A stretch of 55,809 bases of DNA from assembly GCF_003003075.1 (NCBI RefSeq), contig NZ_PVTX01000015.1, positions 1 to 55,809 on the forward strand, given 5' to 3'. Every line of letters begins with the position of its first letter. Position 1 is the first letter of the stretch. A program made the translations under genes and the position numbers. Shown here piece by piece: positions 1 to 55,809 of the stretch. The notes under the pieces are model-generated. The model searched no databases and was not told the DNA's origin. It was given only the letters and a program-made list of their open reading frames with translations. Origin of the DNA: Isoptericola halotolerans. GTDB lineage: Bacteria > Actinomycetota > Actinomycetes > Actinomycetales > Cellulomonadaceae.

Positions 1-2
1 GG

Positions 3-95
3 CTCGACCACTACAACCTGGAACGACCCCACACCGGCATCGGCGGCCTACGCCCCATCGACCGAATCAACAACGTCCCGAGTCAGTACACCTAG
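3..95 (+). mobile_element. C-terminal remnant of an IS481-type transposase
   Basis: The frame from base 3 reads a typical integrase-fold transposase tail: HYNLERPHTGIGG, then LRPIDRINN, ending VPSQYT and a TAG stop. The HYN-x-ERPHT and PI-x-R-x-NN pattern is characteristic of IS481/IS3-group DDE transposases near their C-terminus. Only 30 codons are inside the window, so it is unknown whether the element is complete to the left. It lies just upstream of the glycogen synthase gene and may have replaced the native upstream DNA. Confidence 0.75.
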
Positions 96-150
96 GACCT
101 CGGGGCGGCGCATGCCGCACGACGCGGCCGGGAGCGCTACGTTGAGGTGC

Positions 151-1398
151 GTGAGCACCCCGCTGAGGATCGACCTGCTGACCCGTGAGTTCCCGCCGCA
201 CGTCTACGGCGGCGCCGGCGTGCACGTCGCCGAGCTCTCCGCCGTCCTGCGTCCCCACGCGGACGTCCGCGTGCGCTGCTTCGACGGCCCCCGCGCCGAC
301 GCCGAGCACGTGACCGGCTACGACGAGCCCGCCACCCTGGCGGGGGCGAACGCGACGCTCCGCACGCTCGGCGTGGACCTGGCGATGGCCGACGACGTCG
401 CCGGCGCCGACGTGGTGCACTCGCACACCTGGTACGCGAACATGGCCGGGCACCTCGGAGGCCTGCTGCACGGGGTCCCGCACGTGGTCACAGCGCACTC
501 GCTCGAGCCGTTGCGTCCCTGGAAGGCCGAGCAGCTCGGCGGCGGCTACGCCGTGTCGAGCTGGGCCGAGCGCACGGCCTACCTCGGGGCGGCCGGGATC
601 GTCGCGGTCTCCGCCGGCATGCGCGACGACATCCTGCGCTGCTACCCCGAGCTCGACCCGGACCGGGTGCACGTCGTCCACAACGGCATCGACCTGGACG
701 GCTGGGTGCGGCCGTCCGACGACGTCGTGGCGCGCGTCGCGGGGCAGCACGGCATCGACGTGGGGCGCCCGGCCGTGGTGTTCGTCGGGCGCATCACCCG
801 GCAGAAGGGGCTGCCGGACTTCCTGCGCGCCGCGGCCCGGCTCCCGCGCGAGGTCCAGGTGGTCCTCTGCGCCGGTGCCCCGGACACGCCGGAGATCATG
901 GCGGAGGTCCGGGCGCTGGTGGACGACCTGCGCGCCGCACGCGGTGGGGGAGCGGGGGCCGGCGTGGTGTGGATCGAGGAGATGCTGCCGCGCCAGGACC
1001 TGTGCGCCGTCCTCGCCGCCTCGACGGTCTTCGCGTGCCCCTCGGTCTACGAGCCCCTCGGCATCGTCAACCTCGAGGCCATGGCCGTGGGCCTGCCCGT
1101 GGTGGCCACGGCGACGGGCGGCATCCCCGAGGTGGTCGACGACGGCGTCACCGGCGTGCTCGTGCCGATCGAGCAGGCGGACGACGGCACGGGGACGCCG
1201 CTGGACCCTGAGCGCTGGGTGAGCGAGCTGGCCGCGGCCCTGACCGCCGTCGTCGGCGACCCGACCCGGGCCGCCGCGATGGGTGCCGCGGGCCGCCGGC
1301 GCGCCGAGGAGCACTTCGCGTGGACGTCGATCGCCGAACGCACGATGGACGTGTACCGGTCGGTGCTGGAGGTCGAGACGGTGGCGCGGGGCCGCTGA
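151..1398 (+). CDS. glgA: Glycogen synthase, actinobacterial GlgA/GlgM type
   Basis: GT-B glycosyltransferase of about 415 residues in the actinobacterial glycogen synthase family. Known members use ADP-glucose either to elongate glycogen or to make maltose-1-phosphate (the GlgM role); sequence alone does not separate the two. The N-terminus carries the FPPHVYGGAGVH glycine-rich donor-site loop, and the C-terminal domain carries EPLGIVNLEAMAVGLPVVAT, the E-x7-E retaining-transferase motif. An in-frame ATG lies at 112, but GTG 151 gives the conserved N-terminus and sits 7 nt after a TACGTT -10-like box (138-143), as expected for a leaderless mRNA. A transposase remnant ends only 55 nt upstream. 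The usual neighbour glgC is not in the window. Confidence 0.9.
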   Translation: MSTPLRIDLLTREFPPHVYGGAGVHVAELSAVLRPHADVRVRCFDGPRADAEHVTGYDEPATLAGANATLRTLGVDLAMADDVAGADVVHSHTWYANMAGHLGGLLHGVPHVVTAHSLEPLRPWKAEQLGGGYAVSSWAERTAYLGAAGIVAVSAGMRDDILRCYPELDPDRVHVVHNGIDLDGWVRPSDDVVARVAGQHGIDVGRPAVVFVGRITRQKGLPDFLRAAARLPREVQVVLCAGAPDTPEIMAEVRALVDDLRAARGGGAGAGVVWIEEMLPRQDLCAVLAASTVFACPSVYEPLGIVNLEAMAVGLPVVATATGGIPEVVDDGVTGVLVPIEQADDGTGTPLDPERWVSELAAALTAVVGDPTRAAAMGAAGRRRAEEHFAWTSIAERTMDVYRSVLEVETVARGR

Positions 1399-1406
1399 GC
1401 CCCGTG

Positions 1407-1438
1407 CTGCGGTGCCCTGACGGTTCAGGGCACCGCAG
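1407..1438. terminator. Bidirectional hairpin between convergent genes
   Basis: Perfect inverted repeat with 14-bp arms (CTGCGGTGCCCTGA and its complement) around a 4-nt loop. It sits directly after the glgA stop and overlaps the last codons of the convergent gene, so it could end transcription from both sides. No T-tract follows, as is common in high-GC actinobacteria. Confidence 0.7.
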
Positions 1439-2192
1439 CGTAGGTGGCGGCGCTCAGCGCTCGTCGCGCCGTGCGCTCGACCTCGCGCAGGGCGGTCGAG
1501 CGCTGGTCGGCCTGCCAGACGTTGACCGCCGCGCCGTCGTCGTCGGTCGCCAGGTCCACGATGGCCAGCAGGCGCGTGGCGAGCTGCATGACCCGTGCCC
1601 GGCGCCCGTCGAGGTCGGGCACGGGCCAGCTCGCGGTGCTCGAGCTCCGGACCCGCTCGATCGCGTCCGCGGCGTCGTCGCGCCACCGGGCGACGTCGAG
1701 CGAGTCGAGCGCCTCGGTCGCGACGACGAGGCTGCTGCGCAGCTCGCGTTCGGCGTCGGCGAGCGACCCGAGCGCCCCCGCCAGGAGCGTGGACCACGGC
1801 GGGACCTCCACCACCTGCCACGTCACCAGGTGGCCCGGCTCGAGCGCCGAGCCGAACGGGGTGACCCGGGGCACCGCCGCCCACGAACCGGCGGAGGTCG
1901 TCACGAGCAGGCACTCGCCGGACTCGGTGGCCGCGGCCGTGGCGGCCGCCGGGACCCCTGACGGGTCCCCCGGCGCGGGCAGGACGGCGCAGACCTCGCG
2001 AGGTCCGTCGGAGAAGGTGGCGACGAGCTCCTTCAGGGTCACCTGCTCGGCCTCGGCGCCGGGCAGGCCGAGGACGACGTGCGGCTCGTCGTCCTCGGTC
2101 ACCGACCGCACCGCCAGTCCGTGCGACGCGCCGAGCGCCTGGAGCCACAGCGCCAGCACGACGCTGCGGGGCAGGGTGGTGGTCTCGCTCAC
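1425..2192 (-). CDS. Conserved actinobacterial hypothetical protein
   Basis: About 255 residues, acidic and Ala/Val-rich, with no membrane segment, signal peptide or catalytic motif I can name. The N-terminal half looks like a small alpha/beta domain; the C-terminal half is predicted mostly helical (repeated E/R/A/L stretches such as VERTARRALSAAT at the end). GTG 2192 is chosen over GTG 2201 because a TATCGT -10-like box (2205-2200 on this strand) lies 7 nt before it, the spacing seen at other apparently leaderless genes here. It is transcribed toward glgA and away from the ABC ATPase. Coding is supported by uninterrupted GC-rich codon use; function unknown. Confidence 0.7.
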   Translation of the reverse strand: MSETTTLPRSVVLALWLQALGASHGLAVRSVTEDDEPHVVLGLPGAEAEQVTLKELVATFSDGPREVCAVLPAPGDPSGVPAAATAAATESGECLLVTTSAGSWAAVPRVTPFGSALEPGHLVTWQVVEVPPWSTLLAGALGSLADAERELRSSLVVATEALDSLDVARWRDDAADAIERVRSSSTASWPVPDLDGRRARVMQLATRLLAIVDLATDDDGAAVNVWQADQRSTALREVERTARRALSAATYAAVP

Positions 2193-2311
2193 GCCTCGCA
2201 CGATAGACGCCTGACGTGCCCCGGCGCCCGTCGCGACGCTTCGTGGACCGTCCCGGCGGCCTCGCCGTGGGTGGGCGGGGAGCGTTCCTCGCTCCGGTAG
2301 GGTCGGGCCTC

Positions 2312-3109
2312 ATGAGCGCGGTACTCGACCTGCAGGGCGTCACCGTCCGACGCGGCACCTCCACGATCGTCGACTCCGTCGACTGGACCGTCTCCGAGGG
2401 GGAGCGCTGGATCGTCCTCGGCCCCAACGGGGCCGGCAAGACGACGCTGCTGCAGATCCTCGCGGCCCGTTCGCACCCGACGGCGGGCACCGTCGACCTG
2501 CTGGGTGAGCGGCTGGGACGCGTCGACGTCTTCGAGCTCCGCCCCCGGATCGGGTTCTCGTCCGCGGCGCTCGCCGACAAGATCCCGCACCACGAATCGG
2601 TGCGTGACGTCGTGGTGACCGCCGCGTACGGCGTGACCGGACGCTGGCGTGAGGAGTACGAGGAGCTGGACACCGAGCAGGCGCTGGCGCTGCTCGGCGC
2701 GTTCGACGTCGCGGACCTCGCGGAACGGCGCTACGGCACGCTCAGCGAGGGCGAGCGCAAGCGTGTGCAGATCGCCCGCGCGCTCATGACCGACCCGGAG
2801 GTGCTGCTCCTCGACGAGCCGGCCGCCGGTCTCGACGTCGCGGGACGCGAGGAGCTCGTCGGTGCGCTGGCCGAGCTCGCGGGCGACGAGGCCTCGCCGG
2901 TGCTGGTCGTGGTCACCCACCACGTCGAGGAGATCCCGCCCGGCTTCACGCACCTGCTGCTCCTGGGCGACGGCAAGGTCGAGGCGGCCGGGCCGCTGGA
3001 GGAGGTCCTGACGTCGGAGAACCTCTCACGCGCCTTCGGGATGGACCTGCTGGTCGCCCACGGGGGCGGTCGTTGGCTGGCCCGGGCGGCGCGACCCGCC
3101 GGACGCTGA
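2312..3109 (+). CDS. Orphan ABC transporter ATP-binding protein
   Basis: Single ABC ATPase domain of 265 residues. Visible motifs in order are Walker A GPNGAGKT (about residue 40), signature LSEGERKR, Walker B VLLLDEP, D-loop AGLD and the switch histidine in VVTHHVEEI. The signature and the VTHHVEEIPPGFTH stretch resemble cytoplasmic ATPases of the metal/siderophore or ModF-like groups. No permease or binding protein is adjacent, so the partner is unknown. The open frame extends upstream to 2216, but ATG 2312 starts the conserved fold and follows a TAGGGT -10-like box (2298-2303). Its start is divergent from the upstream hypothetical gene. Confidence 0.85.
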   Translation: MSAVLDLQGVTVRRGTSTIVDSVDWTVSEGERWIVLGPNGAGKTTLLQILAARSHPTAGTVDLLGERLGRVDVFELRPRIGFSSAALADKIPHHESVRDVVVTAAYGVTGRWREEYEELDTEQALALLGAFDVADLAERRYGTLSEGERKRVQIARALMTDPEVLLLDEPAAGLDVAGREELVGALAELAGDEASPVLVVVTHHVEEIPPGFTHLLLLGDGKVEAAGPLEEVLTSENLSRAFGMDLLVAHGGGRWLARAARPAGR

Positions 3110-3114
3110 AGCGC

Positions 3115-3143
3115 TGCACATCCCGGCGATAATTTGGTAAATT
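3115..3143 (+). promoter_or_regulatory. Candidate promoter of the NfeD/SPFH pair
   Basis: An AT-rich island in otherwise very GC-rich DNA contains TGCACA (3115-3120), a 17-nt spacer and TAAATT (3138-3143). A strong GGAGG ribosome site follows at about 3168, before ATG 3178. The match to a housekeeping promoter is moderate. Confidence 0.4.
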
Positions 3144-3177
3144 CAGAGCAAAGCAGACGCTGCGGTCGGAGGTAGCC

Positions 3178-3657
3178 ATGGACGGCTGGGTGTGGTGGAT
3201 CGGCGGGGCCCTCGTCCTCGCCGTCGTGGAGATGCTCTCGCTCGACCTCGTCTTCATCATGCTCGCCGGTGGTGCGGTCGCCGGCGGGATCACCGCCGCG
3301 GCGGGCGGCCCCTTCTGGCTCCAGGTCATCGTCGCGTGCGTCGTGGCGGTCCTGCTGATCGTCACCCTGCGCCCGTGGCTGCTGCAGAACCTGCGCCGCC
3401 GGACGGTCCTGGTCGAGACGAACGCCGCCGCCCAGGTGGGCCGGACGGCCGTGGTCATCTCCGAGGTGACCGAGCTCGGCGGTCGCGTCAAGCTCTCCGG
3501 CGAGGTGTGGTCGGCTCGGCTGGTCGACGACGGTCTGCCGAACAGCACCGGTCGTGTCCCGGAGGGCGTCGAGGTCCGGGTCGTGAAGATCGACGGCGCG
3601 ACGGCGGTGGTCGCACCGGCCGGGGCGACGAGCCAGAACGCCGACGGCACCGTCTGA
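3178..3657 (+). CDS. NfeD-like membrane protein
   Basis: 159 residues: two or three N-terminal membrane segments (residues about 5-65, including WWIGGALVLAVVEML and VIVACVVAVLLIVTL), a basic stretch LLQNLRRR, then a soluble OB-fold-like C-terminal domain (VGRTAVVISEV...VKLSGEVWSARL...VEVRVVKIDGATAVV). This is the short NfeD type lacking the ClpP-like protease domain. NfeD proteins are partners of SPFH/stomatin proteins, and one follows 29 nt downstream, so the two probably form a membrane microdomain complex. ATG 3178 has an excellent GGAGG Shine-Dalgarno. Confidence 0.9.
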   Translation: MDGWVWWIGGALVLAVVEMLSLDLVFIMLAGGAVAGGITAAAGGPFWLQVIVACVVAVLLIVTLRPWLLQNLRRRTVLVETNAAAQVGRTAVVISEVTELGGRVKLSGEVWSARLVDDGLPNSTGRVPEGVEVRVVKIDGATAVVAPAGATSQNADGTV

Positions 3658-3686
3658 CGACGGCGTCCCCAACGGAAAGAGAACTC

Positions 3687-4883
3687 GTGGAACCAGGAAC
3701 AATCGTCCTCACCGTCTTGCTGGTCATCGTCGTCATCTTCGTGGTGGTGGCGCTGTTCAAGATGGTGCAGATCGTCCCGCAGGCGACGGCGCTGATCATC
3801 GAGCGCCTGGGCCGGTACGAGAAGACCTTCGAGCCGGGCCTGCACTGGCTGATCCCCTTCATCGACAAGGTGCGGGCCGGCGTCGACCTGCGCGAGCAGG
3901 TCGTGTCGTTCCCGCCCCAGCCCGTGATCACCTCGGACAACCTCGTGGTCAGCATCGACACGGTCATCTACTTCCAGGTGACCGAGCCCAAGTCCGCGGT
4001 CTACGAGATCGCCAACTACATCAGCGGTATCGAGCAGCTCACGGTGACCACGCTGCGTAACGTCGTCGGCTCCATGGACCTCGAGCAGACGCTGACCAGC
4101 CGTGACCAGATCAACGGTCAGCTCCGCGGCGTGCTGGACGAGGCGACCGGCCGGTGGGGCGTGCGCGTCAACCGCGTCGAGCTGAAGTCCATCGACCCGC
4201 CGGCCTCCGTCCAGGGTGCGATGGAGCAGCAGATGCGTGCCGAGCGTGACCGTCGTGCCACCATCCTCACCGCCGAGGGTGTCAAGCAGTCGGCGATCCT
4301 CACGGCCGAGGGTGAGAAGCAGTCGCAGATCCTCAAGGCCGAGGGTGACGCCCAGGCGGCGATCCTCACGGCCGAGGGTGAGGCGCGGGCCATCCTGCAG
4401 GTGTTCGGTGCCATCCACGAGGGCAACCCGGACCCCAAGCTGCTCGCCTATCAGTACCTGCAGATGCTCCCGGAGATCGCCAACGGCTCGTCCTCCAAGC
4501 TGTGGGTCGTCCCGACGGAGTTCACGGCGGCGCTCGGCTCGATCGCCAAGGGCTTCGGCGGCACGCCCGGTACGCCCGGCATCCCCGCGGAGCCGTCGGA
4601 CGACGACGACAGCGGCAGCGGCGTGAGCGCCGCCGTGCGCGCTGCGCTGGGCAAGTCCGGACTGCAGGACCCGGGCGAGGCGCTCGCCGAGGCCCGCCGC
4701 CAGGCCCAGGCCGCCACCGCCGACGCCACGAGCTCGGGCACTCGTTCCGGTGCGCCGTTCGAGCGTGGTGTCGAGCGCGGCCAGCGCCCGGCAGGGGAGC
4801 AGCCGCCGGCTCCGCCCGCCCCGACGCAGCCGCGCACGCTCGGCACGGACGACGAGGGCACACCGCCTCCGCCGCAGCAGTGA
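3687..4883 (+). CDS. SPFH/stomatin-like membrane protein
   Basis: 398 residues. One N-terminal membrane anchor (about residues 4-24), then the SPFH/band-7 domain (QIVPQATALIIERLGRYEKTFEPGLHWLIPF to about residue 180), a helical region with four near-identical 11-residue units of the type ILTAEGEKQSA (DNA about 4258-4392), and a Pro/Ala-rich charged tail. Stomatin-type proteins oligomerise on the inner membrane and scaffold membrane domains. The GTG start is preceded by GGAAAGAG. It forms a two-gene unit with NfeD. The low-complexity tail (GTPGTPGIPAEPSDDDD and onwards) is longer than usual. Confidence 0.92.
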   Translation: MEPGTIVLTVLLVIVVIFVVVALFKMVQIVPQATALIIERLGRYEKTFEPGLHWLIPFIDKVRAGVDLREQVVSFPPQPVITSDNLVVSIDTVIYFQVTEPKSAVYEIANYISGIEQLTVTTLRNVVGSMDLEQTLTSRDQINGQLRGVLDEATGRWGVRVNRVELKSIDPPASVQGAMEQQMRAERDRRATILTAEGVKQSAILTAEGEKQSQILKAEGDAQAAILTAEGEARAILQVFGAIHEGNPDPKLLAYQYLQMLPEIANGSSSKLWVVPTEFTAALGSIAKGFGGTPGTPGIPAEPSDDDDSGSGVSAAVRAALGKSGLQDPGEALAEARRQAQAATADATSSGTRSGAPFERGVERGQRPAGEQPPAPPAPTQPRTLGTDDEGTPPPPQQ

Positions 4884-4922
4884 CCTGAGTCGTCGTCCGG
4901 CACCGCCGGAGACGTCGGCCGT

Positions 4923-4958
4923 CGCAGCCCCGTCGCCCTCGCGGGCGGCGGGGCTGCG
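4923..4958 (+). terminator. Hairpin after the SPFH gene
   Basis: 16-bp arms CGCAGCCCCGTCGCCC and GGGCGGCGGGGCTGCG with one G-T pair and a 4-nt loop, 40 nt past the SPFH stop. Likely ends the NfeD/SPFH transcript. Confidence 0.65.
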
Positions 4959-4983
4959 TCGTGCTGCACGCCGCCGGGACCAC

Positions 4984-5013
4984 TTGCGGAGTGAGTGCTC
5001 ACTCATTTATGCT
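4984..5013 (+). promoter_or_regulatory. TetR operator inside the exporter promoter
   Basis: TTGCGG (4984-4989), 18-nt spacer, TATGCT (5008-5013). Between the boxes lies a perfect palindrome GAGTGAG-TG-CTCACTC (4989-5004). The -10 box ends 6 nt before GTG 5020, so the mRNA probably starts at the start codon. The placement implies repression by the TetR protein encoded directly downstream. Confidence 0.75.
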
Positions 5014-5019
5014 CCGGTG

Positions 5020-5685
5020 GTGACACAGGACGCCCCGGCCGGCCGCGCCGCCCGGATGGACCCCGCCGATCGCCGTGCGGCGATCATCGACGCCGTGCTC
5101 CCGATCGTCGCCGAGCGCGGCGTCGACGTCACCTCGCGCGAGCTGGCCACGGCCGCGTGCGTCGCCGAGGGGACGATCTTCCGCGCGTTCGGGGACAAGT
5201 CCTCGCTGCTCGGCGCCGTGGCGGTGGAGGGGCTGCACCGTGCCTCAGGGCCCGAGGAGACCCGCGCCGAGCTCGCCGGCATCGACCCGGACCGTCCGCT
5301 CGCGTCGCGCCTGGCCGAGGTCATCGAGCTCGGCCGGCGGCGGATGGGCGAGGTCGTGCGATGGATGGGGGTGCTGCGGGTGCTGCACCACCGCGCAGGG
5401 TCCCGGGACGTCGTCGCCGACGAGCGCGTCCGGGACTTCCGCGCGCAGCTCGCCGAGCAGCGCGCCGAGCAACGTGCCGCCACCCTCGAAGGACTCACCG
5501 CGGTCCTGGCGCCCGACGCCCACTGCCTGCGCGTCCCGGTCGAGGTGGCGGTCGCGCTCGTCGAGGCGAGCATCGCCGGGACGCACGCCCGGGTCGACCA
5601 CCTGATGCCCGCACCGTCGGCCGAGGTCATCGCCGACGCGCTCGTCCACGGCATCGTCACCTCGCCCGAGAGCTCGGAGGCCTGA
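5020..5685 (+). CDS. TetR-family regulator of the ABC exporter
   Basis: 221 residues. The N-terminal helix-turn-helix is clear: RRAAIIDAVLPIVAERGVDV, TSRELATAACVAEGTIFRAF, GDKSSLLGAV. The C-terminal ligand domain is variable and not assigned. The open frame runs upstream through the promoter, but GTG 5020 lies 6 nt after a TATGCT box, indicating leaderless translation (GTG 5017 is the alternative). Its stop overlaps the start of the first exporter gene (TGATG), so it is co-transcribed with the transporter and almost certainly autoregulates through the palindrome at 4989-5004. Such regulators usually sense a substrate of the linked exporter. Confidence 0.9.
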   Translation: MTQDAPAGRAARMDPADRRAAIIDAVLPIVAERGVDVTSRELATAACVAEGTIFRAFGDKSSLLGAVAVEGLHRASGPEETRAELAGIDPDRPLASRLAEVIELGRRRMGEVVRWMGVLRVLHHRAGSRDVVADERVRDFRAQLAEQRAEQRAATLEGLTAVLAPDAHCLRVPVEVAVALVEASIAGTHARVDHLMPAPSAEVIADALVHGIVTSPESSEA

Positions 5686-7436
5686 TGCTCGTCACGCTCG
5701 TGCGCCGCTACCTCCGCCCGTACCGGGCCGCCGTGGCGCTGCTGCTCCTGCTCCAGCTCGTCGCGACGCTGGGCTCGCTGTACCTGCCCGCCCTCAACGC
5801 CGACATCGTCGACCGGGGCGTGACCTTGGGCGACACCGGCTACATCATGCGGGTCGGTGGCTGGATGCTCGCCGTCAGCCTCGCCCAGGTGGTCTGCGCG
5901 ATCGGAGCCGTCTACCTGGGTGCCCGGGCCGCCACCGCGTTCGGCCGGGACCTGCGTCGGGACCTCTTCGACTCCGTCCAGGACTTCTCCGCCCGGGAGC
6001 TGGGCGAGTTCGGTGCGCCGTCGCTCATCACCCGCACCACCAACGACGTCCAGCAGGTCATGATGGTCGTGCTCATGACCTTCACGGTCATGGTGATGGC
6101 GCCGATCATGATGGTGGGCGGCGTCGTGATGGCTCTGCGGGAGGACCCGACGCTCTCGCGGCTGCTGCTCGTGGTCGTCCCGCTCCTCGGCGTCGTCGTC
6201 GGCCTGATCATGTGGCGGATGGTCCCGTACTTCCGGGGGATGCAGGCGCGGATCGACGTCATCAACGCGGTGCTGCGCGAGCAGATCACCGGGATGCGGG
6301 TGGTCCGGGCGTTCGTCCGCGAGGAGCGCGAGACGCAGCGCTTCGGTGCGGCGAACGCCCGCCTCTACGACGTCTCCCTCGGCGCCGGCAAGCTGATGGC
6401 CCTCGCCTTCCCGACGGTCATGCTCATCATGAGCCTCTCGCAGGTGGCCGTGCTCTGGTTCGGAGCGGGCGAGGTCTCGGCGGGCGAGCTGCAGGTGGGC
6501 TCGCTGATGGCCTTCCTGTCCTACATCATGTTCATCCTCATGGCCGTCATGATGTCCACGATGATGGTCATGATGATCCCGCGGGCCGCGGTCGCCGCGG
6601 GACGTATCGGCGACGTGCTCGGCACCCGGACGTCCGTGGCCGAGCCCGCCCGGCCGGTCGCGCTGACCTCGCTCGCCGACGGCGAGGGCCCACGGGGACG
6701 GGTGGACTTCGAGGCGGTGGAGTACGGCTATCCCGGTGCTGACGAGCCGGTGCTCCGCGACCTCACGTTCACCGCGGCCCCGGGACGGACGACGGCGATC
6801 ATCGGCTCGACCGGAGCGGGCAAGACGACGCTCCTCCACCTCGTGCCACGGCTCTTCGACGTGACCGGCGGTCGGGTGAGCATCGACGGCACCGATGTCC
6901 GGGACCTGTCGCTGCGCGATCTCGGGTCGTTGATGGGGCTGGTGCCGCAGAAGGCGTTCCTGTTCTCCGGCACGGTGGCGGACAACCTGCGCTACGGCAA
7001 GGCCGACGCCACCGAGGCCGAGATGTGGGAGGCGCTCGAGGTCGCGCAGGCGCGGGACTTCGTCGAGGCGCTGCACGAGGGCCTCCACGCGCCGGTCTCC
7101 CAGGGCGGGACGACGTTCTCGGGGGGTCAGCGCCAGCGCCTCGCCATCGCCCGGGCCGTGATCCGCCGTCCGCGGATCTACCTCTTCGACGACTCGTTCT
7201 CCGCGCTGGACTACGCGACCGACGCGCGTCTGCGGGCGGCGTTGCGGCCGCAGACCGCCGACGCCGCGGTGATCGTCGTGGCGCAACGGGTCGCGACGAT
7301 CCGCGAGGCGGACCAGATCCTCGTCCTGGACCACGGGCGGATCGTCGGGCGCGGCACCCACGCCGAGCTGCTCGAGTCCAACGAGACGTACGCCGAGATC
7401 GTCACGTCGCAGATGTCCCTGGAGGAGGCGGCATGA
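5685..7436 (+). CDS. ABC exporter subunit A, degenerate ATPase site
   Basis: 583 residues: a six-helix type-1 exporter membrane domain (first helix from about residue 15) followed by an ATPase domain from about residue 330. Motifs are Walker A GSTGAGKTT, Q-loop VPQKAFLF, signature FSGGQRQRLAIARA, Walker B IYLFDDSFSALD. The residue after Walker B, normally the catalytic Glu, is Asp, which is the hallmark of the degenerate half of heterodimeric exporters such as TM287/288. Start and stop overlap the flanking genes by 1 and 4 nt, so the TetR, subunit A and subunit B genes are one operon. Likely substrate is a drug or lipid; not determinable here. Confidence 0.92.
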   Translation: MLVTLVRRYLRPYRAAVALLLLLQLVATLGSLYLPALNADIVDRGVTLGDTGYIMRVGGWMLAVSLAQVVCAIGAVYLGARAATAFGRDLRRDLFDSVQDFSARELGEFGAPSLITRTTNDVQQVMMVVLMTFTVMVMAPIMMVGGVVMALREDPTLSRLLLVVVPLLGVVVGLIMWRMVPYFRGMQARIDVINAVLREQITGMRVVRAFVREERETQRFGAANARLYDVSLGAGKLMALAFPTVMLIMSLSQVAVLWFGAGEVSAGELQVGSLMAFLSYIMFILMAVMMSTMMVMMIPRAAVAAGRIGDVLGTRTSVAEPARPVALTSLADGEGPRGRVDFEAVEYGYPGADEPVLRDLTFTAAPGRTTAIIGSTGAGKTTLLHLVPRLFDVTGGRVSIDGTDVRDLSLRDLGSLMGLVPQKAFLFSGTVADNLRYGKADATEAEMWEALEVAQARDFVEALHEGLHAPVSQGGTTFSGGQRQRLAIARAVIRRPRIYLFDDSFSALDYATDARLRAALRPQTADAAVIVVAQRVATIREADQILVLDHGRIVGRGTHAELLESNETYAEIVTSQMSLEEAA

Positions 7437-9409
7437 GCGGCCCGCACGGGCCCCGCGTCGGTGTGCCGACGGCCAAGCCCCTGGACTTCAGAGGATCGCT
7501 GGGACGGTTCGCCGGCACGATGCGTCCGGAGCGGGCCCGGGTCGTCCTGCTGACGCTGTGCGGCGTGGTCTCCGTCGCGCTGACCGTGACCGGTCCGAAG
7601 ATCCTGGGCGACGCGACGGACGTCATCTTCGAAGGGTTCGTCGGTCAGCTCCTCGGGCGCACGATGCCGGCGGGCACCACGGCCGAGGAGGCGGTCGCCC
7701 GGCTGCGCGCCGCGGGCGACGACGCGCAGGCCGACATGGTCGCCTCGATGGGCGACGTCGTCCCCGGCCAGGGTGTCGACGTCGACCGGCTCGCGCAGAT
7801 CCTCGCCGTCGTCGTGCTGATCTACCTGGGCGCGTTCGTGTTCGGCTGGCTGCAGGCCCGGCTGATGACCGTCGCGGTGCAGAACACGGTGCGGCGGCTG
7901 CGCGACGACGTCGAGGCCAAGCTGCACCGCATCCCGCTCAGCCACGTCGACAAGCAGGCTCGGGGCGACATCCTGTCTCGTGTCACGAACGACATCGACA
8001 ACGTGGCGCAGACGACCACGCAGACCCTCGCCCAGCTCGTCACCTCCGTCCTGACCGTCGTCGGCGTCCTGGCGATGATGTTCTGGATCTCGTGGGTGCT
8101 GGCTCTGGTGGCGCTGGTGACCGTGCCGCTGTCCGTGGTGCTGACCATGGCGATCGCCAAGCGGTCCCAGCCGCAGTTCGTCGAGCAGTGGGCGGCCACC
8201 GGTCGGCTCAACGCCCACGTCGAGGAGATGTTCACCGGCCACGCCCTGGTCAAGGTGTACGGCCGGCAGGAGGAGGCCGCGCAGACGTTCGCCCGCGAGA
8301 ACGAGGCGGTCTACGACGCGACCCGTCGTGCGCAGTTCATCTCGGGCACCATCCAGCCGTCGATGGGATTCCTGGCCAACCTCAACTACGTGCTCGTCGC
8401 CGTCATCGGCGGGCTGCGCGTGGCGTCCGGGCAGCTGTCCATCGGTGACGTGCAGGCCTTCATCCAGTACTCGCGGCAGTTCACCCAGCCGCTGACGCAG
8501 GTCGCCTCGATGATGAACCTGCTGCAGTCCGGCGTCGCCTCCGCCGAGCGCGTCTACACGCTCCTCGACGCACCGGAGCAGGACCCGGATCCCGTGCCGG
8601 CCCGAGACCTCGGGCACGTGCGGGGGCGGGTCGAGTTCTCGGGGGTCTCGTTCTCCTACGACCCCGCCGAGCCGCTCATCGAGGACCTGGACCTCGTCGC
8701 CGAGCCGGGGCAGACGGTCGCGATCGTGGGCCCGACCGGGGCGGGCAAGACCACGCTGGTGAACCTGCTCATGCGGTTCTACGAGATCGACGCCGGTCGC
8801 ATCACGCTCGACGGCGTCGACATCCGGGAGCTGACCCGCCACGGCCTGCGCTCGCGGATCGGCATGGTGCTGCAGGACACGTGGCTGTTCCGGGGCACGA
8901 TCGAGGAGAACCTGCGCTACGGCGTCCCGGACGACGCCGACGTCTCGGCGGAGGCCTTCCTCGAGGCGACCCGGGCCACCTCGGTGGACCCGTTCGTGCG
9001 GACGCTGCCGGACGGGTACGACACGGTGCTGGACGACGAGGGCACCGCGCTGTCGGCGGGGGAGAAGCAGCTGTTGACCATCGCCCGGGCGTTCCTCGCC
9101 GACCCGGAGATCCTCGTGCTCGACGAGGCGACGAGCTCGGTCGACACGCGGACCGAGGTGCTCGTGCAGCAGGCGATGAACGCGCTGCGGTCCGGGCGCA
9201 CCGCCTTCGTGATCGCCCACCGGTTGTCGACCATCCGCGACGCCGACGTCATCGTGGTCATGGAGCACGGCGGGATCGTCGAGCAGGGTGGCCACGACGA
9301 GCTCCTCGCGGCCGGTGGCGCCTATGCCCGGCTCTATGCGAGCCAGTTCGCGGCGCCGGCCGTCGAGGAGTCCGAGGTGGTCGAGGACGTCACGACCGCA
9401 GCACCATGA
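7433..9409 (+). CDS. ABC exporter subunit B, catalytic half
   Basis: 658 residues with a longer soluble N-terminal stretch, a six-helix exporter domain and a C-terminal ATPase. The Walker A is GPTGAGKTT, the Walker B ILVLDEATSSVD keeps the catalytic Glu, and the switch His is in VIAHRLSTIRDAD. The signature is LSAGEKQLLTIARA rather than LSGGQ, a form common in the second subunit of LmrA/YfiBC-like heterodimers. An insertion between membrane helices 1 and 2 (residues about 75-120, MPAGTTAEEAVARLRAAGDD) is predicted extracytoplasmic. ATG overlaps the previous stop (ATGA). The 3' end overlaps the convergent acetyltransferase gene by 20 nt. Confidence 0.92.
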   Translation: MSGPHGPRVGVPTAKPLDFRGSLGRFAGTMRPERARVVLLTLCGVVSVALTVTGPKILGDATDVIFEGFVGQLLGRTMPAGTTAEEAVARLRAAGDDAQADMVASMGDVVPGQGVDVDRLAQILAVVVLIYLGAFVFGWLQARLMTVAVQNTVRRLRDDVEAKLHRIPLSHVDKQARGDILSRVTNDIDNVAQTTTQTLAQLVTSVLTVVGVLAMMFWISWVLALVALVTVPLSVVLTMAIAKRSQPQFVEQWAATGRLNAHVEEMFTGHALVKVYGRQEEAAQTFARENEAVYDATRRAQFISGTIQPSMGFLANLNYVLVAVIGGLRVASGQLSIGDVQAFIQYSRQFTQPLTQVASMMNLLQSGVASAERVYTLLDAPEQDPDPVPARDLGHVRGRVEFSGVSFSYDPAEPLIEDLDLVAEPGQTVAIVGPTGAGKTTLVNLLMRFYEIDAGRITLDGVDIRELTRHGLRSRIGMVLQDTWLFRGTIEENLRYGVPDDADVSAEAFLEATRATSVDPFVRTLPDGYDTVLDDEGTALSAGEKQLLTIARAFLADPEILVLDEATSSVDTRTEVLVQQAMNALRSGRTAFVIAHRLSTIRDADVIVVMEHGGIVEQGGHDELLAAGGAYARLYASQFAAPAVEESEVVEDVTTAAP

Positions 9410-9911
9410 GCCGGGCGGGGGGAGATCCCTCCCGCTGCCAGTCGAACCGGGCCTCGCCGACGATCCGCCACCCCTTGCGCAGGTAGACGGCGTGAGCCAC
9501 GCCGTCGCGGTCGTCGACGTCGAGCACCGGGGTGCGGCCGGTGTCACGGATCCACGCGGCGGCGGTGTCGAGGAGGAGTCCGCCGACGCCACGGCCCTGG
9601 GCGTGCGGGTGCACGAAGAGCACGGAGACGCAGGACAGCTCGGCCACGGGCCGGCCTGCGCCCGCCGACCACAGGGCACCGTGCTCGTCGTCGCCCACCG
9701 TCGTGGCGCTGACGTGCCCGACGGCCCGGCCGCCGTCGTCGGCGACCCAGGCACGCTCCTCGCCCGGTCGCACGATGAACTCCTCGGCGGGGAACGGCAG
9801 CGGCCACCGGTGCGGATACCCCGAGAGGGGCTGCTGCGCACCGAGAGCGTCGACGAGCCGGGGAAGGTCGGCGGCCGTCCGGTCGCGGGTCGTGACGTCG
9901 TGTCGCAGCAC
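9390..9911 (-). CDS. GNAT-family N-acetyltransferase
   Basis: 173 residues with the GNAT fold: ERAWVADDGGRAVGHVSATTV for the beta2-beta4 hairpin, LSCVSVLFVHPHAQGRGVGGLLLDTA for the acetyl-CoA pyrophosphate loop (R-G-x-G-x-G/A type, here QGRGVGG) and AVYLRKGWRIVGEARFDW at the C-terminus. The acceptor substrate is unknown. The open frame begins at TTG 9953, but GTG 9911 has an AGGA ribosome site 8 nt upstream and gives the usual N-terminus. It converges on and overlaps the exporter gene. Confidence 0.85.
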   Translation of the reverse strand: MLRHDVTTRDRTAADLPRLVDALGAQQPLSGYPHRWPLPFPAEEFIVRPGEERAWVADDGGRAVGHVSATTVGDDEHGALWSAGAGRPVAELSCVSVLFVHPHAQGRGVGGLLLDTAAAWIRDTGRTPVLDVDDRDGVAHAVYLRKGWRIVGEARFDWQREGSPPARLMVLRS

Positions 9912-9976
9912 GTCGAAGATCCTAGGCCCGCTCGCCACAGGTGCGCCGGGCAACGCCGGCGTGCCAGGGTGGACCC

Positions 9977-11212
9977 GTGACCGCCCACCGCCCCCACCAC
10001 GCCCCGGGACCGTCCACCGGTGGACGCGGCAGCCCGGGGAGGGACGAGCGCCGCCGCCGACCGAGCGTCGTGGTGGGGATCCTGGTCGTCGTCGCGGTCA
10101 CGCTGGCGGTCGTCGCGGCGGGAGCGCTCCTGCCGGGGGTGCCGTGGGTCGGGCACGTCGGCGGGTACGCCGCCGCGTGGGCTCCGTGGATCGTCGTGGC
10201 GGGGCTGGTGGTGACCCTGGGCGCGGCGGCAACGCTCCTGCGGCACGGCACGGTCGCCCGCGTCGTGGCCGTGGCCGGTGGGCTCGTCGCGGCCGCCGCG
10301 GCGCTGGTGGTGGTGACCCAACAGCTGCGGGTGGCGCAGGAGCACGCGGTCGGCGTGCAGATCGCCGAGCTCTTCCGGCTCACGCCGGGTGACGTGGGGG
10401 CGGACCTCGACGCCCGGTACGGCGAGGTGGACGGCGAGCCGCAGGACCTGTCGTTGTGGCTGCCCGAGGGGGGTGCGGCCGAGGCGGCGCCCGTCGTGGT
10501 CCTCGTCCACGGCGGTGGCTGGGTCTCCGGCGACCGGCTGCAGCGGACCACGGCGTCGCACGCGGCATGGTTCGCCGCGCAGGGTTACCTGGCCGTCAGC
10601 ATCGACTACCCGCTCTCGAGCGACGACCGCCACCGGTGGGACACGGTGGAGCCGCAGGTGGCCTGCGCCCTGGCCTGGGTGGGCGAGCACGCTGCGGAGC
10701 ACGGTGGGGACGCGACCGAGCTCTTCCTGGCCGGCGACTCCGCGGGTGGCAACCTCGCCCTGGAGGTCGCCTACCGGACCGCCGCCGGGGACCTGGAGCC
10801 CGCGTGCGACGGGCACCTGCCGCCCGTCGCCGCCGTGAGCACGCTGTACCCCGTGGCGTCGCCGGTGGGCGTCCACGACAACCCCGATCCCGTCATGGGT
10901 CCGCGGGGACGCGAGCTGACCGAGCGGTACACCGGCGGGACGCCGTCGCAGCACGCGGAGCGGTACGCCGCGATCACGCCGGCCGAGCACGTGACGCCCG
11001 GCGCCCCGCCGACGCTGATCGTCACCGGCGAGGCCGACCACCTGGTCCCGCCGGACGGGTCGCAGGAGCTCGCCGCGGTGCTCGCCGGTCAGGGGGTCCG
11101 GCAGGAGCTGGTGCTGCTGCCCGCGGCGGACCACGTGTTCGACACGGCGCCCGGCGGGGTGGGCACGCAGGTGTGGCGTGATCTCACGCTGCGGCTCTTC
11201 GCGCGGTCCTGA
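9977..11212 (+). CDS. Membrane-anchored alpha/beta-hydrolase (esterase-like)
   Basis: 411 residues. Three hydrophobic segments span about residues 28-110 (VVVGILVVVAVTLAVVAAG; IVVAGLVVTLGAAATLL; VVAVAGGLVAAAAALVVV), followed by an extracytoplasmic hydrolase domain. The domain shows the HGGGW oxyanion motif (about residue 178), the nucleophile GDSAGG (about 255), a DHLVPPDG acid loop and a final His in AADHVFD: the hormone-sensitive-lipase/BD-FAE arrangement. It probably hydrolyses a small ester; the substrate is unknown. GTG 9977 follows a CAGGGT -10-like box by 6 nt. Divergent from the acetyltransferase. Confidence 0.85.
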   Translation: MTAHRPHHAPGPSTGGRGSPGRDERRRRPSVVVGILVVVAVTLAVVAAGALLPGVPWVGHVGGYAAAWAPWIVVAGLVVTLGAAATLLRHGTVARVVAVAGGLVAAAAALVVVTQQLRVAQEHAVGVQIAELFRLTPGDVGADLDARYGEVDGEPQDLSLWLPEGGAAEAAPVVVLVHGGGWVSGDRLQRTTASHAAWFAAQGYLAVSIDYPLSSDDRHRWDTVEPQVACALAWVGEHAAEHGGDATELFLAGDSAGGNLALEVAYRTAAGDLEPACDGHLPPVAAVSTLYPVASPVGVHDNPDPVMGPRGRELTERYTGGTPSQHAERYAAITPAEHVTPGAPPTLIVTGEADHLVPPDGSQELAAVLAGQGVRQELVLLPAADHVFDTAPGGVGTQVWRDLTLRLFARS

Positions 11213-11236
11213 GCCGGGGTGCGGCACCATGGTCGT

Positions 11237-12508
11237 GTGACGCTCTTCACCGCACTCACGGACCACGCGCCCGACCCGTCCCTGGCGCACCGGCGCGCCA
11301 TGGCCGAGGTGACCGTCGCCGGGCCGGACGGCACACCGCTGGCGGGCACCGACGTCGTCGTGGCCCAGACGCGGCACGCCGTCGGGTTCGGCTGCATCGG
11401 CTTCGAGCTGATGGACCACGTGAACGGCCGGTCGTCCGACCCTGTCTACGACAACGATTTCGCCGACCGCTGGCTCGACCTGTTCAACGTCGCCACGCTG
11501 CCGTTCTACTGGGGCACGTTCGAACCCACCCAGGGCGCGCCCCGCACGGCCGAGACCCTGGCCGCGGCCCGCTGGTTCGCCGACCGGGGCGTCACCGTCA
11601 AGGGGCACCCGCTCGTGTGGCACACCGTGCAGCCGCGCTGGCTCCTCGACCGTCCGCTGGACGAGGTCGAGCGGCTGCAGCGCGAACGCATCCGGCGCGA
11701 CGTCGGCGACTTCGCCGGGGTCATCGACACGTGGGACGCGATCAACGAGGCGGTGATCATGCCCGTCTTCACTGCCGAGGAGAACGCGATCACGCCGCTC
11801 GCCCGGCTCAAGGGCCGCGTGGAGACGATCCGGATGGCGTTCGACGAGGCCCGGGCCACCAACCCGGGCGCCACCTTGCTGCTCAACGACTTCGACATGT
11901 CGACGGCGTACGAGTGCCTGATCGAGGCGGTGCTCGAGGCGGGCATCCGCATCGACCGGCTGGGACTGCAGTCGCACATGCACCAGGGGTACTGGGGCGA
12001 GGAGAAGACGCTGCGCATCCTGGAGCGGTTCGCGCGGTACAACATCCCGATCCATCTCACCGAGAGCACGCTGCTGTCCGGAGAGCTGATGCCCGACCAC
12101 GTCGTCGACCTCAACGACTGGCAGGTGGAGTCCTGGCCGTCGACCCCGGAGGGGGAGGAGCGTCAGGCCGACGAGGTGGAGCGGCACTACCGCACGCTGC
12201 TCAGCCACCCGGCCGTCGAGGTGGTCAACTACTGGGGCCTCGGCGACCGCGGGATGTGGCTGGGCGCGCCGGGCGGGCTGCTGCGCGGGGACGGCTCGCC
12301 CAAGCCCGCCTACGAGCGGTTGCGCTCCCTGGTCAAGGGCGAGTGGTGGCACGCGCCGACGACGCTGCGCACCGACGACGCCGGGCGCGTCCGCGTCGAC
12401 GGGTTCCTCGGCGACTACGAGGTGTCGCTGCCCGACGGCGGCCCTGCGGCCGCGCTGCGGCTCGACCGGGCGGGGGAGCAGACGGCACAGGTGCGGCTCG
12501 CGGGCTGA
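11237..12508 (+). CDS. GH10-type endo-xylanase-like protein without signal peptide
   Basis: 423 residues. A short N-terminal beta domain (about residues 15-50) is followed by a GH10 TIM barrel: FYWGTFEPTQG at strand 2, KGHPLVWHTVQPRWL (the H-x-L-V-W-H signature), DTWDAINEAV with the acid/base Glu, and IHLTEST with the likely nucleophile Glu, followed by VVNYWGLGDRGMWLG near the C-terminus. Characterised GH10 enzymes cleave beta-1,4-xylan. No signal peptide or carbohydrate-binding module is visible, so the enzyme would act in the cytoplasm on imported oligosaccharides or on another beta-glycoside. GTG 11237 lies 6 nt after a CACCAT box; GTG 11219 is an alternative. Confidence 0.85.
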   Translation: MTLFTALTDHAPDPSLAHRRAMAEVTVAGPDGTPLAGTDVVVAQTRHAVGFGCIGFELMDHVNGRSSDPVYDNDFADRWLDLFNVATLPFYWGTFEPTQGAPRTAETLAAARWFADRGVTVKGHPLVWHTVQPRWLLDRPLDEVERLQRERIRRDVGDFAGVIDTWDAINEAVIMPVFTAEENAITPLARLKGRVETIRMAFDEARATNPGATLLLNDFDMSTAYECLIEAVLEAGIRIDRLGLQSHMHQGYWGEEKTLRILERFARYNIPIHLTESTLLSGELMPDHVVDLNDWQVESWPSTPEGEERQADEVERHYRTLLSHPAVEVVNYWGLGDRGMWLGAPGGLLRGDGSPKPAYERLRSLVKGEWWHAPTTLRTDDAGRVRVDGFLGDYEVSLPDGGPAAALRLDRAGEQTAQVRLAG

Positions 12509-12520
12509 GAGAATCCCCGG

Positions 12521-13363
12521 GTGACCTCGCCCGCCGACCCCCGCCCCGCCGTCGTCCGCGTCACCGATCCCGCCGACCCGAGGCTGCGCGACTACACCGA
12601 CCTCACCGACGTCAAGCTCCGTACCGTGCGAGAGCCCGCCGAGGGGCTGTTCATGGCCGAGTCCTCGAACGTCATCCGGCGGGCGCTTGCCGCGGGGCAC
12701 CGGCCGCGCTCGTTCCTCATGGCCGACAAGTGGCTGGACTCGATGGCCGACGTGCTCGACGCCCATCCCGGCACGCCGGTCTACGTGGGCGACGAGCAGG
12801 TGCTGCGGGAGATCACCGGCTTCCACCTGCACCGCGGTGCGCTCGCCGCGATGCACCGTCCCGAGCTGCCGGCCGTGCACGAGCTGGTCGCCGGCGCCCG
12901 CGGGGGAGCCGGGGCGCGGCGGGTCGCGGTGCTGGAGGACATCGTCGACCACACCAACGTCGGGGCGATCTTCCGGGCCGCCGCGGGCCTCGGCGTCGAC
13001 GCCGTCCTCGTCTCGCCGCGGTGCGCCGACCCGCTGTACCGCCGGTCGGTGCGGGTGTCGATGGGCACGGTGTTCCAGGTGCCGTGGACGCGGCTCGACA
13101 CCTGGCCCGGCGGCCTGCACGACCTCCAGGACGACGGGTTCACGGTCGCGGCGCTGGCGCTCGCCGACGACGCCGTCTCGCTGGACGACCTGGCGGCCAG
13201 CCCGCCGGAGCGCCTCGCGCTCGTCCTGGGTGCGGAGGGGGACGGGTTGTCGCGCGGCGCCGTCGAGGCCGCTGACCAGGTGGTGACGATCCCGATGGCC
13301 GGCGCCGTCGACTCGCTCAACGTGGCATCGGCGTCGGCCGTGGCGTTCTGGGCGACCCGCTGA
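12521..13363 (+). CDS. SpoU/TrmH-family RNA 2'-O-methyltransferase
   Basis: 280 residues. The N-terminal substrate-binding part (LFMAESSNVIRRALAAG) precedes a SPOUT knot domain with its three motifs: ILE-type DHTNVGAIFRAAAGLG (motif 1 with the N-x-G-x-I-x-R pattern), LVLGAEGDGLS (motif 2) and IPMAGAVDSLNVASASAVAFW (motif 3, SAM-binding knot). These enzymes transfer a methyl group to a ribose 2'-OH in rRNA or tRNA; the target nucleotide cannot be told. GTG 12521 sits 6 nt after GAGAAT (12509-12514), so the mRNA may be leaderless, 12 nt after the GH10 stop. Confidence 0.9.
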   Translation: MTSPADPRPAVVRVTDPADPRLRDYTDLTDVKLRTVREPAEGLFMAESSNVIRRALAAGHRPRSFLMADKWLDSMADVLDAHPGTPVYVGDEQVLREITGFHLHRGALAAMHRPELPAVHELVAGARGGAGARRVAVLEDIVDHTNVGAIFRAAAGLGVDAVLVSPRCADPLYRRSVRVSMGTVFQVPWTRLDTWPGGLHDLQDDGFTVAALALADDAVSLDDLAASPPERLALVLGAEGDGLSRGAVEAADQVVTIPMAGAVDSLNVASASAVAFWATR

Positions 13364-13445
13364 CCGGTGCGGCGACCGCGCCCCTGCCGGCAGCGGCTGT
13401 GCCGGTAGATTTCGTGCTACGTGGACGACCGACGAGGGGGTTGGT

Positions 13446-14792
13446 GTGGGCGACGTCGTAGACCTGGTCCGGGATCGACTCCGAAGCAGCTACTGGTTCC
13501 TTCCTGCCGTCATGCTGGTCGTCGCGGCCGGGCTGGCCTGGTCGACCATCACGCTCGACCAGGTGACGGACCCCGAGGACCTGCCCGTCGTCGGTCCCTT
13601 CCTCTACGCCGGGAGCACCGAGGGCGCCCGGGAGATCCTGGGCACCATCGCCGCGTCCATGATCACCGTCGCCGGTGTGGTGTTCTCGATCACGATCGTC
13701 ACCCTCCAGCTCGCCTCGGCGCAGTTCGGCCCGCGGGTCCTGTCGACCTTCATGCGGGACCGGGGTCAGCAGGCGACCCTGGGCACGTTCGTGTCCGCGT
13801 TCCTCTACTCGTTGCTCATCCTCCGGGTGCTGCGCAGCGACGACTCGTCGGTGCCGCACCTGTCGGTGACCGTGGCGGTGATGATCGCCGTGGCGGGACT
13901 CCTGGTCCTGATCTACTTCGTCCATCACGTGGCCATGGTGATCCAGGCGCCGAACCTCGTGGCGGCGATCGCCGACGAGCTCCGCCGGGCCACCGACTCG
14001 CTGTTCCCGGACCCGGAGCCGATCGAGGGTGTGCAGCGGGCACCGACGCAGCGAGTGCTGCCGGCCGACTTCGAGGAGCGCGCGCGCCGGGTCGAGTCCG
14101 GGCAGGTCGGGTACGTGCAGACCGTCGATCTCCAGCGACTCCTGCGCATCTGCCGAGAGCACGACCTCGTGATCCGTCTCGACACCCGGCCCGGGCGTTT
14201 CGTCGGGCGCCGCTCGACCGTCGCCGTGGCCTCCCCGGACGCGCGTGTCGTGGACGGTGTGGCCGCTGAGATCGCGGCGGCCCTGCTGGTCGGTGCCCGG
14301 CGCAGCCACCAGCAGGACGTCGAGTTCCCGATCCAGCAGCTGACAGAGGTCGCGATCCGTGCCCTCTCGCCGTCGATCAACGACCCGTTCACGGCCAGTA
14401 CCTGCGTCGAACAGGCAGGAGCGGCGCTGTGCGAGCTGGCGACGCGGCGGATGCCGTCGCCGCACCTCGTCGACGAGTCGGGCGCGCTGCGGATCGTGGT
14501 GCGCGACCCGGTCACGTGGGACAAGCTCGTCGGTGAGGCTTTCGACCAGGTGCGTCAGTGCGCGGGGTCCCACGTCCCCGTCCTGATCCACCTGCTCGAG
14601 TCGCTCGCCCGCGTGGCCTCGTGCGTCGAGCGGGTGGAACGGCTGCAGCCCTTGGAGCGGGAGGCGCGCCTCGTTCTCGAGGCGGCCGAGGAGAACGTGC
14701 CTGCGGCGGCGGATCGGCAGAGCGTCCGCCGGCGGTACGATGCGTTCCACGCCGTCGCGGAGCGTCAGCGTGGCGGAGGGAAGGTCGGCTGA
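13446..14792 (+). CDS. DUF2254 membrane protein
   Basis: 448 residues with four membrane segments in the first 165 residues (WFLPAVMLVVAAGLAW; EILGTIAASMITVAGVVFSITIVTLQLASAQFGPRVL; LGTFVSAFLYSLLILRV; LSVTVAVMIAVAGLLVLIYFVHHV). The FSITIVTLQLAS-x-QFGPR and NDPFTAS patterns are typical of DUF2254 proteins, whose function is not established. The C-terminal part is soluble with INDPFTASTCVEQAGAALCELA. The GTG start has an AGGGGG ribosome site. The gene ends 6 nt from a convergent gene. Confidence 0.85.
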   Translation: MGDVVDLVRDRLRSSYWFLPAVMLVVAAGLAWSTITLDQVTDPEDLPVVGPFLYAGSTEGAREILGTIAASMITVAGVVFSITIVTLQLASAQFGPRVLSTFMRDRGQQATLGTFVSAFLYSLLILRVLRSDDSSVPHLSVTVAVMIAVAGLLVLIYFVHHVAMVIQAPNLVAAIADELRRATDSLFPDPEPIEGVQRAPTQRVLPADFEERARRVESGQVGYVQTVDLQRLLRICREHDLVIRLDTRPGRFVGRRSTVAVASPDARVVDGVAAEIAAALLVGARRSHQQDVEFPIQQLTEVAIRALSPSINDPFTASTCVEQAGAALCELATRRMPSPHLVDESGALRIVVRDPVTWDKLVGEAFDQVRQCAGSHVPVLIHLLESLARVASCVERVERLQPLEREARLVLEAAEENVPAAADRQSVRRRYDAFHAVAERQRGGGKVG

Positions 14793-14798
14793 CGAGGT

Positions 14799-15284
14799 TC
14801 AGCCGCTGCGCTCGGACCGGTGGCGAAGGCGCTCGCGGGCCGTGCGCCCGCGGCTGCTCGCGGGCACGACGCCGGTCGCCGCGGCCAGGCCCATCGCCCC
14901 GGGGACACCGACGTAGAGCGTCTCGTGGCCGCCGGCGGGGACCGAGAACGTCTCGTGCCAGACGCCGACGGCTCCGGGGACCCTCTTGGCGCGGCGGTAG
15001 AACTCGACCCAGGCGGGCCGGTGCTTGCGCTCGTCCGCGTTGGCATAGCGGTAGACGTCCTCGACGCTGCGCCAGTACTGCACCACCGTCGGGCCGCGCG
15101 CGCCGATCAGCGTGGTGGCGCCGAGGAATCCTGAGCCGGGGTCCTGGTAGAGCTCGCGCAGCATCGGTCCCATGGCGGCCAGTGCCGGCCACCAGCCGTC
15201 GGGTCGCCAGAGCTTGTTGATCCGCGCGCCGATGAGGAAGACGGCGAGGTCGCCGTCGTGGTCGTGGGTCGTGAGGTGCACCAT
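14799..15284 (-). CDS. DUF4188-like monooxygenase-fold protein, MerR target
   Basis: 161 residues. The pattern VFLIGARINKLWRPDGWWPALAAMGPMLRELYQDPGSGFLG and VVQYWRSVEDVYRYAN places it near DUF4188 proteins, which share the dimeric alpha/beta-barrel fold of small heme/antibiotic monooxygenases. The role is unknown; such genes are often induced by stress or small aromatic compounds. ATG 15284 has an excellent AAGGAG ribosome site 5 nt upstream, which rules out the longer frame from 15314. It is divergent from the MerR gene, and its promoter carries the MerR dyad. Confidence 0.8.
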   Translation of the reverse strand: MVHLTTHDHDGDLAVFLIGARINKLWRPDGWWPALAAMGPMLRELYQDPGSGFLGATTLIGARGPTVVQYWRSVEDVYRYANADERKHRPAWVEFYRRAKRVPGAVGVWHETFSVPAGGHETLYVGVPGAMGLAAATGVVPASSRGRTARERLRHRSERSG

Positions 15285-15305
15285 GACGTCTCCTTGGATA
15301 GTTAG

Positions 15306-15343
15306 ACTCTCCATTATTGGGGAGTGCTACTCTCCAATGTCAA
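15306..15343 (-). promoter_or_regulatory. MerR-type promoter with 19-bp spacer and dyad
   Basis: On the minus strand TTGACA (15343-15338) is followed by a 19-nt spacer and AATAAT (15318-15313). A dyad ATTGGGGAGT-gct-ACTCTCCAAT (15316-15338, one mismatch) fills the spacer. Over-long 19-20 bp spacers with a central dyad are the defining property of promoters activated by MerR proteins through DNA distortion. The regulator is encoded divergently. Confidence 0.85.
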
Positions 15344-15360
15344 GAGGTGAAAGGAGCGGG

Positions 15361-15978
15361 ATGCGCATCTCAGGGCTCGCGGCAGCGACCGGAGTGCCGG
15401 TGGCCACGCTGAAGTACTACCTGCGCGAAGGTCTGGTGCCGCCGGGGGCGGCGACGTCGCGCACGCAGGCCGACTACGACGACACGCACGTGGGCCGCGT
15501 GCGGCTGGTGCGGGCGCTCACCGAGTCGGCCGGGCTGAGCCTGGCCGCCGTCCGCGACGTCCTCGCGGCGCTGGACGACCCGCCGACGTCGCGCCACGAC
15601 CTCCTGGGGGCCGCGCACCACGCGCTGGTGGCGGCCGAGGGTGACCGGGCTGCCGGCGCCGGGACGGACCTGTCGCGACGGCGTGCCCGCGAGCTGGTGG
15701 CCGAGCGCGGCTGGTGCGACGACCTGCTGCTCGTCGACCGCCTGGCCGAGCAGCTCGACGCGGCCGACGCCGCGGGCGTGGAGGTGTCGGACGACTACCT
15801 GCGGGAGCTCGCCGCGGCGGCCGACCAGATCGGTACCGCCGACCTGGGGACCGTGCGGCCCGATCCGGTGTCCGCCCTGCGACAGGTCGTGCTCGGCACC
15901 CTGCTCACGGACCCCGTGCTCCTGACCCTGCGGCGCATGGCCCAGGTGCGGGCCAGCAGGGAGACCGGCGGGGTGTGA
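15361..15978 (+). CDS. MerR-family transcriptional regulator
   Basis: 205 residues. The N-terminal winged HTH is clear: [29 protein letters not shown], then [28 protein letters not shown]. The first wing has [10 protein letters not shown] in place of TIRYYEREGL, as in MerR relatives of the multidrug/stress subgroup. No metal-binding cysteine pattern is visible in the C-terminal part (one Cys in [10 protein letters not shown]), so an organic ligand is more likely than a metal. ATG follows AAAGGAG. It is divergent from the DUF4188 gene and most likely both activates that gene and limits itself. Confidence 0.9.
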
Positions 15979-16012
15979 CGCCGCTCACGGGGGTTGTCCC
16001 GGGCCGGGCAGG

Positions 16013-16031
16013 TGAGGTTAGGCTGTCCTGC
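16013..16031 (+). promoter_or_regulatory. DtxR/IdeR-type iron box
   Basis: The 19-mer TGAGGTTAGGCTGTCCTGC matches the iron-box consensus TTAGGTTAGGCTAACCTAA at 14 of 19 positions, with the core AGGTTAGGCT exact. It overlaps a TAGGCT -10-like box (16019-16024) that lies 7 nt before the GTG of the siderophore-interacting protein gene, so iron-loaded repressor would block the promoter. Confidence 0.75.
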
Positions 16032-17027
16032 GTGACCTCCTCCGTGACCGCGACCCAGTCCGAGCCCCTCCGCGAGGTGGCGCCGCAGCCGTGGCGCATG
16101 TTCGACGTCGAGGTCAAGCGGGTCACCCGGCTGTGCCCCTCGTTCGTCCGCATCACGTTCACCGGCGACGACCTCGACCTGTTCGCAGACAACGGCGCCG
16201 ACCAGCGGATCAAGTTCCTGCTGCCCGCACCCTGCGGGGGCTGGGAGTACCTCGACCGGCAGAGCCCCGACTGGTTCACGTCGTGGCGTGCGCTGCCCGA
16301 GGAGCGCCGCAACCCGCTGCGCACCTACACCGTGCGTGCGGTGCGGCCCGACCTGCGCGAGGTGGACGTCGACATCGTGCTGCACGGGGACACCGGTCCG
16401 GCCTCGCGCTGGGCGAACGGCGCCCGGCCCGGCACGCCGCTGGTCATCCTCGGGCCCAACGCCGCGCACCCCGGCGGCCATGGCGGCCGCGAGTTCGCGC
16501 CGCCGGCCACGAGCCACGCGCTCCTGCTCGCCGGCGACGAGACGGCGGTCCCGGCCATCGCGTCGATCTGCGAGGCGCTGCCCGACGACGCCGTCGGTGA
16601 GGTGTTCCTCGAGGTCCCGCACCGCGAGGACCGCTGGACGTTCGCCGCGCCCGCCGGCGTGCGGATCACCTGGCTGGCCCGCGAGGAGGCCGAGCACGGC
16701 GACCACCTGGTGCCCGCCGTCCAGGAGGCCGCCGACCGCATGCTCGCGATGGGCGTGCGGGCGACGGCCGACGAGCCGGTCGCAGGCCCCGGGTCCGGCA
16801 CGGTGCGCGACCTGGACGACGTCGACATCGACAACGGGATCCTCTGGGAGGTGCCCGTGGACGCCTCCGGCAGGCCGCTGGCCCAGGACACCGTGCTGTA
16901 CGCCTGGCTGGCGGGCGAGGCGGGCGTCATCAAGACGCTGCGGCGCTACCTGGTCGGGACCAAGGGCGTGGACCGCAGGTCCGTGGCCTTCATGGGCTAC
17001 TGGCGCCGCGGCCGCGCCGAGTGCTGA
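16032..17027 (+). CDS. Siderophore-interacting protein (flavin ferric-siderophore reductase)
   Basis: 331 residues in the SIP/ViuB family, which reduce ferric siderophores in the cytoplasm with an FAD cofactor and NAD(P)H. Visible are the FAD-binding RTYTVRAV motif (about residue 98), [18 protein letters not shown], and the C-terminal NAD(P)H part with [21 protein letters not shown] and [20 protein letters not shown]. Length is longer than the shortest members because of a linker at residues 240-280. An iron box overlaps the promoter. No siderophore biosynthesis or uptake gene is adjacent. Confidence 0.92.
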
Positions 17028-17036
17028 GCCGCAGCA

Positions 17037-18221
17037 TCACCCACGACCGTCGGCGGCCAGCACCGCGGCGAGGCCTTCCTGCAGGTCCCTGACGAAGTAG
17101 TCGGGAACCTCCAGCGACGGGAAGTGTCCCCCTGCCTCGGGTGACGTCCATCGGACGATCTGCCGGTACCGCTCCTGCGCCCAGCGGCGCGGGATCTTCT
17201 CGACGTCGCGGGGGTACATCGTGATGGCCGAGGGAACGTCGACCCGGAGCTCGGGGTCCATCGAGCCGTGGCTCTCGTGGTAGATCCTGGCCGCGGACGC
17301 GCCGGTCCGCGTCAGCCAGTACAGGGTGACGTCGTCCAGGACGCGGTCCCGGGAGATCGTCTCGAACGGGCTGTCCTCGGTGTCCGACCACTCCGCGAAC
17401 TTGTCGAGGATCCAGGCGAGGAGCCCGACCGGTGAGTCGACGAGCGCGTAGCCGATCGTCTGCGGTCGGGTCGCCTGCTGCTTCGCGTACGCCCCGCGTG
17501 GTCCCGCATAGAAGGCGCTCGTCTCCGCGGCCCACCTGCGCTCGTCCGTCGTCAGCCCGTCCGTCGTCAGCCCGGGCAGGGCGTCGGCGAAGGTGGTGTG
17601 GATGCCGAGGACGTGCCCCGGGAACCGTCCACCCAGCACGGTGGTGATGTTGCCGCCCCAGTCGCCGCCGTGGGCGAGGAACCTGGTGTAGCCGAGCCTG
17701 TCCATCAGCTCGACCCACGCGACCGCGATCTTCTCGGTCCCCCATCCGGTGGCGGACGGCCTGTCGCTGTAGCCGAAGCCTGGCAACGACGGTGCCACGA
17801 CATGGAAGGCCGGCGTGCGGGAGTCCTCCGGGTCGGCCAGCTCGTCGATCACGTCGATGAACTCGGCGATGCTGCCGGGCCAGCCGTGCGTCAGAATCAG
17901 AGGCGTGGCGTCCGCACGGGCAGATCGGCGGTGCAGGAAGTGGATCCCCAGGCCGTCGATGGTGGTGCGGAACTGGCCGATCTGGTCGAGGCGGGCCTCG
18001 AATGCCCGCCAGTCGTACCCGTGGAGCCAGTAGTCCACGAGGTCCACGAGGTCGGTGAGCGGGACGCCCTGCTCCCACCGTCGGGCACCCGGCCCGGAGC
18101 GACGGATCGTCTCGGCTTCCGGCAGCCGTGCGGCGGCCAGCCGCGTGCGCAGGTCGTCGAGCTCGGTCTCGGGCGCGTGCGCCTCGAACTCTTGCACGTC
18201 GCCAGCCCTGTGGTTCACCAC
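17037..18221 (-). CDS. Epoxide hydrolase, EHN-domain type
   Basis: 394 residues: an N-terminal EHN domain (ETELDDLRTRLAAARLPEAE to about residue 105) and an alpha/beta-hydrolase core. Motifs are the oxyanion loop THGWPGS, the nucleophile AHGGDWGGN (Asp), and the final AGGHFPSLEVP with the catalytic His. The fold and the HGWPGS motif match microsomal/juvenile-hormone-type epoxide hydrolases, which open epoxides to diols. GTG 18221 has GGAGGGAG upstream. Convergent with the SIP gene, 9 nt apart. Confidence 0.9.
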   Translation of the reverse strand: MVNHRAGDVQEFEAHAPETELDDLRTRLAAARLPEAETIRRSGPGARRWEQGVPLTDLVDLVDYWLHGYDWRAFEARLDQIGQFRTTIDGLGIHFLHRRSARADATPLILTHGWPGSIAEFIDVIDELADPEDSRTPAFHVVAPSLPGFGYSDRPSATGWGTEKIAVAWVELMDRLGYTRFLAHGGDWGGNITTVLGGRFPGHVLGIHTTFADALPGLTTDGLTTDERRWAAETSAFYAGPRGAYAKQQATRPQTIGYALVDSPVGLLAWILDKFAEWSDTEDSPFETISRDRVLDDVTLYWLTRTGASAARIYHESHGSMDPELRVDVPSAITMYPRDVEKIPRRWAQERYRQIVRWTSPEAGGHFPSLEVPDYFVRDLQEGLAAVLAADGRG

Positions 18222-18289
18222 GAGTTGCTCCCTCCGGGTGTGCGGATGTGCGGATCAGGGGCCCGTCGGCGACTCCTCGACGTGCCCGG

Positions 18290-18880
18290 TCAGCCGACGG
18301 CCGGCACGACCCCGAGGTCGGCGACGACCTCGGCGCGCGGCGCGGTGCAGAGCAGGTCGCCGGGCAGCAGCAGCTTCGAGCGCCGCAGCCCGGAACCCAT
18401 GAGGGCGAGCGTCCCCGGGGCGGCGAACCGCTCGTCCACCAGCACTCGCCACGGTTCCGGGAGGCCGAGCGGCGTGATGCCGCCGTACTCCATGCCGGAC
18501 TCTGCGGTGGCCCGGTCCGCCGACAGGAACGACGCCTTGCGCGCGTCGAGGAGCTTGCGGACCCGGGTGTTGACGTCGGCGCGGGTCGTGGCGGGGACGA
18601 CGCAGGCCGCGACACGCTCGACGTCGCCACGGCGACCGGCGACCACGACGCAGTTGGCCGAGATCTCCGGCGGCAGCCCGTGCACCGTGTTCAGCGTCGC
18701 GGTGTCGGCGTGGTCGGGGTCGATCGCGGCCACCGCGACCTCGGTGCGCACCCGAGGCTCCGTCGCGGACCAGGTGCGCAGGGCGGCGCCGACGGAGGGT
18801 GCGAGCAGGTCGGTGTGGTCGAGGGCCCGCACCCAGTCGAGGTCGCCGACGGCGGGCAGGTGCTGTGCCGTCGCGTTCAC
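18290..18880 (-). CDS. YbaK/ProX-family aminoacyl-tRNA deacylase
   Basis: 196 residues in the YbaK/EbsC/ProX fold. The stretch LPPEISANCVVVAGRRGDVERVAACVVPATTRADVN...KLLDARKASFLSADRATAESGMEYGGITPLGLP contains the conserved central Lys region and the G-G-I-x-P-x-G loop. Family members hydrolyse mischarged tRNAs (Cys- or Ala-tRNAPro). GTG 18880 overlaps the stop of the upstream PEBP gene by 4 nt (GTGA), so the two genes are translationally coupled. Confidence 0.88.
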   Translation of the reverse strand: MNATAQHLPAVGDLDWVRALDHTDLLAPSVGAALRTWSATEPRVRTEVAVAAIDPDHADTATLNTVHGLPPEISANCVVVAGRRGDVERVAACVVPATTRADVNTRVRKLLDARKASFLSADRATAESGMEYGGITPLGLPEPWRVLVDERFAAPGTLALMGSGLRRSKLLLPGDLLCTAPRAEVVADLGVVPAVG

Positions 18881-19407
18881 CGCTGGTACGTGCCGGTGAG
18901 GGTCGCGCGCGCGAGCGTGTGGAAGTAGACGTTGAACGCGGCGTGGACGTTCGTGTTCTCGGGCGTCAGCCCCAGGGATTCCACGTCGAGGGCGTGCACG
19001 GCGAAGACATAGCGGTGCGCGTGGTCCCCGGGCGGGGGACCGGCGCCCTCGAAGCCCTGCGCGCCGCCGTCGGACGTGAGCTGGAACGCGCCGTCGGGCA
19101 GACCCGAGCCGTCGGCCGCGCCCGCTCCGCGAGGCAAGGAGGTCACCGAGGCGGCCAGGTCGAGCACGTGCCAGTGCCAGTAGCCCGACGGTGTCGGCGC
19201 GTCCGGGTCGAAGCAGCTCACCACGAACGACCGCGTGGCCGCGGGGAAGCCTGACCAGGACAGCTCGGGCGAGGTGTTGCCGCCGTCGACCGCGAGGTCG
19301 GCCGACATCGGTTCGCCGGGCGCGACGTCGGGGCTCGTCAGGTCGAACGTGGCCGGGACGGGCAGCAGCGAGTACGGGTCCGGGGGTACGGGGCGGGTGA
19401 AGTCCAT
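18877..19407 (-). CDS. YbhB/YbcL (PEBP) family protein
   Basis: 176 residues. The PEBP signature is complete: SPELSWSGFPAATRSFVVSCFDPDAPTPSGYWHWHVLDL, then GPPPGDHAHRYVFAVHALD, and a C-terminal NVHAAFNVYFHTLARATLTGTYQR. Bacterial members bind phospholipid head groups or small anions; their role is unclear. No signal peptide. First gene of a two-gene unit with the YbaK-type gene. Confidence 0.9.
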   Translation of the reverse strand: MDFTRPVPPDPYSLLPVPATFDLTSPDVAPGEPMSADLAVDGGNTSPELSWSGFPAATRSFVVSCFDPDAPTPSGYWHWHVLDLAASVTSLPRGAGAADGSGLPDGAFQLTSDGGAQGFEGAGPPPGDHAHRYVFAVHALDVESLGLTPENTNVHAAFNVYFHTLARATLTGTYQR

Positions 19408-19530
19408 GCCACCACTGTGGTGCGGACCGCGGCTGACGGCAACGTCGCCGCCTGAGACGACGTCCCGGGTGTGGCAGCGAGTTCCGCGGTGGGTGCCTGG
19501 CAGCGGTGGTGCGTGGTAGCGTCAGGCGCA

Positions 19531-19550
19531 CAAACCGACTGGCCGGTACG
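19531..19550 (+). promoter_or_regulatory. Operator of the CAWACCG family, site 1
   Basis: CAAACCG-ACTGGC-CGGTACG, a 7-6-7 dyad. Its right arm runs into TACGGCT, a possible -10 box, 64 nt before the SDR start. It matches the sites at 22820, 30005 and 38771 in spacing and in the ACCG/CGGT core. The operon it precedes encodes a TetR regulator, making that protein the best candidate to bind all four sites. Confidence 0.6.
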
Positions 19551-19614
19551 GCTGGCGCGTACCGCTCGCGACGTGGCGAGGCGGCGTGGACGACGACGTT
19601 CGAGAGGTGGCGCA

Positions 19615-20355
19615 GTGCGCAGGTTCGCAGGAAGGGTCACGCTCGTCACGGGCGCGAGCCGCGGCATCGGACTGGCGGTGGCGCACCGGCTCGTGGCCGA
19701 GGGCGGTCACGTCGTGCTCACCGGCCGCAAGCCGGAGGCGCTCGACGAAGCCGTGGCCGCGCTCGGCCCCGACAACGCGTCCGCCGTCGCCGGCAAGGTC
19801 GACGACAACGCCCACCGGGAGGAGGTCTTCGCGCACGTGGCTGAGCGGTACGGGCGCCTCGACCACCTGGTCAACAACGCGGGCATCAACCCCGCCTGGG
19901 GACCGGTGCTCGAGGTCGAGCCGTCGGTGGTCCGCAAGATCATCGACGTCAACGTGGTGGCCGCCCTGGAGTGGACGCGTGACGCCGTCGCCGCGGGCCT
20001 GCGGTCGTCGATCGTCAACACCGCCTCGATCTCCGGCACCTCCACGAGCCCGAACATCGCCTTCTACGGGGTGTCGAAGGCCGCGCTGATCAACCTCACC
20101 GGCCAGCTCGCCCAGGAGCTGGCGCCCCGGCTGCGCGTGAACGCCGTCGCGCCGGCGGTGGTCAAGACGCACCTGTCCCGAGCCCTCTACGAGGGCAAGG
20201 AGGACGCCGTCGCGGCCGGCTACCCGCTGGGACGGCTGGGCGTGCCCGACGACGTCGCCGGCCCGATCGCGTTCCTGTTGTCCGACGATGCCGGCTGGAT
20301 CACCGGCCAGACACTCCGGATCGACGGTGGCGCGTCCATCGTGCCCGTCGGGTGA
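19615..20355 (+). CDS. Short-chain dehydrogenase/reductase
   Basis: 246 residues, classical SDR. Cofactor motif TGASRGIG (about residue 12), LVNNAGINPAW (NNAG), catalytic Ser in NTASISGT and the YGVSK (Y-x3-K) motif at about residue 150; the C-terminal IAFLLSDDAGWITGQTLRIDGG is FabG-like. Likely an NAD(P)(H)-dependent oxidoreductase for a hydroxyacyl-CoA or alcohol. GTG 19615 has a GAGAGG ribosome site. The next gene's TetR start is within 12 nt, so the SDR, TetR and quinone reductase genes form one operon under operator site 1. Confidence 0.9.
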   Translation: MRRFAGRVTLVTGASRGIGLAVAHRLVAEGGHVVLTGRKPEALDEAVAALGPDNASAVAGKVDDNAHREEVFAHVAERYGRLDHLVNNAGINPAWGPVLEVEPSVVRKIIDVNVVAALEWTRDAVAAGLRSSIVNTASISGTSTSPNIAFYGVSKAALINLTGQLAQELAPRLRVNAVAPAVVKTHLSRALYEGKEDAVAAGYPLGRLGVPDDVAGPIAFLLSDDAGWITGQTLRIDGGASIVPVG

Positions 20356-20366
20356 AGGATGGACCC

Positions 20367-20951
20367 ATGAAGACCACCCACGTCGCCGACTCGGTCCTGC
20401 AGGCAGCCCTCGACCTCTTCGCCACCCAGGGCTACGCGACCACGAGCGTCCAGCAGATCGTCGAGGCCGCCGGCGTCACCAAGGGCGCCATGTACCACTA
20501 CTTCCAGTCCAAGGACGACCTGCTCTTCGCGATCTACGACCGCATGCTGTCGCTGCAGAAGCGCCGGCTCGAGGAGATCGTCGCGGCAGGGGGCACCACG
20601 ACGGACGTCCTGCGCGCGGTGTGCGTCGACGTCGTCGAGACGTCCATCGACCTGCTGCCCGAGGGCACGGTGTTCTTCCGGAGCATGCACATGCTCACGG
20701 AGCCCCGGCGCAAGGAGGTCACCCAGCGGCGGCGGGAGTACCACGACGAGTTCGCCGCGCTCGTCGCCCAGGGGCAGGCCGAGGGAGCCCTGCGGACGGA
20801 CGTGCCGCGCACGGTGCTCATCGCCCACTTCTTTTCCGACGTGCACTACCTGTCGTACTGGTACTCGCCGTCGGGGCCCGAGACCAAGACAGAGGTCGCG
20901 AACCAGCTGACCGACCTCTTCCTGCGCAGCATCACCGTGGAGGACGGATGA
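20367..20951 (+). CDS. TetR-family regulator, likely master of the local regulon
   Basis: 194 residues. The HTH is FATQGYATTSVQQIVEAAGVTKGAMYHYFQSKDDLLFAIYD. The C-terminal end HYLSYWYSPSGPETKTEVANQLTDLFLRSI resembles the W-Y-x-P-x-G-P tail of KstR2-type regulators that bind acyl-CoA ligands; this similarity is by eye. ATG 20367 has AAGGA 7 nt upstream; GTG 20352, overlapping the SDR stop, is the alternative. Its stop overlaps the next start (ATGA). Four CAWACCG-type operators lie within 19 kb, one in front of this operon. Confidence 0.88.
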   Translation: MKTTHVADSVLQAALDLFATQGYATTSVQQIVEAAGVTKGAMYHYFQSKDDLLFAIYDRMLSLQKRRLEEIVAAGGTTTDVLRAVCVDVVETSIDLLPEGTVFFRSMHMLTEPRRKEVTQRRREYHDEFAALVAQGQAEGALRTDVPRTVLIAHFFSDVHYLSYWYSPSGPETKTEVANQLTDLFLRSITVEDG

Positions 20952-21946
20952 CCGAGACCATGCGCGCCTGGCGCGTCACCCGCAACGGCGAGCCGACCGA
21001 GGTCATGAGCCTCGACGAGGTCGACCGCCCCGAGCCCGGGCCGGGGGAGGTGCTCGTGCGCACCCGTGCCGTGGCGGTGAACTTCCCGGACGTCCTGCTC
21101 GCGCGCGGCACCTACCAGGTGCGGCCGGAGCTGCCGTTCGTGCCCGGCATCGAGCTGTGCGGCGACGTCGTCGCGCTCGGCGAGGGAGTCGACGGTCTCG
21201 GGCGCGTCGCCGTCGGCCAGCGCGTGGTGGGTTCGGCGATCGGCGTGCTCTCCGAGTACGCCGTGCTGCCGGCCGCGTCGTGCCACCCGGCGCCGGGCTC
21301 GCTCGACGACGCCCGGGCCGCGGCGCTGACCATCGCCTACCAGACGGCCTGGTTCGGGCTGCACCGCCGTGCGGCGCTCGCCGCGGGCGAGACGCTGCTC
21401 GTCCACGCCGCCGCCGGCGGGGTCGGCACCGCCGCCTGCCAGCTCGGCGCGGCGGCAGGTGCCACGGTGATCGGGGTCGTGGGCAGCGAGGCCAAGGCCG
21501 ACGTCGCCCGGGCGGCCGGCGCCAAGCACGTGCTGATCCGCTCGGACGGCCTCGCCGCCCAGGTCAAGGAGCTGACCGGCGGTGCCGGGGCCGACGTGGT
21601 GTTCGACCCCGTGGGCGGGCCTTCGTTCGAGGCGTCGACCCGGTGCATCGCGTTCGAGGGCCGGATCGTCGTCGTCGGTTTCGCCAGCGGTGAGGTCGCA
21701 CCGGTCCGGGCCAACCATGCGCTGGTGAAGAACTACGGCGTGCTGGGGCTGCACTGGGCGCTCTACCAGCAGCGCGACCCCGCCCTCGTCGACGCGGCGC
21801 ACGTCGAGCTGACGCAGCTCGCCGACGCGGGCGCGCTCGAGCCCGTGGTGGCCGACGTCGTCCCGTTCGACCGGGCCCCGGACGCGGTCCGACGGCTCGC
21901 CGAGGGGACCACGACCGGGCGCCTGGTCGTGCGCGTCGCCGACTGA
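20948..21946 (+). CDS. NADPH:quinone oxidoreductase / zinc-less MDR enzyme
   Basis: 332 residues of the medium-chain dehydrogenase/reductase superfamily, QOR branch. N-terminal GroES-like half (VLVRTRAVAVNFPDVLLARGTYQ...PFVPGIELCGDVVALGEGV), then the NADPH Rossmann domain with LLVHAAAGGVGTAACQLG. The Zn-binding Cys/His set of alcohol dehydrogenases is missing, as in quinone and enoyl reductases. Enoyl-CoA or enone reduction would fit the surrounding acyl-CoA genes. Starts on the TetR stop codon (ATGA). Confidence 0.9.
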   Translation: MTETMRAWRVTRNGEPTEVMSLDEVDRPEPGPGEVLVRTRAVAVNFPDVLLARGTYQVRPELPFVPGIELCGDVVALGEGVDGLGRVAVGQRVVGSAIGVLSEYAVLPAASCHPAPGSLDDARAAALTIAYQTAWFGLHRRAALAAGETLLVHAAAGGVGTAACQLGAAAGATVIGVVGSEAKADVARAAGAKHVLIRSDGLAAQVKELTGGAGADVVFDPVGGPSFEASTRCIAFEGRIVVVGFASGEVAPVRANHALVKNYGVLGLHWALYQQRDPALVDAAHVELTQLADAGALEPVVADVVPFDRAPDAVRRLAEGTTTGRLVVRVAD

Positions 21947-21996
21947 CCCGCCCGACCCTGGCTGGACCGAGGATCCTCTCCGTGCGAAGGAGCACC

Positions 21997-22734
21997 GTGA
22001 CCACTGACCTCACCGACCGCGTCGCGATCGTCACCGGGGGAGCCCGGGGGATCGGCGCCGCCTACGTCCGTGCCCTGCACGACGCCGGCGCGCGCGTGCT
22101 CGTCGCCGACCTGCTGGAGGCGGACGGGTCCGCGCTCGCCCACGAGCTGGGAGACCGCGCCCGGTTCGCCCACCTCGACGTCACCGACGAGGCGGGCTGG
22201 ACCCGGGTCGTCGACGACACGGTCGCGGCATGGGGTGGTGTGGACGTGCTGGTGAACAACGCCGGGATCGCCAACGCCGGCCCGATCGAGCACTACCCGC
22301 GCACCAAGTGGGACGCCGTCATCGCGGTGAACCTGACCGGGACCTACCTCGGCTGCCGGGCGGTCGTGCCGGCGATGAAGACGGCGGGCCGCGGCTCGAT
22401 CATCAACGTCTCGTCCGTCGAGGGCATGCGCGGCAGCACCCACTTGCACGGTTACGTGGCCTCGAAGTTCGGGGTGCGCGGGCTGACGAAGTCGTTGGCC
22501 GTCGAGCTCGGCGCGGACGGCATCCGCGTCAACTCGGTGCACCCGGGATTCATCGACACGGAGATGACGGCGAAGATCGATCCGTCCGGCCTGCCGATCC
22601 CGCTGCGCCGCGGGGGCCGCCCCGAAGACCTGACCGGCACGGTCCTGTACCTGGCCGGCGAGGGGTCCGCCTACGTGACCGGTGCGGAGATCGTGGTCGA
22701 CGGCGGCATGATCAACGGCGTGGGGCACCTCTGA
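21997..22734 (+). CDS. SDR oxidoreductase, 3alpha/20beta-HSD-like
   Basis: 245 residues. TGGARGIG cofactor motif, LVNNAGIANAGPIE, catalytic Ser in NVSSVEGM, YVASK at about residue 152 and a C-terminus with GEGSAYVTGAEIVVDGGMI. The overall pattern is close to Streptomyces 3alpha,20beta-hydroxysteroid dehydrogenase and FabG3-type enzymes, which oxidise secondary alcohols. GTG 21997 has AAGGAG five nt upstream; GTG 21982 would have none. It lies 50 nt after the quinone reductase and may belong to the same transcript. Confidence 0.9.
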   Translation: MTTDLTDRVAIVTGGARGIGAAYVRALHDAGARVLVADLLEADGSALAHELGDRARFAHLDVTDEAGWTRVVDDTVAAWGGVDVLVNNAGIANAGPIEHYPRTKWDAVIAVNLTGTYLGCRAVVPAMKTAGRGSIINVSSVEGMRGSTHLHGYVASKFGVRGLTKSLAVELGADGIRVNSVHPGFIDTEMTAKIDPSGLPIPLRRGGRPEDLTGTVLYLAGEGSAYVTGAEIVVDGGMINGVGHL

Positions 22735-22815
22735 GCCACTGACCGTCCGGCCTCGTGACCTGCGTCGAAGGCCTTCCTGAACCATCTGTGTCACAGCCGT
22801 GCAACAACCGTCAAA

Positions 22816-22845
22816 ATGACATACCGTCCAGTCGGTTTATACGCT
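22816..22845 (+). promoter_or_regulatory. Operator site 2 in the Liv-importer promoter
   Basis: CATACCG-TCCAGT-CGGTTTA (22820-22839), same geometry as the other three sites. A promoter can be read as ATGACA (22816-22821), 18-nt spacer, TACGCT (22840-22845). The dyad therefore fills the spacer and touches the -10 box, the arrangement expected for TetR repression of the five-gene importer operon that starts at 22879. Confidence 0.65.
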
Positions 22846-22878
22846 AGGGTGTGACGCATCCGACACGAAGAGGTGCCG

Positions 22879-23607
22879 ATGTCCAGCAACACACCGCGAC
22901 TCCAGGTCGACGGGCTCACTGTCACGTTCGGTGGTCTCACCGCGCTCGACGACGTCAGCTTCACCGTGGGCGACGCCGAGACGGTGGCGCTCATCGGTCC
23001 CAACGGGGCCGGCAAGACGACGGTGTTCAACGCCGTCTGCTCCTTGGTCCGGCCCCGTGCCGGCACCGTCCGCATCGACGGCCGGCCCGCACCCACAGCG
23101 CCGACCGGGCTGCCGGCCCGCGGGGTCTCGCGGACGCTGCAGGGGCTCGGCCTGTTCGCCGGGATGACGGTCCTGGAGAACGTGCTCGTCCCGCTGGTGG
23201 GTCCGGCGATTTCGACCGCCGTACCGGACGCGGCGCCGGCCGTGCTCGAACGCCTCGGCCTGTCTGCCGAGGCGGGGACCCCGGTCGACGCCCTGCCGTA
23301 CCCGGAGCGCAAGCGGGTCGCGCTCGCGAGGGCCCTCGTCACCGGGCCGCGGCTGCTGCTCCTGGACGAGCCGGCCGGCGGACTGGGTGCGGAGGACATC
23401 GCCGACCTCGCCGGGATCGTCCGCGGCCTCTCCGCGGACGGCTGCTCGGTGCTGCTCGTGGAGCATCACGTGGACTTCGTCATGGACGTCGCCGACCGGG
23501 TCGTCGTGCTCGACTTCGGCCGCGTCGTCGCCTGCGGGACGCCGGACGAGGTCCGTGCCGACCCGGCCGTCGAGGCGGCCTACCTCGGACTGGAGGCTGC
23601 GGCGTGA
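22879..23607 (+). CDS. livG: Branched-chain amino-acid-type ABC ATPase (LivG)
   Basis: 242 residues, a little shorter than usual LivG. Walker A GPNGAGKTT, signature region LPYPERKRVALARAL (LivG proteins have a loose LSxG motif), Walker B LLLLDEPAGGL, and HHVDFVMDVADRVVVLDFGRVVACGTPDEV, a LivG hallmark. ATG 22879 follows AAGAGG; GTG 22873 is possible. First gene of livG-F-H-M plus a binding protein, all joined by 4-nt or smaller overlaps, under operator site 2. Confidence 0.92.
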   Translation: MSSNTPRLQVDGLTVTFGGLTALDDVSFTVGDAETVALIGPNGAGKTTVFNAVCSLVRPRAGTVRIDGRPAPTAPTGLPARGVSRTLQGLGLFAGMTVLENVLVPLVGPAISTAVPDAAPAVLERLGLSAEAGTPVDALPYPERKRVALARALVTGPRLLLLDEPAGGLGAEDIADLAGIVRGLSADGCSVLLVEHHVDFVMDVADRVVVLDFGRVVACGTPDEVRADPAVEAAYLGLEAAA

Positions 23608-24359
23608 CCACCCCGACCGAGACTCCCGCGACCACGACGACCCGGACGATGCTCGCGATCGAGGGCCTCACCGTCGGCTACGCCGGCGCCCCTGTCATCG
23701 ACGGCATGCGCCTCGACGTGCCCCACGGCGCCGTGGTGGCGCTCCTGGGCGCCAACGGAGCCGGCAAGACGACGCTGCTGCGCACGGTCTCCGGCCTGGT
23801 GCGGCCTCGCTCCGGGCGGATCAGCCTGGACGGGCAGGACCTGTCGGGGCTCAGCGTCGAGGACCGGGTCCGGCGAGGCCTGGCCCAGGTCCCCGAGGGG
23901 CGCAGCGTCGTGTCCGAGCTCACGGTCGAGGAGAACCTGCACCTCGGTGCGCTCTGGAAGATCCCGGGCCGGTCCGCGCGCCGCGCCGCCGTGGCCGAGG
24001 TGTACGAGGCCTTCGAGCCGCTCGCGCGCCGACGGCGCAGCATGGGTCACCAGCTCTCCGGTGGTGAGCGTCAGATGCTCGCCCTGGCGCGGGCGCTCGT
24101 CGCCCGTCCACGGGTGCTGCTCCTCGACGAACCGTCGCTCGGCCTCGCGCCACGCGTCGTCGCCCAGCTGTTCGCGATCCTGCGGGACACCGCGGAGCGC
24201 ACCGGGCTGACGGTGCTGCTCGCCGAGCAGAACGTCACCAGCGCACTCTCGATCGCCGACCGCGGCGTCGTGCTCGGCCTGGGGGAGATCGTCGCCGACG
24301 CTCCGGCCGCCGAGATCGCCGCCGACCCTGCCCTCCGGCACGCCTACCTGGGGTTCTGA
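23604..24359 (+). CDS. livF: Branched-chain amino-acid-type ABC ATPase (LivF)
   Basis: 251 residues. Walker A GANGAGKTT, the LivF-typical VPEGRSVVSELTVEENLHLGA stretch, signature LSGGERQMLALARAL, Walker B VLLLDEPSLGLAPRVV and LLAEQNVTSALSIADRGVVLGLGEIV. GTG start overlaps the livG stop (GTGA). Pairs with LivG to drive import. Confidence 0.95.
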   Translation: MTTPTETPATTTTRTMLAIEGLTVGYAGAPVIDGMRLDVPHGAVVALLGANGAGKTTLLRTVSGLVRPRSGRISLDGQDLSGLSVEDRVRRGLAQVPEGRSVVSELTVEENLHLGALWKIPGRSARRAAVAEVYEAFEPLARRRRSMGHQLSGGERQMLALARALVARPRVLLLDEPSLGLAPRVVAQLFAILRDTAERTGLTVLLAEQNVTSALSIADRGVVLGLGEIVADAPAAEIAADPALRHAYLGF

Positions 24360-25237
24360 TGGATCGTCTCGCCTTCCTCCTCGCCACGGGCCTCGCCCGC
24401 GGCCTGGTCATCGCTCTCTTCGCCCTGTCGCTGGTGATCATCTGGCGCGCCGCCCGCATCGTGAACTTCGCCCAGGCGGCCATGGCGATCGTCGCGGTCT
24501 ACGTGGCGTTCGCCGTGACGCAGGCCACCGGCTCGTTCTGGCTCGGGCTCGCTGCCGCCCTGGTCACCGGAGCCGCCGTCGGGGCCGCCGTCGAACGCTG
24601 GCTGATCCGGCTCGTGCCCAGTACCACGCCGCTACCCGGCATGATCGTGGCGATCGGCCTGGTGATGGTCCTGCAGTCGGCCATCAGCATCGCCTTCGGG
24701 CCGAAGCACCGCCCGATGGCCGCGCCCTTCAGCGAGCAGCCGTTCTCCGTCGGCGGGGTGGCCGTGCTCTCGCCCTACGACCTGTTCATCCTGCTCGTGG
24801 CCCTCGGCGTGGTGGCCGTCCTGGCCGTGCTGTTCAACGGGACCACGCTCGGGCTGCAGATGCGGGCGTCCGCGATGGCCCCCGAGGTGTCTCGGCTGCT
24901 GGGCGTCCGGGTGCCGCGGATGATCACCCTCGGCTGGATGCTGTCGTCCGCCGTCGCGGCGCTCGCGGTGCTGCTGCTCGTGCCCACCGAGCTCGGCCTG
25001 AACGCGCACAGTGCGGACATCCTGTTCGTCCACGCCTTCACGGTGGCGGTGCTCGGCGGGCTGGACTCGCCCAGCGGTGCGCTCGTCGGCGGAGTGGTCG
25101 TCGGCATCCTCATCAGCCTGGTCACCGGGTTCCTCGGCGCAGGTCTCGCGCCGATCGCGGTGCTCGTCCTGCTCACCGTCGTCCTGCTCGTGCGGCCGGG
25201 CGGCATCTTCGCAGCCAAGGAGGCGCGGACCGCATGA
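24359..25237 (+). CDS. livH: Branched-chain amino-acid-type ABC permease (LivH)
   Basis: 292 residues, about eight membrane segments. LIIWRAARIVNFAQAAMAIVAVYVAF near the N-terminus is the conserved N-F-A-Q-G segment of LivH, and GLQMRASAMAPEVSRLLGVRVPRMITLGWMLSSAVAALA is the cytoplasmic coupling region. ADILFVHAFTVAVLGGLDSPSGALVGGVVVGI near the C-terminus is also typical. ATG overlaps the livF stop by 1 nt. Confidence 0.93.
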   Translation: MDRLAFLLATGLARGLVIALFALSLVIIWRAARIVNFAQAAMAIVAVYVAFAVTQATGSFWLGLAAALVTGAAVGAAVERWLIRLVPSTTPLPGMIVAIGLVMVLQSAISIAFGPKHRPMAAPFSEQPFSVGGVAVLSPYDLFILLVALGVVAVLAVLFNGTTLGLQMRASAMAPEVSRLLGVRVPRMITLGWMLSSAVAALAVLLLVPTELGLNAHSADILFVHAFTVAVLGGLDSPSGALVGGVVVGILISLVTGFLGAGLAPIAVLVLLTVVLLVRPGGIFAAKEARTA

Positions 25238-26313
25238 CCGCCACCATCAGCTCTCGGACCCGCGGGATCGTGCTGCGGGCGCTCGCGCTGACCGTGCTCG
25301 CGCTCGCCGCGACGTTCCTGCTCGACTCCTACCGGAACTACCAGCTCGCCGTCGTCGCCGCGGTGTTCTGCGCGACGGCCGGGCTCACCCTGCTGGTCGG
25401 GCTCACCGGGCAGCTCTCCCTCGGGCACGCCGTGCTGATGGCGTGCGGCGGCTACGGCTATGCGCTGGCCGCAGGGTTCGCCGTCGAGGTAGACCTCAGC
25501 GGGATGCTGCGCTTCGCGCTCGGGATCGTCGGAGCCGTCGTCGTCGCCGGAGCAGTCGGCGGTCTCCTCGGGCTCGCCGGAGCCCGGCTGCGGGGGCCCT
25601 ACCTGGCGGGACTCACCCTGGCACTCGTCATCGCGTTGCCCGCGTTCACCTCGCAGGTCCCGGGTCTGGGTGGTGACCAGGGCCGGAACGTCCCCTTCGA
25701 GCCGGTCCCGGACTGGCTCGCCCCCGTGCTGTTCAGCACCGAGCAGTGGCACGCGTGGATCGCGATCCTCGTCGCCGCCGTCGCGGTCACCCCGCTGGCC
25801 GTCCTGCGCTCGGGGAGGGCGGGCCTGCGCATGCGGGCCGTCCACGGTGACGAGGTCGCCGCGCGCCTGGCCGGCATCTCGCCCGGCCGGGTCAAGTCCC
25901 ACGCCTTCGTCGCCGGTGCGCTCTCGGCCGGGCTCGGGGGCGCGGTGCTCGCGATCGTCACCCAGAACGTCAGCCCCGGCGGCTACGACCTGGCCTTCTC
26001 GCTCCTGCTGCTCGTGGCCGTGGTCGTCGGCGGGCTGGGCAGCATCGGGGGAGCCGCCGTGGGTTCGGTCCTGGTGGTCCTGCTGCCGTGGCTCATCGAC
26101 ACCCTCACGACGTCGGTGGGCCTGCCCGCCGACGTCGAGCAACGACTCTCGGGGAACCTCGTGGTCCTCGTCTTCGGAGCGCTCCTCATCCTCGTCACCG
26201 TCGTCTGGCCCGGCGGGTTGTCGCACGCCTTCGCCGGGCGCCTCGGTTCCCTGTCCGCCCGGCTCCGCCGGCGGTCCGACCAGCACGTCCCGCAATCGCT
26301 CACAGAGAGGTGA
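25234..26313 (+). CDS. livM: Branched-chain amino-acid-type ABC permease (LivM)
   Basis: 359 residues with about ten membrane segments. FCATAGLTLLVGLTGQLSLGHAVLMACGGY matches the LivM N-terminal signature (G-x-x-G-Q-x-S-x-G-H), and RMRAVHGDEVAARLAGISPGRVKSHAFVAGALSAGLGGA is the coupling loop plus following helix. The C-terminal tail is basic (RLRRRSDQH). ATG overlaps the livH stop (ATGA). Confidence 0.93.
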   Translation: MTATISSRTRGIVLRALALTVLALAATFLLDSYRNYQLAVVAAVFCATAGLTLLVGLTGQLSLGHAVLMACGGYGYALAAGFAVEVDLSGMLRFALGIVGAVVVAGAVGGLLGLAGARLRGPYLAGLTLALVIALPAFTSQVPGLGGDQGRNVPFEPVPDWLAPVLFSTEQWHAWIAILVAAVAVTPLAVLRSGRAGLRMRAVHGDEVAARLAGISPGRVKSHAFVAGALSAGLGGAVLAIVTQNVSPGGYDLAFSLLLLVAVVVGGLGSIGGAAVGSVLVVLLPWLIDTLTTSVGLPADVEQRLSGNLVVLVFGALLILVTVVWPGGLSHAFAGRLGSLSARLRRRSDQHVPQSLTER

Positions 26314-26318
26314 CTCCC

Positions 26319-27599
26319 ATGCGGACCACTCACAGCACACCACGCACCCTCGTGCGTACCGTCGTCGCCGCCACCGGCGCCGTCGCCGTCGGTCTCGGTC
26401 TGTCCGCCTGCGGCGGCGCCGACGAGGCGACGCCCGGCGTCTCCGAGGACACCGTCACCGTCGGCACCCATCAGCCGTTGACCGGACCGGCAGCCGCCGG
26501 GTACTCCTCGATCTCCGCCGCCACCAGCGCGTACTTCGACTACGTCAACGCCAACGGTGGCGTCCACGGCCGCACCATCGAGTACCTCGTCAAGGACGAC
26601 GGCTACAACCCGGCGAACACCCAGACGGTGGTGCGCGAGCTCGTCCAGCAGGACGACGTCTTCGCCGTGCTCAACGGGTTGGGCACCCCGACGCACTCGT
26701 CGGTGCTGGACTTCCTCAACCAGAACGAGGTGCCGGACCTGTTCGTCTCCTCCGGCTCGACCGCGTGGAACGACCCGGAGAGCTACCCGTACACCTTCGG
26801 CTTCAACGCGGACTACCTCGTCGAGGGGTCGGCGCTCGCCCAGTACGCGAGCGACGAGCACCCGGGCGAGAAGGTCTGCATGCTGGGTCAGGACGACGAC
26901 TACGGCGAGACGCTGCGCGCCGGTGCGGAGATCGTCCTCGGCGCCGACGGCCTGGGCGCCTACGAGACGTACGAGACCTCCAACCAGGACGTCACCGCCC
27001 AGATCGGCGCGCTCCAGGCGGCCGGGTGCGAGGTGGTCATGCTGGCCACGGTGAACGGGTTCTCCGCGCTGGCCGTCGGGACCGCCGCGCAGATGGGATT
27101 CATGCCCACCTGGATGGCGTCCTCGGCCGGAGGCGACTACCCGACCCTCGTCGGGTTCCTCGGCGAGGACGTCGCTCCGCAGCTCCTCCAGGGCTTCGTG
27201 TCGGTGAACTACCTGCCGTTCAGCCCGGACAGCGAGTGGGTCGAGCTCTTCCGGCAGATCAACGAGGAGTACAACGACGGCGCGTCGTTCGACGGCAACA
27301 CCGTGTTCGGCATGGGCGTCGGGTACGCCTTCACCGAGGCGCTGGCCAAGGCCGGCGAGGACCCGACCCGGGAGGCCCTGGTCGAGGTGCTCGAGTCCGG
27401 CGAGCTGGTCGGCAACGGGATCGTGCCGCTGACGTACTCCGCCGAGAACCACGCGGGCTACGACGCCGCCGGCATCACCCTGGTCGACGGCGGCGTGCAG
27501 GACTTCGTCGGGTCGACCTACCGTCTCGAGGGCGAGACCGTGACGGCGGTCGAGCCGGAGCAGGTGGCGCTCGAGGGCGACGGCATCCCGGTGGAGTGA
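26319..27599 (+). CDS. Liv-type substrate-binding lipoprotein
   Basis: 426 residues. A signal peptide with lipobox LGLSACGG (Cys about residue 31) is followed by a type-I periplasmic binding fold: VTVGTHQPLTGPAAAGYSSISAATSAYFDYVNANGGVHGRTIEYLVKDDGYNPANTQTVVRELV is a classic Peripla_BP_6 opening. Members bind amino acids, amides, short acids or aromatics; the ligand cannot be read from sequence. Neighbouring acyl-CoA genes make a carboxylic acid a reasonable guess. ATG follows GAGAGG, 5 nt after livM. Confidence 0.93.
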   Translation: MRTTHSTPRTLVRTVVAATGAVAVGLGLSACGGADEATPGVSEDTVTVGTHQPLTGPAAAGYSSISAATSAYFDYVNANGGVHGRTIEYLVKDDGYNPANTQTVVRELVQQDDVFAVLNGLGTPTHSSVLDFLNQNEVPDLFVSSGSTAWNDPESYPYTFGFNADYLVEGSALAQYASDEHPGEKVCMLGQDDDYGETLRAGAEIVLGADGLGAYETYETSNQDVTAQIGALQAAGCEVVMLATVNGFSALAVGTAAQMGFMPTWMASSAGGDYPTLVGFLGEDVAPQLLQGFVSVNYLPFSPDSEWVELFRQINEEYNDGASFDGNTVFGMGVGYAFTEALAKAGEDPTREALVEVLESGELVGNGIVPLTYSAENHAGYDAAGITLVDGGVQDFVGSTYRLEGETVTAVEPEQVALEGDGIPVE

Positions 27600-27628
27600 C
27601 CTGACCAGCCTGCCCGACCCCGCCCGAG

Positions 27629-27674
27629 CACGACGGCGGCCCGCCTCCCTCGAGGGAGGCGGGCCGCCGTCGTG
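27629..27674. terminator. 46-bp perfect palindrome, bidirectional terminator
   Basis: Fully self-complementary 46-bp sequence beginning CACGACGGCGGCCCGCC and centred on CTCGAG (about 27652). It sits 30 nt after the binding-protein stop and 12 nt before the stop of the convergent acyl-CoA dehydrogenase gene. Confidence 0.8.
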
Positions 27675-27685
27675 GGGCAGGGGAC

Positions 27686-28888
27686 TCAGGCGCGCAGCTG
27701 TGCCCTGCCCAGCGACGCCAGGTGGACCTCGTCGGGGCCGTCGGCGATGCGCAGCGCGCGGGCACCGGCGAACATCTCCGCCAACGGCTGGTCCGCGGAG
27801 AGGCCTGCCGCACCGAAGATCTGGATGACGCGGTCCAGGATCTGCTGGACCGCCCGCGGCACCGCGATCTTGATCGACTGGATCTCCGTCATCGCCTCCC
27901 GGTTCCCGACGGTGTCCATCAGCCACGCGGTCTTGAGCACCAGCAGGCGCAGCGCCTCGAGCTCGACGCGGGCCTCCGCGACCCACTGTCGCACCACGCC
28001 CTGCTCGGACAGCGGGACACCGAACGTGGACCGGGTCCGTGCGCGCTCCGCGGCGAGTGCCACCGCTCGCTCGGCCGTGCCGAGAGCCCGCATGCAGTGG
28101 TGGATGCGTCCCGGACCGAGGCGCGCCTGGGCCATCGCGAATCCGCCGCCCTCGGCACCGAGCAGGTTCTCCGCGGGCACGCGGACGTCGTCGAACACGA
28201 TCTCGGCGTGCCCGCCGTGGTCGCGGTCGTCGTAGCCGAAGACCGTGAGCGGCCGCACGATCCGCACCCCGGCTGTGTCGCGCGGGACCAGGATCATGGA
28301 CTGCTGCCGGTGGCGCGAGGCTTCCGGGTCGGTCTTGCCCATCACGATGAGCAGCCGGCAGTCGGGGCTCATGGCGCCCGTGGACCACCACTTGCGGCCG
28401 CTGATCACGTACTCGTCGCCCTCGCGACGGATCCGGGTGCCGATCTGCGAGGCGTCCGAGGACGCGACGTCGGGCTCGGTCATGCAGAATGCGGAGCGGA
28501 TGTCGGCCTCGAGCAGCGGGGTGAGCCAGCGCTCCTGCTGCGCCGGCGTGCCGAACTCCGTCAGCAGCTCCATGTTGCCGGTGTCCGGCGCGGCGCAGTT
28601 GAACGCCACCGGTGCGAGCCGGGTGCTCCAGCCGGTGAGCTCGGCGAGCGGCGCGTACTGGAGGTTGCTGAGCCCGGCGCCGCGTTCGGAGGGCAGGAAC
28701 AGGTTCCACAGCCCCTCGGCGCGGGCCGTGGCACGCAGCTCGTCGACGACGGGCCGGAACGTCCACTCGTCGGGGCTCGCCGCCAGCTGGGCGTCCAGGA
28801 CCGGCTCCGCCGGCAGGACGTGGTCGTGCACGAACGTCCTCACCTGCTCGGTCAGCGCTGCGGTGCGAGGATCGGGAGAGAAGTCCAT
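27686..28888 (-). CDS. ACAD10/11-like acyl-CoA dehydrogenase
   Basis: 400 residues. FAD-site segments AFCMTEPDVASSDASQIGTRI and GRKWWSTGAM, then QIFGAAGLSADQPLAEMFAGARALRIADGPDEVHLASL. The RIADGPDEVH end, in place of YEGT, is the mark of the ACAD10/ACAD11 clade. Those mammalian proteins and bacterial LvaC work with an APH-type kinase on 4-hydroxyacyl-CoA. Here an APH-type kinase gene ends 1 nt upstream, so the pair is conserved. ATG 28888 has AGGAG 8 nt upstream. FAD-dependent; substrate inferred only. Confidence 0.92.
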   Translation of the reverse strand: MDFSPDPRTAALTEQVRTFVHDHVLPAEPVLDAQLAASPDEWTFRPVVDELRATARAEGLWNLFLPSERGAGLSNLQYAPLAELTGWSTRLAPVAFNCAAPDTGNMELLTEFGTPAQQERWLTPLLEADIRSAFCMTEPDVASSDASQIGTRIRREGDEYVISGRKWWSTGAMSPDCRLLIVMGKTDPEASRHRQQSMILVPRDTAGVRIVRPLTVFGYDDRDHGGHAEIVFDDVRVPAENLLGAEGGGFAMAQARLGPGRIHHCMRALGTAERAVALAAERARTRSTFGVPLSEQGVVRQWVAEARVELEALRLLVLKTAWLMDTVGNREAMTEIQSIKIAVPRAVQQILDRVIQIFGAAGLSADQPLAEMFAGARALRIADGPDEVHLASLGRAQLRA

Positions 28889-28889
28889 C

Positions 28890-29951
28890 TCAGGTGCTCC
28901 TGGGTCGGGCCGCCGCACGGGCCAGGCCGTCGGCGGCGAGCGGGGCGACGAGGTCGCCGATGGTGTCGAACCCTTCGCCGACGGTCTCGCCGGCGCGGTA
29001 GCGGTAGTGGATCCCCTCGAGGATCACCGCGAGCTTGTAGGCGGCGAACGCCCGGTACCACCACAGGTCGGGTGGCGTGGTCCCGGTGCGGGCCGCGTAG
29101 GCGTCCACGAGCTCGTCGAAGGTCGGGTAGCCGACGTCGGGGACGACGGCGCTCGCGGCCACGGCTCCGGCGGAGAGCGAGCGGATGTCCCAGTAGAGGC
29201 CGAGCAGCCCCAGGTCGACGAGCGGGTCGCCGAGGGTGGCCATCTCCCAGTCGAGCACCGCGGCGATCGTCGGGCGGTCCGGTGTGCCGCCGACGAGGGC
29301 GTTGTCCAGGCGGTAGTCGCCGTGCACGATCCCGGTCCGCCCCGAGTCGGGGACGCGGGTCGTGAGCCGTTCCTGCAGCTCGTCCAGGGCGGGGAGATCG
29401 CGCGACCGCGACGCGTCGTACTGGCGCCGCCAGGTGGTGAGCTGGCGGTGGAGGTATCCGTCGGGCCGGCCGAAGTCGGCCAGCCCGACCTCGGCGGGTT
29501 CCACACGGTGCAGGTCCGCGAGCGTCCGGGCGAGGGTGAGGCCGAGGCGGTGCAGACCCGCTGCGGTGAAGCCGGCGTTCTGCTCGGGCCGGGACAGCAC
29601 CGCGCCTTCGACACGTTCCATGACGAAGAAGGTCGTCCCCGTGACCTCGCCGCGGGCGGTGTCGTCCACGACGTCGACGGTCGCCGGGACGGGGACGTCG
29701 CTGGCTCCCAGGGCGGAGATCACGCGGTGCTCGCGGCGCATGTCGTGCGCGCTCGACAGCACGTGACCCAACGGGGGGCGGCGCAGCACGAGCGGCAGGG
29801 ACGCGCCGTCGACGCGATACGTCAGGTTGCTGCGGCCTCCGGCGATGACCTCGACGGTCAGGGAGGAGTCCGGCTGGGGAGCCAGCTCCGGGTGCTCGCG
29901 CGTCAACCAGGCTGACAGGCCCGCTCGGTCCAGGCCGGGCACGTCGGTCAT
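28890..29951 (-). CDS. APH-family kinase paired with an acyl-CoA dehydrogenase
   Basis: 353 residues in the aminoglycoside-phosphotransferase/choline-kinase fold. N-terminal lobe with IAGGRSNLTYRV (ATP-binding loop) and LVLRRPPLG (Lys-equivalent strand; here Arg-Arg), then IVHGDYRLDNALV with the catalytic Asp (about residue 211) and AVLDWEMATLGDPLVDLG with the metal-binding Asp. This is the ACAD10/11 N-domain and LvaA subgroup, not an antibiotic-resistance enzyme; LvaA phosphorylates 4-hydroxyacyl-CoA. ATG 29951 has GGGG 6 nt upstream; ATG 29963 is an alternative. Operator site 3 lies in its promoter. Confidence 0.88.
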   Translation of the reverse strand: MTDVPGLDRAGLSAWLTREHPELAPQPDSSLTVEVIAGGRSNLTYRVDGASLPLVLRRPPLGHVLSSAHDMRREHRVISALGASDVPVPATVDVVDDTARGEVTGTTFFVMERVEGAVLSRPEQNAGFTAAGLHRLGLTLARTLADLHRVEPAEVGLADFGRPDGYLHRQLTTWRRQYDASRSRDLPALDELQERLTTRVPDSGRTGIVHGDYRLDNALVGGTPDRPTIAAVLDWEMATLGDPLVDLGLLGLYWDIRSLSAGAVAASAVVPDVGYPTFDELVDAYAARTGTTPPDLWWYRAFAAYKLAVILEGIHYRYRAGETVGEGFDTIGDLVAPLAADGLARAAARPRST

Positions 29952-30002
29952 CGATGACCCCATCTCTCGATCGGACCCGGCGTCGGCGCCGGGCGTGACC
30001 GC

Positions 30003-30024
30003 AGCATACCGCGTGGTCGGTATG
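30003..30024. promoter_or_regulatory. Operator site 3, perfect dyad
   Basis: CATACCG-CGTGGT-CGGTATG (30005-30024) with perfect 7-bp arms. On the minus strand the arm continues into TATGCT (30008-30003), a good -10 box for the kinase/ACAD operon. It also lies in the divergent region before the hydrolase gene at 30137 and could serve both. Confidence 0.75.
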
Positions 30025-30136
30025 TCGCCGAACCGGCCGCCCGTGGACGGTGTCCCGCGGTCGCGTCGACGGCATCCGATGAGTCCGGGGCACTGACGCG
30101 GTCCACACGACGTCCGTCCGAGGAGGGGAGAGGCGC

Positions 30137-31036
30137 ATGACCACCGAGACCGATGACGGTCCGGGCGACACCCGCGCGGCCGACGGCGAGGCGCTCGGAC
30201 CGGAGCTGTTCGCGGAGCGCGACGGCGTGCGCCTGTGCTACCAGGCGCTGGGTGACCCGGCGTGGCCGACGGTGCTGCTCGTCGGGGGGCTCGGGGCGTC
30301 GATGGACTGGTGGCCGGCGGACCTCTGCGTCGCGCTGTCCGAGGGCGGGCGGCGCGTCGTCCGGTACGACCACCGCGACACCGGACGATCGACGACGGGG
30401 GTGGCCGGCGAGCCCGCGTACACGGCGCGGGACCTTCTCGAGGACCCGCTCGTGATCCTGGACGACCTGGACGTCGACCGGGCCCATCTGGTCGGGCTCT
30501 CGATGGGCGGCGGCATCGCCCAGGAAATGGCGGTCGAGCACCCCGACCGCGTCGCGTCGCTCACCGTGATGTCCACCTCGCCGGCGCTCGACCGTCGAGA
30601 CGACACGGCGCTGCCGGGCCCCGCGCCTGAGCTGTCGGGCCTGTGGGACGGGTCGGCAACGGGCCCGGGGGAGGCCGCGGCGACCGAGGCGTCCGTCCGT
30701 GCGGACCGGCTGCTCACCGGCGGCGGCCACTTCGACGAGGCCCGGACGCGTGCGATCGCGCGCCGTGCCGTCGGCAGGAGCGCCGTCCCCGCGGCGGCCG
30801 CGAACCATGCGGTGGTGGCGTCGGGGTCGCCGGTCCGGGGCGCCCTGAGCGAGATCCGGGTCCCGACGCTCGTGGTGCACGGCGACCGGGACCCGCTGTT
30901 CCCCGGGCACGGAGCGCGGCTGGCCGCCGAGATCCCCGGCGCCCGGTTGCTCGTGCTGCACCGGACGGGGCACCAGGTGCCGCCGCCGCAGACGTGGGAC
31001 CGGCTGCTGCCCGCGCTGCTGGCGCACACGGTGTGA
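30137..31036 (+). CDS. Alpha/beta-hydrolase
   Basis: 299 residues. Nucleophile elbow GLSMGGGIAQEMA (Ser about residue 120), acid VVHGDRDPLFPGHGARLA and His in HRTGHQVPPPQ form the catalytic triad; VGGLGASMDWW is the oxyanion region. Similar proteins include carboxylesterases and thioesterase-like enzymes; the substrate is unknown. ATG follows GAGGAGGGGAGAGG. Divergent from the kinase/ACAD unit across operator site 3. The next gene's leaderless start is 20 nt past this stop. Confidence 0.88.
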   Translation: MTTETDDGPGDTRAADGEALGPELFAERDGVRLCYQALGDPAWPTVLLVGGLGASMDWWPADLCVALSEGGRRVVRYDHRDTGRSTTGVAGEPAYTARDLLEDPLVILDDLDVDRAHLVGLSMGGGIAQEMAVEHPDRVASLTVMSTSPALDRRDDTALPGPAPELSGLWDGSATGPGEAAATEASVRADRLLTGGGHFDEARTRAIARRAVGRSAVPAAAANHAVVASGSPVRGALSEIRVPTLVVHGDRDPLFPGHGARLAAEIPGARLLVLHRTGHQVPPPQTWDRLLPALLAHTV

Positions 31037-31056
31037 CGGCGCCGTACGATCGCCGG

Positions 31057-32028
31057 GTGAGCGTGCCCACGCAGTGGCTGCTGGACTCCGACCCCGCGCT
31101 GCGGTGGCAGGTGGAACGCGACCTGCTCGGGCTCCCCGCGGAGACGTGGCGGGCGACGCGGGCGCGGGTCGCCACGGAGGGGTTCGGTGCGCGGCTGCTG
31201 GCCCACCAGGACGACGACGGCCGGTGGGCCGGTGGCGCCTTCTTCCCCGGCGGGCAGGCGTACTTCGAGGTGCAACGCGCCGAGGTCGACCCGCCCCAGC
31301 CGTGGACGGCCACGACCTGGTCCCTCAACGCGTTGCGCGAGTGGGGTCTCGACGCCGCCGTCCTGCAGGCCAACGGCACGCCGGGGCTGCTCGCGCGGCA
31401 CTGTCGCTGGGAGTACGACGACCTGCCCTACTGGGACGGTGAGGTCGACTGCTGCATCAACGCCTTCACGCTCGCCAACGGCGCCTGGCTCGGGGTGGAC
31501 GTGACCAAGATCCTCGGCCGTCTGGTCGACGGCCGGATGCGCGACGGTGGCTGGAACTGCGAGTGGGTCGAGGGTGCGACGGTCTCGTCGTTCGTCTCCA
31601 CGCTGAACGTGCTCACGGGGCTGCTCGACTACGAGCAGATCGTGGGCGGTGACGCGGAGGCGCGTGAGGCGCGCCGGACCGGCGAGGAGTACCTGCTGGC
31701 GCGGAGGCTGCTCCGCCGGTTGTCGACCGGCGAACCGATCGGCCCGTGGACGCTCCGGTTCGAGTACCCGTTCCGCGGGCACTACAGCGCCCTGCGCGCC
31801 GCCGACTACTTCCGGCGTGCCGCGCTGCACGACGGCGTCGCGCCGGACGAGCGCCTCGCCGAGGCGGTCGAGGTGGTCCGGGCAGCGCGGCGCGACGACG
31901 GCCGGTGGGTCCGGGAGCGGCGGCACGCGGGCGAGGTGTGGTTCGAGGTGGACGTCGCGGCGGGTCGCCCCTCGCGGTGGCTCACCCTGACCGGCGAGCT
32001 GCTGCTGCGGTGGTGGGACGGCTCCTGA
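31057..32028 (+). CDS. Squalene-cyclase-like / prenyltransferase-repeat protein
   Basis: 323 residues. Repeats of the alpha/alpha-barrel type: DDDGRWAGGAFF, YWDGEVDCCINAFTLANGAWLG, RMRDGGWNCEW and RRDDGRWVRERR, like the QW-type repeats of squalene cyclases and prenyltransferases. It lacks a DxDD cyclase motif, so a cyclase activity is unlikely. Widely found as a single gene in Actinobacteria with no known function. GTG 31057 lies 6 nt after TACGAT (31045-31050), suggesting a leaderless mRNA; GTG 31033, overlapping the upstream stop, is possible. Confidence 0.75.
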   Translation: MSVPTQWLLDSDPALRWQVERDLLGLPAETWRATRARVATEGFGARLLAHQDDDGRWAGGAFFPGGQAYFEVQRAEVDPPQPWTATTWSLNALREWGLDAAVLQANGTPGLLARHCRWEYDDLPYWDGEVDCCINAFTLANGAWLGVDVTKILGRLVDGRMRDGGWNCEWVEGATVSSFVSTLNVLTGLLDYEQIVGGDAEAREARRTGEEYLLARRLLRRLSTGEPIGPWTLRFEYPFRGHYSALRAADYFRRAALHDGVAPDERLAEAVEVVRAARRDDGRWVRERRHAGEVWFEVDVAAGRPSRWLTLTGELLLRWWDGS

Positions 32029-32031
32029 GGG

Positions 32032-32448
32032 TCACGCTGCCGGGGTGAGCAGCTGCTGCTCGACGGCGGAACGGATCGACGCCGGGACCGGCACCGGCCG
32101 CTGCGTGGCGGCGTCGACGAACACGTGCGTGAACCGGCCCTCGGCGACCGGCTTCTCGTCGCCGGAACGCAGGATGGGCAGGTCCCACGTGATGCTGGTG
32201 GTGCCGAGTCGTTCGACGCCGATGGCGACCTCGAGGTCGTCGTCCGGGTAGGAGACGGGGGCGCGGAACTCGCACGACGACGCCACGCAGTAGCCCCGCA
32301 CGGCCCCGGCCGGGTCGAGCCCTGCCTCGCGGATCATCCACGTGTTCACGGCGGTGTCCATGGCCTGGTAGTACACGGTGTTGTTGACGTGGCCGTACTG
32401 GTCGTTGTCGTTCCAGCGCAGCGGGAACGGATGACGGGCGCGGGGCAT
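32032..32448 (-). CDS. 4HBT-type hotdog thioesterase
   Basis: 138 residues, single hotdog domain. RWNDNDQYGHVNNTVYYQAMDTAVNTWM contains the conserved Asp/His segment of the 4-hydroxybenzoyl-CoA thioesterase (YbgC/FadM) group, which hydrolyses acyl-CoA to free acid and CoA. ATG follows GAGAGGA. It precedes a convergent gene by 3 nt. Downstream of the TetR gene 32482 in the same direction, 33 nt apart, so the two may form one operon with the promoter at 33153. Confidence 0.9.
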   Translation of the reverse strand: MPRARHPFPLRWNDNDQYGHVNNTVYYQAMDTAVNTWMIREAGLDPAGAVRGYCVASSCEFRAPVSYPDDDLEVAIGVERLGTTSITWDLPILRSGDEKPVAEGRFTHVFVDAATQRPVPVPASIRSAVEQQLLTPAA

Positions 32449-32481
32449 GGCGGTCCTCTCGGTGCTCTCGAACGGGTGCGC

Positions 32482-33135
32482 TCAGGCGCGCAGCAGGTGG
32501 CGGAAGGCGGAGCGCGCGGCGTCGGTGCTGGGCGGCTCGCCGGCGATGAGGTCGGCGTAGGTGAAGGACTCCGAGACGCGGACCAGCAGGTAGGCGAGCG
32601 CGTGCCGGTCGATGGCGCCGTCGAACGGCCGCTCGCCGAGGTGCTCGCGCACGAGCTGCTCGACGGTGGCGACGTAGCGCTGCTGGATGGGGCTCGCCGA
32701 CGTCGTCAGGAGACGCAGCGCTCGGGCGGGCTCGCGGCTCAGGAACGTGCGGAAGTAGTCCGCCTCGATGAGGTCGGTGGCGAAATGGCTGAGCAGGGCG
32801 GCCAGGTACGCCGCGCCGGCCGGTGCGGCGCCGTCGGGCCCGGGCTCCGACGCCGCCCGCTCGGCCTGCACGAGCGTCGGCACGGCGAGCGACCAGAGGA
32901 CCTCCGACAGCAGGGCGTCGCGGTTGCCGACCCAGCGGAAGACGGACGTGCGGTCCACGCCGAGCTCGGTCGCGAGGCCGCCCATGTCGATGCGGTGACC
33001 TGAGACGAAGGTCTCACGTGCCTGCTCGAAGGCGCGCAGGGCGTCGGGGTGGACGCCGGGCACGAGCCGTGCGGACAGCCGGGTCGGCGCGGCCCGCAGG
33101 CCCACGGTGGCGATGTCGCTCGACGGGGAGAGCAT
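32482..33135 (-). CDS. TetR-family regulator, QsdR-like
   Basis: 217 residues. The HTH is FEQARETFVSGHRIDMGGLATELGVDRTSVFRWVGNRDALLSEVLWSLAVPTL, where the usual Y-x-x-F is W (FRWVGNRD), as in QsdR-type regulators. The C-terminal domain (LLVRVSESFTYADLI) is helical. The open frame continues to 33204, but ATG 33135 is preferred because an 8-bp-arm dyad (33153-33177) would otherwise be inside the gene. Divergent from the acyl-CoA dehydrogenase 33228, which it probably controls. Confidence 0.85.
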   Translation of the reverse strand: MLSPSSDIATVGLRAAPTRLSARLVPGVHPDALRAFEQARETFVSGHRIDMGGLATELGVDRTSVFRWVGNRDALLSEVLWSLAVPTLVQAERAASEPGPDGAAPAGAAYLAALLSHFATDLIEADYFRTFLSREPARALRLLTTSASPIQQRYVATVEQLVREHLGERPFDGAIDRHALAYLLVRVSESFTYADLIAGEPPSTDAARSAFRHLLRA

Positions 33136-33152
33136 GCGGAGCAGCCTAGCCG

Positions 33153-33177
33153 GATGTTGCGCGACGGGTGCAACATC
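33153..33177. promoter_or_regulatory. TetR-type dyad between divergent genes
   Basis: GATGTTGC (33153-33160), 9-nt spacer, GCAACATC (33170-33177). Perfect arms, placed 17 nt before the TetR start and 50 nt before the acyl-CoA dehydrogenase start. It is unlike the CAWACCG sites, so this regulator controls its own local unit. Confidence 0.7.
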
Positions 33178-33227
33178 TCGCAGAATGATGCACACTGACG
33201 CCACGGATCGACGACGATCGGAGCACC

Positions 33228-34460
33228 ATGACTCTCACCACCCCGGCCACCACCCCGCAGACCCACGCCGCCGCTGCTCTTGCGGTACCCGAGGTGCTGG
33301 ACGCCGACTTCTACGGTTTCCAGGACCTCCTGACCCCCGTGGAGCAGGAAGCCGTCGGCCGCGTCCGCGACTTCATGGAGCGCGAGGTGCGCCCCCTCGC
33401 CGACGACTACTGGGACCGCGCCGAGTGCCCGGTCCACCTGTTCAAGCCCTTCGCCGAGCTCGGCTCGGTCGGCGCTGCCTGGTCCGAGACCAGGCAGTTC
33501 GAGAACTCCGCGGTGTTCCGCGGCTGGGTCGGCATGGAGCTCGCGCGGGTGGACTCCTCCTTCTGCACCTTCATCGGCGTCTCCAGCGGGCTGGCGATGA
33601 GCTCGATCGGTCTGGGCGGTTCGCCGGAGCAGCGGGCCGCGTGGCTCCCGCCCATGGCGCGCGGCGACCTCATCGGTGCCTTCGGTCTCACCGAGCCGCT
33701 GTCCGGGTCCGACACGGCCCGTGGCCTGCGCACCACCGCCACGCGGCACGGCGACACCTGGGTGCTCGACGGCGCCAAGCGCTGGATCGGCAACGCGACG
33801 TTCGCGGACGTCGTCGTCATCTGGGCCAAGGACACGGCCGACGACCAGGTCAAGGGCTTCATGGTCCGCAAGGGCACGCCCGGCTTCACCGCCACGAAGA
33901 TCGAGCGCAAGCAGTCGCTGCGCATCGTGCAGAACGCAGACATCACGCTCGAGAACGTCGAGATCGCCGAGTCCGACCGGCTCCAGGGCATCAACAGCTT
34001 CAAGGACCTGGCCAACGTGCTGCGCGTGACCCGCGACGGCGTCTCGTGGCAGGCGCTCGGCACCATGATCGGCGCCTACGAGGCCGCCGTGACGTACACC
34101 AAGGAGCGCGAGCAGTTCGGGAACCCGATCGCGTCCTACCAGCTGGTCCAGGACAAGCTCGCCACCGGGCTCGGGAACATCACCGCCAGCATCGCGATGT
34201 GCGTCCGCCTCGCGCAGATGCAGGACGAGGGCACCCAGCGCGACCAGCACGCCGCGCTGGCCAAGGCGTTCGTCACCACCCGGATGCGCGAGACCGTCGC
34301 CCTGGCCCGCGAGGTCTGCGGTGGCAACGGCATCACCCTCGACACCGGGGTCGCGCGCTACTTCGCCGACGCCGAGGCCGTCTACACGTTCGAGGGCACC
34401 CGGGACATGAACCAGCTCATCGTCGGGCGTTCGATCACGGGCCACGCGGCCTTCGTGTGA
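33228..34460 (+). CDS. Acyl-CoA dehydrogenase, GCDH/ACX4-like
   Basis: 410 residues. FAD-binding FGLTEPLSGSDTARGLRTTA and AKRWIGNATFADVVVIWAK; the C-terminal end YTFEGTRDMNQLIVGRSITG carries the catalytic Glu in the position typical of glutaryl-CoA dehydrogenases. The substrate loop reads VDSSFCTFIGVSSGLAMSSI. True glutaryl-CoA enzymes have an Arg here (GYRSAMSVQ), so the enzyme more likely oxidises a short neutral acyl-CoA, as plant ACX4 does. ATG follows GGAGC. First gene of a pair with the thiolase; divergent from its presumed TetR regulator. Confidence 0.92.
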   Translation: MTLTTPATTPQTHAAAALAVPEVLDADFYGFQDLLTPVEQEAVGRVRDFMEREVRPLADDYWDRAECPVHLFKPFAELGSVGAAWSETRQFENSAVFRGWVGMELARVDSSFCTFIGVSSGLAMSSIGLGGSPEQRAAWLPPMARGDLIGAFGLTEPLSGSDTARGLRTTATRHGDTWVLDGAKRWIGNATFADVVVIWAKDTADDQVKGFMVRKGTPGFTATKIERKQSLRIVQNADITLENVEIAESDRLQGINSFKDLANVLRVTRDGVSWQALGTMIGAYEAAVTYTKEREQFGNPIASYQLVQDKLATGLGNITASIAMCVRLAQMQDEGTQRDQHAALAKAFVTTRMRETVALAREVCGGNGITLDTGVARYFADAEAVYTFEGTRDMNQLIVGRSITGHAAFV

Positions 34461-34507
34461 ACCGAAGACTCGCGCGACACGAACTCGTCTGAGAGAGGAC
34501 CCAGATC

Positions 34508-35731
34508 ATGACCGAGGCCTACATCGTGGCCACCGCGCGCTCTCCCATCGGGCGCGCGTACAAGGGGTCGCTGCGCGAGCTGCGCGCCGACGACCTCGCC
34601 GCCCAGATGGTGCGCGCCGCCCTGGACAAGGTGCCGGCGCTCGACCCCGCCCGCATCGACGACCTCATCCTCGGCTGCGGCCTGCCCGGCGGCGAGCAGG
34701 GGATGAACATGGGGCGGATCGTCGCCGTCCTCCTCGGGCTCGACTCCGTCCCCGGGACCACCGTGACCCGCTACTGCTCGTCCAGTGTGCAGTCGACCCG
34801 CATGGCCTTCCACGCCATCAAGGCCGGCGAGGGCGACGTCTTCGTCTCCGCGGGCGCCGAGTCCGTCAGCCGCATGGTCAAGGGCTCGTCGGACTACATC
34901 GAGGGTCAGGACCTGGAGAACCCGCGCTTCGCCGGCGCCACCGAGCGCACGGCCAAGCGCGCCGTCGGGGGAGCGCCCGTCTGGTCCGACCCGCGCGCCG
35001 ACGGTGAGCTGCCCGACGCCTACATCGCCATGGGGCAGACGGCGGAGAACCTCGCCTCCGTGCACGGCATCAGCCGCGCCGAGCAGGACGAGTTCGCCGC
35101 CCGCTCCCAGCAGCGGGCCGAGCGGGCGATCGCGGACGGCTTCTGGTCGCGCGAGATCACCCCCGTGACGCTGCCGGACGGCACCGTCGTGTCGGCCGAC
35201 GACGGCCCGCGGCCCGGGACCACCGTCGAGAAGCTCGCGGGGCTGGACCCGGTGTTCCGGCCCGACGGCACCGTGACCGCGGGCAACGCCTGCCCGCTCA
35301 ACGACGGTGCCGCCGCGCTCGTCGTCGTCTCCGGCCGTGTGGTCGAGGAGCTGGGCCTGCAGCCGATCGCCCGGATCGTGTCCACCGGCGTCACCGGGCT
35401 GTCCCCGGAGATCATGGGGCTCGGGCCCGTCGAGGCGAGCCGGCAGGCCCTCGACCGAGCGGGTCTGACGATCGACGACATGGACCTGGTGGAGATCAAC
35501 GAGGCGTTCGCCGCCCAGGTGATCCCGTCGGCCCGCGAGCTGGGCATCGACGAGGACAGGCTCAACGTGCACGGCGGGGCGATCGCCGTCGGGCACCCGT
35601 TCGGCATGACCGGGGCACGCATCACCACCACCCTGCTCAACGGCCTGGAGTCGACCGGCGGTCGCTACGGCCTGGAGACGATGTGCGTCGGTGGCGGCCA
35701 GGGGATGGCCATGGTGCTCGAGCGGCTCTGA
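34508..35731 (+). CDS. Acetyl-CoA C-acyltransferase (thiolase)
   Basis: 407 residues. Acyl-accepting Cys in TRYCSSSVQSTRMAF (about residue 92), GGAIAVGHPFGMTGAR with the catalytic His, and ETMCVGGGQGMAMVLERL with the second Cys. NEAFAAQV is also conserved. Cleaves 3-ketoacyl-CoA with CoA in beta-oxidation, or the reverse. ATG follows GAGAGGAC, 47 nt after the acyl-CoA dehydrogenase stop. Confidence 0.95.
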   Translation: MTEAYIVATARSPIGRAYKGSLRELRADDLAAQMVRAALDKVPALDPARIDDLILGCGLPGGEQGMNMGRIVAVLLGLDSVPGTTVTRYCSSSVQSTRMAFHAIKAGEGDVFVSAGAESVSRMVKGSSDYIEGQDLENPRFAGATERTAKRAVGGAPVWSDPRADGELPDAYIAMGQTAENLASVHGISRAEQDEFAARSQQRAERAIADGFWSREITPVTLPDGTVVSADDGPRPGTTVEKLAGLDPVFRPDGTVTAGNACPLNDGAAALVVVSGRVVEELGLQPIARIVSTGVTGLSPEIMGLGPVEASRQALDRAGLTIDDMDLVEINEAFAAQVIPSARELGIDEDRLNVHGGAIAVGHPFGMTGARITTTLLNGLESTGGRYGLETMCVGGGQGMAMVLERL

Positions 35732-35762
35732 CCCTCTCCCGGGCAGCACGGCGCACGTCCCT

Positions 35763-35820
35763 TCGGCAGGAAGCAACCAGCTCGGCACGCATGCGTGCCG
35801 AGCTGGTTGCTTCCTGCCGA
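35763..35820. terminator. 58-bp perfect palindrome
   Basis: Two exact 29-bp arms with no loop, starting TCGGCAGGAAGCAACCAGC and centred on GCATGC (about 35792). It fills the space between the thiolase and the convergent oxidase-like gene, touching the stop codon of the latter. A bidirectional terminator is the simplest reading. Confidence 0.7.
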
Positions 35821-36309
35821 TCAGAGTTCCGGCCCGGACTCGACCCACTCTCCGTCGCGCATGAGGTTCCGCCCGCGCATCTCGTCCACCTCGCGCCACG
35901 CCTGTATCCGCACAGGCCGCAGGACGAGGTAGACGTAGCCGTCCGGGTCGGTGCGCGGGTCCCAGTCCGCCTGAGCGGCGTACCTCTCGCCCAGGTCGGC
36001 CTGCGCGTCCGCCACCGGGACGGTCTGCTCGACGACGGCGTCGACCAGCACCACGTCGCGGGTGTGGCCGAGCGCGAGCCGTGTGCTGAGGGACGCGGCG
36101 ACGTTGCGTGCCGTGCGGGACGATGCCGGCAGCGCGAGCACCACCCGTTCGCGCCACCAGACCAGGGACAGCGGGACCAGGTACGGCTGCGCTGCGCCGT
36201 CGTCGTCCGACGACGCCGAGGCCACCCAGGCGTCGCAGGCCGGGCTCCGGAGCATGGCCAGGGTGTCGGCGATGCGCTGCTGACGGGTGCGCGGAGCGTC
36301 GGTGGTCAT
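35821..36309 (-). CDS. Pyridoxamine 5'-phosphate oxidase-fold protein
   Basis: 162 residues. The split-barrel flavin fold is suggested by RSPACDAWVASASSDDDGAAQPYLVPLSLVWWRERVVLALPASSRTARNVAASLSTRLALGHTRDVVLVDAVVE. Such small proteins bind FMN, F420 or heme and act as reductases of unknown substrate. The open frame continues to 36507 but ATG 36309 gives the family's N-terminus. It stands alone, 46 nt downstream of the MaoC gene in the same direction. Confidence 0.8.
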   Translation of the reverse strand: MTTDAPRTRQQRIADTLAMLRSPACDAWVASASSDDDGAAQPYLVPLSLVWWRERVVLALPASSRTARNVAASLSTRLALGHTRDVVLVDAVVEQTVPVADAQADLGERYAAQADWDPRTDPDGYVYLVLRPVRIQAWREVDEMRGRNLMRDGEWVESGPEL

Positions 36310-36355
36310 GACGCCATCCTGCCCGACCCGCTCCGGGCCGGGCAGGACGCGCTGC

Positions 36356-36835
36356 TCAGTGCTCGGGGACGTACAGCGCCAGGGACTCGGCCACGAGCGC
36401 CGGCTTGCCGGCACCCTCGATCTCGATCGTGACCGTCGCGGCGAGCCGGACGCCCTGGGCGGTGTGCTCCGCGCCCGTGATCTCAGTGGTCGCACGGATC
36501 CGGGCACCGGCCGGCACCGGGGTGAGGAACCGCACCTTGTCCAGCCCGTAGTTGACGGCCATCGCGACGTCGCCGACCTCGATCAGCTCGCCCGTGAGGC
36601 GGGGGAGCAGCGACAGCGTCAGGAAGCCGTGCGCGATCGTCGTGCCGAACGGCCCCGCGGCCGCCCGCTCGGCGTCCAGGTGGATCCACTGGTGGTCCTC
36701 GGTCGCGTCGGCGAACGCGGCGATCCGGTCCTGGTCGATGGTGAACCACTCGCCGGTGGCCTGCTGCCCGACGGCGTCGGCGAGCGCCGCGGGGTTCGCG
36801 ACCTGGATGACGCCGTTCACGCTCTGCGCGGTCAT
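36356..36835 (-). CDS. MaoC-family (R)-specific enoyl-CoA hydratase
   Basis: 159 residues, single hotdog domain. The hydratase motif is FADATEDHQWIHLDAERAAAGPFGTTIAHGFLTLSLLP, with Asp and His at the D-x4-H spacing of MaoC/PhaJ enzymes. Adds water to trans-2-enoyl-CoA to give (R)-3-hydroxyacyl-CoA. ATG overlaps the stop of the upstream SDR gene (ATGA). Third gene of the ADH-SDR-MaoC operon. Confidence 0.93.
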   Translation of the reverse strand: MTAQSVNGVIQVANPAALADAVGQQATGEWFTIDQDRIAAFADATEDHQWIHLDAERAAAGPFGTTIAHGFLTLSLLPRLTGELIEVGDVAMAVNYGLDKVRFLTPVPAGARIRATTEITGAEHTAQGVRLAATVTIEIEGAGKPALVAESLALYVPEH

Positions 36836-37593
36836 GCCTTCGGCCCTCCCGCGACGTACAGCACCTGGCCGTTGGTGAAGCCGGCCTCGTCGGAGCAGAA
36901 GAACGACACGGCGGCCGCGATGTCCTCGGGCTGCCCGACGCGTCCGGCGGGCACCTCCTTGGCCATGTGCGCCAGGAAGTCCTCCAGCGGGACGCCGACG
37001 CGCGCGGCGGTCTCGGCGATCATGTCCGTCGCGATGACGCCGGGGGCCACCGCGTTGGCGGTGACGCCGAACTTGCCGAGCTCGATCGCGAGGGTCTTGG
37101 TGAAGCCCTGCATGCCCGCCTTGGCCGCGGCGTAGTTGGCCTGGCCCCGGTTGCCGAGCGCCGACGTGCTGGACAGGTTGACGATGCGACCCCAGCCGGC
37201 GTCGATCATGTGCTTCTGCACGGCGCGGGTCACCAGGAAGGCGCCGCGCAGGTGGACGCCGAGCACGGCGTCCCAGTCGTCGGTGGACATCTTGAACAGC
37301 AGGTTGTCGCGCAGGATCCCGGCGTTGTTGACCAGGATGGTCGGGGCGCCGAGCTCGGTGACCACGCGTTCCACGGCGGCGGTGACGGCGTCCTCGTCCG
37401 CCACGTCGACGCCGACGCCGATCGCGCGGTGCCCGTCCGCGGTGAGCTTCGCGGCGGTCTCGGCGGCGACGTCCTCGAGCAGGTCGAGCACGGCGACGGC
37501 GTGGCCGTCGGCCGCGAGGCGGGCGGCGGTCGCGGCGCCGATGCCGCGGGCACCGCCGGTGACGACGGCGACGCGGGGGGTGGTGCTGGTCAT
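36832..37593 (-). CDS. FabG-like 3-oxoacyl/3-hydroxyacyl reductase (SDR)
   Basis: 253 residues. TGGARGIG, LVNNAGILRDNLLFKMSTDDWDAVLGVHLRGAF, Ser in NLSSTSALGN and YAAAKAG (Y-x3-K) match PhaB/FabG4-type enzymes; N-A-V-A-P-G-x-I-x-T is present. Likely acts as (R)-3-hydroxyacyl-CoA dehydrogenase with the MaoC hydratase that is translated by overlap. ATG lies within the ADH stop (37590-37593 overlap). Confidence 0.93.
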   Translation of the reverse strand: MTSTTPRVAVVTGGARGIGAATAARLAADGHAVAVLDLLEDVAAETAAKLTADGHRAIGVGVDVADEDAVTAAVERVVTELGAPTILVNNAGILRDNLLFKMSTDDWDAVLGVHLRGAFLVTRAVQKHMIDAGWGRIVNLSSTSALGNRGQANYAAAKAGMQGFTKTLAIELGKFGVTANAVAPGVIATDMIAETAARVGVPLEDFLAHMAKEVPAGRVGQPEDIAAAVSFFCSDEAGFTNGQVLYVAGGPKA

Positions 37594-38720
37594 GCGGGTG
37601 TCCTCTCGTCGAAGGTGATCAGCTGGCGCAGCTCCTCGCCGGCGGCGAGGCGGTCCAGCGCGCGGGGCAGCTCGTCCAGCCCGATGCGGGCGGAGACGAG
37701 TCGTTCCAGCGGCAGTCGTCCTGCTCGCCAGAGTTCCACGTAGCGGGGGATGTCGCGGCTCGGGACGGCCGAGCCGAGGTAGGAGCCGACGACGGTGCGG
37801 GCCTCGGCGGTCAGGCTCAGCGGGGAGATGCTCGCCCGGGCGTCCGGGCCGGGCAGGCCGACGGTGACGGTGGTGCCGCCGGGGGCGGTCAGGGCGTAGG
37901 CGGTCTCGAAGGCGCGGGCGTTCCCGGCGGCCTCGACGACGACGGGGGCCCTCACCCCGGTGTCGAGCGCCTCGGCCGGCGTGAGGGCGCGGGCGCCCAG
38001 CTCGCGGGCGAGGTCGAGCTTGGCGGGGACCATGTCGATGCCGATCACCTCGTGGCCGAGCGCCGCGGCCACCAGGAGCGCGGCCATGCCGACACCCCCG
38101 AGCCCGACGACGGCGACGGCCTCACCCGTGGCGGGCCGGCCCGCGTTGAGCACGGCGCCGCCACCGGTGAGCACCGCGCAGCCGAGCAGCGCCGCGACGT
38201 CCGCGGGGACGTCGTCGGGCACGGGGACCACGGACGTGGCCGACACGACGGCGTGGGTGGCGAAGGCGCTCACGCCCAGGTGATGGTGCACGTCGGCGCC
38301 GTCGCGGTGCAGGCGGCGCACACCGCCGACGAGCTCGCCGACGACGTTGGCCGCGGACCCCACGGAGCAGGGCAGGCGGCCGTCGGTGGCGCACTCCGCG
38401 CACCGCCCGCAGCGCGGCAGGAAGGTCATGACGACGCGGGTGCCGACGGCGATGCCTGCGTCAGCCGGGGCGTCGGTGCCCGGGCCCACGGCCTCGACGA
38501 TCCCGGCGGCCTCGTGGCCGAGCAGCATCGGGGTGGGGCGCACGCGGTTGCCGTCGACGACGGAGAGGTCGGAGTGGCACAACCCGGCGGCTTCGATGCG
38601 GACCCTGAGCTCGCCGGGTCCGGGCGGGTCGAGCTCGAGCGGCCCCACGGTGAGCGGGCGCGAGTCGGCCCAGGGGGCGGGTGCTCCGCAGCGTTCCAGC
38701 ACGGCACCGGTGATCTGCAC
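37590..38720 (-). CDS. Zinc-dependent alcohol dehydrogenase
   Basis: 376 residues, medium-chain type. Catalytic zinc residues in GLCHSDLSVVDG and GHEAAGIVEAVGPG; structural zinc Cys set CGRCAECATDGRLPC; cofactor loop GLGGVGMAALLVAAALGHEVIGIDM with an Asp that suggests NAD. It resembles class III-like long-chain alcohol dehydrogenases. GTG 38720 has GGAGG 7 nt upstream. First gene of the operon with FabG-like and MaoC genes, under operator site 4. Confidence 0.93.
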   Translation of the reverse strand: MQITGAVLERCGAPAPWADSRPLTVGPLELDPPGPGELRVRIEAAGLCHSDLSVVDGNRVRPTPMLLGHEAAGIVEAVGPGTDAPADAGIAVGTRVVMTFLPRCGRCAECATDGRLPCSVGSAANVVGELVGGVRRLHRDGADVHHHLGVSAFATHAVVSATSVVPVPDDVPADVAALLGCAVLTGGGAVLNAGRPATGEAVAVVGLGGVGMAALLVAAALGHEVIGIDMVPAKLDLARELGARALTPAEALDTGVRAPVVVEAAGNARAFETAYALTAPGGTTVTVGLPGPDARASISPLSLTAEARTVVGSYLGSAVPSRDIPRYVELWRAGRLPLERLVSARIGLDELPRALDRLAAGEELRQLITFDERTPA

Positions 38721-38768
38721 GGTACGACCTCCTCGTCGTGTGTCCTCAGGGTAGAGACTCGTGCGGCC

Positions 38769-38790
38769 AGCATACCGACCGCGCGGTATG
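38769..38790 (-). promoter_or_regulatory. Operator site 4, perfect dyad
   Basis: CATACCG-ACCGCG-CGGTATG (38771-38790) with perfect 7-bp arms. On the minus strand the right arm continues into TATGCT (38774-38769), a -10 box for the alcohol dehydrogenase operon that starts at 38720. Identical arms to site 3. Confidence 0.75.
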
Positions 38791-38840
38791 GACCGGTACC
38801 GGACGCCGTCGCAACCTCGCCGGGGCGCTGAGCAGTGCGG

Positions 38841-38895
38841 TTGACACCCGCCGTGCGGGAGCGTGTACTGAAGCCAGGTTCGAACAAGCGTTCGA
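38841..38895 (+). promoter_or_regulatory. SOS promoter with perfect LexA box
   Basis: TTGACA (38841-38846), 17-nt spacer, TGTACT (38864-38869), and the palindrome TCGAAC-AAGC-GTTCGA (38880-38895). The box matches the Gram-positive/actinobacterial LexA consensus exactly and lies just after the -10 box, where bound LexA would block initiation. It controls the mutasome cassette starting at 38947. Confidence 0.92.
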
Positions 38896-38946
38896 TCCTC
38901 TGCCGGACGTCCAGACCGACAGCTCGACCGCCGGGAGGGAGGCCGC

Positions 38947-39741
38947 ATGAGCGTCGTCCCCGAGGTCCGTCCCGTGCCGAGCCCGAGCCGCACGGGCCAC
39001 GCGACCCCTCACGGCGACCGTCGCTCGCGAGCGCTGGCCGCGCTGCGGGCCGCGGAGCAGGGGAGCGTCCGTCCCGCGCAGCACGAGAACCGGCCGTCGG
39101 TGCCGGTGCCGGCCCCGGACGGCCGGACCACCCCGGCCCGCCCGGTGCACCCCGCCCTCGCCCCGCTGCTGCCCGGCGGGCTGCCGAGCGGCGGGGTCCT
39201 CACCGTGCAGGGCTCCACCAGCCTGCTGCTCGCCCTGCTCGCCACCGCCTCCCGCGGCGGCGCCTGGGTGGCCTTCGTCGGCGCACCCGCCGTCGGGATG
39301 CTCGCCGCCGCCGACGTCGGGATCTCGCTCGAGCGCACGGCCGTCGTCCCCGACCCCGGCCCGGACGCCCCCGCCGTGCTCGCCGCGCTGCTCGACGGCA
39401 TGGACGTGCTCGTCGTCGGGCCACGGGCCGCGCTCGCCGACGCCGACCGCCGGCGCCTCGCCGCCCGCACCCGCCAGCGCGACGCCGTCCTGGTCACCAC
39501 CGAGCGGTGGCCTGGGGCGCACGTCGTGCTCGACGCCCGCGGCGGGGCCTGGTCGGGCGCCGACGCCGGCGCCGGGTGGCTGCGTCGGCGCACCCTGTCG
39601 GTGCTACGCACCGGACGGGGCGCCGCGGCCCGGCCCGTGGAGATCGACGTGGAGGTGCCGGTCGGCGGCGACGTCCCGTCGGCGTTCGCCGCTCCGGCCG
39701 GTCGGCGCGGTGCCCCTGGTCGAGATCTGAGGGTCGCATGA
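38947..39741 (+). CDS. ImuA'-like accessory protein of the mutasome
   Basis: 264 residues. A RecA-like central part is visible: GGLPSGGVLTVQGSTSLLLALLATASRGGAWVAFVGAP, with a degenerate Walker A, and LLDGMDVLVVGPRAALADADRRRLAARTRQRDAVLVTT. The first 55 residues are basic and low in complexity. In mycobacteria ImuA' recruits ImuB and DnaE2 to stalled replication forks for mutagenic lesion bypass. Start has GGGAGGG upstream and overlaps the next gene by 4 nt at its end. Confidence 0.85.
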   Translation: MSVVPEVRPVPSPSRTGHATPHGDRRSRALAALRAAEQGSVRPAQHENRPSVPVPAPDGRTTPARPVHPALAPLLPGGLPSGGVLTVQGSTSLLLALLATASRGGAWVAFVGAPAVGMLAAADVGISLERTAVVPDPGPDAPAVLAALLDGMDVLVVGPRAALADADRRRLAARTRQRDAVLVTTERWPGAHVVLDARGGAWSGADAGAGWLRRRTLSVLRTGRGAAARPVEIDVEVPVGGDVPSAFAAPAGRRGAPGRDLRVA

Positions 39742-41354
39742 GCACCCGCACCGCGGTGCTCTGGGTGCCGGACTGGCCGGTCGTGGCGGCGCTGGCTGCG
39801 GCCGGGCTGGACGCGCACGTGCCGGCCGCCGTCCTCGGAGCGCCGTCGCGGGGCGGGACGACGGCGGGACGCAGCGTCGTGGCGACCTCCGCCGTCGCGC
39901 GCAGCGCCGGGGTGCGTCGCGGCATGCGCCGCCGCCAGGCGCAGGAGGCCTGCCCCGACCTGGTGCTGCTGGAGGCCGACGACGAACGCGACGCCCGGAC
40001 CTTCGAGCCCGTGGCGGTCGCTGCCGAGACCGTCGTGGCAGGCCTCGAGGTCGCCCGCCCCGGCCTGCTGCTCCTGCCGGCCGGGGGTGCGGCGCGCTAC
40101 CACGGCACCGAGCGGGCGCTGGCCGAACGGCTCGTCGCCGCGGCGGCCGAGGCGGGCCACGAGTGCCAGGTCGGGGTGGCCGACGGCCTGCTCGCCGCGG
40201 TGCTCGCGGCCCGGGACGACGCCGTCGTGCCGCCCGGCGGCTCGCCGGCGGCCCTCGCCGGGCGCCCGGTGGGCGAGCTCGTGCACGCCGTGTGCGACCC
40301 GGGCGTGGTCGCCGCCGTGCGGGACGCCGTCGGGCTGTGGTGGCGGCTCGGGCTGCACACGCTCGGGGACCTGGCGGCCCTGCCCGCGGCGAGCGTGACC
40401 GCCCGGTTCGGCGATCTCGGTGCCTGGGCGCACCGGTTGGCCCGCGGCGAGGACGAGCGCCCGCCTGCCCGACGTCGCCCCGAGGCCGACCTGGCCGTCG
40501 CCACCGAGCTCGACCCGCCCGCCGACCGGGTGGACGTCGCCGCGTTCGCCGCCCGCCGGCTCGCCGAGGAGCTGCACGCGCTGCTCGTCGCCCACGGGGT
40601 GGCCTGCGGTCGCCTGCGCATCACCGCGCGCACGACCGAGGGCGAGCTGGAGCGGCTCTGGCGCACCGACACCGCGGCCGGGGGACTGCCCGCCGCGCGG
40701 ATCACCGACCGGGTGCGCTGGCAGCTCGAGGGCTGGCTGACCGACGGCGCGCGCCGACGTACCGGGGTCGAGGGATCGCCCGAGGTCGCGCCGCTGGTGC
40801 ACCTCGCGCTCGCCGCGGAGGACGTCGCCCCCGCCGGCACGCACCAGCCCAGCCTGTGGGGCGCGGACGCCGGGCAGGACGCCCGCGCCCGCCAGGCCCT
40901 GGACCGTGTGCAGGGGCTGCTCGGCGGCGACGCCGTGCTCACCGTCCGGCGCGCCGGCGGGCGTGACCCGCGCACCCGCGTCCGGCTCGTGCCCTACGGC
41001 GAGGACACCGCGGTCGACCGGCCAGCGGACCGGCCGTGGCCGGGCGCGCTGCCCAGCCCGGCCCCCGCCACCCTGCTGCCCGAACCTGCCGCCGCCCGCC
41101 TGCTCGACGCCGTCGGTGGCGACGTCGTCGTCGACGCCCGGCTCGCCCGCCACGGCGACCCCGCCCGGGTGCGTTGGGACGACGGCGAGCACGACGTCGT
41201 CGGCTGGGCCGGCCCGTGGCCGCTCGCCGAACGCTGGTGGGCGCCGGACGGCGGCACCCGGCGGGTGCACCTGCAGGTGCTGCTCGACGACGGGCGCGGG
41301 CTGCTGCTGGCCCAGGTCGGTGGGGCGTGGCAGGTGGAGGCGCTCTATGACTGA
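39738..41354 (+). CDS. imuB: ImuB, Y-family polymerase-like mutasome hub
   Basis: 538 residues. The Y-family palm starts TAVLWVPDWPVVAALAAAG but the paired Asp of active polymerases is absent, as expected for ImuB. Fingers/thumb segments such as ARSAGVRRGMRRRQAQEACPDLVLLEAD and LGLHTLGDLAALPAASVTARFG follow. Near residue 369 is QPSLWG, the beta-clamp-binding motif known from mycobacterial ImuB (QLPLWG). ImuB links DnaE2 to the clamp. ATGA overlap with ImuA'. Confidence 0.92.
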   Translation: MSTRTAVLWVPDWPVVAALAAAGLDAHVPAAVLGAPSRGGTTAGRSVVATSAVARSAGVRRGMRRRQAQEACPDLVLLEADDERDARTFEPVAVAAETVVAGLEVARPGLLLLPAGGAARYHGTERALAERLVAAAAEAGHECQVGVADGLLAAVLAARDDAVVPPGGSPAALAGRPVGELVHAVCDPGVVAAVRDAVGLWWRLGLHTLGDLAALPAASVTARFGDLGAWAHRLARGEDERPPARRRPEADLAVATELDPPADRVDVAAFAARRLAEELHALLVAHGVACGRLRITARTTEGELERLWRTDTAAGGLPAARITDRVRWQLEGWLTDGARRRTGVEGSPEVAPLVHLALAAEDVAPAGTHQPSLWGADAGQDARARQALDRVQGLLGGDAVLTVRRAGGRDPRTRVRLVPYGEDTAVDRPADRPWPGALPSPAPATLLPEPAAARLLDAVGGDVVVDARLARHGDPARVRWDDGEHDVVGWAGPWPLAERWWAPDGGTRRVHLQVLLDDGRGLLLAQVGGAWQVEALYD

Positions 41355-44300
41355 GTACGCCGAGCTGCACGCCCATTCCGCCTTCAGCTTCCTCGACGGT
41401 GCCAGCCACCCGGCCGAGCTCGTCGCCGAGGCGGACCGGCTCGGGCTGGAGGCCCTCGCCCTGACCGACCACGACGGGTTGTACGGCGTCGTGCGCTTCG
41501 CCGAGGCGGCCCGGGCCGTCGGGCTGCCCACCGTGTTCGGCGCCGAGCTGCACCTGCCCGCTCCCGTTCCCGGCGGGGCGCCCGTGCTCGACGACCCCAC
41601 CGGTGTGCCGGACCCGCGCGCCACCCACCTGCTGGTGCTGGCGCGTGGTGCGGACGGCTACCGGAACCTCTCCCGGGCGATCGCGACGGCCCATCTCGAG
41701 GCCGGCGTCAAGGGCAGGGCCCGCTACGACCTCGACCGGCTCGGTGCGCAGGCCGACGGGCAGTGGCTGGTGCTCACCGGCTGCCGCAAGGGTGCCGTAC
41801 GGCGTGCTCTGGACGGGGTTGTCGACGCCGGCGCCGTGACGGGATCCGACCCGCTGCGCGCCGCGCGCCGCGAGCTCGACCGGCTCACCGACGTCTTCGG
41901 CCACGACAACGTCGCCGTGGAGATCACCGCCACCGGCGACCCGCGCGACGCCGACCGGCACGACGCGTTGGCCGCGCTCGCCGCAGACGCCGGGCTGCCG
42001 CTGGTCGCCACCACCGCGGCCCACTACGCCCGCCCGCGCGACGCCGACCTGGCGGGGGCGCTCGCGGCCGTGCGGGCCCGCTCCTCCCTCGACGACCAGG
42101 ACGGCTGGCTGCCCGGCGCCCCGACGGCGCACCTGCGCTCGGGCGCCGAGATGGCGCGGCTGCACCACCGGCACGCCCGCGCCGTCCCGACGGCGGCCGC
42201 CCTGGCCGCCGAGTGCGCGTTCGACCTGCACCTGGTGGCGCCGAACCTGCCGCCGTACCCGGTGCCGGCCGGCCACGACGAGGCCAGCTGGCTGCGCGAG
42301 CTGGTGCACCGCGGGGCCACGGAGAGGTACGGCCCGCGGCCCGGGCCGGGCAGCACCGGACGGGAACCGAAGGCGTGGGCGCAGATCGACCACGAGATGC
42401 GGGTCATCACCGACCTGGGCTTCCCCGGGTACTTCCTCGTCGTCTACGACCTGGTGGAGTTCTGCCGGCGCGAGGGGATCCTGTGCCAGGGGCGGGGGAG
42501 CGCCGCCAACTCCGCGGTCTGCTACGCCCTGGGGATCACCGCCGTCGACGCCGTGCACCACGGCCTGCTGTTCGAGCGGTTCCTCGCCCCCGAGCGCGAC
42601 GGGCCGCCGGACATCGACATCGACATCGAGTCGGGGCGTCGCGAGGAGGTCATCCAGCACGTCTACGCCCGGTTCGGGCGCACGCACGCCGCCCAGGTCG
42701 CCAACGTCATCTCCTACCGGCCGCGCTCGGCGGTGCGCGACGCCGCCCGGGCGCTCGGGTACGACGTCGGGCAGCAGGACGCCTGGTCCAAGTCCATCGA
42801 ACGCTGGGGGTCGCTGCGCGGCCCCGACCCGACCAGCCCGGCGGCGGACGCGAAGGCCCGCGACGCCCGGGCGGCGACCGGTGCGCCGGTCACCCGGCGG
42901 GACGAGGAGAAGGCCCGGGTGGCAGCCCAGTGGGGAGGTGCGGGCGCCGCCCGGTTCGTGGACACCCTGGCAGAGGACGTGAGGCGGGCCGACGACGCGC
43001 ACGACGTCGTACCGGCGCACGCTCCGCCGTCGGCCGCGCAGGAGGGGCACATCCCCGAGCCGGTGCTGGACCTGGCCGACCGGTTCCTGCGTCTTCCCCG
43101 GCACCTGGGCATCCACTCCGGGGGCATGGTGATGTGCGACCGGCCCGTCATCGAGGTGTGCCCGGTCGAGTGGGCGCGGATGGAAGGCCGCACGGTCCTG
43201 CAGTGGGACAAGGAGGACTGCGCGGACGCGGGCCTGGTGAAGTTCGACCTGCTGGGCCTCGGCATGCTCACGGCGATCCGGTACGCCTTCGAGACGGTCG
43301 AGCGGCACACGGGCCGGCGCCTGGAGCTGCACACCCTGCCGGAGGACGACCCGAGGGTCTACGACCTGCTCTGCGCGGCGGACACCGTCGGGGTGTTCCA
43401 GGTCGAGTCCCGCGCCCAGATGGCCACCCTGCCGCGGCTGCAGCCCCGGGAGTTCTACGACATCGTCGTCGAGGTCGCCCTCATCCGGCCCGGCCCCATC
43501 CAGGGCAACTCCGTGCACCCGTACATCGAACGGTCCCGGGGCCGCCAGGAGGTGACCTACCTGCACCCGCTGCTGGAGCCGTCCCTCCAGCGGACCCTGG
43601 GGGTGCCGCTGTTCCAGGAGCAGCTCATGCAGATGGCGATCGACGTCGCGGGGTTCTCCCCGGCCGAGTCCGACCAGCTGCGGCGGGCGATGGGTTCCAA
43701 GCGGTCGGTGGAGCGCATGGAGGCGCTGCGCGGCCGGCTGTTCGCCGGGATGGCCGAGCGCGGTGTGCCGCTCGAGGTGCGCGAGGAGATCTACGACAAG
43801 CTCAAGGCGTTCGCCGACTTCGGTTTCCCCGAGTCGCACGCCTACTCGTTCGCGTTCCTGGTCTACGCCAGCTCCTGGCTCAAGGTGCACCACCCCGAGG
43901 CGTTCTTCGCGGGGCTGCTCGCCGCGCAGCCGATGGGGTTCTACTCACCGGCCTCCCTGGTGGCCGACGCCCGTCGCCACGGGGTGCAGGTGCTGCGCCC
44001 GGACGTCAACGCCTCGATAGCGCTCGCGGGCGTCGAGAGCGTCGAGGCGGGTGGGGAGCGCAGCGCCGACGGTTCGGGTGTGCCGCTCGACGTCGACGCG
44101 ACGCTCGCCGTCCGGCTCGGCCTGGCGGCCGTGCGCGGGCTGGGCACCGACGTCGCCGAGCGGATGGTCGCCGAGCGGGACGCCCGTGGGCCGTTCGGCG
44201 ACCTGCGCGACCTGGTCCGGCGTGTCGAGCTGTCCACCGCGCGCCTGGAGGCGCTGGCCACGGCCGGAGCCCTGGCCTCGCTCGGGGTGACCCGACGCGA

Positions 44301-44808
44301 GGGGCTGTGGGCCGCGGGCGCTCTCGGCCAGGAGGGGCCGGACACCCTGGACGGCGTCAGCGTCGGGGTGGCGGCCCCGGCGCTGCCGGGCATGGACCGT
44401 CTCGAGATCGACGTCGCCGACACCTGGGCGACCGGCATCACGCCGGACACCACGTCGCCGCTGGAGCACGTGCGTGCCGGGTTGGATCGTCAGGGCGTGC
44501 TCACGGTGGCCGCGGCGATGGCGACCGAGCCGGGGCGACGCGTCGCCGTCGGCGGAGTGGTCACGCACCGGCAGCGGCCCGGCACCGCGGGCGGCGTGAC
44601 GTTCCTGTCCCTGGAGGACGAGACCGGGCTGCTCAACGTCATCTGCACCCCGGGGCTGTGGCGGCGGTTCCGGACCGTGGCGCGCGGAGCGCCGGCCATG
44701 GTGGTGCGCGGGCAGGTGGAGCGGTCCGACGGCGCGGTCAACCTGCTCGCCGAGCACCTCGCCCCGCTGCGCCTGCCGGTGACGACACGGTCACGCGACT
44801 TCCGCTGA
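41347..44808 (+). CDS. dnaE2: Error-prone DNA polymerase III alpha subunit DnaE2
   Basis: 1,153 residues. PHP domain YAELHAHSAFSFLDGASHPAELV, polymerase active site PDIDIDIESGRREEVIQHV (about residue 420), HLGIHSGGMVM, and a C-terminal OB fold (VTFLSLEDETGLLNVICTPGLWRRF). Slightly longer than many DnaE2 proteins; an extra segment lies at residues 495-560 (ADAKARDARAATGAPVTRRDEEKARV). Performs mutagenic translesion synthesis. ATG 41347 overlaps the imuB stop by 8 nt, so all three genes are translationally linked and SOS-induced. Confidence 0.95.
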   Translation: MTEYAELHAHSAFSFLDGASHPAELVAEADRLGLEALALTDHDGLYGVVRFAEAARAVGLPTVFGAELHLPAPVPGGAPVLDDPTGVPDPRATHLLVLARGADGYRNLSRAIATAHLEAGVKGRARYDLDRLGAQADGQWLVLTGCRKGAVRRALDGVVDAGAVTGSDPLRAARRELDRLTDVFGHDNVAVEITATGDPRDADRHDALAALAADAGLPLVATTAAHYARPRDADLAGALAAVRARSSLDDQDGWLPGAPTAHLRSGAEMARLHHRHARAVPTAAALAAECAFDLHLVAPNLPPYPVPAGHDEASWLRELVHRGATERYGPRPGPGSTGREPKAWAQIDHEMRVITDLGFPGYFLVVYDLVEFCRREGILCQGRGSAANSAVCYALGITAVDAVHHGLLFERFLAPERDGPPDIDIDIESGRREEVIQHVYARFGRTHAAQVANVISYRPRSAVRDAARALGYDVGQQDAWSKSIERWGSLRGPDPTSPAADAKARDARAATGAPVTRRDEEKARVAAQWGGAGAARFVDTLAEDVRRADDAHDVVPAHAPPSAAQEGHIPEPVLDLADRFLRLPRHLGIHSGGMVMCDRPVIEVCPVEWARMEGRTVLQWDKEDCADAGLVKFDLLGLGMLTAIRYAFETVERHTGRRLELHTLPEDDPRVYDLLCAADTVGVFQVESRAQMATLPRLQPREFYDIVVEVALIRPGPIQGNSVHPYIERSRGRQEVTYLHPLLEPSLQRTLGVPLFQEQLMQMAIDVAGFSPAESDQLRRAMGSKRSVERMEALRGRLFAGMAERGVPLEVREEIYDKLKAFADFGFPESHAYSFAFLVYASSWLKVHHPEAFFAGLLAAQPMGFYSPASLVADARRHGVQVLRPDVNASIALAGVESVEAGGERSADGSGVPLDVDATLAVRLGLAAVRGLGTDVAERMVAERDARGPFGDLRDLVRRVELSTARLEALATAGALASLGVTRREGLWAAGALGQEGPDTLDGVSVGVAAPALPGMDRLEIDVADTWATGITPDTTSPLEHVRAGLDRQGVLTVAAAMATEPGRRVAVGGVVTHRQRPGTAGGVTFLSLEDETGLLNVICTPGLWRRFRTVARGAPAMVVRGQVERSDGAVNLLAEHLAPLRLPVTTRSRDFR

Positions 44809-44840
44809 CCCGCCCGGGTCGACCTGGCACGATGCGCACC

Positions 44841-45527
44841 ATGAGACAGATGGTGCGATGGGGCGCGGTGCTGGGGGCGGTCGCCCTGACGGCGGGCTGT
44901 GCCGAGATGCTCGGGAACGCCGACGCCGACACGGACGAACCCGCCGACCCTGCCACGCTGGCCGAGCGTGCCGAGTACTACGGGGTGCCGCCGGGGCTCG
45001 TGCTCATGGTGGACGGATTCGTGCCGGCACCCGGGGGAGGTGGAGCGTACGGCGCCGACGGCTACGCCGCGGTGCTCGTCGAGGACGCGGAGGAGTCCAC
45101 CGACGTCGTGATGCTCTCCGCCGTGCCGGGAACGATCGACGCCGCGACGTGCCCCGAGCTGCCCGTCCTGACGACCACGGGCACGACGGCGCAGGGCACG
45201 GTCGAGTGCTCCGCCGACGGCGCGACGTTCTCCCGCACGGCCGGGACCTGGCACGACTACGCCGTCGAGCGCGACGGAGCCGTGGTGCGGATCTCGAGCG
45301 ACGGCGTCGAACCCGACGTGCTGCGGGCGGCCCTGGAGTCGGTGCGCGTGCCCACCGTGGGCGAGCTCGACACGATCCTGCCGCCGATGACCCCGCCCTC
45401 GCCCTCGGGGGAAGCTGGGTCGCCTTCGAGGCCACCGACGACGTCGCCGTCGCCGAGCCCGGTCGAGCGAGGTGACCTACCACCAGGGGACGGCGCGCCG
45501 GACAACAGCGTCGGTCTGGGCGGATGA
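44841..45527 (+). CDS. Putative lipoprotein
   Basis: 228 residues. Signal peptide with lipobox ALTAGC (Cys about residue 20), acidic linker, then a beta-rich domain (GLVLMVDGFVPAPGG...YAAVLVEDAEESTDVVMLSAVPGTIDAATCPELP...VECSADGATFSRTAGTWHDYAVERDGAVVRISSDG) with two Cys that could pair, and a Pro/Ser-rich tail. Exported; function unknown. ATG 44841 is 7 nt after CACGAT (44828-44833); ATG 44832 is also in frame. The tail could be a frameshift product, because another frame reads GSWVAFEATDDVAVAEPGR from about 45411. Confidence 0.75.
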   Translation: MRQMVRWGAVLGAVALTAGCAEMLGNADADTDEPADPATLAERAEYYGVPPGLVLMVDGFVPAPGGGGAYGADGYAAVLVEDAEESTDVVMLSAVPGTIDAATCPELPVLTTTGTTAQGTVECSADGATFSRTAGTWHDYAVERDGAVVRISSDGVEPDVLRAALESVRVPTVGELDTILPPMTPPSPSGEAGSPSRPPTTSPSPSPVERGDLPPGDGAPDNSVGLGG

Positions 45528-45679
45528 CCAGGACGGGGCGCGTCGGGCTTTGACATCACCGGCCCGTTCACGTACTGACTGGAGGGTGCGCGTGCTCGGG
45601 TCCTCGCGACCGACGAGCCCGAGCGCACGCGAGCATGAGACGCCGCGATCCCGGGACGATCCGGGAGAAGGGATGACCC

Positions 45680-46579
45680 ATGACCGCCATGATCGACACC
45701 ACGACGGACCTCTACCCGAGCAGGCTCGCCGAGCCGGGCGAGGTCATCGAGCGTCAGCACCCCACCGTGTGGGGGACGGCCGACGACGGCCGGTTCGACG
45801 CCGCCGCGCTGGAGGCGCACTCCGAGCGCGGGTTCTCCATCCTGCAGGACTTCATCACCCCCGGTGAGGTCACGCAGTACAGCGCCGAGCTCGAGCGCCT
45901 CGCCGCCGACACGTCCCTGCAGGGCGACCACCGGGTCGTCCGCGAGAAGTCGTCGGGGGAGGTGCGCTCGATCTTCGAGGTGACGCAGCTCAGCGAGCAG
46001 ATCGACGCGCTGAGCCGCGACCCCCGCCTGCTGGACCGTGCACGCCAGCTGCTGGGCTCGGACGTGTACCTGCACCAGACCCGGGTCAACTACATGCCGG
46101 GCTACAAGGGCACCGGGTTCTACTGGCACTCGGACTTCGAGACGTGGCACGCCGAGGACGGGATGCCCGCCCCGCGGGCGGTGAGCTGCTCGATCGCGCT
46201 CACCCCGAACTACCCCTACAACGGCGGCCTGATGGTGATGCCGGGCTCGCACCGCAGCTACGTGCCGTGCGTCGGGCAGACCCCGGAGAACTACCACCAG
46301 GACTCGCTCAAGGAGCAGAAGATCGGCGTGCCCAGCGAGGAGGCCATCACCGAGCTGGCGTGGAAGCACGGGGTGGACCAGTTCACCGGTCCGGCCGGCT
46401 CGGCGCTGTGGTTCGACTGCAACATCATGCACGGGTCCGGCAACAACATCACGCCGTTCCCGCGCTCGAACATCTTCCTGGTGTTCAACAGCGTCGAGAA
46501 CGCGCTGACCGAGCCGTACGCCGCGCCGGCACCGCGCCCGACGCACATCGGCAACCGCGACTTCACGCCGCTGCGGTAG
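45680..46579 (+). CDS. ectD: Ectoine 5-hydroxylase-like dioxygenase
   Basis: 299 residues in the PhyH/EctD family. Fe(II) ligands are in FYWHSDFETWH (H-x-D, about residues 150-152) and NIMHGSGNN (distal His about 251); the 2-oxoglutarate Arg is in FPRSNIFLVFN. The signature FYWHSDFETWH-x-EDGMP is that of EctD, which converts ectoine to 5-hydroxyectoine for osmotic and heat protection. ectABC are not in the window; the gene stands alone. ATG follows GGGAGAAGGG. Confidence 0.93.
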   Translation: MTAMIDTTTDLYPSRLAEPGEVIERQHPTVWGTADDGRFDAAALEAHSERGFSILQDFITPGEVTQYSAELERLAADTSLQGDHRVVREKSSGEVRSIFEVTQLSEQIDALSRDPRLLDRARQLLGSDVYLHQTRVNYMPGYKGTGFYWHSDFETWHAEDGMPAPRAVSCSIALTPNYPYNGGLMVMPGSHRSYVPCVGQTPENYHQDSLKEQKIGVPSEEAITELAWKHGVDQFTGPAGSALWFDCNIMHGSGNNITPFPRSNIFLVFNSVENALTEPYAAPAPRPTHIGNRDFTPLR

Positions 46580-46592
46580 TCCGGGAGCCGGG

Positions 46593-46621
46593 CTGGCCCG
46601 GGCACCCGGTGCCCGGGCCAG
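46593..46621. terminator. Hairpin between ectD and the kinase gene
   Basis: CTGGCCCGGGCAC and its exact complement with a 3-nt loop, between two convergent genes. Confidence 0.75.
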
Positions 46622-46648
46622 GTCGGCCGCCGGTCTCGCGGTGTCGCC

Positions 46649-47503
46649 TCACCACGCCTGGGCGAGCACGTCGGCGAACAGCTCGTCGGTGTCCACCGGC
46701 AGCCCACGGGCGGCGAACCAGTCGCAGACGTTGCGGCAGTCACGGTGCAGCAGATCGGCGCCGAACGGGTTCGCGACCACGTCCACGACCTGGGGCAGGT
46801 CGATGATCACCAGCCGCCCGCCGTCCGACGGGTCGACGAGGATGTTGTACGGCGACAGGTCCCCGTGCGCCCAGCCGAGCCGGGCGAGCACCCCCATGGC
46901 ACGGCGCAGCTGGTCGAACCAGTCGGCGAGAGCCTCCGGGCCCGGACGCTCGCGGGCGAGGCGGGGCGCCGCCTCGTAGCTGCCGTCGTCCGCGCGTCCG
47001 CCCACGAACTCCATGAGCAGCTCGGTGCCGTCGACCTGCACGGGGTAGGGCACCGGGGCGCCGGCGTCCCAGAGCTGGCAGAGCGCCGAGAACTCGGCGT
47101 CGGCCCACTGCGTGGCCGCGACCGTCCGGCCCCACGCCGACCGACGGTCCTCCACCGCCCGCTGGTCCCGGGTGCGCCGCGACCGCCGTCCCTCGGTGTA
47201 GGCGGCGTCCCGGTGGAACTGCCGGTTCTCGCGCCGGCGGTACCGCTTGGCGGCGAGCAGGGCGGACTGCTCCGGATCTCCCGGCACGGCGCGCTCGACG
47301 AGGTGGACGTCGGCCTCCTTGCCCGTCTTGAGGACGCCGAGCTCGGTGTCGAGCGCGGCGTCGGCCACGACGACCCAGTCGGGCCGGGGCTCCGGCCCGC
47401 GCTGGCCCTTGGTGACGGAGGTCCAGGTGGACCACCGTTGGTCCGGGCCCGGTTCGACCACGGAGTACGGGGTCGGGAAAGTCTCAGGGGTGTGCTGGTG
47501 CAC
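46649..47503 (-). CDS. RIO-type atypical protein kinase
   Basis: 284 residues. GVLKTGKEADVHLVER is the RIO nucleotide-binding loop (S/T-G-K-E-A), AAKRYRRRENRQF holds the Lys, HGDLSPYNILVD is the catalytic loop and VIIDLPQVVDVVANPFG the metal-binding loop with the typical I-D-x-P-Q. Bacterial RIO kinases are related to ribosome-biogenesis kinases of archaea and eukaryotes; targets in bacteria are unknown. GTG 47503 has GAGGAG 7 nt upstream. A 21-codon ORF and a hairpin precede it. Confidence 0.9.
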   Translation of the reverse strand: MHQHTPETFPTPYSVVEPGPDQRWSTWTSVTKGQRGPEPRPDWVVVADAALDTELGVLKTGKEADVHLVERAVPGDPEQSALLAAKRYRRRENRQFHRDAAYTEGRRSRRTRDQRAVEDRRSAWGRTVAATQWADAEFSALCQLWDAGAPVPYPVQVDGTELLMEFVGGRADDGSYEAAPRLARERPGPEALADWFDQLRRAMGVLARLGWAHGDLSPYNILVDPSDGGRLVIIDLPQVVDVVANPFGADLLHRDCRNVCDWFAARGLPVDTDELFADVLAQAW

Positions 47504-47523
47504 GGAAAAGCTCCTCGGGGAGG

Positions 47524-47547
47524 GAGGAGCGCCGACGGCGGCTCCTC
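47524..47547 (-). promoter_or_regulatory. Hairpin between the leader ORF and the RIO kinase
   Basis: GAGGAGC(C)GCCG and CGGCGGCTCCTC pair with a one-base bulge across one unpaired base. It overlaps the stop of the 21-codon ORF and lies 20 nt before the kinase start, so it could act in attenuation or translational control. Confidence 0.45.
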
Positions 47548-47611
47548 AGCAGGGGGTGGTGAGCGCCCGGGCCGAGTTCTGCGGCAGGGCGTGCGTGACG
47601 ACGACGTCCAT
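47546..47611 (-). CDS. Possible 21-residue leader peptide
   Basis: ATG-initiated ORF reading MDVVVTHALPQNSARALTTPC, preceded by GGAGGG at a usable distance (about 9 nt). It ends inside the hairpin before the RIO kinase gene. No match to a known leader peptide is evident; the content of rare codons is low. It may be a regulatory upstream ORF or a chance frame in GC-rich DNA. Confidence 0.4.
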   Translation of the reverse strand: MDVVVTHALPQNSARALTTPC

Positions 47612-47718
47612 GGCCTCTGCCCTCCGTCCGTCCGGGCGCACCCGCTGCGCCGTTCACCGGGAGGTTGCCAGCACCCGGTGCCGCCCGTCCAGCGAATATC
47701 CGCCGCTACGGTGAGCGG

Positions 47719-48451
47719 ATGGGATTCGTGCCGGTCGCCGAGGACGTCCTGGTGCGCACCAGCCGGCGCCTGGCCACCACCTCGACGCTTGTCCTCGGGC
47801 GCCGGTCGGTCGAGGGCCGGGCCGCGCTCCTGGTCGACCCGGCCTGGGAACCGGACGAGCTGGCCGCCATCGCCGAGGAGGTCTCGGCCCTCGGGGCGCG
47901 GGTCGTGGCGGGCTTCGCGACGCACGCCCACCACGACCACCTGCTGTGGCCCCCGGGCCTCGACGGGGCGCGAAGGTGGGCGACACCGACGACGGCGCGC
48001 ACGGCGCTGGGAGAGCGTGAGCGGCTGATCGCCGAGGCCCGCCAGGACGCGCGGCGCTACGGCGGAATGGCGCACCCGCCCGAGGTGCTCGACCTGCTGG
48101 GGGCGGGTCGAGGCGTTCGGCGGCCGGCCGACGACGCTGCCGGACCTCGGTGGTCGGCTGCCGGTGGTGCGGGTCGTCGAGCACGACGGGCACGCCCCGG
48201 GGCACGCGGCGCTGTGGCTGCCGGACACCGGCGTGCTGCTCGCCGGCGACATGCTGAGCGACGTCGAACCGCCGCTGCCGTTCGACGAGATCACCGGCCG
48301 GACGGACGTCGCGAGCTACCGTGCCGGTCTCGACCGCCTCGCACCGTACGTGGCCCGGGCGGCGGTGCTGGTGCCCGGCCACGGCACCGTCACGACCGAG
48401 CCGCTGCGCCGGCTGGAGAAGGACCTCCGGCTCCTCGCCGCCATGGCCTGA
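47719..48451 (+). pseudogene. MBL-fold metallo-hydrolase with a frameshift
   Basis: The N-terminal part (from ATG 47719) contains FATHAHHDHLLWPPGLDGARRWATP, the H-x-H-x-D-H metal motif of the metallo-beta-lactamase fold. After LDLLGAG (about 48104) the frame is lost; the same protein continues in the next frame as EAFGGRPTTLPDLGGRLP, GHAPGHAALWLPDTGVLLAGDMLSDVEPPLPFD and VPGHGTVTT, ending at 48451. One extra G in the run GGGGGCGGG at 48099-48107 would explain it, so either a real mutation or a sequencing error. ATG is 6 nt after TACGGT (47707-47712). Divergent from the leader ORF and kinase. Confidence 0.85.
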
Positions 48452-48462
48452 CGGCGTGAGGC

Positions 48463-48489
48463 GAGCCGGCTCACGAGGTGCGCCGGCTC
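48463..48489. terminator. Weak hairpin between convergent genes
   Basis: GAGCCGGC, 11-nt loop, GCCGGCTC. Located between the MBL gene and the stop of the DUF457 gene. Confidence 0.4.
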
Positions 48490-49327
48490 AGGAGGGCAGC
48501 AGCGACTCCCCGGCCGACGCCACGAGCTCGGTCGCCGAGCTCCAGGCCGACGCCGTGTCGAACCCCATCTGGTCCAGCATCGCCCAGGCGACGCCGAGCA
48601 CCGCGTAGGCGCTGACGGGTGTCATGAGCGCCCACTCGCGCCAGGAGCCTGCGTCGCCGAGCAGCGGGACCGAGATGTTGCCCCGAGGGCTCCACATGTC
48701 GTCGAACGGCAGCCACCGGTGCCGCCGGACCCAGCGTGGTGACTTGATCCGTACGGGCCAGAGCAGCGGGACGCCGCGCGTCGTGAGCAGGTCGCCGAGG
48801 ATGTGCACCGCGCAGCCGAGCCCGACGCAGAACGGCATCCAGTACCACTCCTCGGGGGCGAAGACGGCCACGAACGCCGCCAGGGAGACGGACAGGCTCC
48901 AGGTCCACCAGCGGCGCTGACCGGTGAGCTTGAGCGCTCGCACGGCGAAGGCGATGAGCAGCACGGCCATGATTCCCGGCCCGACGAGCACTTCGCCGAA
49001 CTGCTCGGTCCGCACGGTGACCTGGCCCATCGCCCAGGCGATCGCCGTGAAGACGGCGACGCCGACGATCGAGTGCGTCGCGTTGCGGTGCCCGCCCGCA
49101 ACGGTGGACACCAGCTTGGTGACGCCCTCCGAGACCGGCGGCAGGGAGTGCGAGATGGTGCCGTTGTGGTGGTCGGCGTCCGGCAGCAGAGCAGCGCCCG
49201 CGCACACGAGCGCGCCGGTCATGACCCCGACGTCCGAGACCGGGTACCAGCCGAACGCGATCGGCGTCGACGCGGTGACGGCCACCCAGGCGGCCGCGCC
49301 CGAGGCGGCGTGGTGCCCACCCATCAT
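48488..49327 (-). CDS. YdjM/DUF457-type membrane-bound metal-dependent hydrolase
   Basis: 279 residues, about six membrane segments. GGHHAASGAAAWVAV, ALLPDADHHNGTISHSLPP, GGHRNATHSIVGVAVF and HILGDLLTTRGVPLLWP supply the conserved His/Asp residues of the YdjM/LexA-regulated inner-membrane hydrolase family. The substrate is unknown. ATG follows GGAG. It is not LexA-linked here: no SOS box was seen upstream. Confidence 0.9.
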   Translation of the reverse strand: MMGGHHAASGAAAWVAVTASTPIAFGWYPVSDVGVMTGALVCAGAALLPDADHHNGTISHSLPPVSEGVTKLVSTVAGGHRNATHSIVGVAVFTAIAWAMGQVTVRTEQFGEVLVGPGIMAVLLIAFAVRALKLTGQRRWWTWSLSVSLAAFVAVFAPEEWYWMPFCVGLGCAVHILGDLLTTRGVPLLWPVRIKSPRWVRRHRWLPFDDMWSPRGNISVPLLGDAGSWREWALMTPVSAYAVLGVAWAMLDQMGFDTASAWSSATELVASAGESLLPS

Positions 49328-49507
49328 GGTGTGCGTGCTCCTTCGTCCGGTCTGCTCCCCATGACCGTTTGGTCCGGGTCCGGAGGAACGCTACACGGAC
49401 CCGCCGACGCTGTTCGACCGCTGCGGCGCCGGGACGTCAACGACGTCCGGAGGCCGCCGTCGACCGGGGCGCAGGCTGCCACGTGACCTGCGCCACGGCG
49501 GCCCGGT

Positions 49508-49538
49508 TTGCAGGTCGGGGCACCTGCCGTGCTATGTT
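49508..49538 (+). promoter_or_regulatory. Candidate promoter of tRNA-Leu
   Basis: TTGCAG (49508-49513), 19-nt spacer, TATGTT (49533-49538) 45 nt before the mature tRNA. The spacer is on the long side; GCTATG read as the -10 box would give 17. Confidence 0.5.
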
Positions 49539-49583
49539 TTTCACCGCACCGAAACGGGCCGTGCAGCCCGCAGAGGTCCACCT

Positions 49584-49668
49584 GTCCGGGTGGCGGAATG
49601 GCAGACGCGCTAGCTTGAGGTGCTAGTGCCCTTTATCGGGCGTGGGGGTTCAAGTCCCCCTCCGGACA
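49584..49668 (+). tRNA. tRNA-Leu(GAG)
   Basis: 85-nt class II tRNA. Acceptor GTCCGGG pairs with TCCGGAC (one G-U), discriminator A at 49668. Anticodon stem CTAGC / GCTAG encloses loop TTGAGGT with anticodon GAG (CUC/CUU codons). The variable arm TGCCCTTTATCGGGCG and T-arm GGGGG-TTCAAGT-CCCCC are complete. CCA is not encoded. It is the integration site of the downstream island. Confidence 0.97.
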
Positions 49669-49703
49669 CTCGTTGAGACAGCGACGACGAAGGCCTCCCG
49701 GGT
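49649..49703 (+). repeat. att copy 1 (left junction, in tRNA-Leu)
   Basis: 55-nt direct repeat starting TTCAAGTCCCCCTCCGG in the T-loop and running 35 nt past the tRNA. Found again at 55658-55712 with one mismatch (A to G at 49666) and in part (39 nt) at 51933. It is the duplicated attachment core of integrative elements that use the tRNA 3' end. Confidence 0.9.
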
Positions 49704-49721
49704 CCACAACCGGGAGGCCTT
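49690..49721 (+). terminator. tRNA-Leu terminator
   Basis: AAGGCCTCCCGG, 8-nt loop, CCGGGAGGCCTT, then TCTGTCGT. Perfect 12-bp arms 21 nt after the tRNA. Its 5' arm belongs to the att core. Confidence 0.85.
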
Positions 49722-50164
49722 CTGTCGTATCCGGGTGCTTCCTCTGTTCGAGATGTTCCCATGAATATTCCCACGGGATGGGCTCCGTGCTCCCACGGGT
49801 GTTCCCAGGTGCCCTAGGCGGCGGCGTCCTCCCAGGTGGGAGCCGTGATCGGAGGGGGACAAGCGCCCCGGTGCGGATGTCTGGCGCAGACGCCCGCACC
49901 TGATCCGTCGCATCGAACAGAACCAGCTCGACGACGGGCATATGACCGCTTTGGGCGTCTACCGCGGACCGGTGTCCCCGCCTGGCATACCCGAAGCTCC
50001 TGCTCTGGTGGACACCCTTGCGGGTGACGATCGGGACGCACTATCGAGGACTCCTACTACCGTCACGACGCCGCTCCGACCATGTTCGAAGCGTCGGTTT
50101 CGGGTCTCCGCCGCACCCCGGGCGAGCTTCTCACGCTTCCGAGGGTCCGCTGCCACCCGTCGGG
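49722..50164. other. Gene-free stretch at the left of the island
   Basis: About 440 nt without a supportable gene. It contains scattered short copies of CCCACGGG and TGTTCCC (around 49748-49810) and open frames without conserved features. It probably is debris of the element's left end; no integrase fragment could be recognised. Confidence 0.5.
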
Positions 50165-50889
50165 CTACTCGGACAGCCGGCGGCGCAGTTCGTCCATGGG
50201 GTCGGGCGTCGGCGTGACCCGCAGGGATCGTGGCCCCGACGCGGTCCACGAACTGAGCGTCTTCTCGATGCCTGTGAGCGCGTCGACGATCGGCCGCTGA
50301 AGTCCGCTGATGTCCGCTTCGCCGAAGGTCATCTCGTACTCATGGATGTGGGCGTCGCCGTCCGACCGCTTGTACTCGACGCGAACGACGAGCGACCTGA
50401 GTGTGCCAGTTTCGTGTCCTCCCGTGAGGAGGACCGTTTCGACAAACGACTGTCCAGGAGCCAGCAGTGTGGTCGGCAAAGGGACCTCATTCTGGCCTCT
50501 GCCCCCGCGAGGACCTCGTTGCGTCTCGGAGGGACTAGCACCCACTCGCTGACCACGGTAAACCTGACGTCGTGCGCCATCGTCTGACCGTAGTTCTTGA
50601 ACAACAGCGCAAGGTGCTGTTCGTCAGTGAGTTCGGGGACGGGACTAGCGACCACGTAGGGCCACGTGGCTTGCTTCCGCGCCTTCTCGGTCGCCTCATG
50701 GGCTCTGGCGGCATCCTTCTGTGCATCCAGCGCGTCTCGGCGTGTTTGGCGGGCCGCGCGGTACTGAAAGTACGCGTACACGGCCGCCGCTACGGTCGCC
50801 ACCGCGGCCACGATCACGGCGATCGGCTCGCCGTACTCGATCCAGGTTGGCAGTTCCGAGGCTGAGGCCTGAGGCGATGGCTCCATCAT
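50165..50889 (-). pseudogene. Single-pass membrane protein gene with frameshift
   Basis: The first part (from 50889) reads a short N-terminus, one membrane helix (PIAVIVAAVATVAAAVYAYFQ), a charged coiled-coil-like stretch (RQTRRDALDAQKDAARAHEATEKARKQA) and VVASPVPELTDEQHLALLFKNYGQTMAHDVRFTVVSEWVLVPP. The frame then changes at about 50480-50540 and continues as NEVPLPTTLLAPGQSFVETVLLTGGHETGTLRSLVVRVEYKR to a stop at 50165. The total of 725 nt is one short of a whole number of codons, so a single-base deletion explains it. Similar proteins occur on actinobacterial mobile DNA, function unknown. Confidence 0.7.
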
Positions 50890-51121
50890 CTGGCCGAGCG
50901 TGCCCCCAGAGGTCCGTTTCTGTCATTGCGACACGCGACTTCATCGGTCTTCACGCGGGCCTCGGCCGTCACTCCTAGGGACTGCTGCACGGATGGGTGT
51001 CAGCTGACCTGGCTTGCCCACGGGTGGCCGGTAGGGATGCCGCCGTGCGCGAGCTCGATCCCAGACAGCGCGAAGCCTTGGGCCCGAGGTGGGGTCTCGG
51101 GGCCGGGGGCTCTGTCGTGTC

Positions 51122-51451
51122 TCAGGCTGAGGCGAGACGGTCGGAGACGAGTCGGTTGAGTGAGATGTTCTCCTCGGCTGCCTGCTCGACCAGGCGGCGG
51201 TGGGTCCGCGGTGGGATCCGCACGCGGAACTCGCCGGAGTAGTGGCGCTCGGACAGCGGCTGGGGGACGGGCTCGCCCGACTCTTCAAGGTCGGCGACGA
51301 CGTCGCGCGCCAGCTGCTGGATGCCGGAGAAGGCTGAGCCCGATTCTGGCTCGAGCCAGGAGAGCGAGGGCAGCTCGAGCACGGTGCCGACGTACTCCTG
51401 GTCCTCTGGCGACCACGCGACGCGGTAGGTGTAGTGCTCTGCGACGCTCAC
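51122..51451 (-). CDS. hicB: HicB-type antitoxin
   Basis: 109 residues. The N-terminal half, HYTYRVAWSPEDQEYVGTVLELPSLSWLEPESGSAFSGIQQLARDVVADLEESGE, is the partial RNase-H-like HicB fold; the C-terminal half, FRVRIPPRTHRRLVEQAAEENISLNRLVSDRLA, is a ribbon-helix-helix DNA-binding domain. It neutralises HicA and represses the operon. ATG overlaps the end of the hicA gene (ATGA). The frame is intact. Confidence 0.92.
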   Translation of the reverse strand: MSVAEHYTYRVAWSPEDQEYVGTVLELPSLSWLEPESGSAFSGIQQLARDVVADLEESGEPVPQPLSERHYSGEFRVRIPPRTHRRLVEQAAEENISLNRLVSDRLASA

Positions 51452-51713
51452 TGTTCCTCCTCCGTGGAGTTCATGTCTTCGAGCTTGTTGATCGCCTCGA
51501 GGACCTGTCGGACCTGGTGCGCCTTGGCCTGGCCCTTGCTGTTCTGAATGTTGACCCGGGGGTCGCCCGGCCAGGTGTCTTGTAGACGTGGTGGGACGAG
51601 CCGCTCTGTCTCGGCTCTCCGAAGTAGTGCTCGCATACGCTGGCGAGGTCGTCGAAGCTGACGTTGGTCGGGCTGTACCGCATCTGGGTCAACCGTTTGT
51701 CGTGCTTCGTCAC
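51448..51713 (-). pseudogene. hicA: HicA-like toxin gene, inactivated by frameshift
   Basis: From GTG 51713 the frame reads RYSPTNVSFDDLASVCEHYFGEPRQSGSSHHVYKTP, with the S-S-H-H segment that carries the HicA catalytic His. At about 51575 it shifts; the other frame continues WPGDPRVNIQNSKGQAKAHQVRQVLEAINKLE, the normal HicA C-terminus, to a stop that overlaps hicB. The 266-nt length is one base short of a whole number of codons. The toxin (an mRNA interferase) would be truncated after the His, so it is probably inactive. Confidence 0.85.
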
Positions 51714-51720
51714 GAGACCA

Positions 51721-51740
51721 TGGTATCAATAGTGGTACCA
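51721..51740. promoter_or_regulatory. Dyad upstream of hicAB
   Basis: TGGTATC-AATAGT-GGTACCA, one mismatch, ends 8 nt before the hicA start. Likely operator for the HicB ribbon-helix-helix domain. Confidence 0.5.
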
Positions 51741-51819
51741 GATTGTCGACGGGTCCCGCGAGTGTGCCGTGATCCGTACACCGACGCGGCCATCGTGGGC
51801 GCCCCTGAGTCGGTTTCGA

Positions 51820-51932
51820 CGCTCCCGTCGGGAACACGGGATGGCCACCCAGCGCCCGGTGAGAGCCATTGGCGCTCGGTTGTGCGCTGGTCAGCGGGCA
51901 TCGCTACTGGTCACGCATGAAACCGTGCGGGT
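51820..51932 (+). repeat. Conserved left arm of att copy 2
   Basis: About 113 nt similar along their whole length to 55543-55657, which precedes att copy 3. Both begin with a TCCCG/CGGGA-type palindrome (51821-51835 here: CTCCCGTCGGGAAC core) and hold a hairpin whose arms are CGGTTGTGCG (51877-51886) and CGCATGAAACCG (51914-51925). No gene is visible. It is probably an integrase-binding arm or a structured RNA. Confidence 0.6.
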
Positions 51933-51971
51933 TTCAAGTCCCCCTCCGGTCACTCGTTGAGACAGCGACGA
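51933..51971 (+). repeat. att copy 2
   Basis: 39-nt repeat of the tRNA-Leu 3' end and flank, TTCAAGTCCCCCTCCGG-T-CACTCGTTGAGACAGCGACGA. One base (T for A) differs from copy 1. After the repeat the sequence is unrelated to copy 1, so an independent element boundary lies here. Confidence 0.85.
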
Positions 51972-52014
51972 ACAGGGCCACCGACCAGGGCATATGCCGG
52001 TCGGTGGCCCTGTT
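51971..52014 (+). terminator. Hairpin after att copy 2
   Basis: AACAGGGCCACCGACC, 12-nt loop, GGTCGGTGGCCCTGTT, perfect 16-bp arms. It sits in the same position relative to att copy 2 as the tRNA terminator does to copy 1. Confidence 0.7.
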
Positions 52015-52060
52015 CGTGTCACTGGCATCTACCCGTGTCCGCACCCTGTGTCCGCACAGG

Positions 52061-52198
52061 TTGCCCGCGAACTACTGGCACGGCGCCGCCCCGGACGCTT
52101 TCATGGAGCACCTCGCGATGCTCGAGAGCGCCGACGACCCCGCCGACACCACGACCTGGCTGGAGCACGTCACCGACGCCGAGTACGGCGCCCGCTGA
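52061..52198 (+). pseudogene. C-terminal remnant of a cupin gene
   Basis: Reads PANYWHGAAPDAFMEHLAMLESADDPADTTTWLEHVTDAEYGAR and a TGA. The HWHGA-x-P-x-x-x-MTHLA ... W-x-x-V-T-D-E-x-Y pattern is the end of cupin proteins such as bacterial (R)-mandelonitrile-lyase-like and carboxymuconolactone-associated cupins. The 5' part is missing; the cut lies just beyond att copy 2, so the insertion may have truncated it. Confidence 0.7.
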
Positions 52199-52269
52199 CT
52201 GGGAGGCCCTGCCGGTACCCGGCACGGCCGCCACTCCCACATCGCGCCAGGTAGCACGAGCCTGAAGGC

Positions 52270-52958
52270 ATGACGACGACGCGTGAACCGACCCGCAGGG
52301 CCCTGCTGAGAGCCGGCCTGTCCGGTGCCGCAGCCCTGGCCGCGGCGTGCACCGCGGCCCCCGACCCGGCGCCGAGCACGACCGGCCCGACACTCGATCG
52401 CCCACCGCAGCGAACCCCGAGACGTCCCGGGCCCCCACGAACGTGCTGCTGGTGTACTTCTCCCGCGCTGGCGAGAACTACTACTACGGGGGACGCAGAG
52501 ACCTCGAGGTCGGGAACACCGCAGTCCTCGTCGGCGTGATCGCCGACCGGATCGAGTGCGACCTCTATGAGATCCGAGAGGATGACCCGTACCCGCATGC
52601 CTACGACCCCACGGTCGAGCGCAACCAGCAGGAGCAGCTCGACGATGCGGGATCCGCGATCGCGGGCACGCTCCCGGACGCCGCAGGATACGACGTGGTA
52701 CTGCTCGGCAGCCCGGTGTGGAACGTGCGTGCACCGATGATCATGTCCACCTTCGTCGAGGGCGTCGACCTGCGGCAGAAGGTGGTGCTGCCGTTCGTCA
52801 CCTACGCCGTCTCCGGCATGTCCGGCATCGACGCGGACTACCGCGACGCCCTGCCGGACTCGCCCGTCGGCACAGGCCTCGCAGTCCGCGGCGAAACCGT
52901 CGCTGACGCCGGCGCGCAACTCGACGACTGGCTCACTGCGGCCGGCCTCATGGAATAG
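52270..52958 (+). pseudogene. Flavodoxin-like lipoprotein gene with frameshift
   Basis: ATG 52270 opens a lipoprotein signal with a twin-arginine-like TRRALLRAGLSGAAALAAAC (lipobox Cys about residue 27). The mature part is in another frame: TNVLLVYFSRAGENYYYGGRRDLEVGNTAVLVGVIADRIECDLYEIREDDPYP and so on, a flavodoxin_4 domain with the FMN phosphate loop and AGYDVVLLGSPVWNVRAPMIM. The frame changes within about 52375-52440 and 689 nt is one base short. If the deletion is real, an exported flavodoxin was lost; a cytoplasmic product from an internal start remains possible. Confidence 0.8.
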
Positions 52959-52992
52959 GTGTTGCCGCTCGCGGGGCCAAACCTAGTACGCG

Positions 52993-53028
52993 GTGTACAC
53001 AAAAGTCATCATGTCTAAGTGGTACATT
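52993..53028 (+). promoter_or_regulatory. Promoter/operator region of the YefM/RelE-type pair
   Basis: GTGTACAC (52993-53000) is a perfect palindrome around TGTACA, and GGTACATT recurs at 53021. YefM-YoeB systems are known to use TGTACA-centred operators. TACATT (53023-53028) lies 6 nt before ATG 53035 and could be the -10 box of a leaderless transcript. Confidence 0.55.
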
Positions 53029-53034
53029 ATGTGC

Positions 53035-53343
53035 ATGGACACGATGGAACGCCCGGCGGAGTGGGCCCCCGAGTCGGCCACGGCAAGCGTCTCGACCCGA
53101 GAGTTGCGCGAAGGTCTGGCGGAGCTGCTGGCTCGCGCGCGGTATGCGCATGAGCGCATCGTCGTGACGAAGAACGGGAAGCCGGCCGGTGCCATTATCG
53201 GGATGGAGGATCTTGAGCTGCTCGAACGCCTGGAGGATCTGAACGACCGCTTGCAGTACGACGAGGCCAAGGCCAAGGCCAAGGCCGAGGACGACAGCGA
53301 GAACGTGCCGTGGGAGCAGGCGAAGGCCGAGCTCGGCCTGTGA
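53035..53343 (+). CDS. Phd/YefM-type antitoxin
   Basis: 102 residues. ASVSTRELREGLAELLARARYAHERIVVTKNGKPAGAIIGMEDLELLERLEDL is the Phd/YefM DNA-binding fold; the tail from LNDRLQYDEAKAKAKAEDDSENVPWEQAKAELGL is the disordered toxin-binding part. ATG 53035 is chosen because upstream in-frame starts would lie inside the probable operator and -10 box. The stop overlaps the toxin start (GTGA). Intact frame. Confidence 0.9.
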   Translation: MDTMERPAEWAPESATASVSTRELREGLAELLARARYAHERIVVTKNGKPAGAIIGMEDLELLERLEDLNDRLQYDEAKAKAKAEDDSENVPWEQAKAELGL

Positions 53344-53600
53344 CCGGCGCGTACCGCCTCGAGATCCAGCGGCGTGCTCTGAAGGAGCTCGGCAAGCTTG
53401 ACGCGCAGGTCCGCCGACGCATCTCAGCCGCCATCGACCAGCTTGCCGGCGATCCGCGTCCGAGCGGATGCAAGAAGCTCGTCGGCCGAGACGCGTGGCG
53501 CATCCGGGTGGGCGACCATCGCGTCATCTACGAGATCGAGGACGACGTCGTGTTGGTCCGCGTCGTGCGAGTCGCCCACAGACGCGAGGTGTACGAGTAG
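53340..53600 (+). CDS. RelE/ParE-type toxin
   Basis: 86 residues. YRLEIQRRALKELGKLDAQVRRRISAAIDQLAGDPRPSGCKKLVGRDAWRIRVGDHRVIYEIEDDVVLVRVVRVAHRREVYE is a complete RelE-superfamily fold; the R-x-R-V-G-x-x-R-V-I-Y stretch and the final H-R-R-E-V-Y are typical of mRNA-cleaving RelE members. Translation is coupled to the antitoxin by overlap. Codon use is like the chromosome, and this is the only intact toxin pair in the island. Confidence 0.92.
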   Translation: MTGAYRLEIQRRALKELGKLDAQVRRRISAAIDQLAGDPRPSGCKKLVGRDAWRIRVGDHRVIYEIEDDVVLVRVVRVAHRREVYE

Positions 53601-53726
53601 TACCCACCCGGGCTCGCGTGCGCACGGCCCGAGCCCTAGTCGGCCAGCCTGTGCATGGCCTCGGACGAGCGGGTTCGGCCCCGCGAAGCCACCGAGCCGT
53701 GCGAGGTCCTCTGCGCCTCGGTCCGC

Positions 53727-53743
53727 TGTTCCCGTCGGGAACA
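53727..53743. repeat. Third copy of the GTTCCCG palindrome
   Basis: TGTTCCCG-T-CGGGAACA, 8-bp arms. The same palindrome begins the conserved arms before att copies 2 and 3 (51821 and 55543 regions). Here the following sequence does not continue the arm similarity; CTCCC-N8-GGGAG follows. Confidence 0.5.
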
Positions 53744-53829
53744 CTCCCTGACCAGTGGGAGCTTGCCGAGAGCCTCTGTCTCGTGACGGGTCGGTTGGAG
53801 GCTTTCATTCCCCGGGAAGGATGAGAGTC

Positions 53830-54171
53830 ATGGCAGCACCGAGAAAGTACCCGGACGAGCTTCGGGAGTGGGCGATCCGGATGGCGGTCGATCCGCGGGG
53901 TGACCCGGTGACCCGCAAGGGCGCGTTGGCGCGGGTCGGTGAGCAGCTCGGGTTCAATTCCGAGACGCTGCGCGGCTGGGTCCAGCAGGCCGAGATCGAT
54001 GTCGGCGACCAATGCGCCAAGGCGAGTCCGTGCGTCAAGACGGTCCGTGAGGAACGGACGGGCAAGACGGTCAAGGTCCGGCACAACTACACCGACCGAG
54101 CGGTCTGGTTCTTCTCGAATCCGAAGAATACTTGCGCCGACGTCAATGTCGACCGGACATACAAGGGCTGA
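53830..54171 (+). pseudogene. Chimeric IS3-family OrfA fragment
   Basis: MAAPRKYPDELREWAIRMAVD, then GARVGEQLGFNSETLRGWVQQAEID-type text are the HTH of IS3-group OrfA transposases. After about residue 58 the usual leucine-zipper (ELRRANEIL) is absent and CVKTVREERTGKTVKVRHNYTDRAVWFFSNPKNTC, with two Cys, follows; it resembles the end of small secreted actinobacterial proteins, not a transposase. The join lies at about 54003. ATG 53830 has AAGGA 8 nt upstream. OrfB is absent, so it cannot transpose by itself. Confidence 0.75.
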
Positions 54172-54711
54172 GGCGAGCGTGCCGCAGCCAAAGCGCGAGG
54201 CGACGAGAAGCGACGCGGGCGACAGCAAGCTGAAGAAGATGCCAACGCGGGATGGTTGACGTGGGATAGGATCGAGAGCTATGCAGGTCTTGCTGCTACC
54301 GGGTTGGCGCTACTCACACCGATCTGTCTAGATCTGCGGGATCTCGGGAGCAGGGATATCCCTTAGTCTTGCCGCGGTCGACTACTATCAGGGCGATAGT
54401 GGGGGTGCTGCATTGAACCTGGTTTCCGCCGCGACTTTCGGAGCAGGAGGACTGTTGACGCGCGGATCGAGATTGACGATGTCGGCGGGTAAGCCCGTAT
54501 GGGCGACTCGGAAAGCAGCGCAGGCTGCGGGCCGGCCACACTTGGGGGTGCGTGATGCGACAGCTTCCTCTGGACGTTACGAGCGCGCTTCGGTTTCTCT
54601 GAGGCGAGCATGGCGGTATGTGGACCAGGTAGCCTTCCATCCGCACGGGGCGTTTGCGGCCGCGCACATGACGGCTACCCAAACGGTATCCTCCTCGGCA
54701 TTGAGGGAGTA
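54172..54711. other. Gene-free stretch in the island
   Basis: 540 nt with no gene I can support. Base composition drops below the genome average from about 54230 and the open frames on both strands have no recognisable features. It probably joins IS debris to the AT-richer segment that follows. Confidence 0.5.
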
Positions 54712-55212
54712 ATGGTGCGGTTCATCAACGTATTTCGAATGGAAGTGCTCATCAGTCTATGGACGCTCAGATTGATCGCTAAACGTCTTGTCCCATCTTG
54801 GCGCCACGCCCATGCAGATGGCGAGACGCCCTTCGCTTGGTCCTCGATAGCGCGCGATCCCGAACAGGCATACCGAACAATGCTTGATCTTGCCGCCTTT
54901 GGGATGGTGATGATTGGGGCGTCGGGGCTGCTAGTAGTCGGTTTCGCGGTTCGAGTTCTCGACTTCCCTTGGTATCTAGAGCCGCTGCAGTATTGGGTGG
55001 TGCTTGCCCCAGTGGTTGTCGCACTCACCTCTTCAGCGGTAATTTACTATCGGTTGAGGAAGCTTCATGCGGCAAGCGGATCTCCGACTAGATCCGTTGA
55101 TCTCGAAGGCGATCCTAATTTTATGATCGGGTCCTCAATTGCCGGCCTTGTGCTGGCGGGCATCATCTCGGTCGCGCTTTCTGTTGCGCTGCCGAATCCG
55201 TCGACTTGGTAG
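54712..55212 (+). CDS. Three-helix membrane protein, possible orphan immunity protein
   Basis: 166 residues from ATG 54712, which has GAGGGAG 3 nt upstream. Three membrane segments: AAFGMVMIGASGLLVVGFAVRVL, YWVVLAPVVVALTSSAVIYY and IAGLVLAGIISVALSVAL. The gene is clearly less GC-rich than its surroundings and uses codons rare in this genome (TTA-free but many AAT, ATA, GTA). An RHS-core scrap lies 50 nt downstream. Small membrane proteins next to RHS toxins are often immunity proteins; that is inference. Not recognised as a named family. Confidence 0.65.
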   Translation: MVRFINVFRMEVLISLWTLRLIAKRLVPSWRHAHADGETPFAWSSIARDPEQAYRTMLDLAAFGMVMIGASGLLVVGFAVRVLDFPWYLEPLQYWVVLAPVVVALTSSAVIYYRLRKLHAASGSPTRSVDLEGDPNFMIGSSIAGLVLAGIISVALSVALPNPSTW

Positions 55213-55261
55213 CCGGTGCCGCGGATCGCGCGGTCGTCGTTGCTTGGATAGGCGTGCAGAA

Positions 55262-55327
55262 CTTACGGGGCTGGAGGCGATCGGGGCGCGCTACTACGAC
55301 CCGGGCTTGGGCAGGTTCGTCTCGGCG
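55262..55327 (+). pseudogene. RHS-core fragment
   Basis: Reads LTGLEAIGARYYDPGLGRFVSA, the end of the RHS-repeat core (consensus G-x-x-x-x-x-A-R-Y-Y-D-P-x-x-G-R-F-x-S). The canonical continuation (D-P-I/A) is lost and the frame then has no similarity. It is a scrap of a polymorphic-toxin gene in the same direction as the membrane protein upstream. Confidence 0.8.
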
Positions 55328-55540
55328 GTGATGCTCGGTCCAGGTCGTATGGCACCGACGCGTCTTGCGATGCGCGGAGGCGGCGTGCCCGCGCGAGACT
55401 TTCGTCGAACAGGTTCCGCAACGGGTGGTCGCGTGGAAGACGCTGTGGCGGGCCGTGCGTCCCGCTTCACCGGGGTGAGGAGCCTGAAGCGTCCAGAGTT
55501 CTTTGACAGGGTGTGTGCCGTCCGGGCTCTGATCTTGTGG

Positions 55541-55657
55541 GCGCTGTTCCCGTAGGGAACAGCGATGAACCACCCCGAGCCCAGTGAAAGCCGTCGGCGA
55601 CCGGGTGTACGCAAGTCATCGGGCATTGCTCATGGTCATGCGTACACCCGGACGGAT
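55541..55657 (+). repeat. Conserved left arm of att copy 3
   Basis: Similar to 51820-51932. Begins with CGCTGTTCCC-GTA-GGGAACAGCG (10-bp arms, about 55542-55564) and holds a 12-bp hairpin CGGGTGTACGCA / TGCGTACACCCG (55602-55613, 55639-55650). At the corresponding place in copy 2 the arms differ but still pair, which argues for selection on structure or on a two-fold protein site. Confidence 0.6.
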
Positions 55658-55712
55658 TTCAAGTCCCCCTCCGGGCACTCGTTGAGACAGCGACGACGAA
55701 GGCCTCCCGGGT
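55658..55712 (+). repeat. att copy 3 (right junction)
   Basis: 55-nt repeat of the tRNA-Leu 3' end and flank, one mismatch to copy 1. It ends at the point where the 5' arm of the tRNA terminator ends. Marks the right edge of the accessory region. Confidence 0.9.
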
Positions 55713-55726
55713 TGGGCAGGTTCTAA

Positions 55727-55769
55727 CGGTCCCCGCAACACCCTGATTTTCTGGGGGTTGCGGGGACCG
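55727..55769. repeat. Long hairpin, possible insertion-sequence edge
   Basis: CGGTCCCCGCAACACCC, 9-nt loop TGATTTTCT, GGGGGTTGCGGGGACCG; 17-bp arms apart from one A/G mismatch. The preceding GGTTCTAACGGTCCCCGCAA resembles terminal repeats of some actinobacterial insertion sequences. It may be the terminator of the downstream unit instead. The window ends 40 nt later. Confidence 0.45.
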
Positions 55770-55809
55770 TGTCGTTTCGGGACGGGCGTGGGGCGCTCAA
55801 GGAGAGGTT

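Follow-up and report, generated by a model that had tools for sequence, protein, structure and literature searches.

In Burkholderia cenocepacia, the TetR-type repressor PaaR (BCAL0210) acts through the operator ACCGACCGGTCGGT, a dual overlapping inverted repeat placed by PMC2770484 between the -10 and -35 elements. Repression by QsdR from Rhodococcus erythropolis (PDB 4za6) is described as being relieved by homoserine lactone and gamma-caprolactone (PMC6262395, PMC6476934), and calorimetry is reported to have detected no affinity for acyl-homoserine lactones (PMC4640858). Among catabolic enzymes, ACAD10/ACAD11 and the LvaA/LvaC proteins of the levulinate pathway pair an APH-type kinase with a special acyl-CoA dehydrogenase that carries an HCMR motif, as set out in PMC11342911 and PMC12440821. 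According to PMC3920632, mycobacterial BkaR is a TetR repressor that controls an acyl-CoA regulon and its own gene through a palindromic operator; it was rejected as a match to the system described here because that operator, GTTA(N)T(N4)A(N)TAAC, bears no relation to our motif. Literature on the regulon itself was not found among the matches listed.

The locus lies in a stretch of 55,809 nucleotides from Isoptericola halotolerans (the window). The palindrome CAWACCG-N6-CGGTWYR occurs there as six strand-matches at exactly the four places where the original prediction had put it (19531, 22820, 30005 and 38771), compared with a mean of 0.01 matches in shuffled versions of the window, where six were reached in 0 of 100 shuffles. 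Sites 3 and 4 match on both strands and are the perfect 7-bp dyads that they had been said to be. The N6 spacer is itself constrained, with an ACCGACY or RGTCGGT half-site present in all four. Pfam bears out the gene content of the four units, including a TetR gene in one of them. Predicted operator 1 (CAAACCGACTGGCCGGTACG, 19531–19550, plus strand) precedes plus-strand genes for an SDR oxidoreductase (19615–20355; adh_short_C2), the regulator TetR1 (20367–20951), a zinc-type quinone oxidoreductase/ADH (20948–21946) and a second SDR oxidoreductase (21982–22734); predicted operator 2 (CATACCGTCCAGTCGGTTTA, 22820–22839, plus strand) stands before the LivGFHMK importer genes (22879–27599, plus strand). 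Predicted operator 3 (30005–30024) separates an APH-fold kinase gene (28890–29963) and an acyl-CoA dehydrogenase gene (ACAD1, 27686–28918), both on the minus strand, from a divergent alpha/beta hydrolase gene (30137–31036, plus strand), and predicted operator 4 (38771–38790) belongs to the minus-strand ADH-FabG-MaoC operon (36356–38720). The gene at 31060–32028 gave no match in the Pfam search.

TetR1 combines an N-terminal helix-turn-helix domain (TetR_N, E 3.8e-19) with TetR_C_24 (E 1.3e-25) and has the TetR fold in its AlphaFold model (mean pLDDT 92.7). FadR, EthR and AibR are likewise in the fold list; the ligand is not deducible from the fold alone. Across 27 sequences the recognition segment is identical save for one position, which is M or L. 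A full TetR1 orthologue is present in 11 of 18 genus genomes, and exact sites occur in 14 of the 18 (control, 0). A survey of the order covered 149 genomes, of which 10 encode TetR1 at E 1e-30; two or more sites carrying the ACCGACY/RGTCGGT arm were found in 10/10 TetR1-positive genomes versus 0/139 of the others. The site also lies directly before TetR1, with no intervening SDR gene, in six loci (L087, L100–L102, L173 and L174). The proposal that these units form one regulon, with the TetR protein encoded at 20367 as its likely regulator, is thus upheld by a motif that tracks TetR1 across genomes and precedes its orthologue even in SDR-less loci. The core also occurs apart from TetR1: two genomes that lack the protein (G014 and G016) have a similar site 25–28 bp before another TetR gene.

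The same genes carry the site across genera: it precedes LivG in 73/73 loci, the SDR-TetR unit in 83/87, ADH in 9/9 and APH in 22/36. Those drawn from genome searches partly repeat named species, and the loci correspond to 71, 76, 9 and 21 distinct contexts, respectively; rows with an incomplete 95-base context were dropped, and tblastn matches counted only from 50% identity and half length upward. The scoring matrix derives from 19 genus sites, which makes the Isoptericola rows non-independent, and the 80 named loci all have TetR1 because they were fetched with it. Information per position is 1.61–1.78 bits in the operator versus 0.10–0.59 in its flanks. Fourteen APH loci have no site of their own; in 13 of them APH comes after LivK in the same orientation, and in the last (L080) it lies behind FabG, which has the site. 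No site of score 17 was found in four SDR loci (L079 and L096–L098), three of which form a 60–61%-identical branch with the same helix. In the genus, 21 of 24 loci around sites outside the genome studied here precede SDR, LivG, APH, ADH, FabG-MaoC or esterase genes, and three lie elsewhere. Palindromic sites are thus present and conserved at the promoters of TetR1 itself and of its putative targets, and the reading of these units as a TetR1 regulon, in which operator binding is predicted, is well supported.

The cluster encodes a second regulator, TetR2 (32482–33135, minus strand), a TetR_C_36 protein of QsdR-like type, which raises the alternative that TetR2, or else its TetR_C_36 paralogue on contig C16, is the protein whose operator the four sites represent. 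TetR2 shares the cluster and the same 11 genus genomes with TetR1, and a copy of the motif precedes the paralogue in four genomes (G000, G001, G007 and G012), where it may reflect autoregulation. However, no well-formed site exists in three genomes that have TetR2 (E <1e-50; G063, G106 and G134, with only weak relatives, were not counted) but lack TetR1, and the promoter of TetR2 bears a different palindrome; on both grounds TetR2 was rejected as the reader. The paralogue is found in only 4 of the 11 TetR1-positive genus genomes, and we regard this alternative as very improbable.

The whole genome (3.85 Mb) holds five exact motif places, the four in the cluster and one at a carboxylesterase gene, and none for the reversed control; the motif is therefore not frequent at unrelated promoters, whereas such frequency had been named in advance as what would count against the regulon. 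Three more credible sites, revealed by one near-match and a looser pattern, lie in front of an acyl-CoA dehydrogenase gene and two regulator genes, giving eight in all. The near-match (C16:1701) has a matrix score of 24.8; four other one-mismatch matches were rejected at -0.8 to 10.9, and two looser-pattern matches were dropped (12.2 on contig C2 and <10 on C14). The expectation that sites would be confined to acyl-CoA genes does not strictly hold, as two precede regulator genes, and no clear catabolic operon was seen, from ORF starts alone, in the 20 kb around the two C16 sites. Relatives of the esterase (67–74% identity) in six stretches from four genus genomes (G001, G003, G007 and G012) each have an upstream site. 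The additional acyl-CoA dehydrogenase gene is present in 18/18 genus genomes and has the site in 6/11 with TetR1 versus 0/7 without (Fisher 0.025), five TetR1-positive genomes having none there. The regulon is thus probably wider than the earlier pattern, taking in the unlinked carboxylesterase, the acyl-CoA dehydrogenase and both regulator genes, and may be larger still, given the excess of two-mismatch matches (at least 85+80 versus at least 44+37 for the control).

These two-mismatch matches would also leave room for a PaaR-like regulator of wider reach, acting on aromatic or general fatty-acid catabolism, with the cluster as part of a larger beta-oxidation regulon; the operator core is the same as that of PaaR, ACAD, thiolase and MaoC genes are nearby, and one more acyl-CoA dehydrogenase gene, located elsewhere, is preceded by a site. 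Only eight credible genome sites were found, however; Pfam identifies no paa gene beside the window sites (the PaaZ model reaches 50.6 of 562.8 bits on MaoC), and the ACAD1/APH pair is of 4-hydroxyacyl type, which together make such a regulator improbable.

The -10-like boxes originally assigned to the right arms of all four operators fared less evenly: all four strings exist, but the assignments at sites 1 and 2 do not stand. At site 1, 59 of 76 distinct contexts have a TANN(A/G/T)T box on the upstream side of the operator (6.5 when shuffled), and box statistics predict TAGCGT (19517–19522, plus strand) as the -10 element, from which operator 1 would cover the start-site region. At site 2, a conserved box starts exactly 25 bases past operator base 1 in 57/71 distinct contexts, and the predicted liv -10 element is TAGGGT (22845–22850, plus strand; also from box statistics), five bases beyond the TACGCT proposed earlier. 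The TATGCT strings at sites 3 (30003–30008, overlapping the operator) and 4 (38769–38774) are on the minus strand, and the CT that completes them is kept behind the operator arm. TATGCT does not match the TANN(A/G/T)T pattern, for which the search gave 3 of 21 APH contexts (shuffled, 1.5) and 1 of 9 ADH contexts (shuffled, 1.0).

ACAD1 matches the ACAD11 structures 2wbi (1.2e-130) and 8v3u (4e-129) and keeps the HCMR motif, the upstream arginine (R626) and the catalytic aspartate (D753), with RLGPGRIHHCMR and ADGPDEVH aligned. The kinase is of the ACAD11 kinase-domain/LvaA type (8v3v, E 2.8e-48) and keeps, by alignment, the catalytic aspartate (D220) in HGD and the downstream asparagine (N225), residue roles being those given in PMC12440821. 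Because the pair keeps these ACAD11/LvaA-LvaC residues, its sequence suggests catabolism of 4-hydroxy acids or gamma-lactones. The window genes that were scanned include neither an acyl-CoA ligase nor a proven lactonase. AMP-binding ligases adjoin ACAD1 in three other loci (L165, L168 and L171).

Control by TetR1 of the same four units could also serve another substrate, for instance a terpenoid, a macrolactone, or an acid that is branched or cyclic. SDR, ADH and esterase are generic gene types, the best NCBIfam matches of the hydrolase at 30137 are macrolide/lactone esterases (all below cut-offs), and PDB relatives of the binding protein LivK do not fix its ligand. Against this stand the ACAD11-specific residues, all of those checked being kept, and the fact that the only PDB relative of TetR2 at E <0.001 is QsdR, whose repression is described as relieved by gamma-lactones; another substrate is a real but minority prospect, and we favor 4-hydroxy acids or gamma-lactones.

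TetR2, searched both as 32482–33138 and as a longer ORF to 33204, has a TetR_C_36 domain (E 1.8e-39) and is only a distant relative of QsdR (E 6.3e-10, 42.6 bits). It is flanked by genes for a 4HBT acyl-CoA thioesterase (32032–32448, minus strand) and for a second acyl-CoA dehydrogenase (ACAD2) with a thiolase (33228–35731, plus strand). The TetR2 and liv promoters share a second palindrome, TGCAACAT-N8-ATGATGCA, which probably belongs to TetR2. Its predicted operator between TetR2 and ACAD2 is TGCAACATCTCGCAGAATGATGCA (33169–33192); that at the liv promoter, TGCAACAACCGTCAAAATGACATA (22800–22823, plus strand; matrix score 18.3), has a degenerate right half and overlaps operator 2 by 4 bp. A TGTTGC-N9-GCAACA palindrome at 33155 was discarded, as it recurs in few loci and TGCAACAT-N8-ATGATGCA is conserved instead. 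A GCAACA/TGTTGC box occurs in 12 of 17 TetR2-ACAD2 slices, and the matrix finds a site in the other five, several of which are truncated. Shuffled sequence gave 0 matches of at least 10 in 600 kb; elsewhere in 2.0 Mb there were five, one at 19.6. All 11 genus genomes with both regulators have the element in the liv promoter (weakly in G003, 9.2), and across 18 genomes the full pattern lies only at TetR2 and liv. The claim that a single signal links transporter and enzymes is accordingly unsupported, the liv promoter bearing this palindrome in addition.

The GCAACA box at the liv promoter might instead be an activator site. Of 71 distinct liv contexts, 18 have the box beginning precisely 10 bp ahead of the operator and lack a full palindrome with a score of 10; over all 24 box-bearing contexts it falls at positions 10, 19 and 29, about one helical turn apart. 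However, the Isoptericola liv element scores with a matrix trained without liv sites, and the restriction of the full pattern to TetR2 and liv also speaks for a TetR2 operator, so that an activator appears rather unlikely.

Taken together, we consider it likely that the motif is the TetR1 operator, that the four operons are repressed through it, that they serve 4-hydroxy-acid/gamma-lactone catabolism and that two inputs gate the liv promoter. The analysis shows the sites with their conservation and their tracking of TetR1, the statistics of the promoter boxes, the two palindromes and the catalytic residues; binding, repression, ligand, substrate and the reading of the second palindrome by TetR2 are what we infer. 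At its own operon the ligand-free TetR1 dimer would sit over the start-site region, at liv over the stretch immediately 5' of the -10 element, and at the APH-ACAD and ADH-FabG-MaoC operons over the -10 region, and so hold all four off until a pathway metabolite, probably an acyl-CoA, freed the operators. The pathway, most likely for a 4-hydroxy acid or its gamma-lactone, would run from Liv-type import through CoA activation to phosphorylation and phosphate elimination by a split ACAD11-type pair, and on to beta-oxidation. At the liv promoter, TetR2 would act as a second repressor from its overlapping site, and it would also bind its operator before ACAD2-thiolase.

More tentatively, and at somewhat less than an even chance, different intermediates of gamma-lactone/4-hydroxy-acid breakdown may be read by a pair of unrelated TetR repressors, of which one has a PaaR/PfmR-like operator and the other is QsdR-like. 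The importer promoter would be their sole meeting point, with the operators overlapping there or standing one helical turn further apart, and TetR1 would set two further regulator genes. Were this so, uptake would open only with both signals present. For a cluster kept in several actinobacterial genera, the analysis names operator, regulator and likely pathway. It also provides 4-hydroxy acids and gamma-lactones as testable inducers, an operator ready for use in a biosensor, and an example of a single uptake promoter at which two TetR-type operators overlap.

Set beside the described systems, the locus shares with PaaR a TetR-type regulator, here the predicted repressor of several catabolic operons, and operators with the ACCGACCGGTCGGT-type core that overlap promoters. 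The comparison is one of operators and genes: the window operator has additional outer CAT/ATG bases, and PaaR is described as controlling phenylacetate genes, whereas the window units are liv, ACAD11-type and ADH genes. As none of the genes next to the window sites is a paa gene by Pfam, TetR1 is not classed as PaaR. The likeness to PfmR (TTHB023) of Thermus thermophilus (PDB 3vpr) consists of the core, which its first predicted site shares with our motif, and a profile match, PfmR being the second of two PDB matches below 1e-25 for TetR1; PMC7022988 places PfmR sites at fatty-acid biosynthesis promoters, and the REPSA consensus in that paper departs from the first predicted one. TetR2, in turn, is adjoined by ACAD2, thiolase and thioesterase genes and not by the qsdA lactonase and qsdC ligase genes described for QsdR. 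Relative to ACAD10/ACAD11 and LvaA/LvaC, kinase and dehydrogenase are here encoded by split genes, behind a TetR-type operator and beside a Liv importer, with no ligase among the window genes scanned; the cluster would represent, in bacteria, a counterpart to the ACAD10/11 route described recently, under a regulation of its own.

The motif CAWACCG-N6-CGGTWYR occurs in the window, as the original prediction held, at 19531 (SDR operon), 22820 (liv importer), 30005 (APH-ACAD1 unit) and 38771 (ADH-FabG-MaoC operon), and at no other place, against an expectation of 0.01. Across the 3.85-Mb genome (22 contigs, the window being C15) exact matches number five, the fifth lying at C5:64135, 33 bases upstream of the ATG of a COesterase-family protein whose homologues (67-74% identical) in G001, G003, G007 and G012 each have a site upstream. 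A one-mismatch scan added C16:1701-1720 (operator matrix score 24.8), in front of a TetR_C_36 regulator gene, and a site precedes this type of gene in G001, G007 and G012 as well; the four other one-mismatch matches, scoring -0.8 to 10.9, were set aside. The looser pattern TACCG-N4-GTCGGT has ten places in the genome versus one for the control: the six earlier sites, two weak ones and two credible new ones (19.3 and 18.9), namely C8:156544, before an acyl-CoA dehydrogenase, and C16:11249 (C16:11246-11265, locus L223), before a PucR-type regulator gene. At least eight credible sites are therefore known in this genome, with two-mismatch matches of the first motif covered in part. The two C16 sites lie 9.5 kb apart, each before a regulator gene, and both recur in G001, G007 and G012.

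Conservation in the genus largely follows the presence of TetR1, the TetR-family protein at 20367-20951 predicted to read these sites. The C8-type acyl-CoA dehydrogenase gene is present in all 18 genus genomes, and a site (score 17.8-22.2) precedes it in six of the 11 that carry TetR1 (G000, G001, G003, G007, G008 and G012) versus none of the seven without (Fisher 0.025). The PucR-type gene is found in six genomes, all with TetR1, and has an upstream site in each (17.8-24.6). Exact sites occur in 14 of 18 genus genomes (reversed control, 0); of the 24 loci retrieved around them outside this genome (G000), 21 lie before genes of the known classes (SDR 7, APH 6, LivG 3, ADH 2, FabG-MaoC 1 and esterase 2). 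The remaining three (G014-G016), from genomes lacking TetR1, are of a different kind, two of the sites being 25-28 bp before another TetR gene.

In the loci from these three TetR1-less genomes (L113, L114 and L115) the similar operator occupies 1501-1520, and the two copies just upstream of another TetR gene are those of L113 and L115 (gene assigned by Pfam in L113). This placement suggests that the operator type is common to more than one TetR subfamily.

A wider scan (fetched stretches plus 80 named loci that hold a relative of TetR1, mapped by tblastn; score of at least 17) found sites at 83 of 87 SDR, 73 of 73 LivG, 22 of 36 APH and nine of nine ADH loci. In 13 of the 14 APH loci without a site of their own, APH follows LivK on the same strand and is thus probably a member of the liv operon; in L080 it stands behind a site-bearing FabG. 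Operator positions hold 1.61-1.78 bits, versus 0.10-0.59 in the flanks.

Among 149 genomes drawn from the order, a TetR1 orthologue is present in ten, all with two to four sites carrying an ACCGACY or RGTCGGT half-site. Among the 139 others, three have a single such site and no genome has two. TetR2, the TetR_C_36 protein at 32482-33135, is found in the same ten genomes and in three more, which are devoid of any site of this type. The TetR1 recognition segment GVTKGA(M/L)YHY is retained in 27 of 27 aligned sequences, and the closest named relatives, at 93% identity, are from Isoptericola. In six loci (L087, L100-L102, L173 and L174) a site lies immediately 5' of TetR1 with no SDR between. The Actinomadura locus among them (L100) repeats the theme at 52% identity: one site separates TetR1 from a livG homologue, and an AMP-binding acyl-CoA ligase has a second at its 5' end.

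All four operators had been proposed to run into -10-like boxes. At sites 1 and 2 the conserved boxes are others: 59 of 76 distinct SDR contexts have one 5' of the operator (shuffled, 6.5), while 57 of 71 distinct liv contexts have one that starts exactly 25 bases past operator base 1. At sites 3 and 4 (TATGCT) the CT completing the arm is conserved in the APH and ADH classes, but the -10 pattern used in the scan, which TATGCT does not fit, is not clearly above shuffles (3/21 versus 1.5 for APH; 1/9 versus 1.0 for ADH).

A second palindrome, TGCAACAT-N8-ATGATGCA, lies at 33169-33192 between TetR2 and ACAD2, a second acyl-CoA dehydrogenase, and is a predicted TetR2 operator. A matrix built on eleven TetR2-ACAD2-type sites, with liv promoters excluded, found a further copy in the liv promoter of the window (22800-22823, score 18.3). 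No match of 10 or more occurs in 600 kb of shuffled sequence; 2.0 Mb of real loci hold 45, of which all but five stand at TetR2 or liv promoters; the best of those five scores 19.6 (L070). The pattern TGCAACA-N9-ATGAYRYA, allowing one mismatch, has 18 places in the 18 genus genomes (reversed control, one), all of them at TetR2 (in each of the 11 TetR2-bearing genomes) or at liv (seven of 11); by pattern or matrix, all 11 liv promoters carry the palindrome. Its offset is 20 in eight genomes (weak in G003, 9.2) and 29 or 30 in G004, G010 and G011, a difference of one helical turn. More widely, of the 71 distinct liv contexts, 24 have a GCAACA box in the 100 bp preceding the operator (shuffled, 2.0), and in 18 of these the box is exactly at -10. 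Given this conservation beside the TetR1 operator, two inputs appear to converge on the importer promoter, the second presumably through TetR2.

The perfect palindrome TCGAAC-N4-GTTCGA at 38880-38895 matches the actinobacterial LexA/SOS box and precedes ORFs for an ImuB-like protein (IMS domain) and a DnaE-type polymerase; an SOS mutasome promoter and the ADH operon, with its TetR1 operator, therefore seem to be arranged divergently. At another ADH operator (L166, G037), a divergent, adjoining beta-lactamase-family serine hydrolase (PF00144; 11436-12614) may be an esterase that this operator also controls. The ORF at 31060-32028, between the hydrolase and the thioesterase, has no Pfam match, and its homologues come directly after operator 3 in L120 and L124.

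In a PDB search, the best matches of ACAD1 (27686-28918) are ACAD11, which its partner APH reaches after two other proteins. ACAD1 retains the upstream Arg, HCMR and catalytic Asp linked to 4-phosphoacyl-CoA handling, and APH the HGD Asp and the Asn linked to the kinase (PMC12440821). Entry of 4-hydroxy acids into beta-oxidation is described via mammalian ACAD10/11 and via the lva operon (PMC11342911, PMC12440821). The only PDB relative of TetR2 under E 0.001 is QsdR, reported to be released by homoserine lactone and gamma-caprolactone (PMC6262395, PMC6476934); another study reports that acyl-homoserine lactone affinity was not seen (PMC4640858). The ACAD11 likeness, the retained residues and the QsdR kinship therefore tilt us, at slightly better than even confidence, towards 4-hydroxy-acid/gamma-lactone catabolism.

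A literature search gave no paper on this regulon among the matches listed. The described operator core of PaaR is identical to the TetR1-type core (PMC2770484). PfmR is one of the solved structures nearest to TetR1, by profile and by fold, and its first predicted site resembles this core, whereas the later in-vitro PfmR consensus differs (PMC7022988). Judged from sequence, the regulon would be new but of a kind already known, its unusual part being the predicted two-repressor importer promoter.
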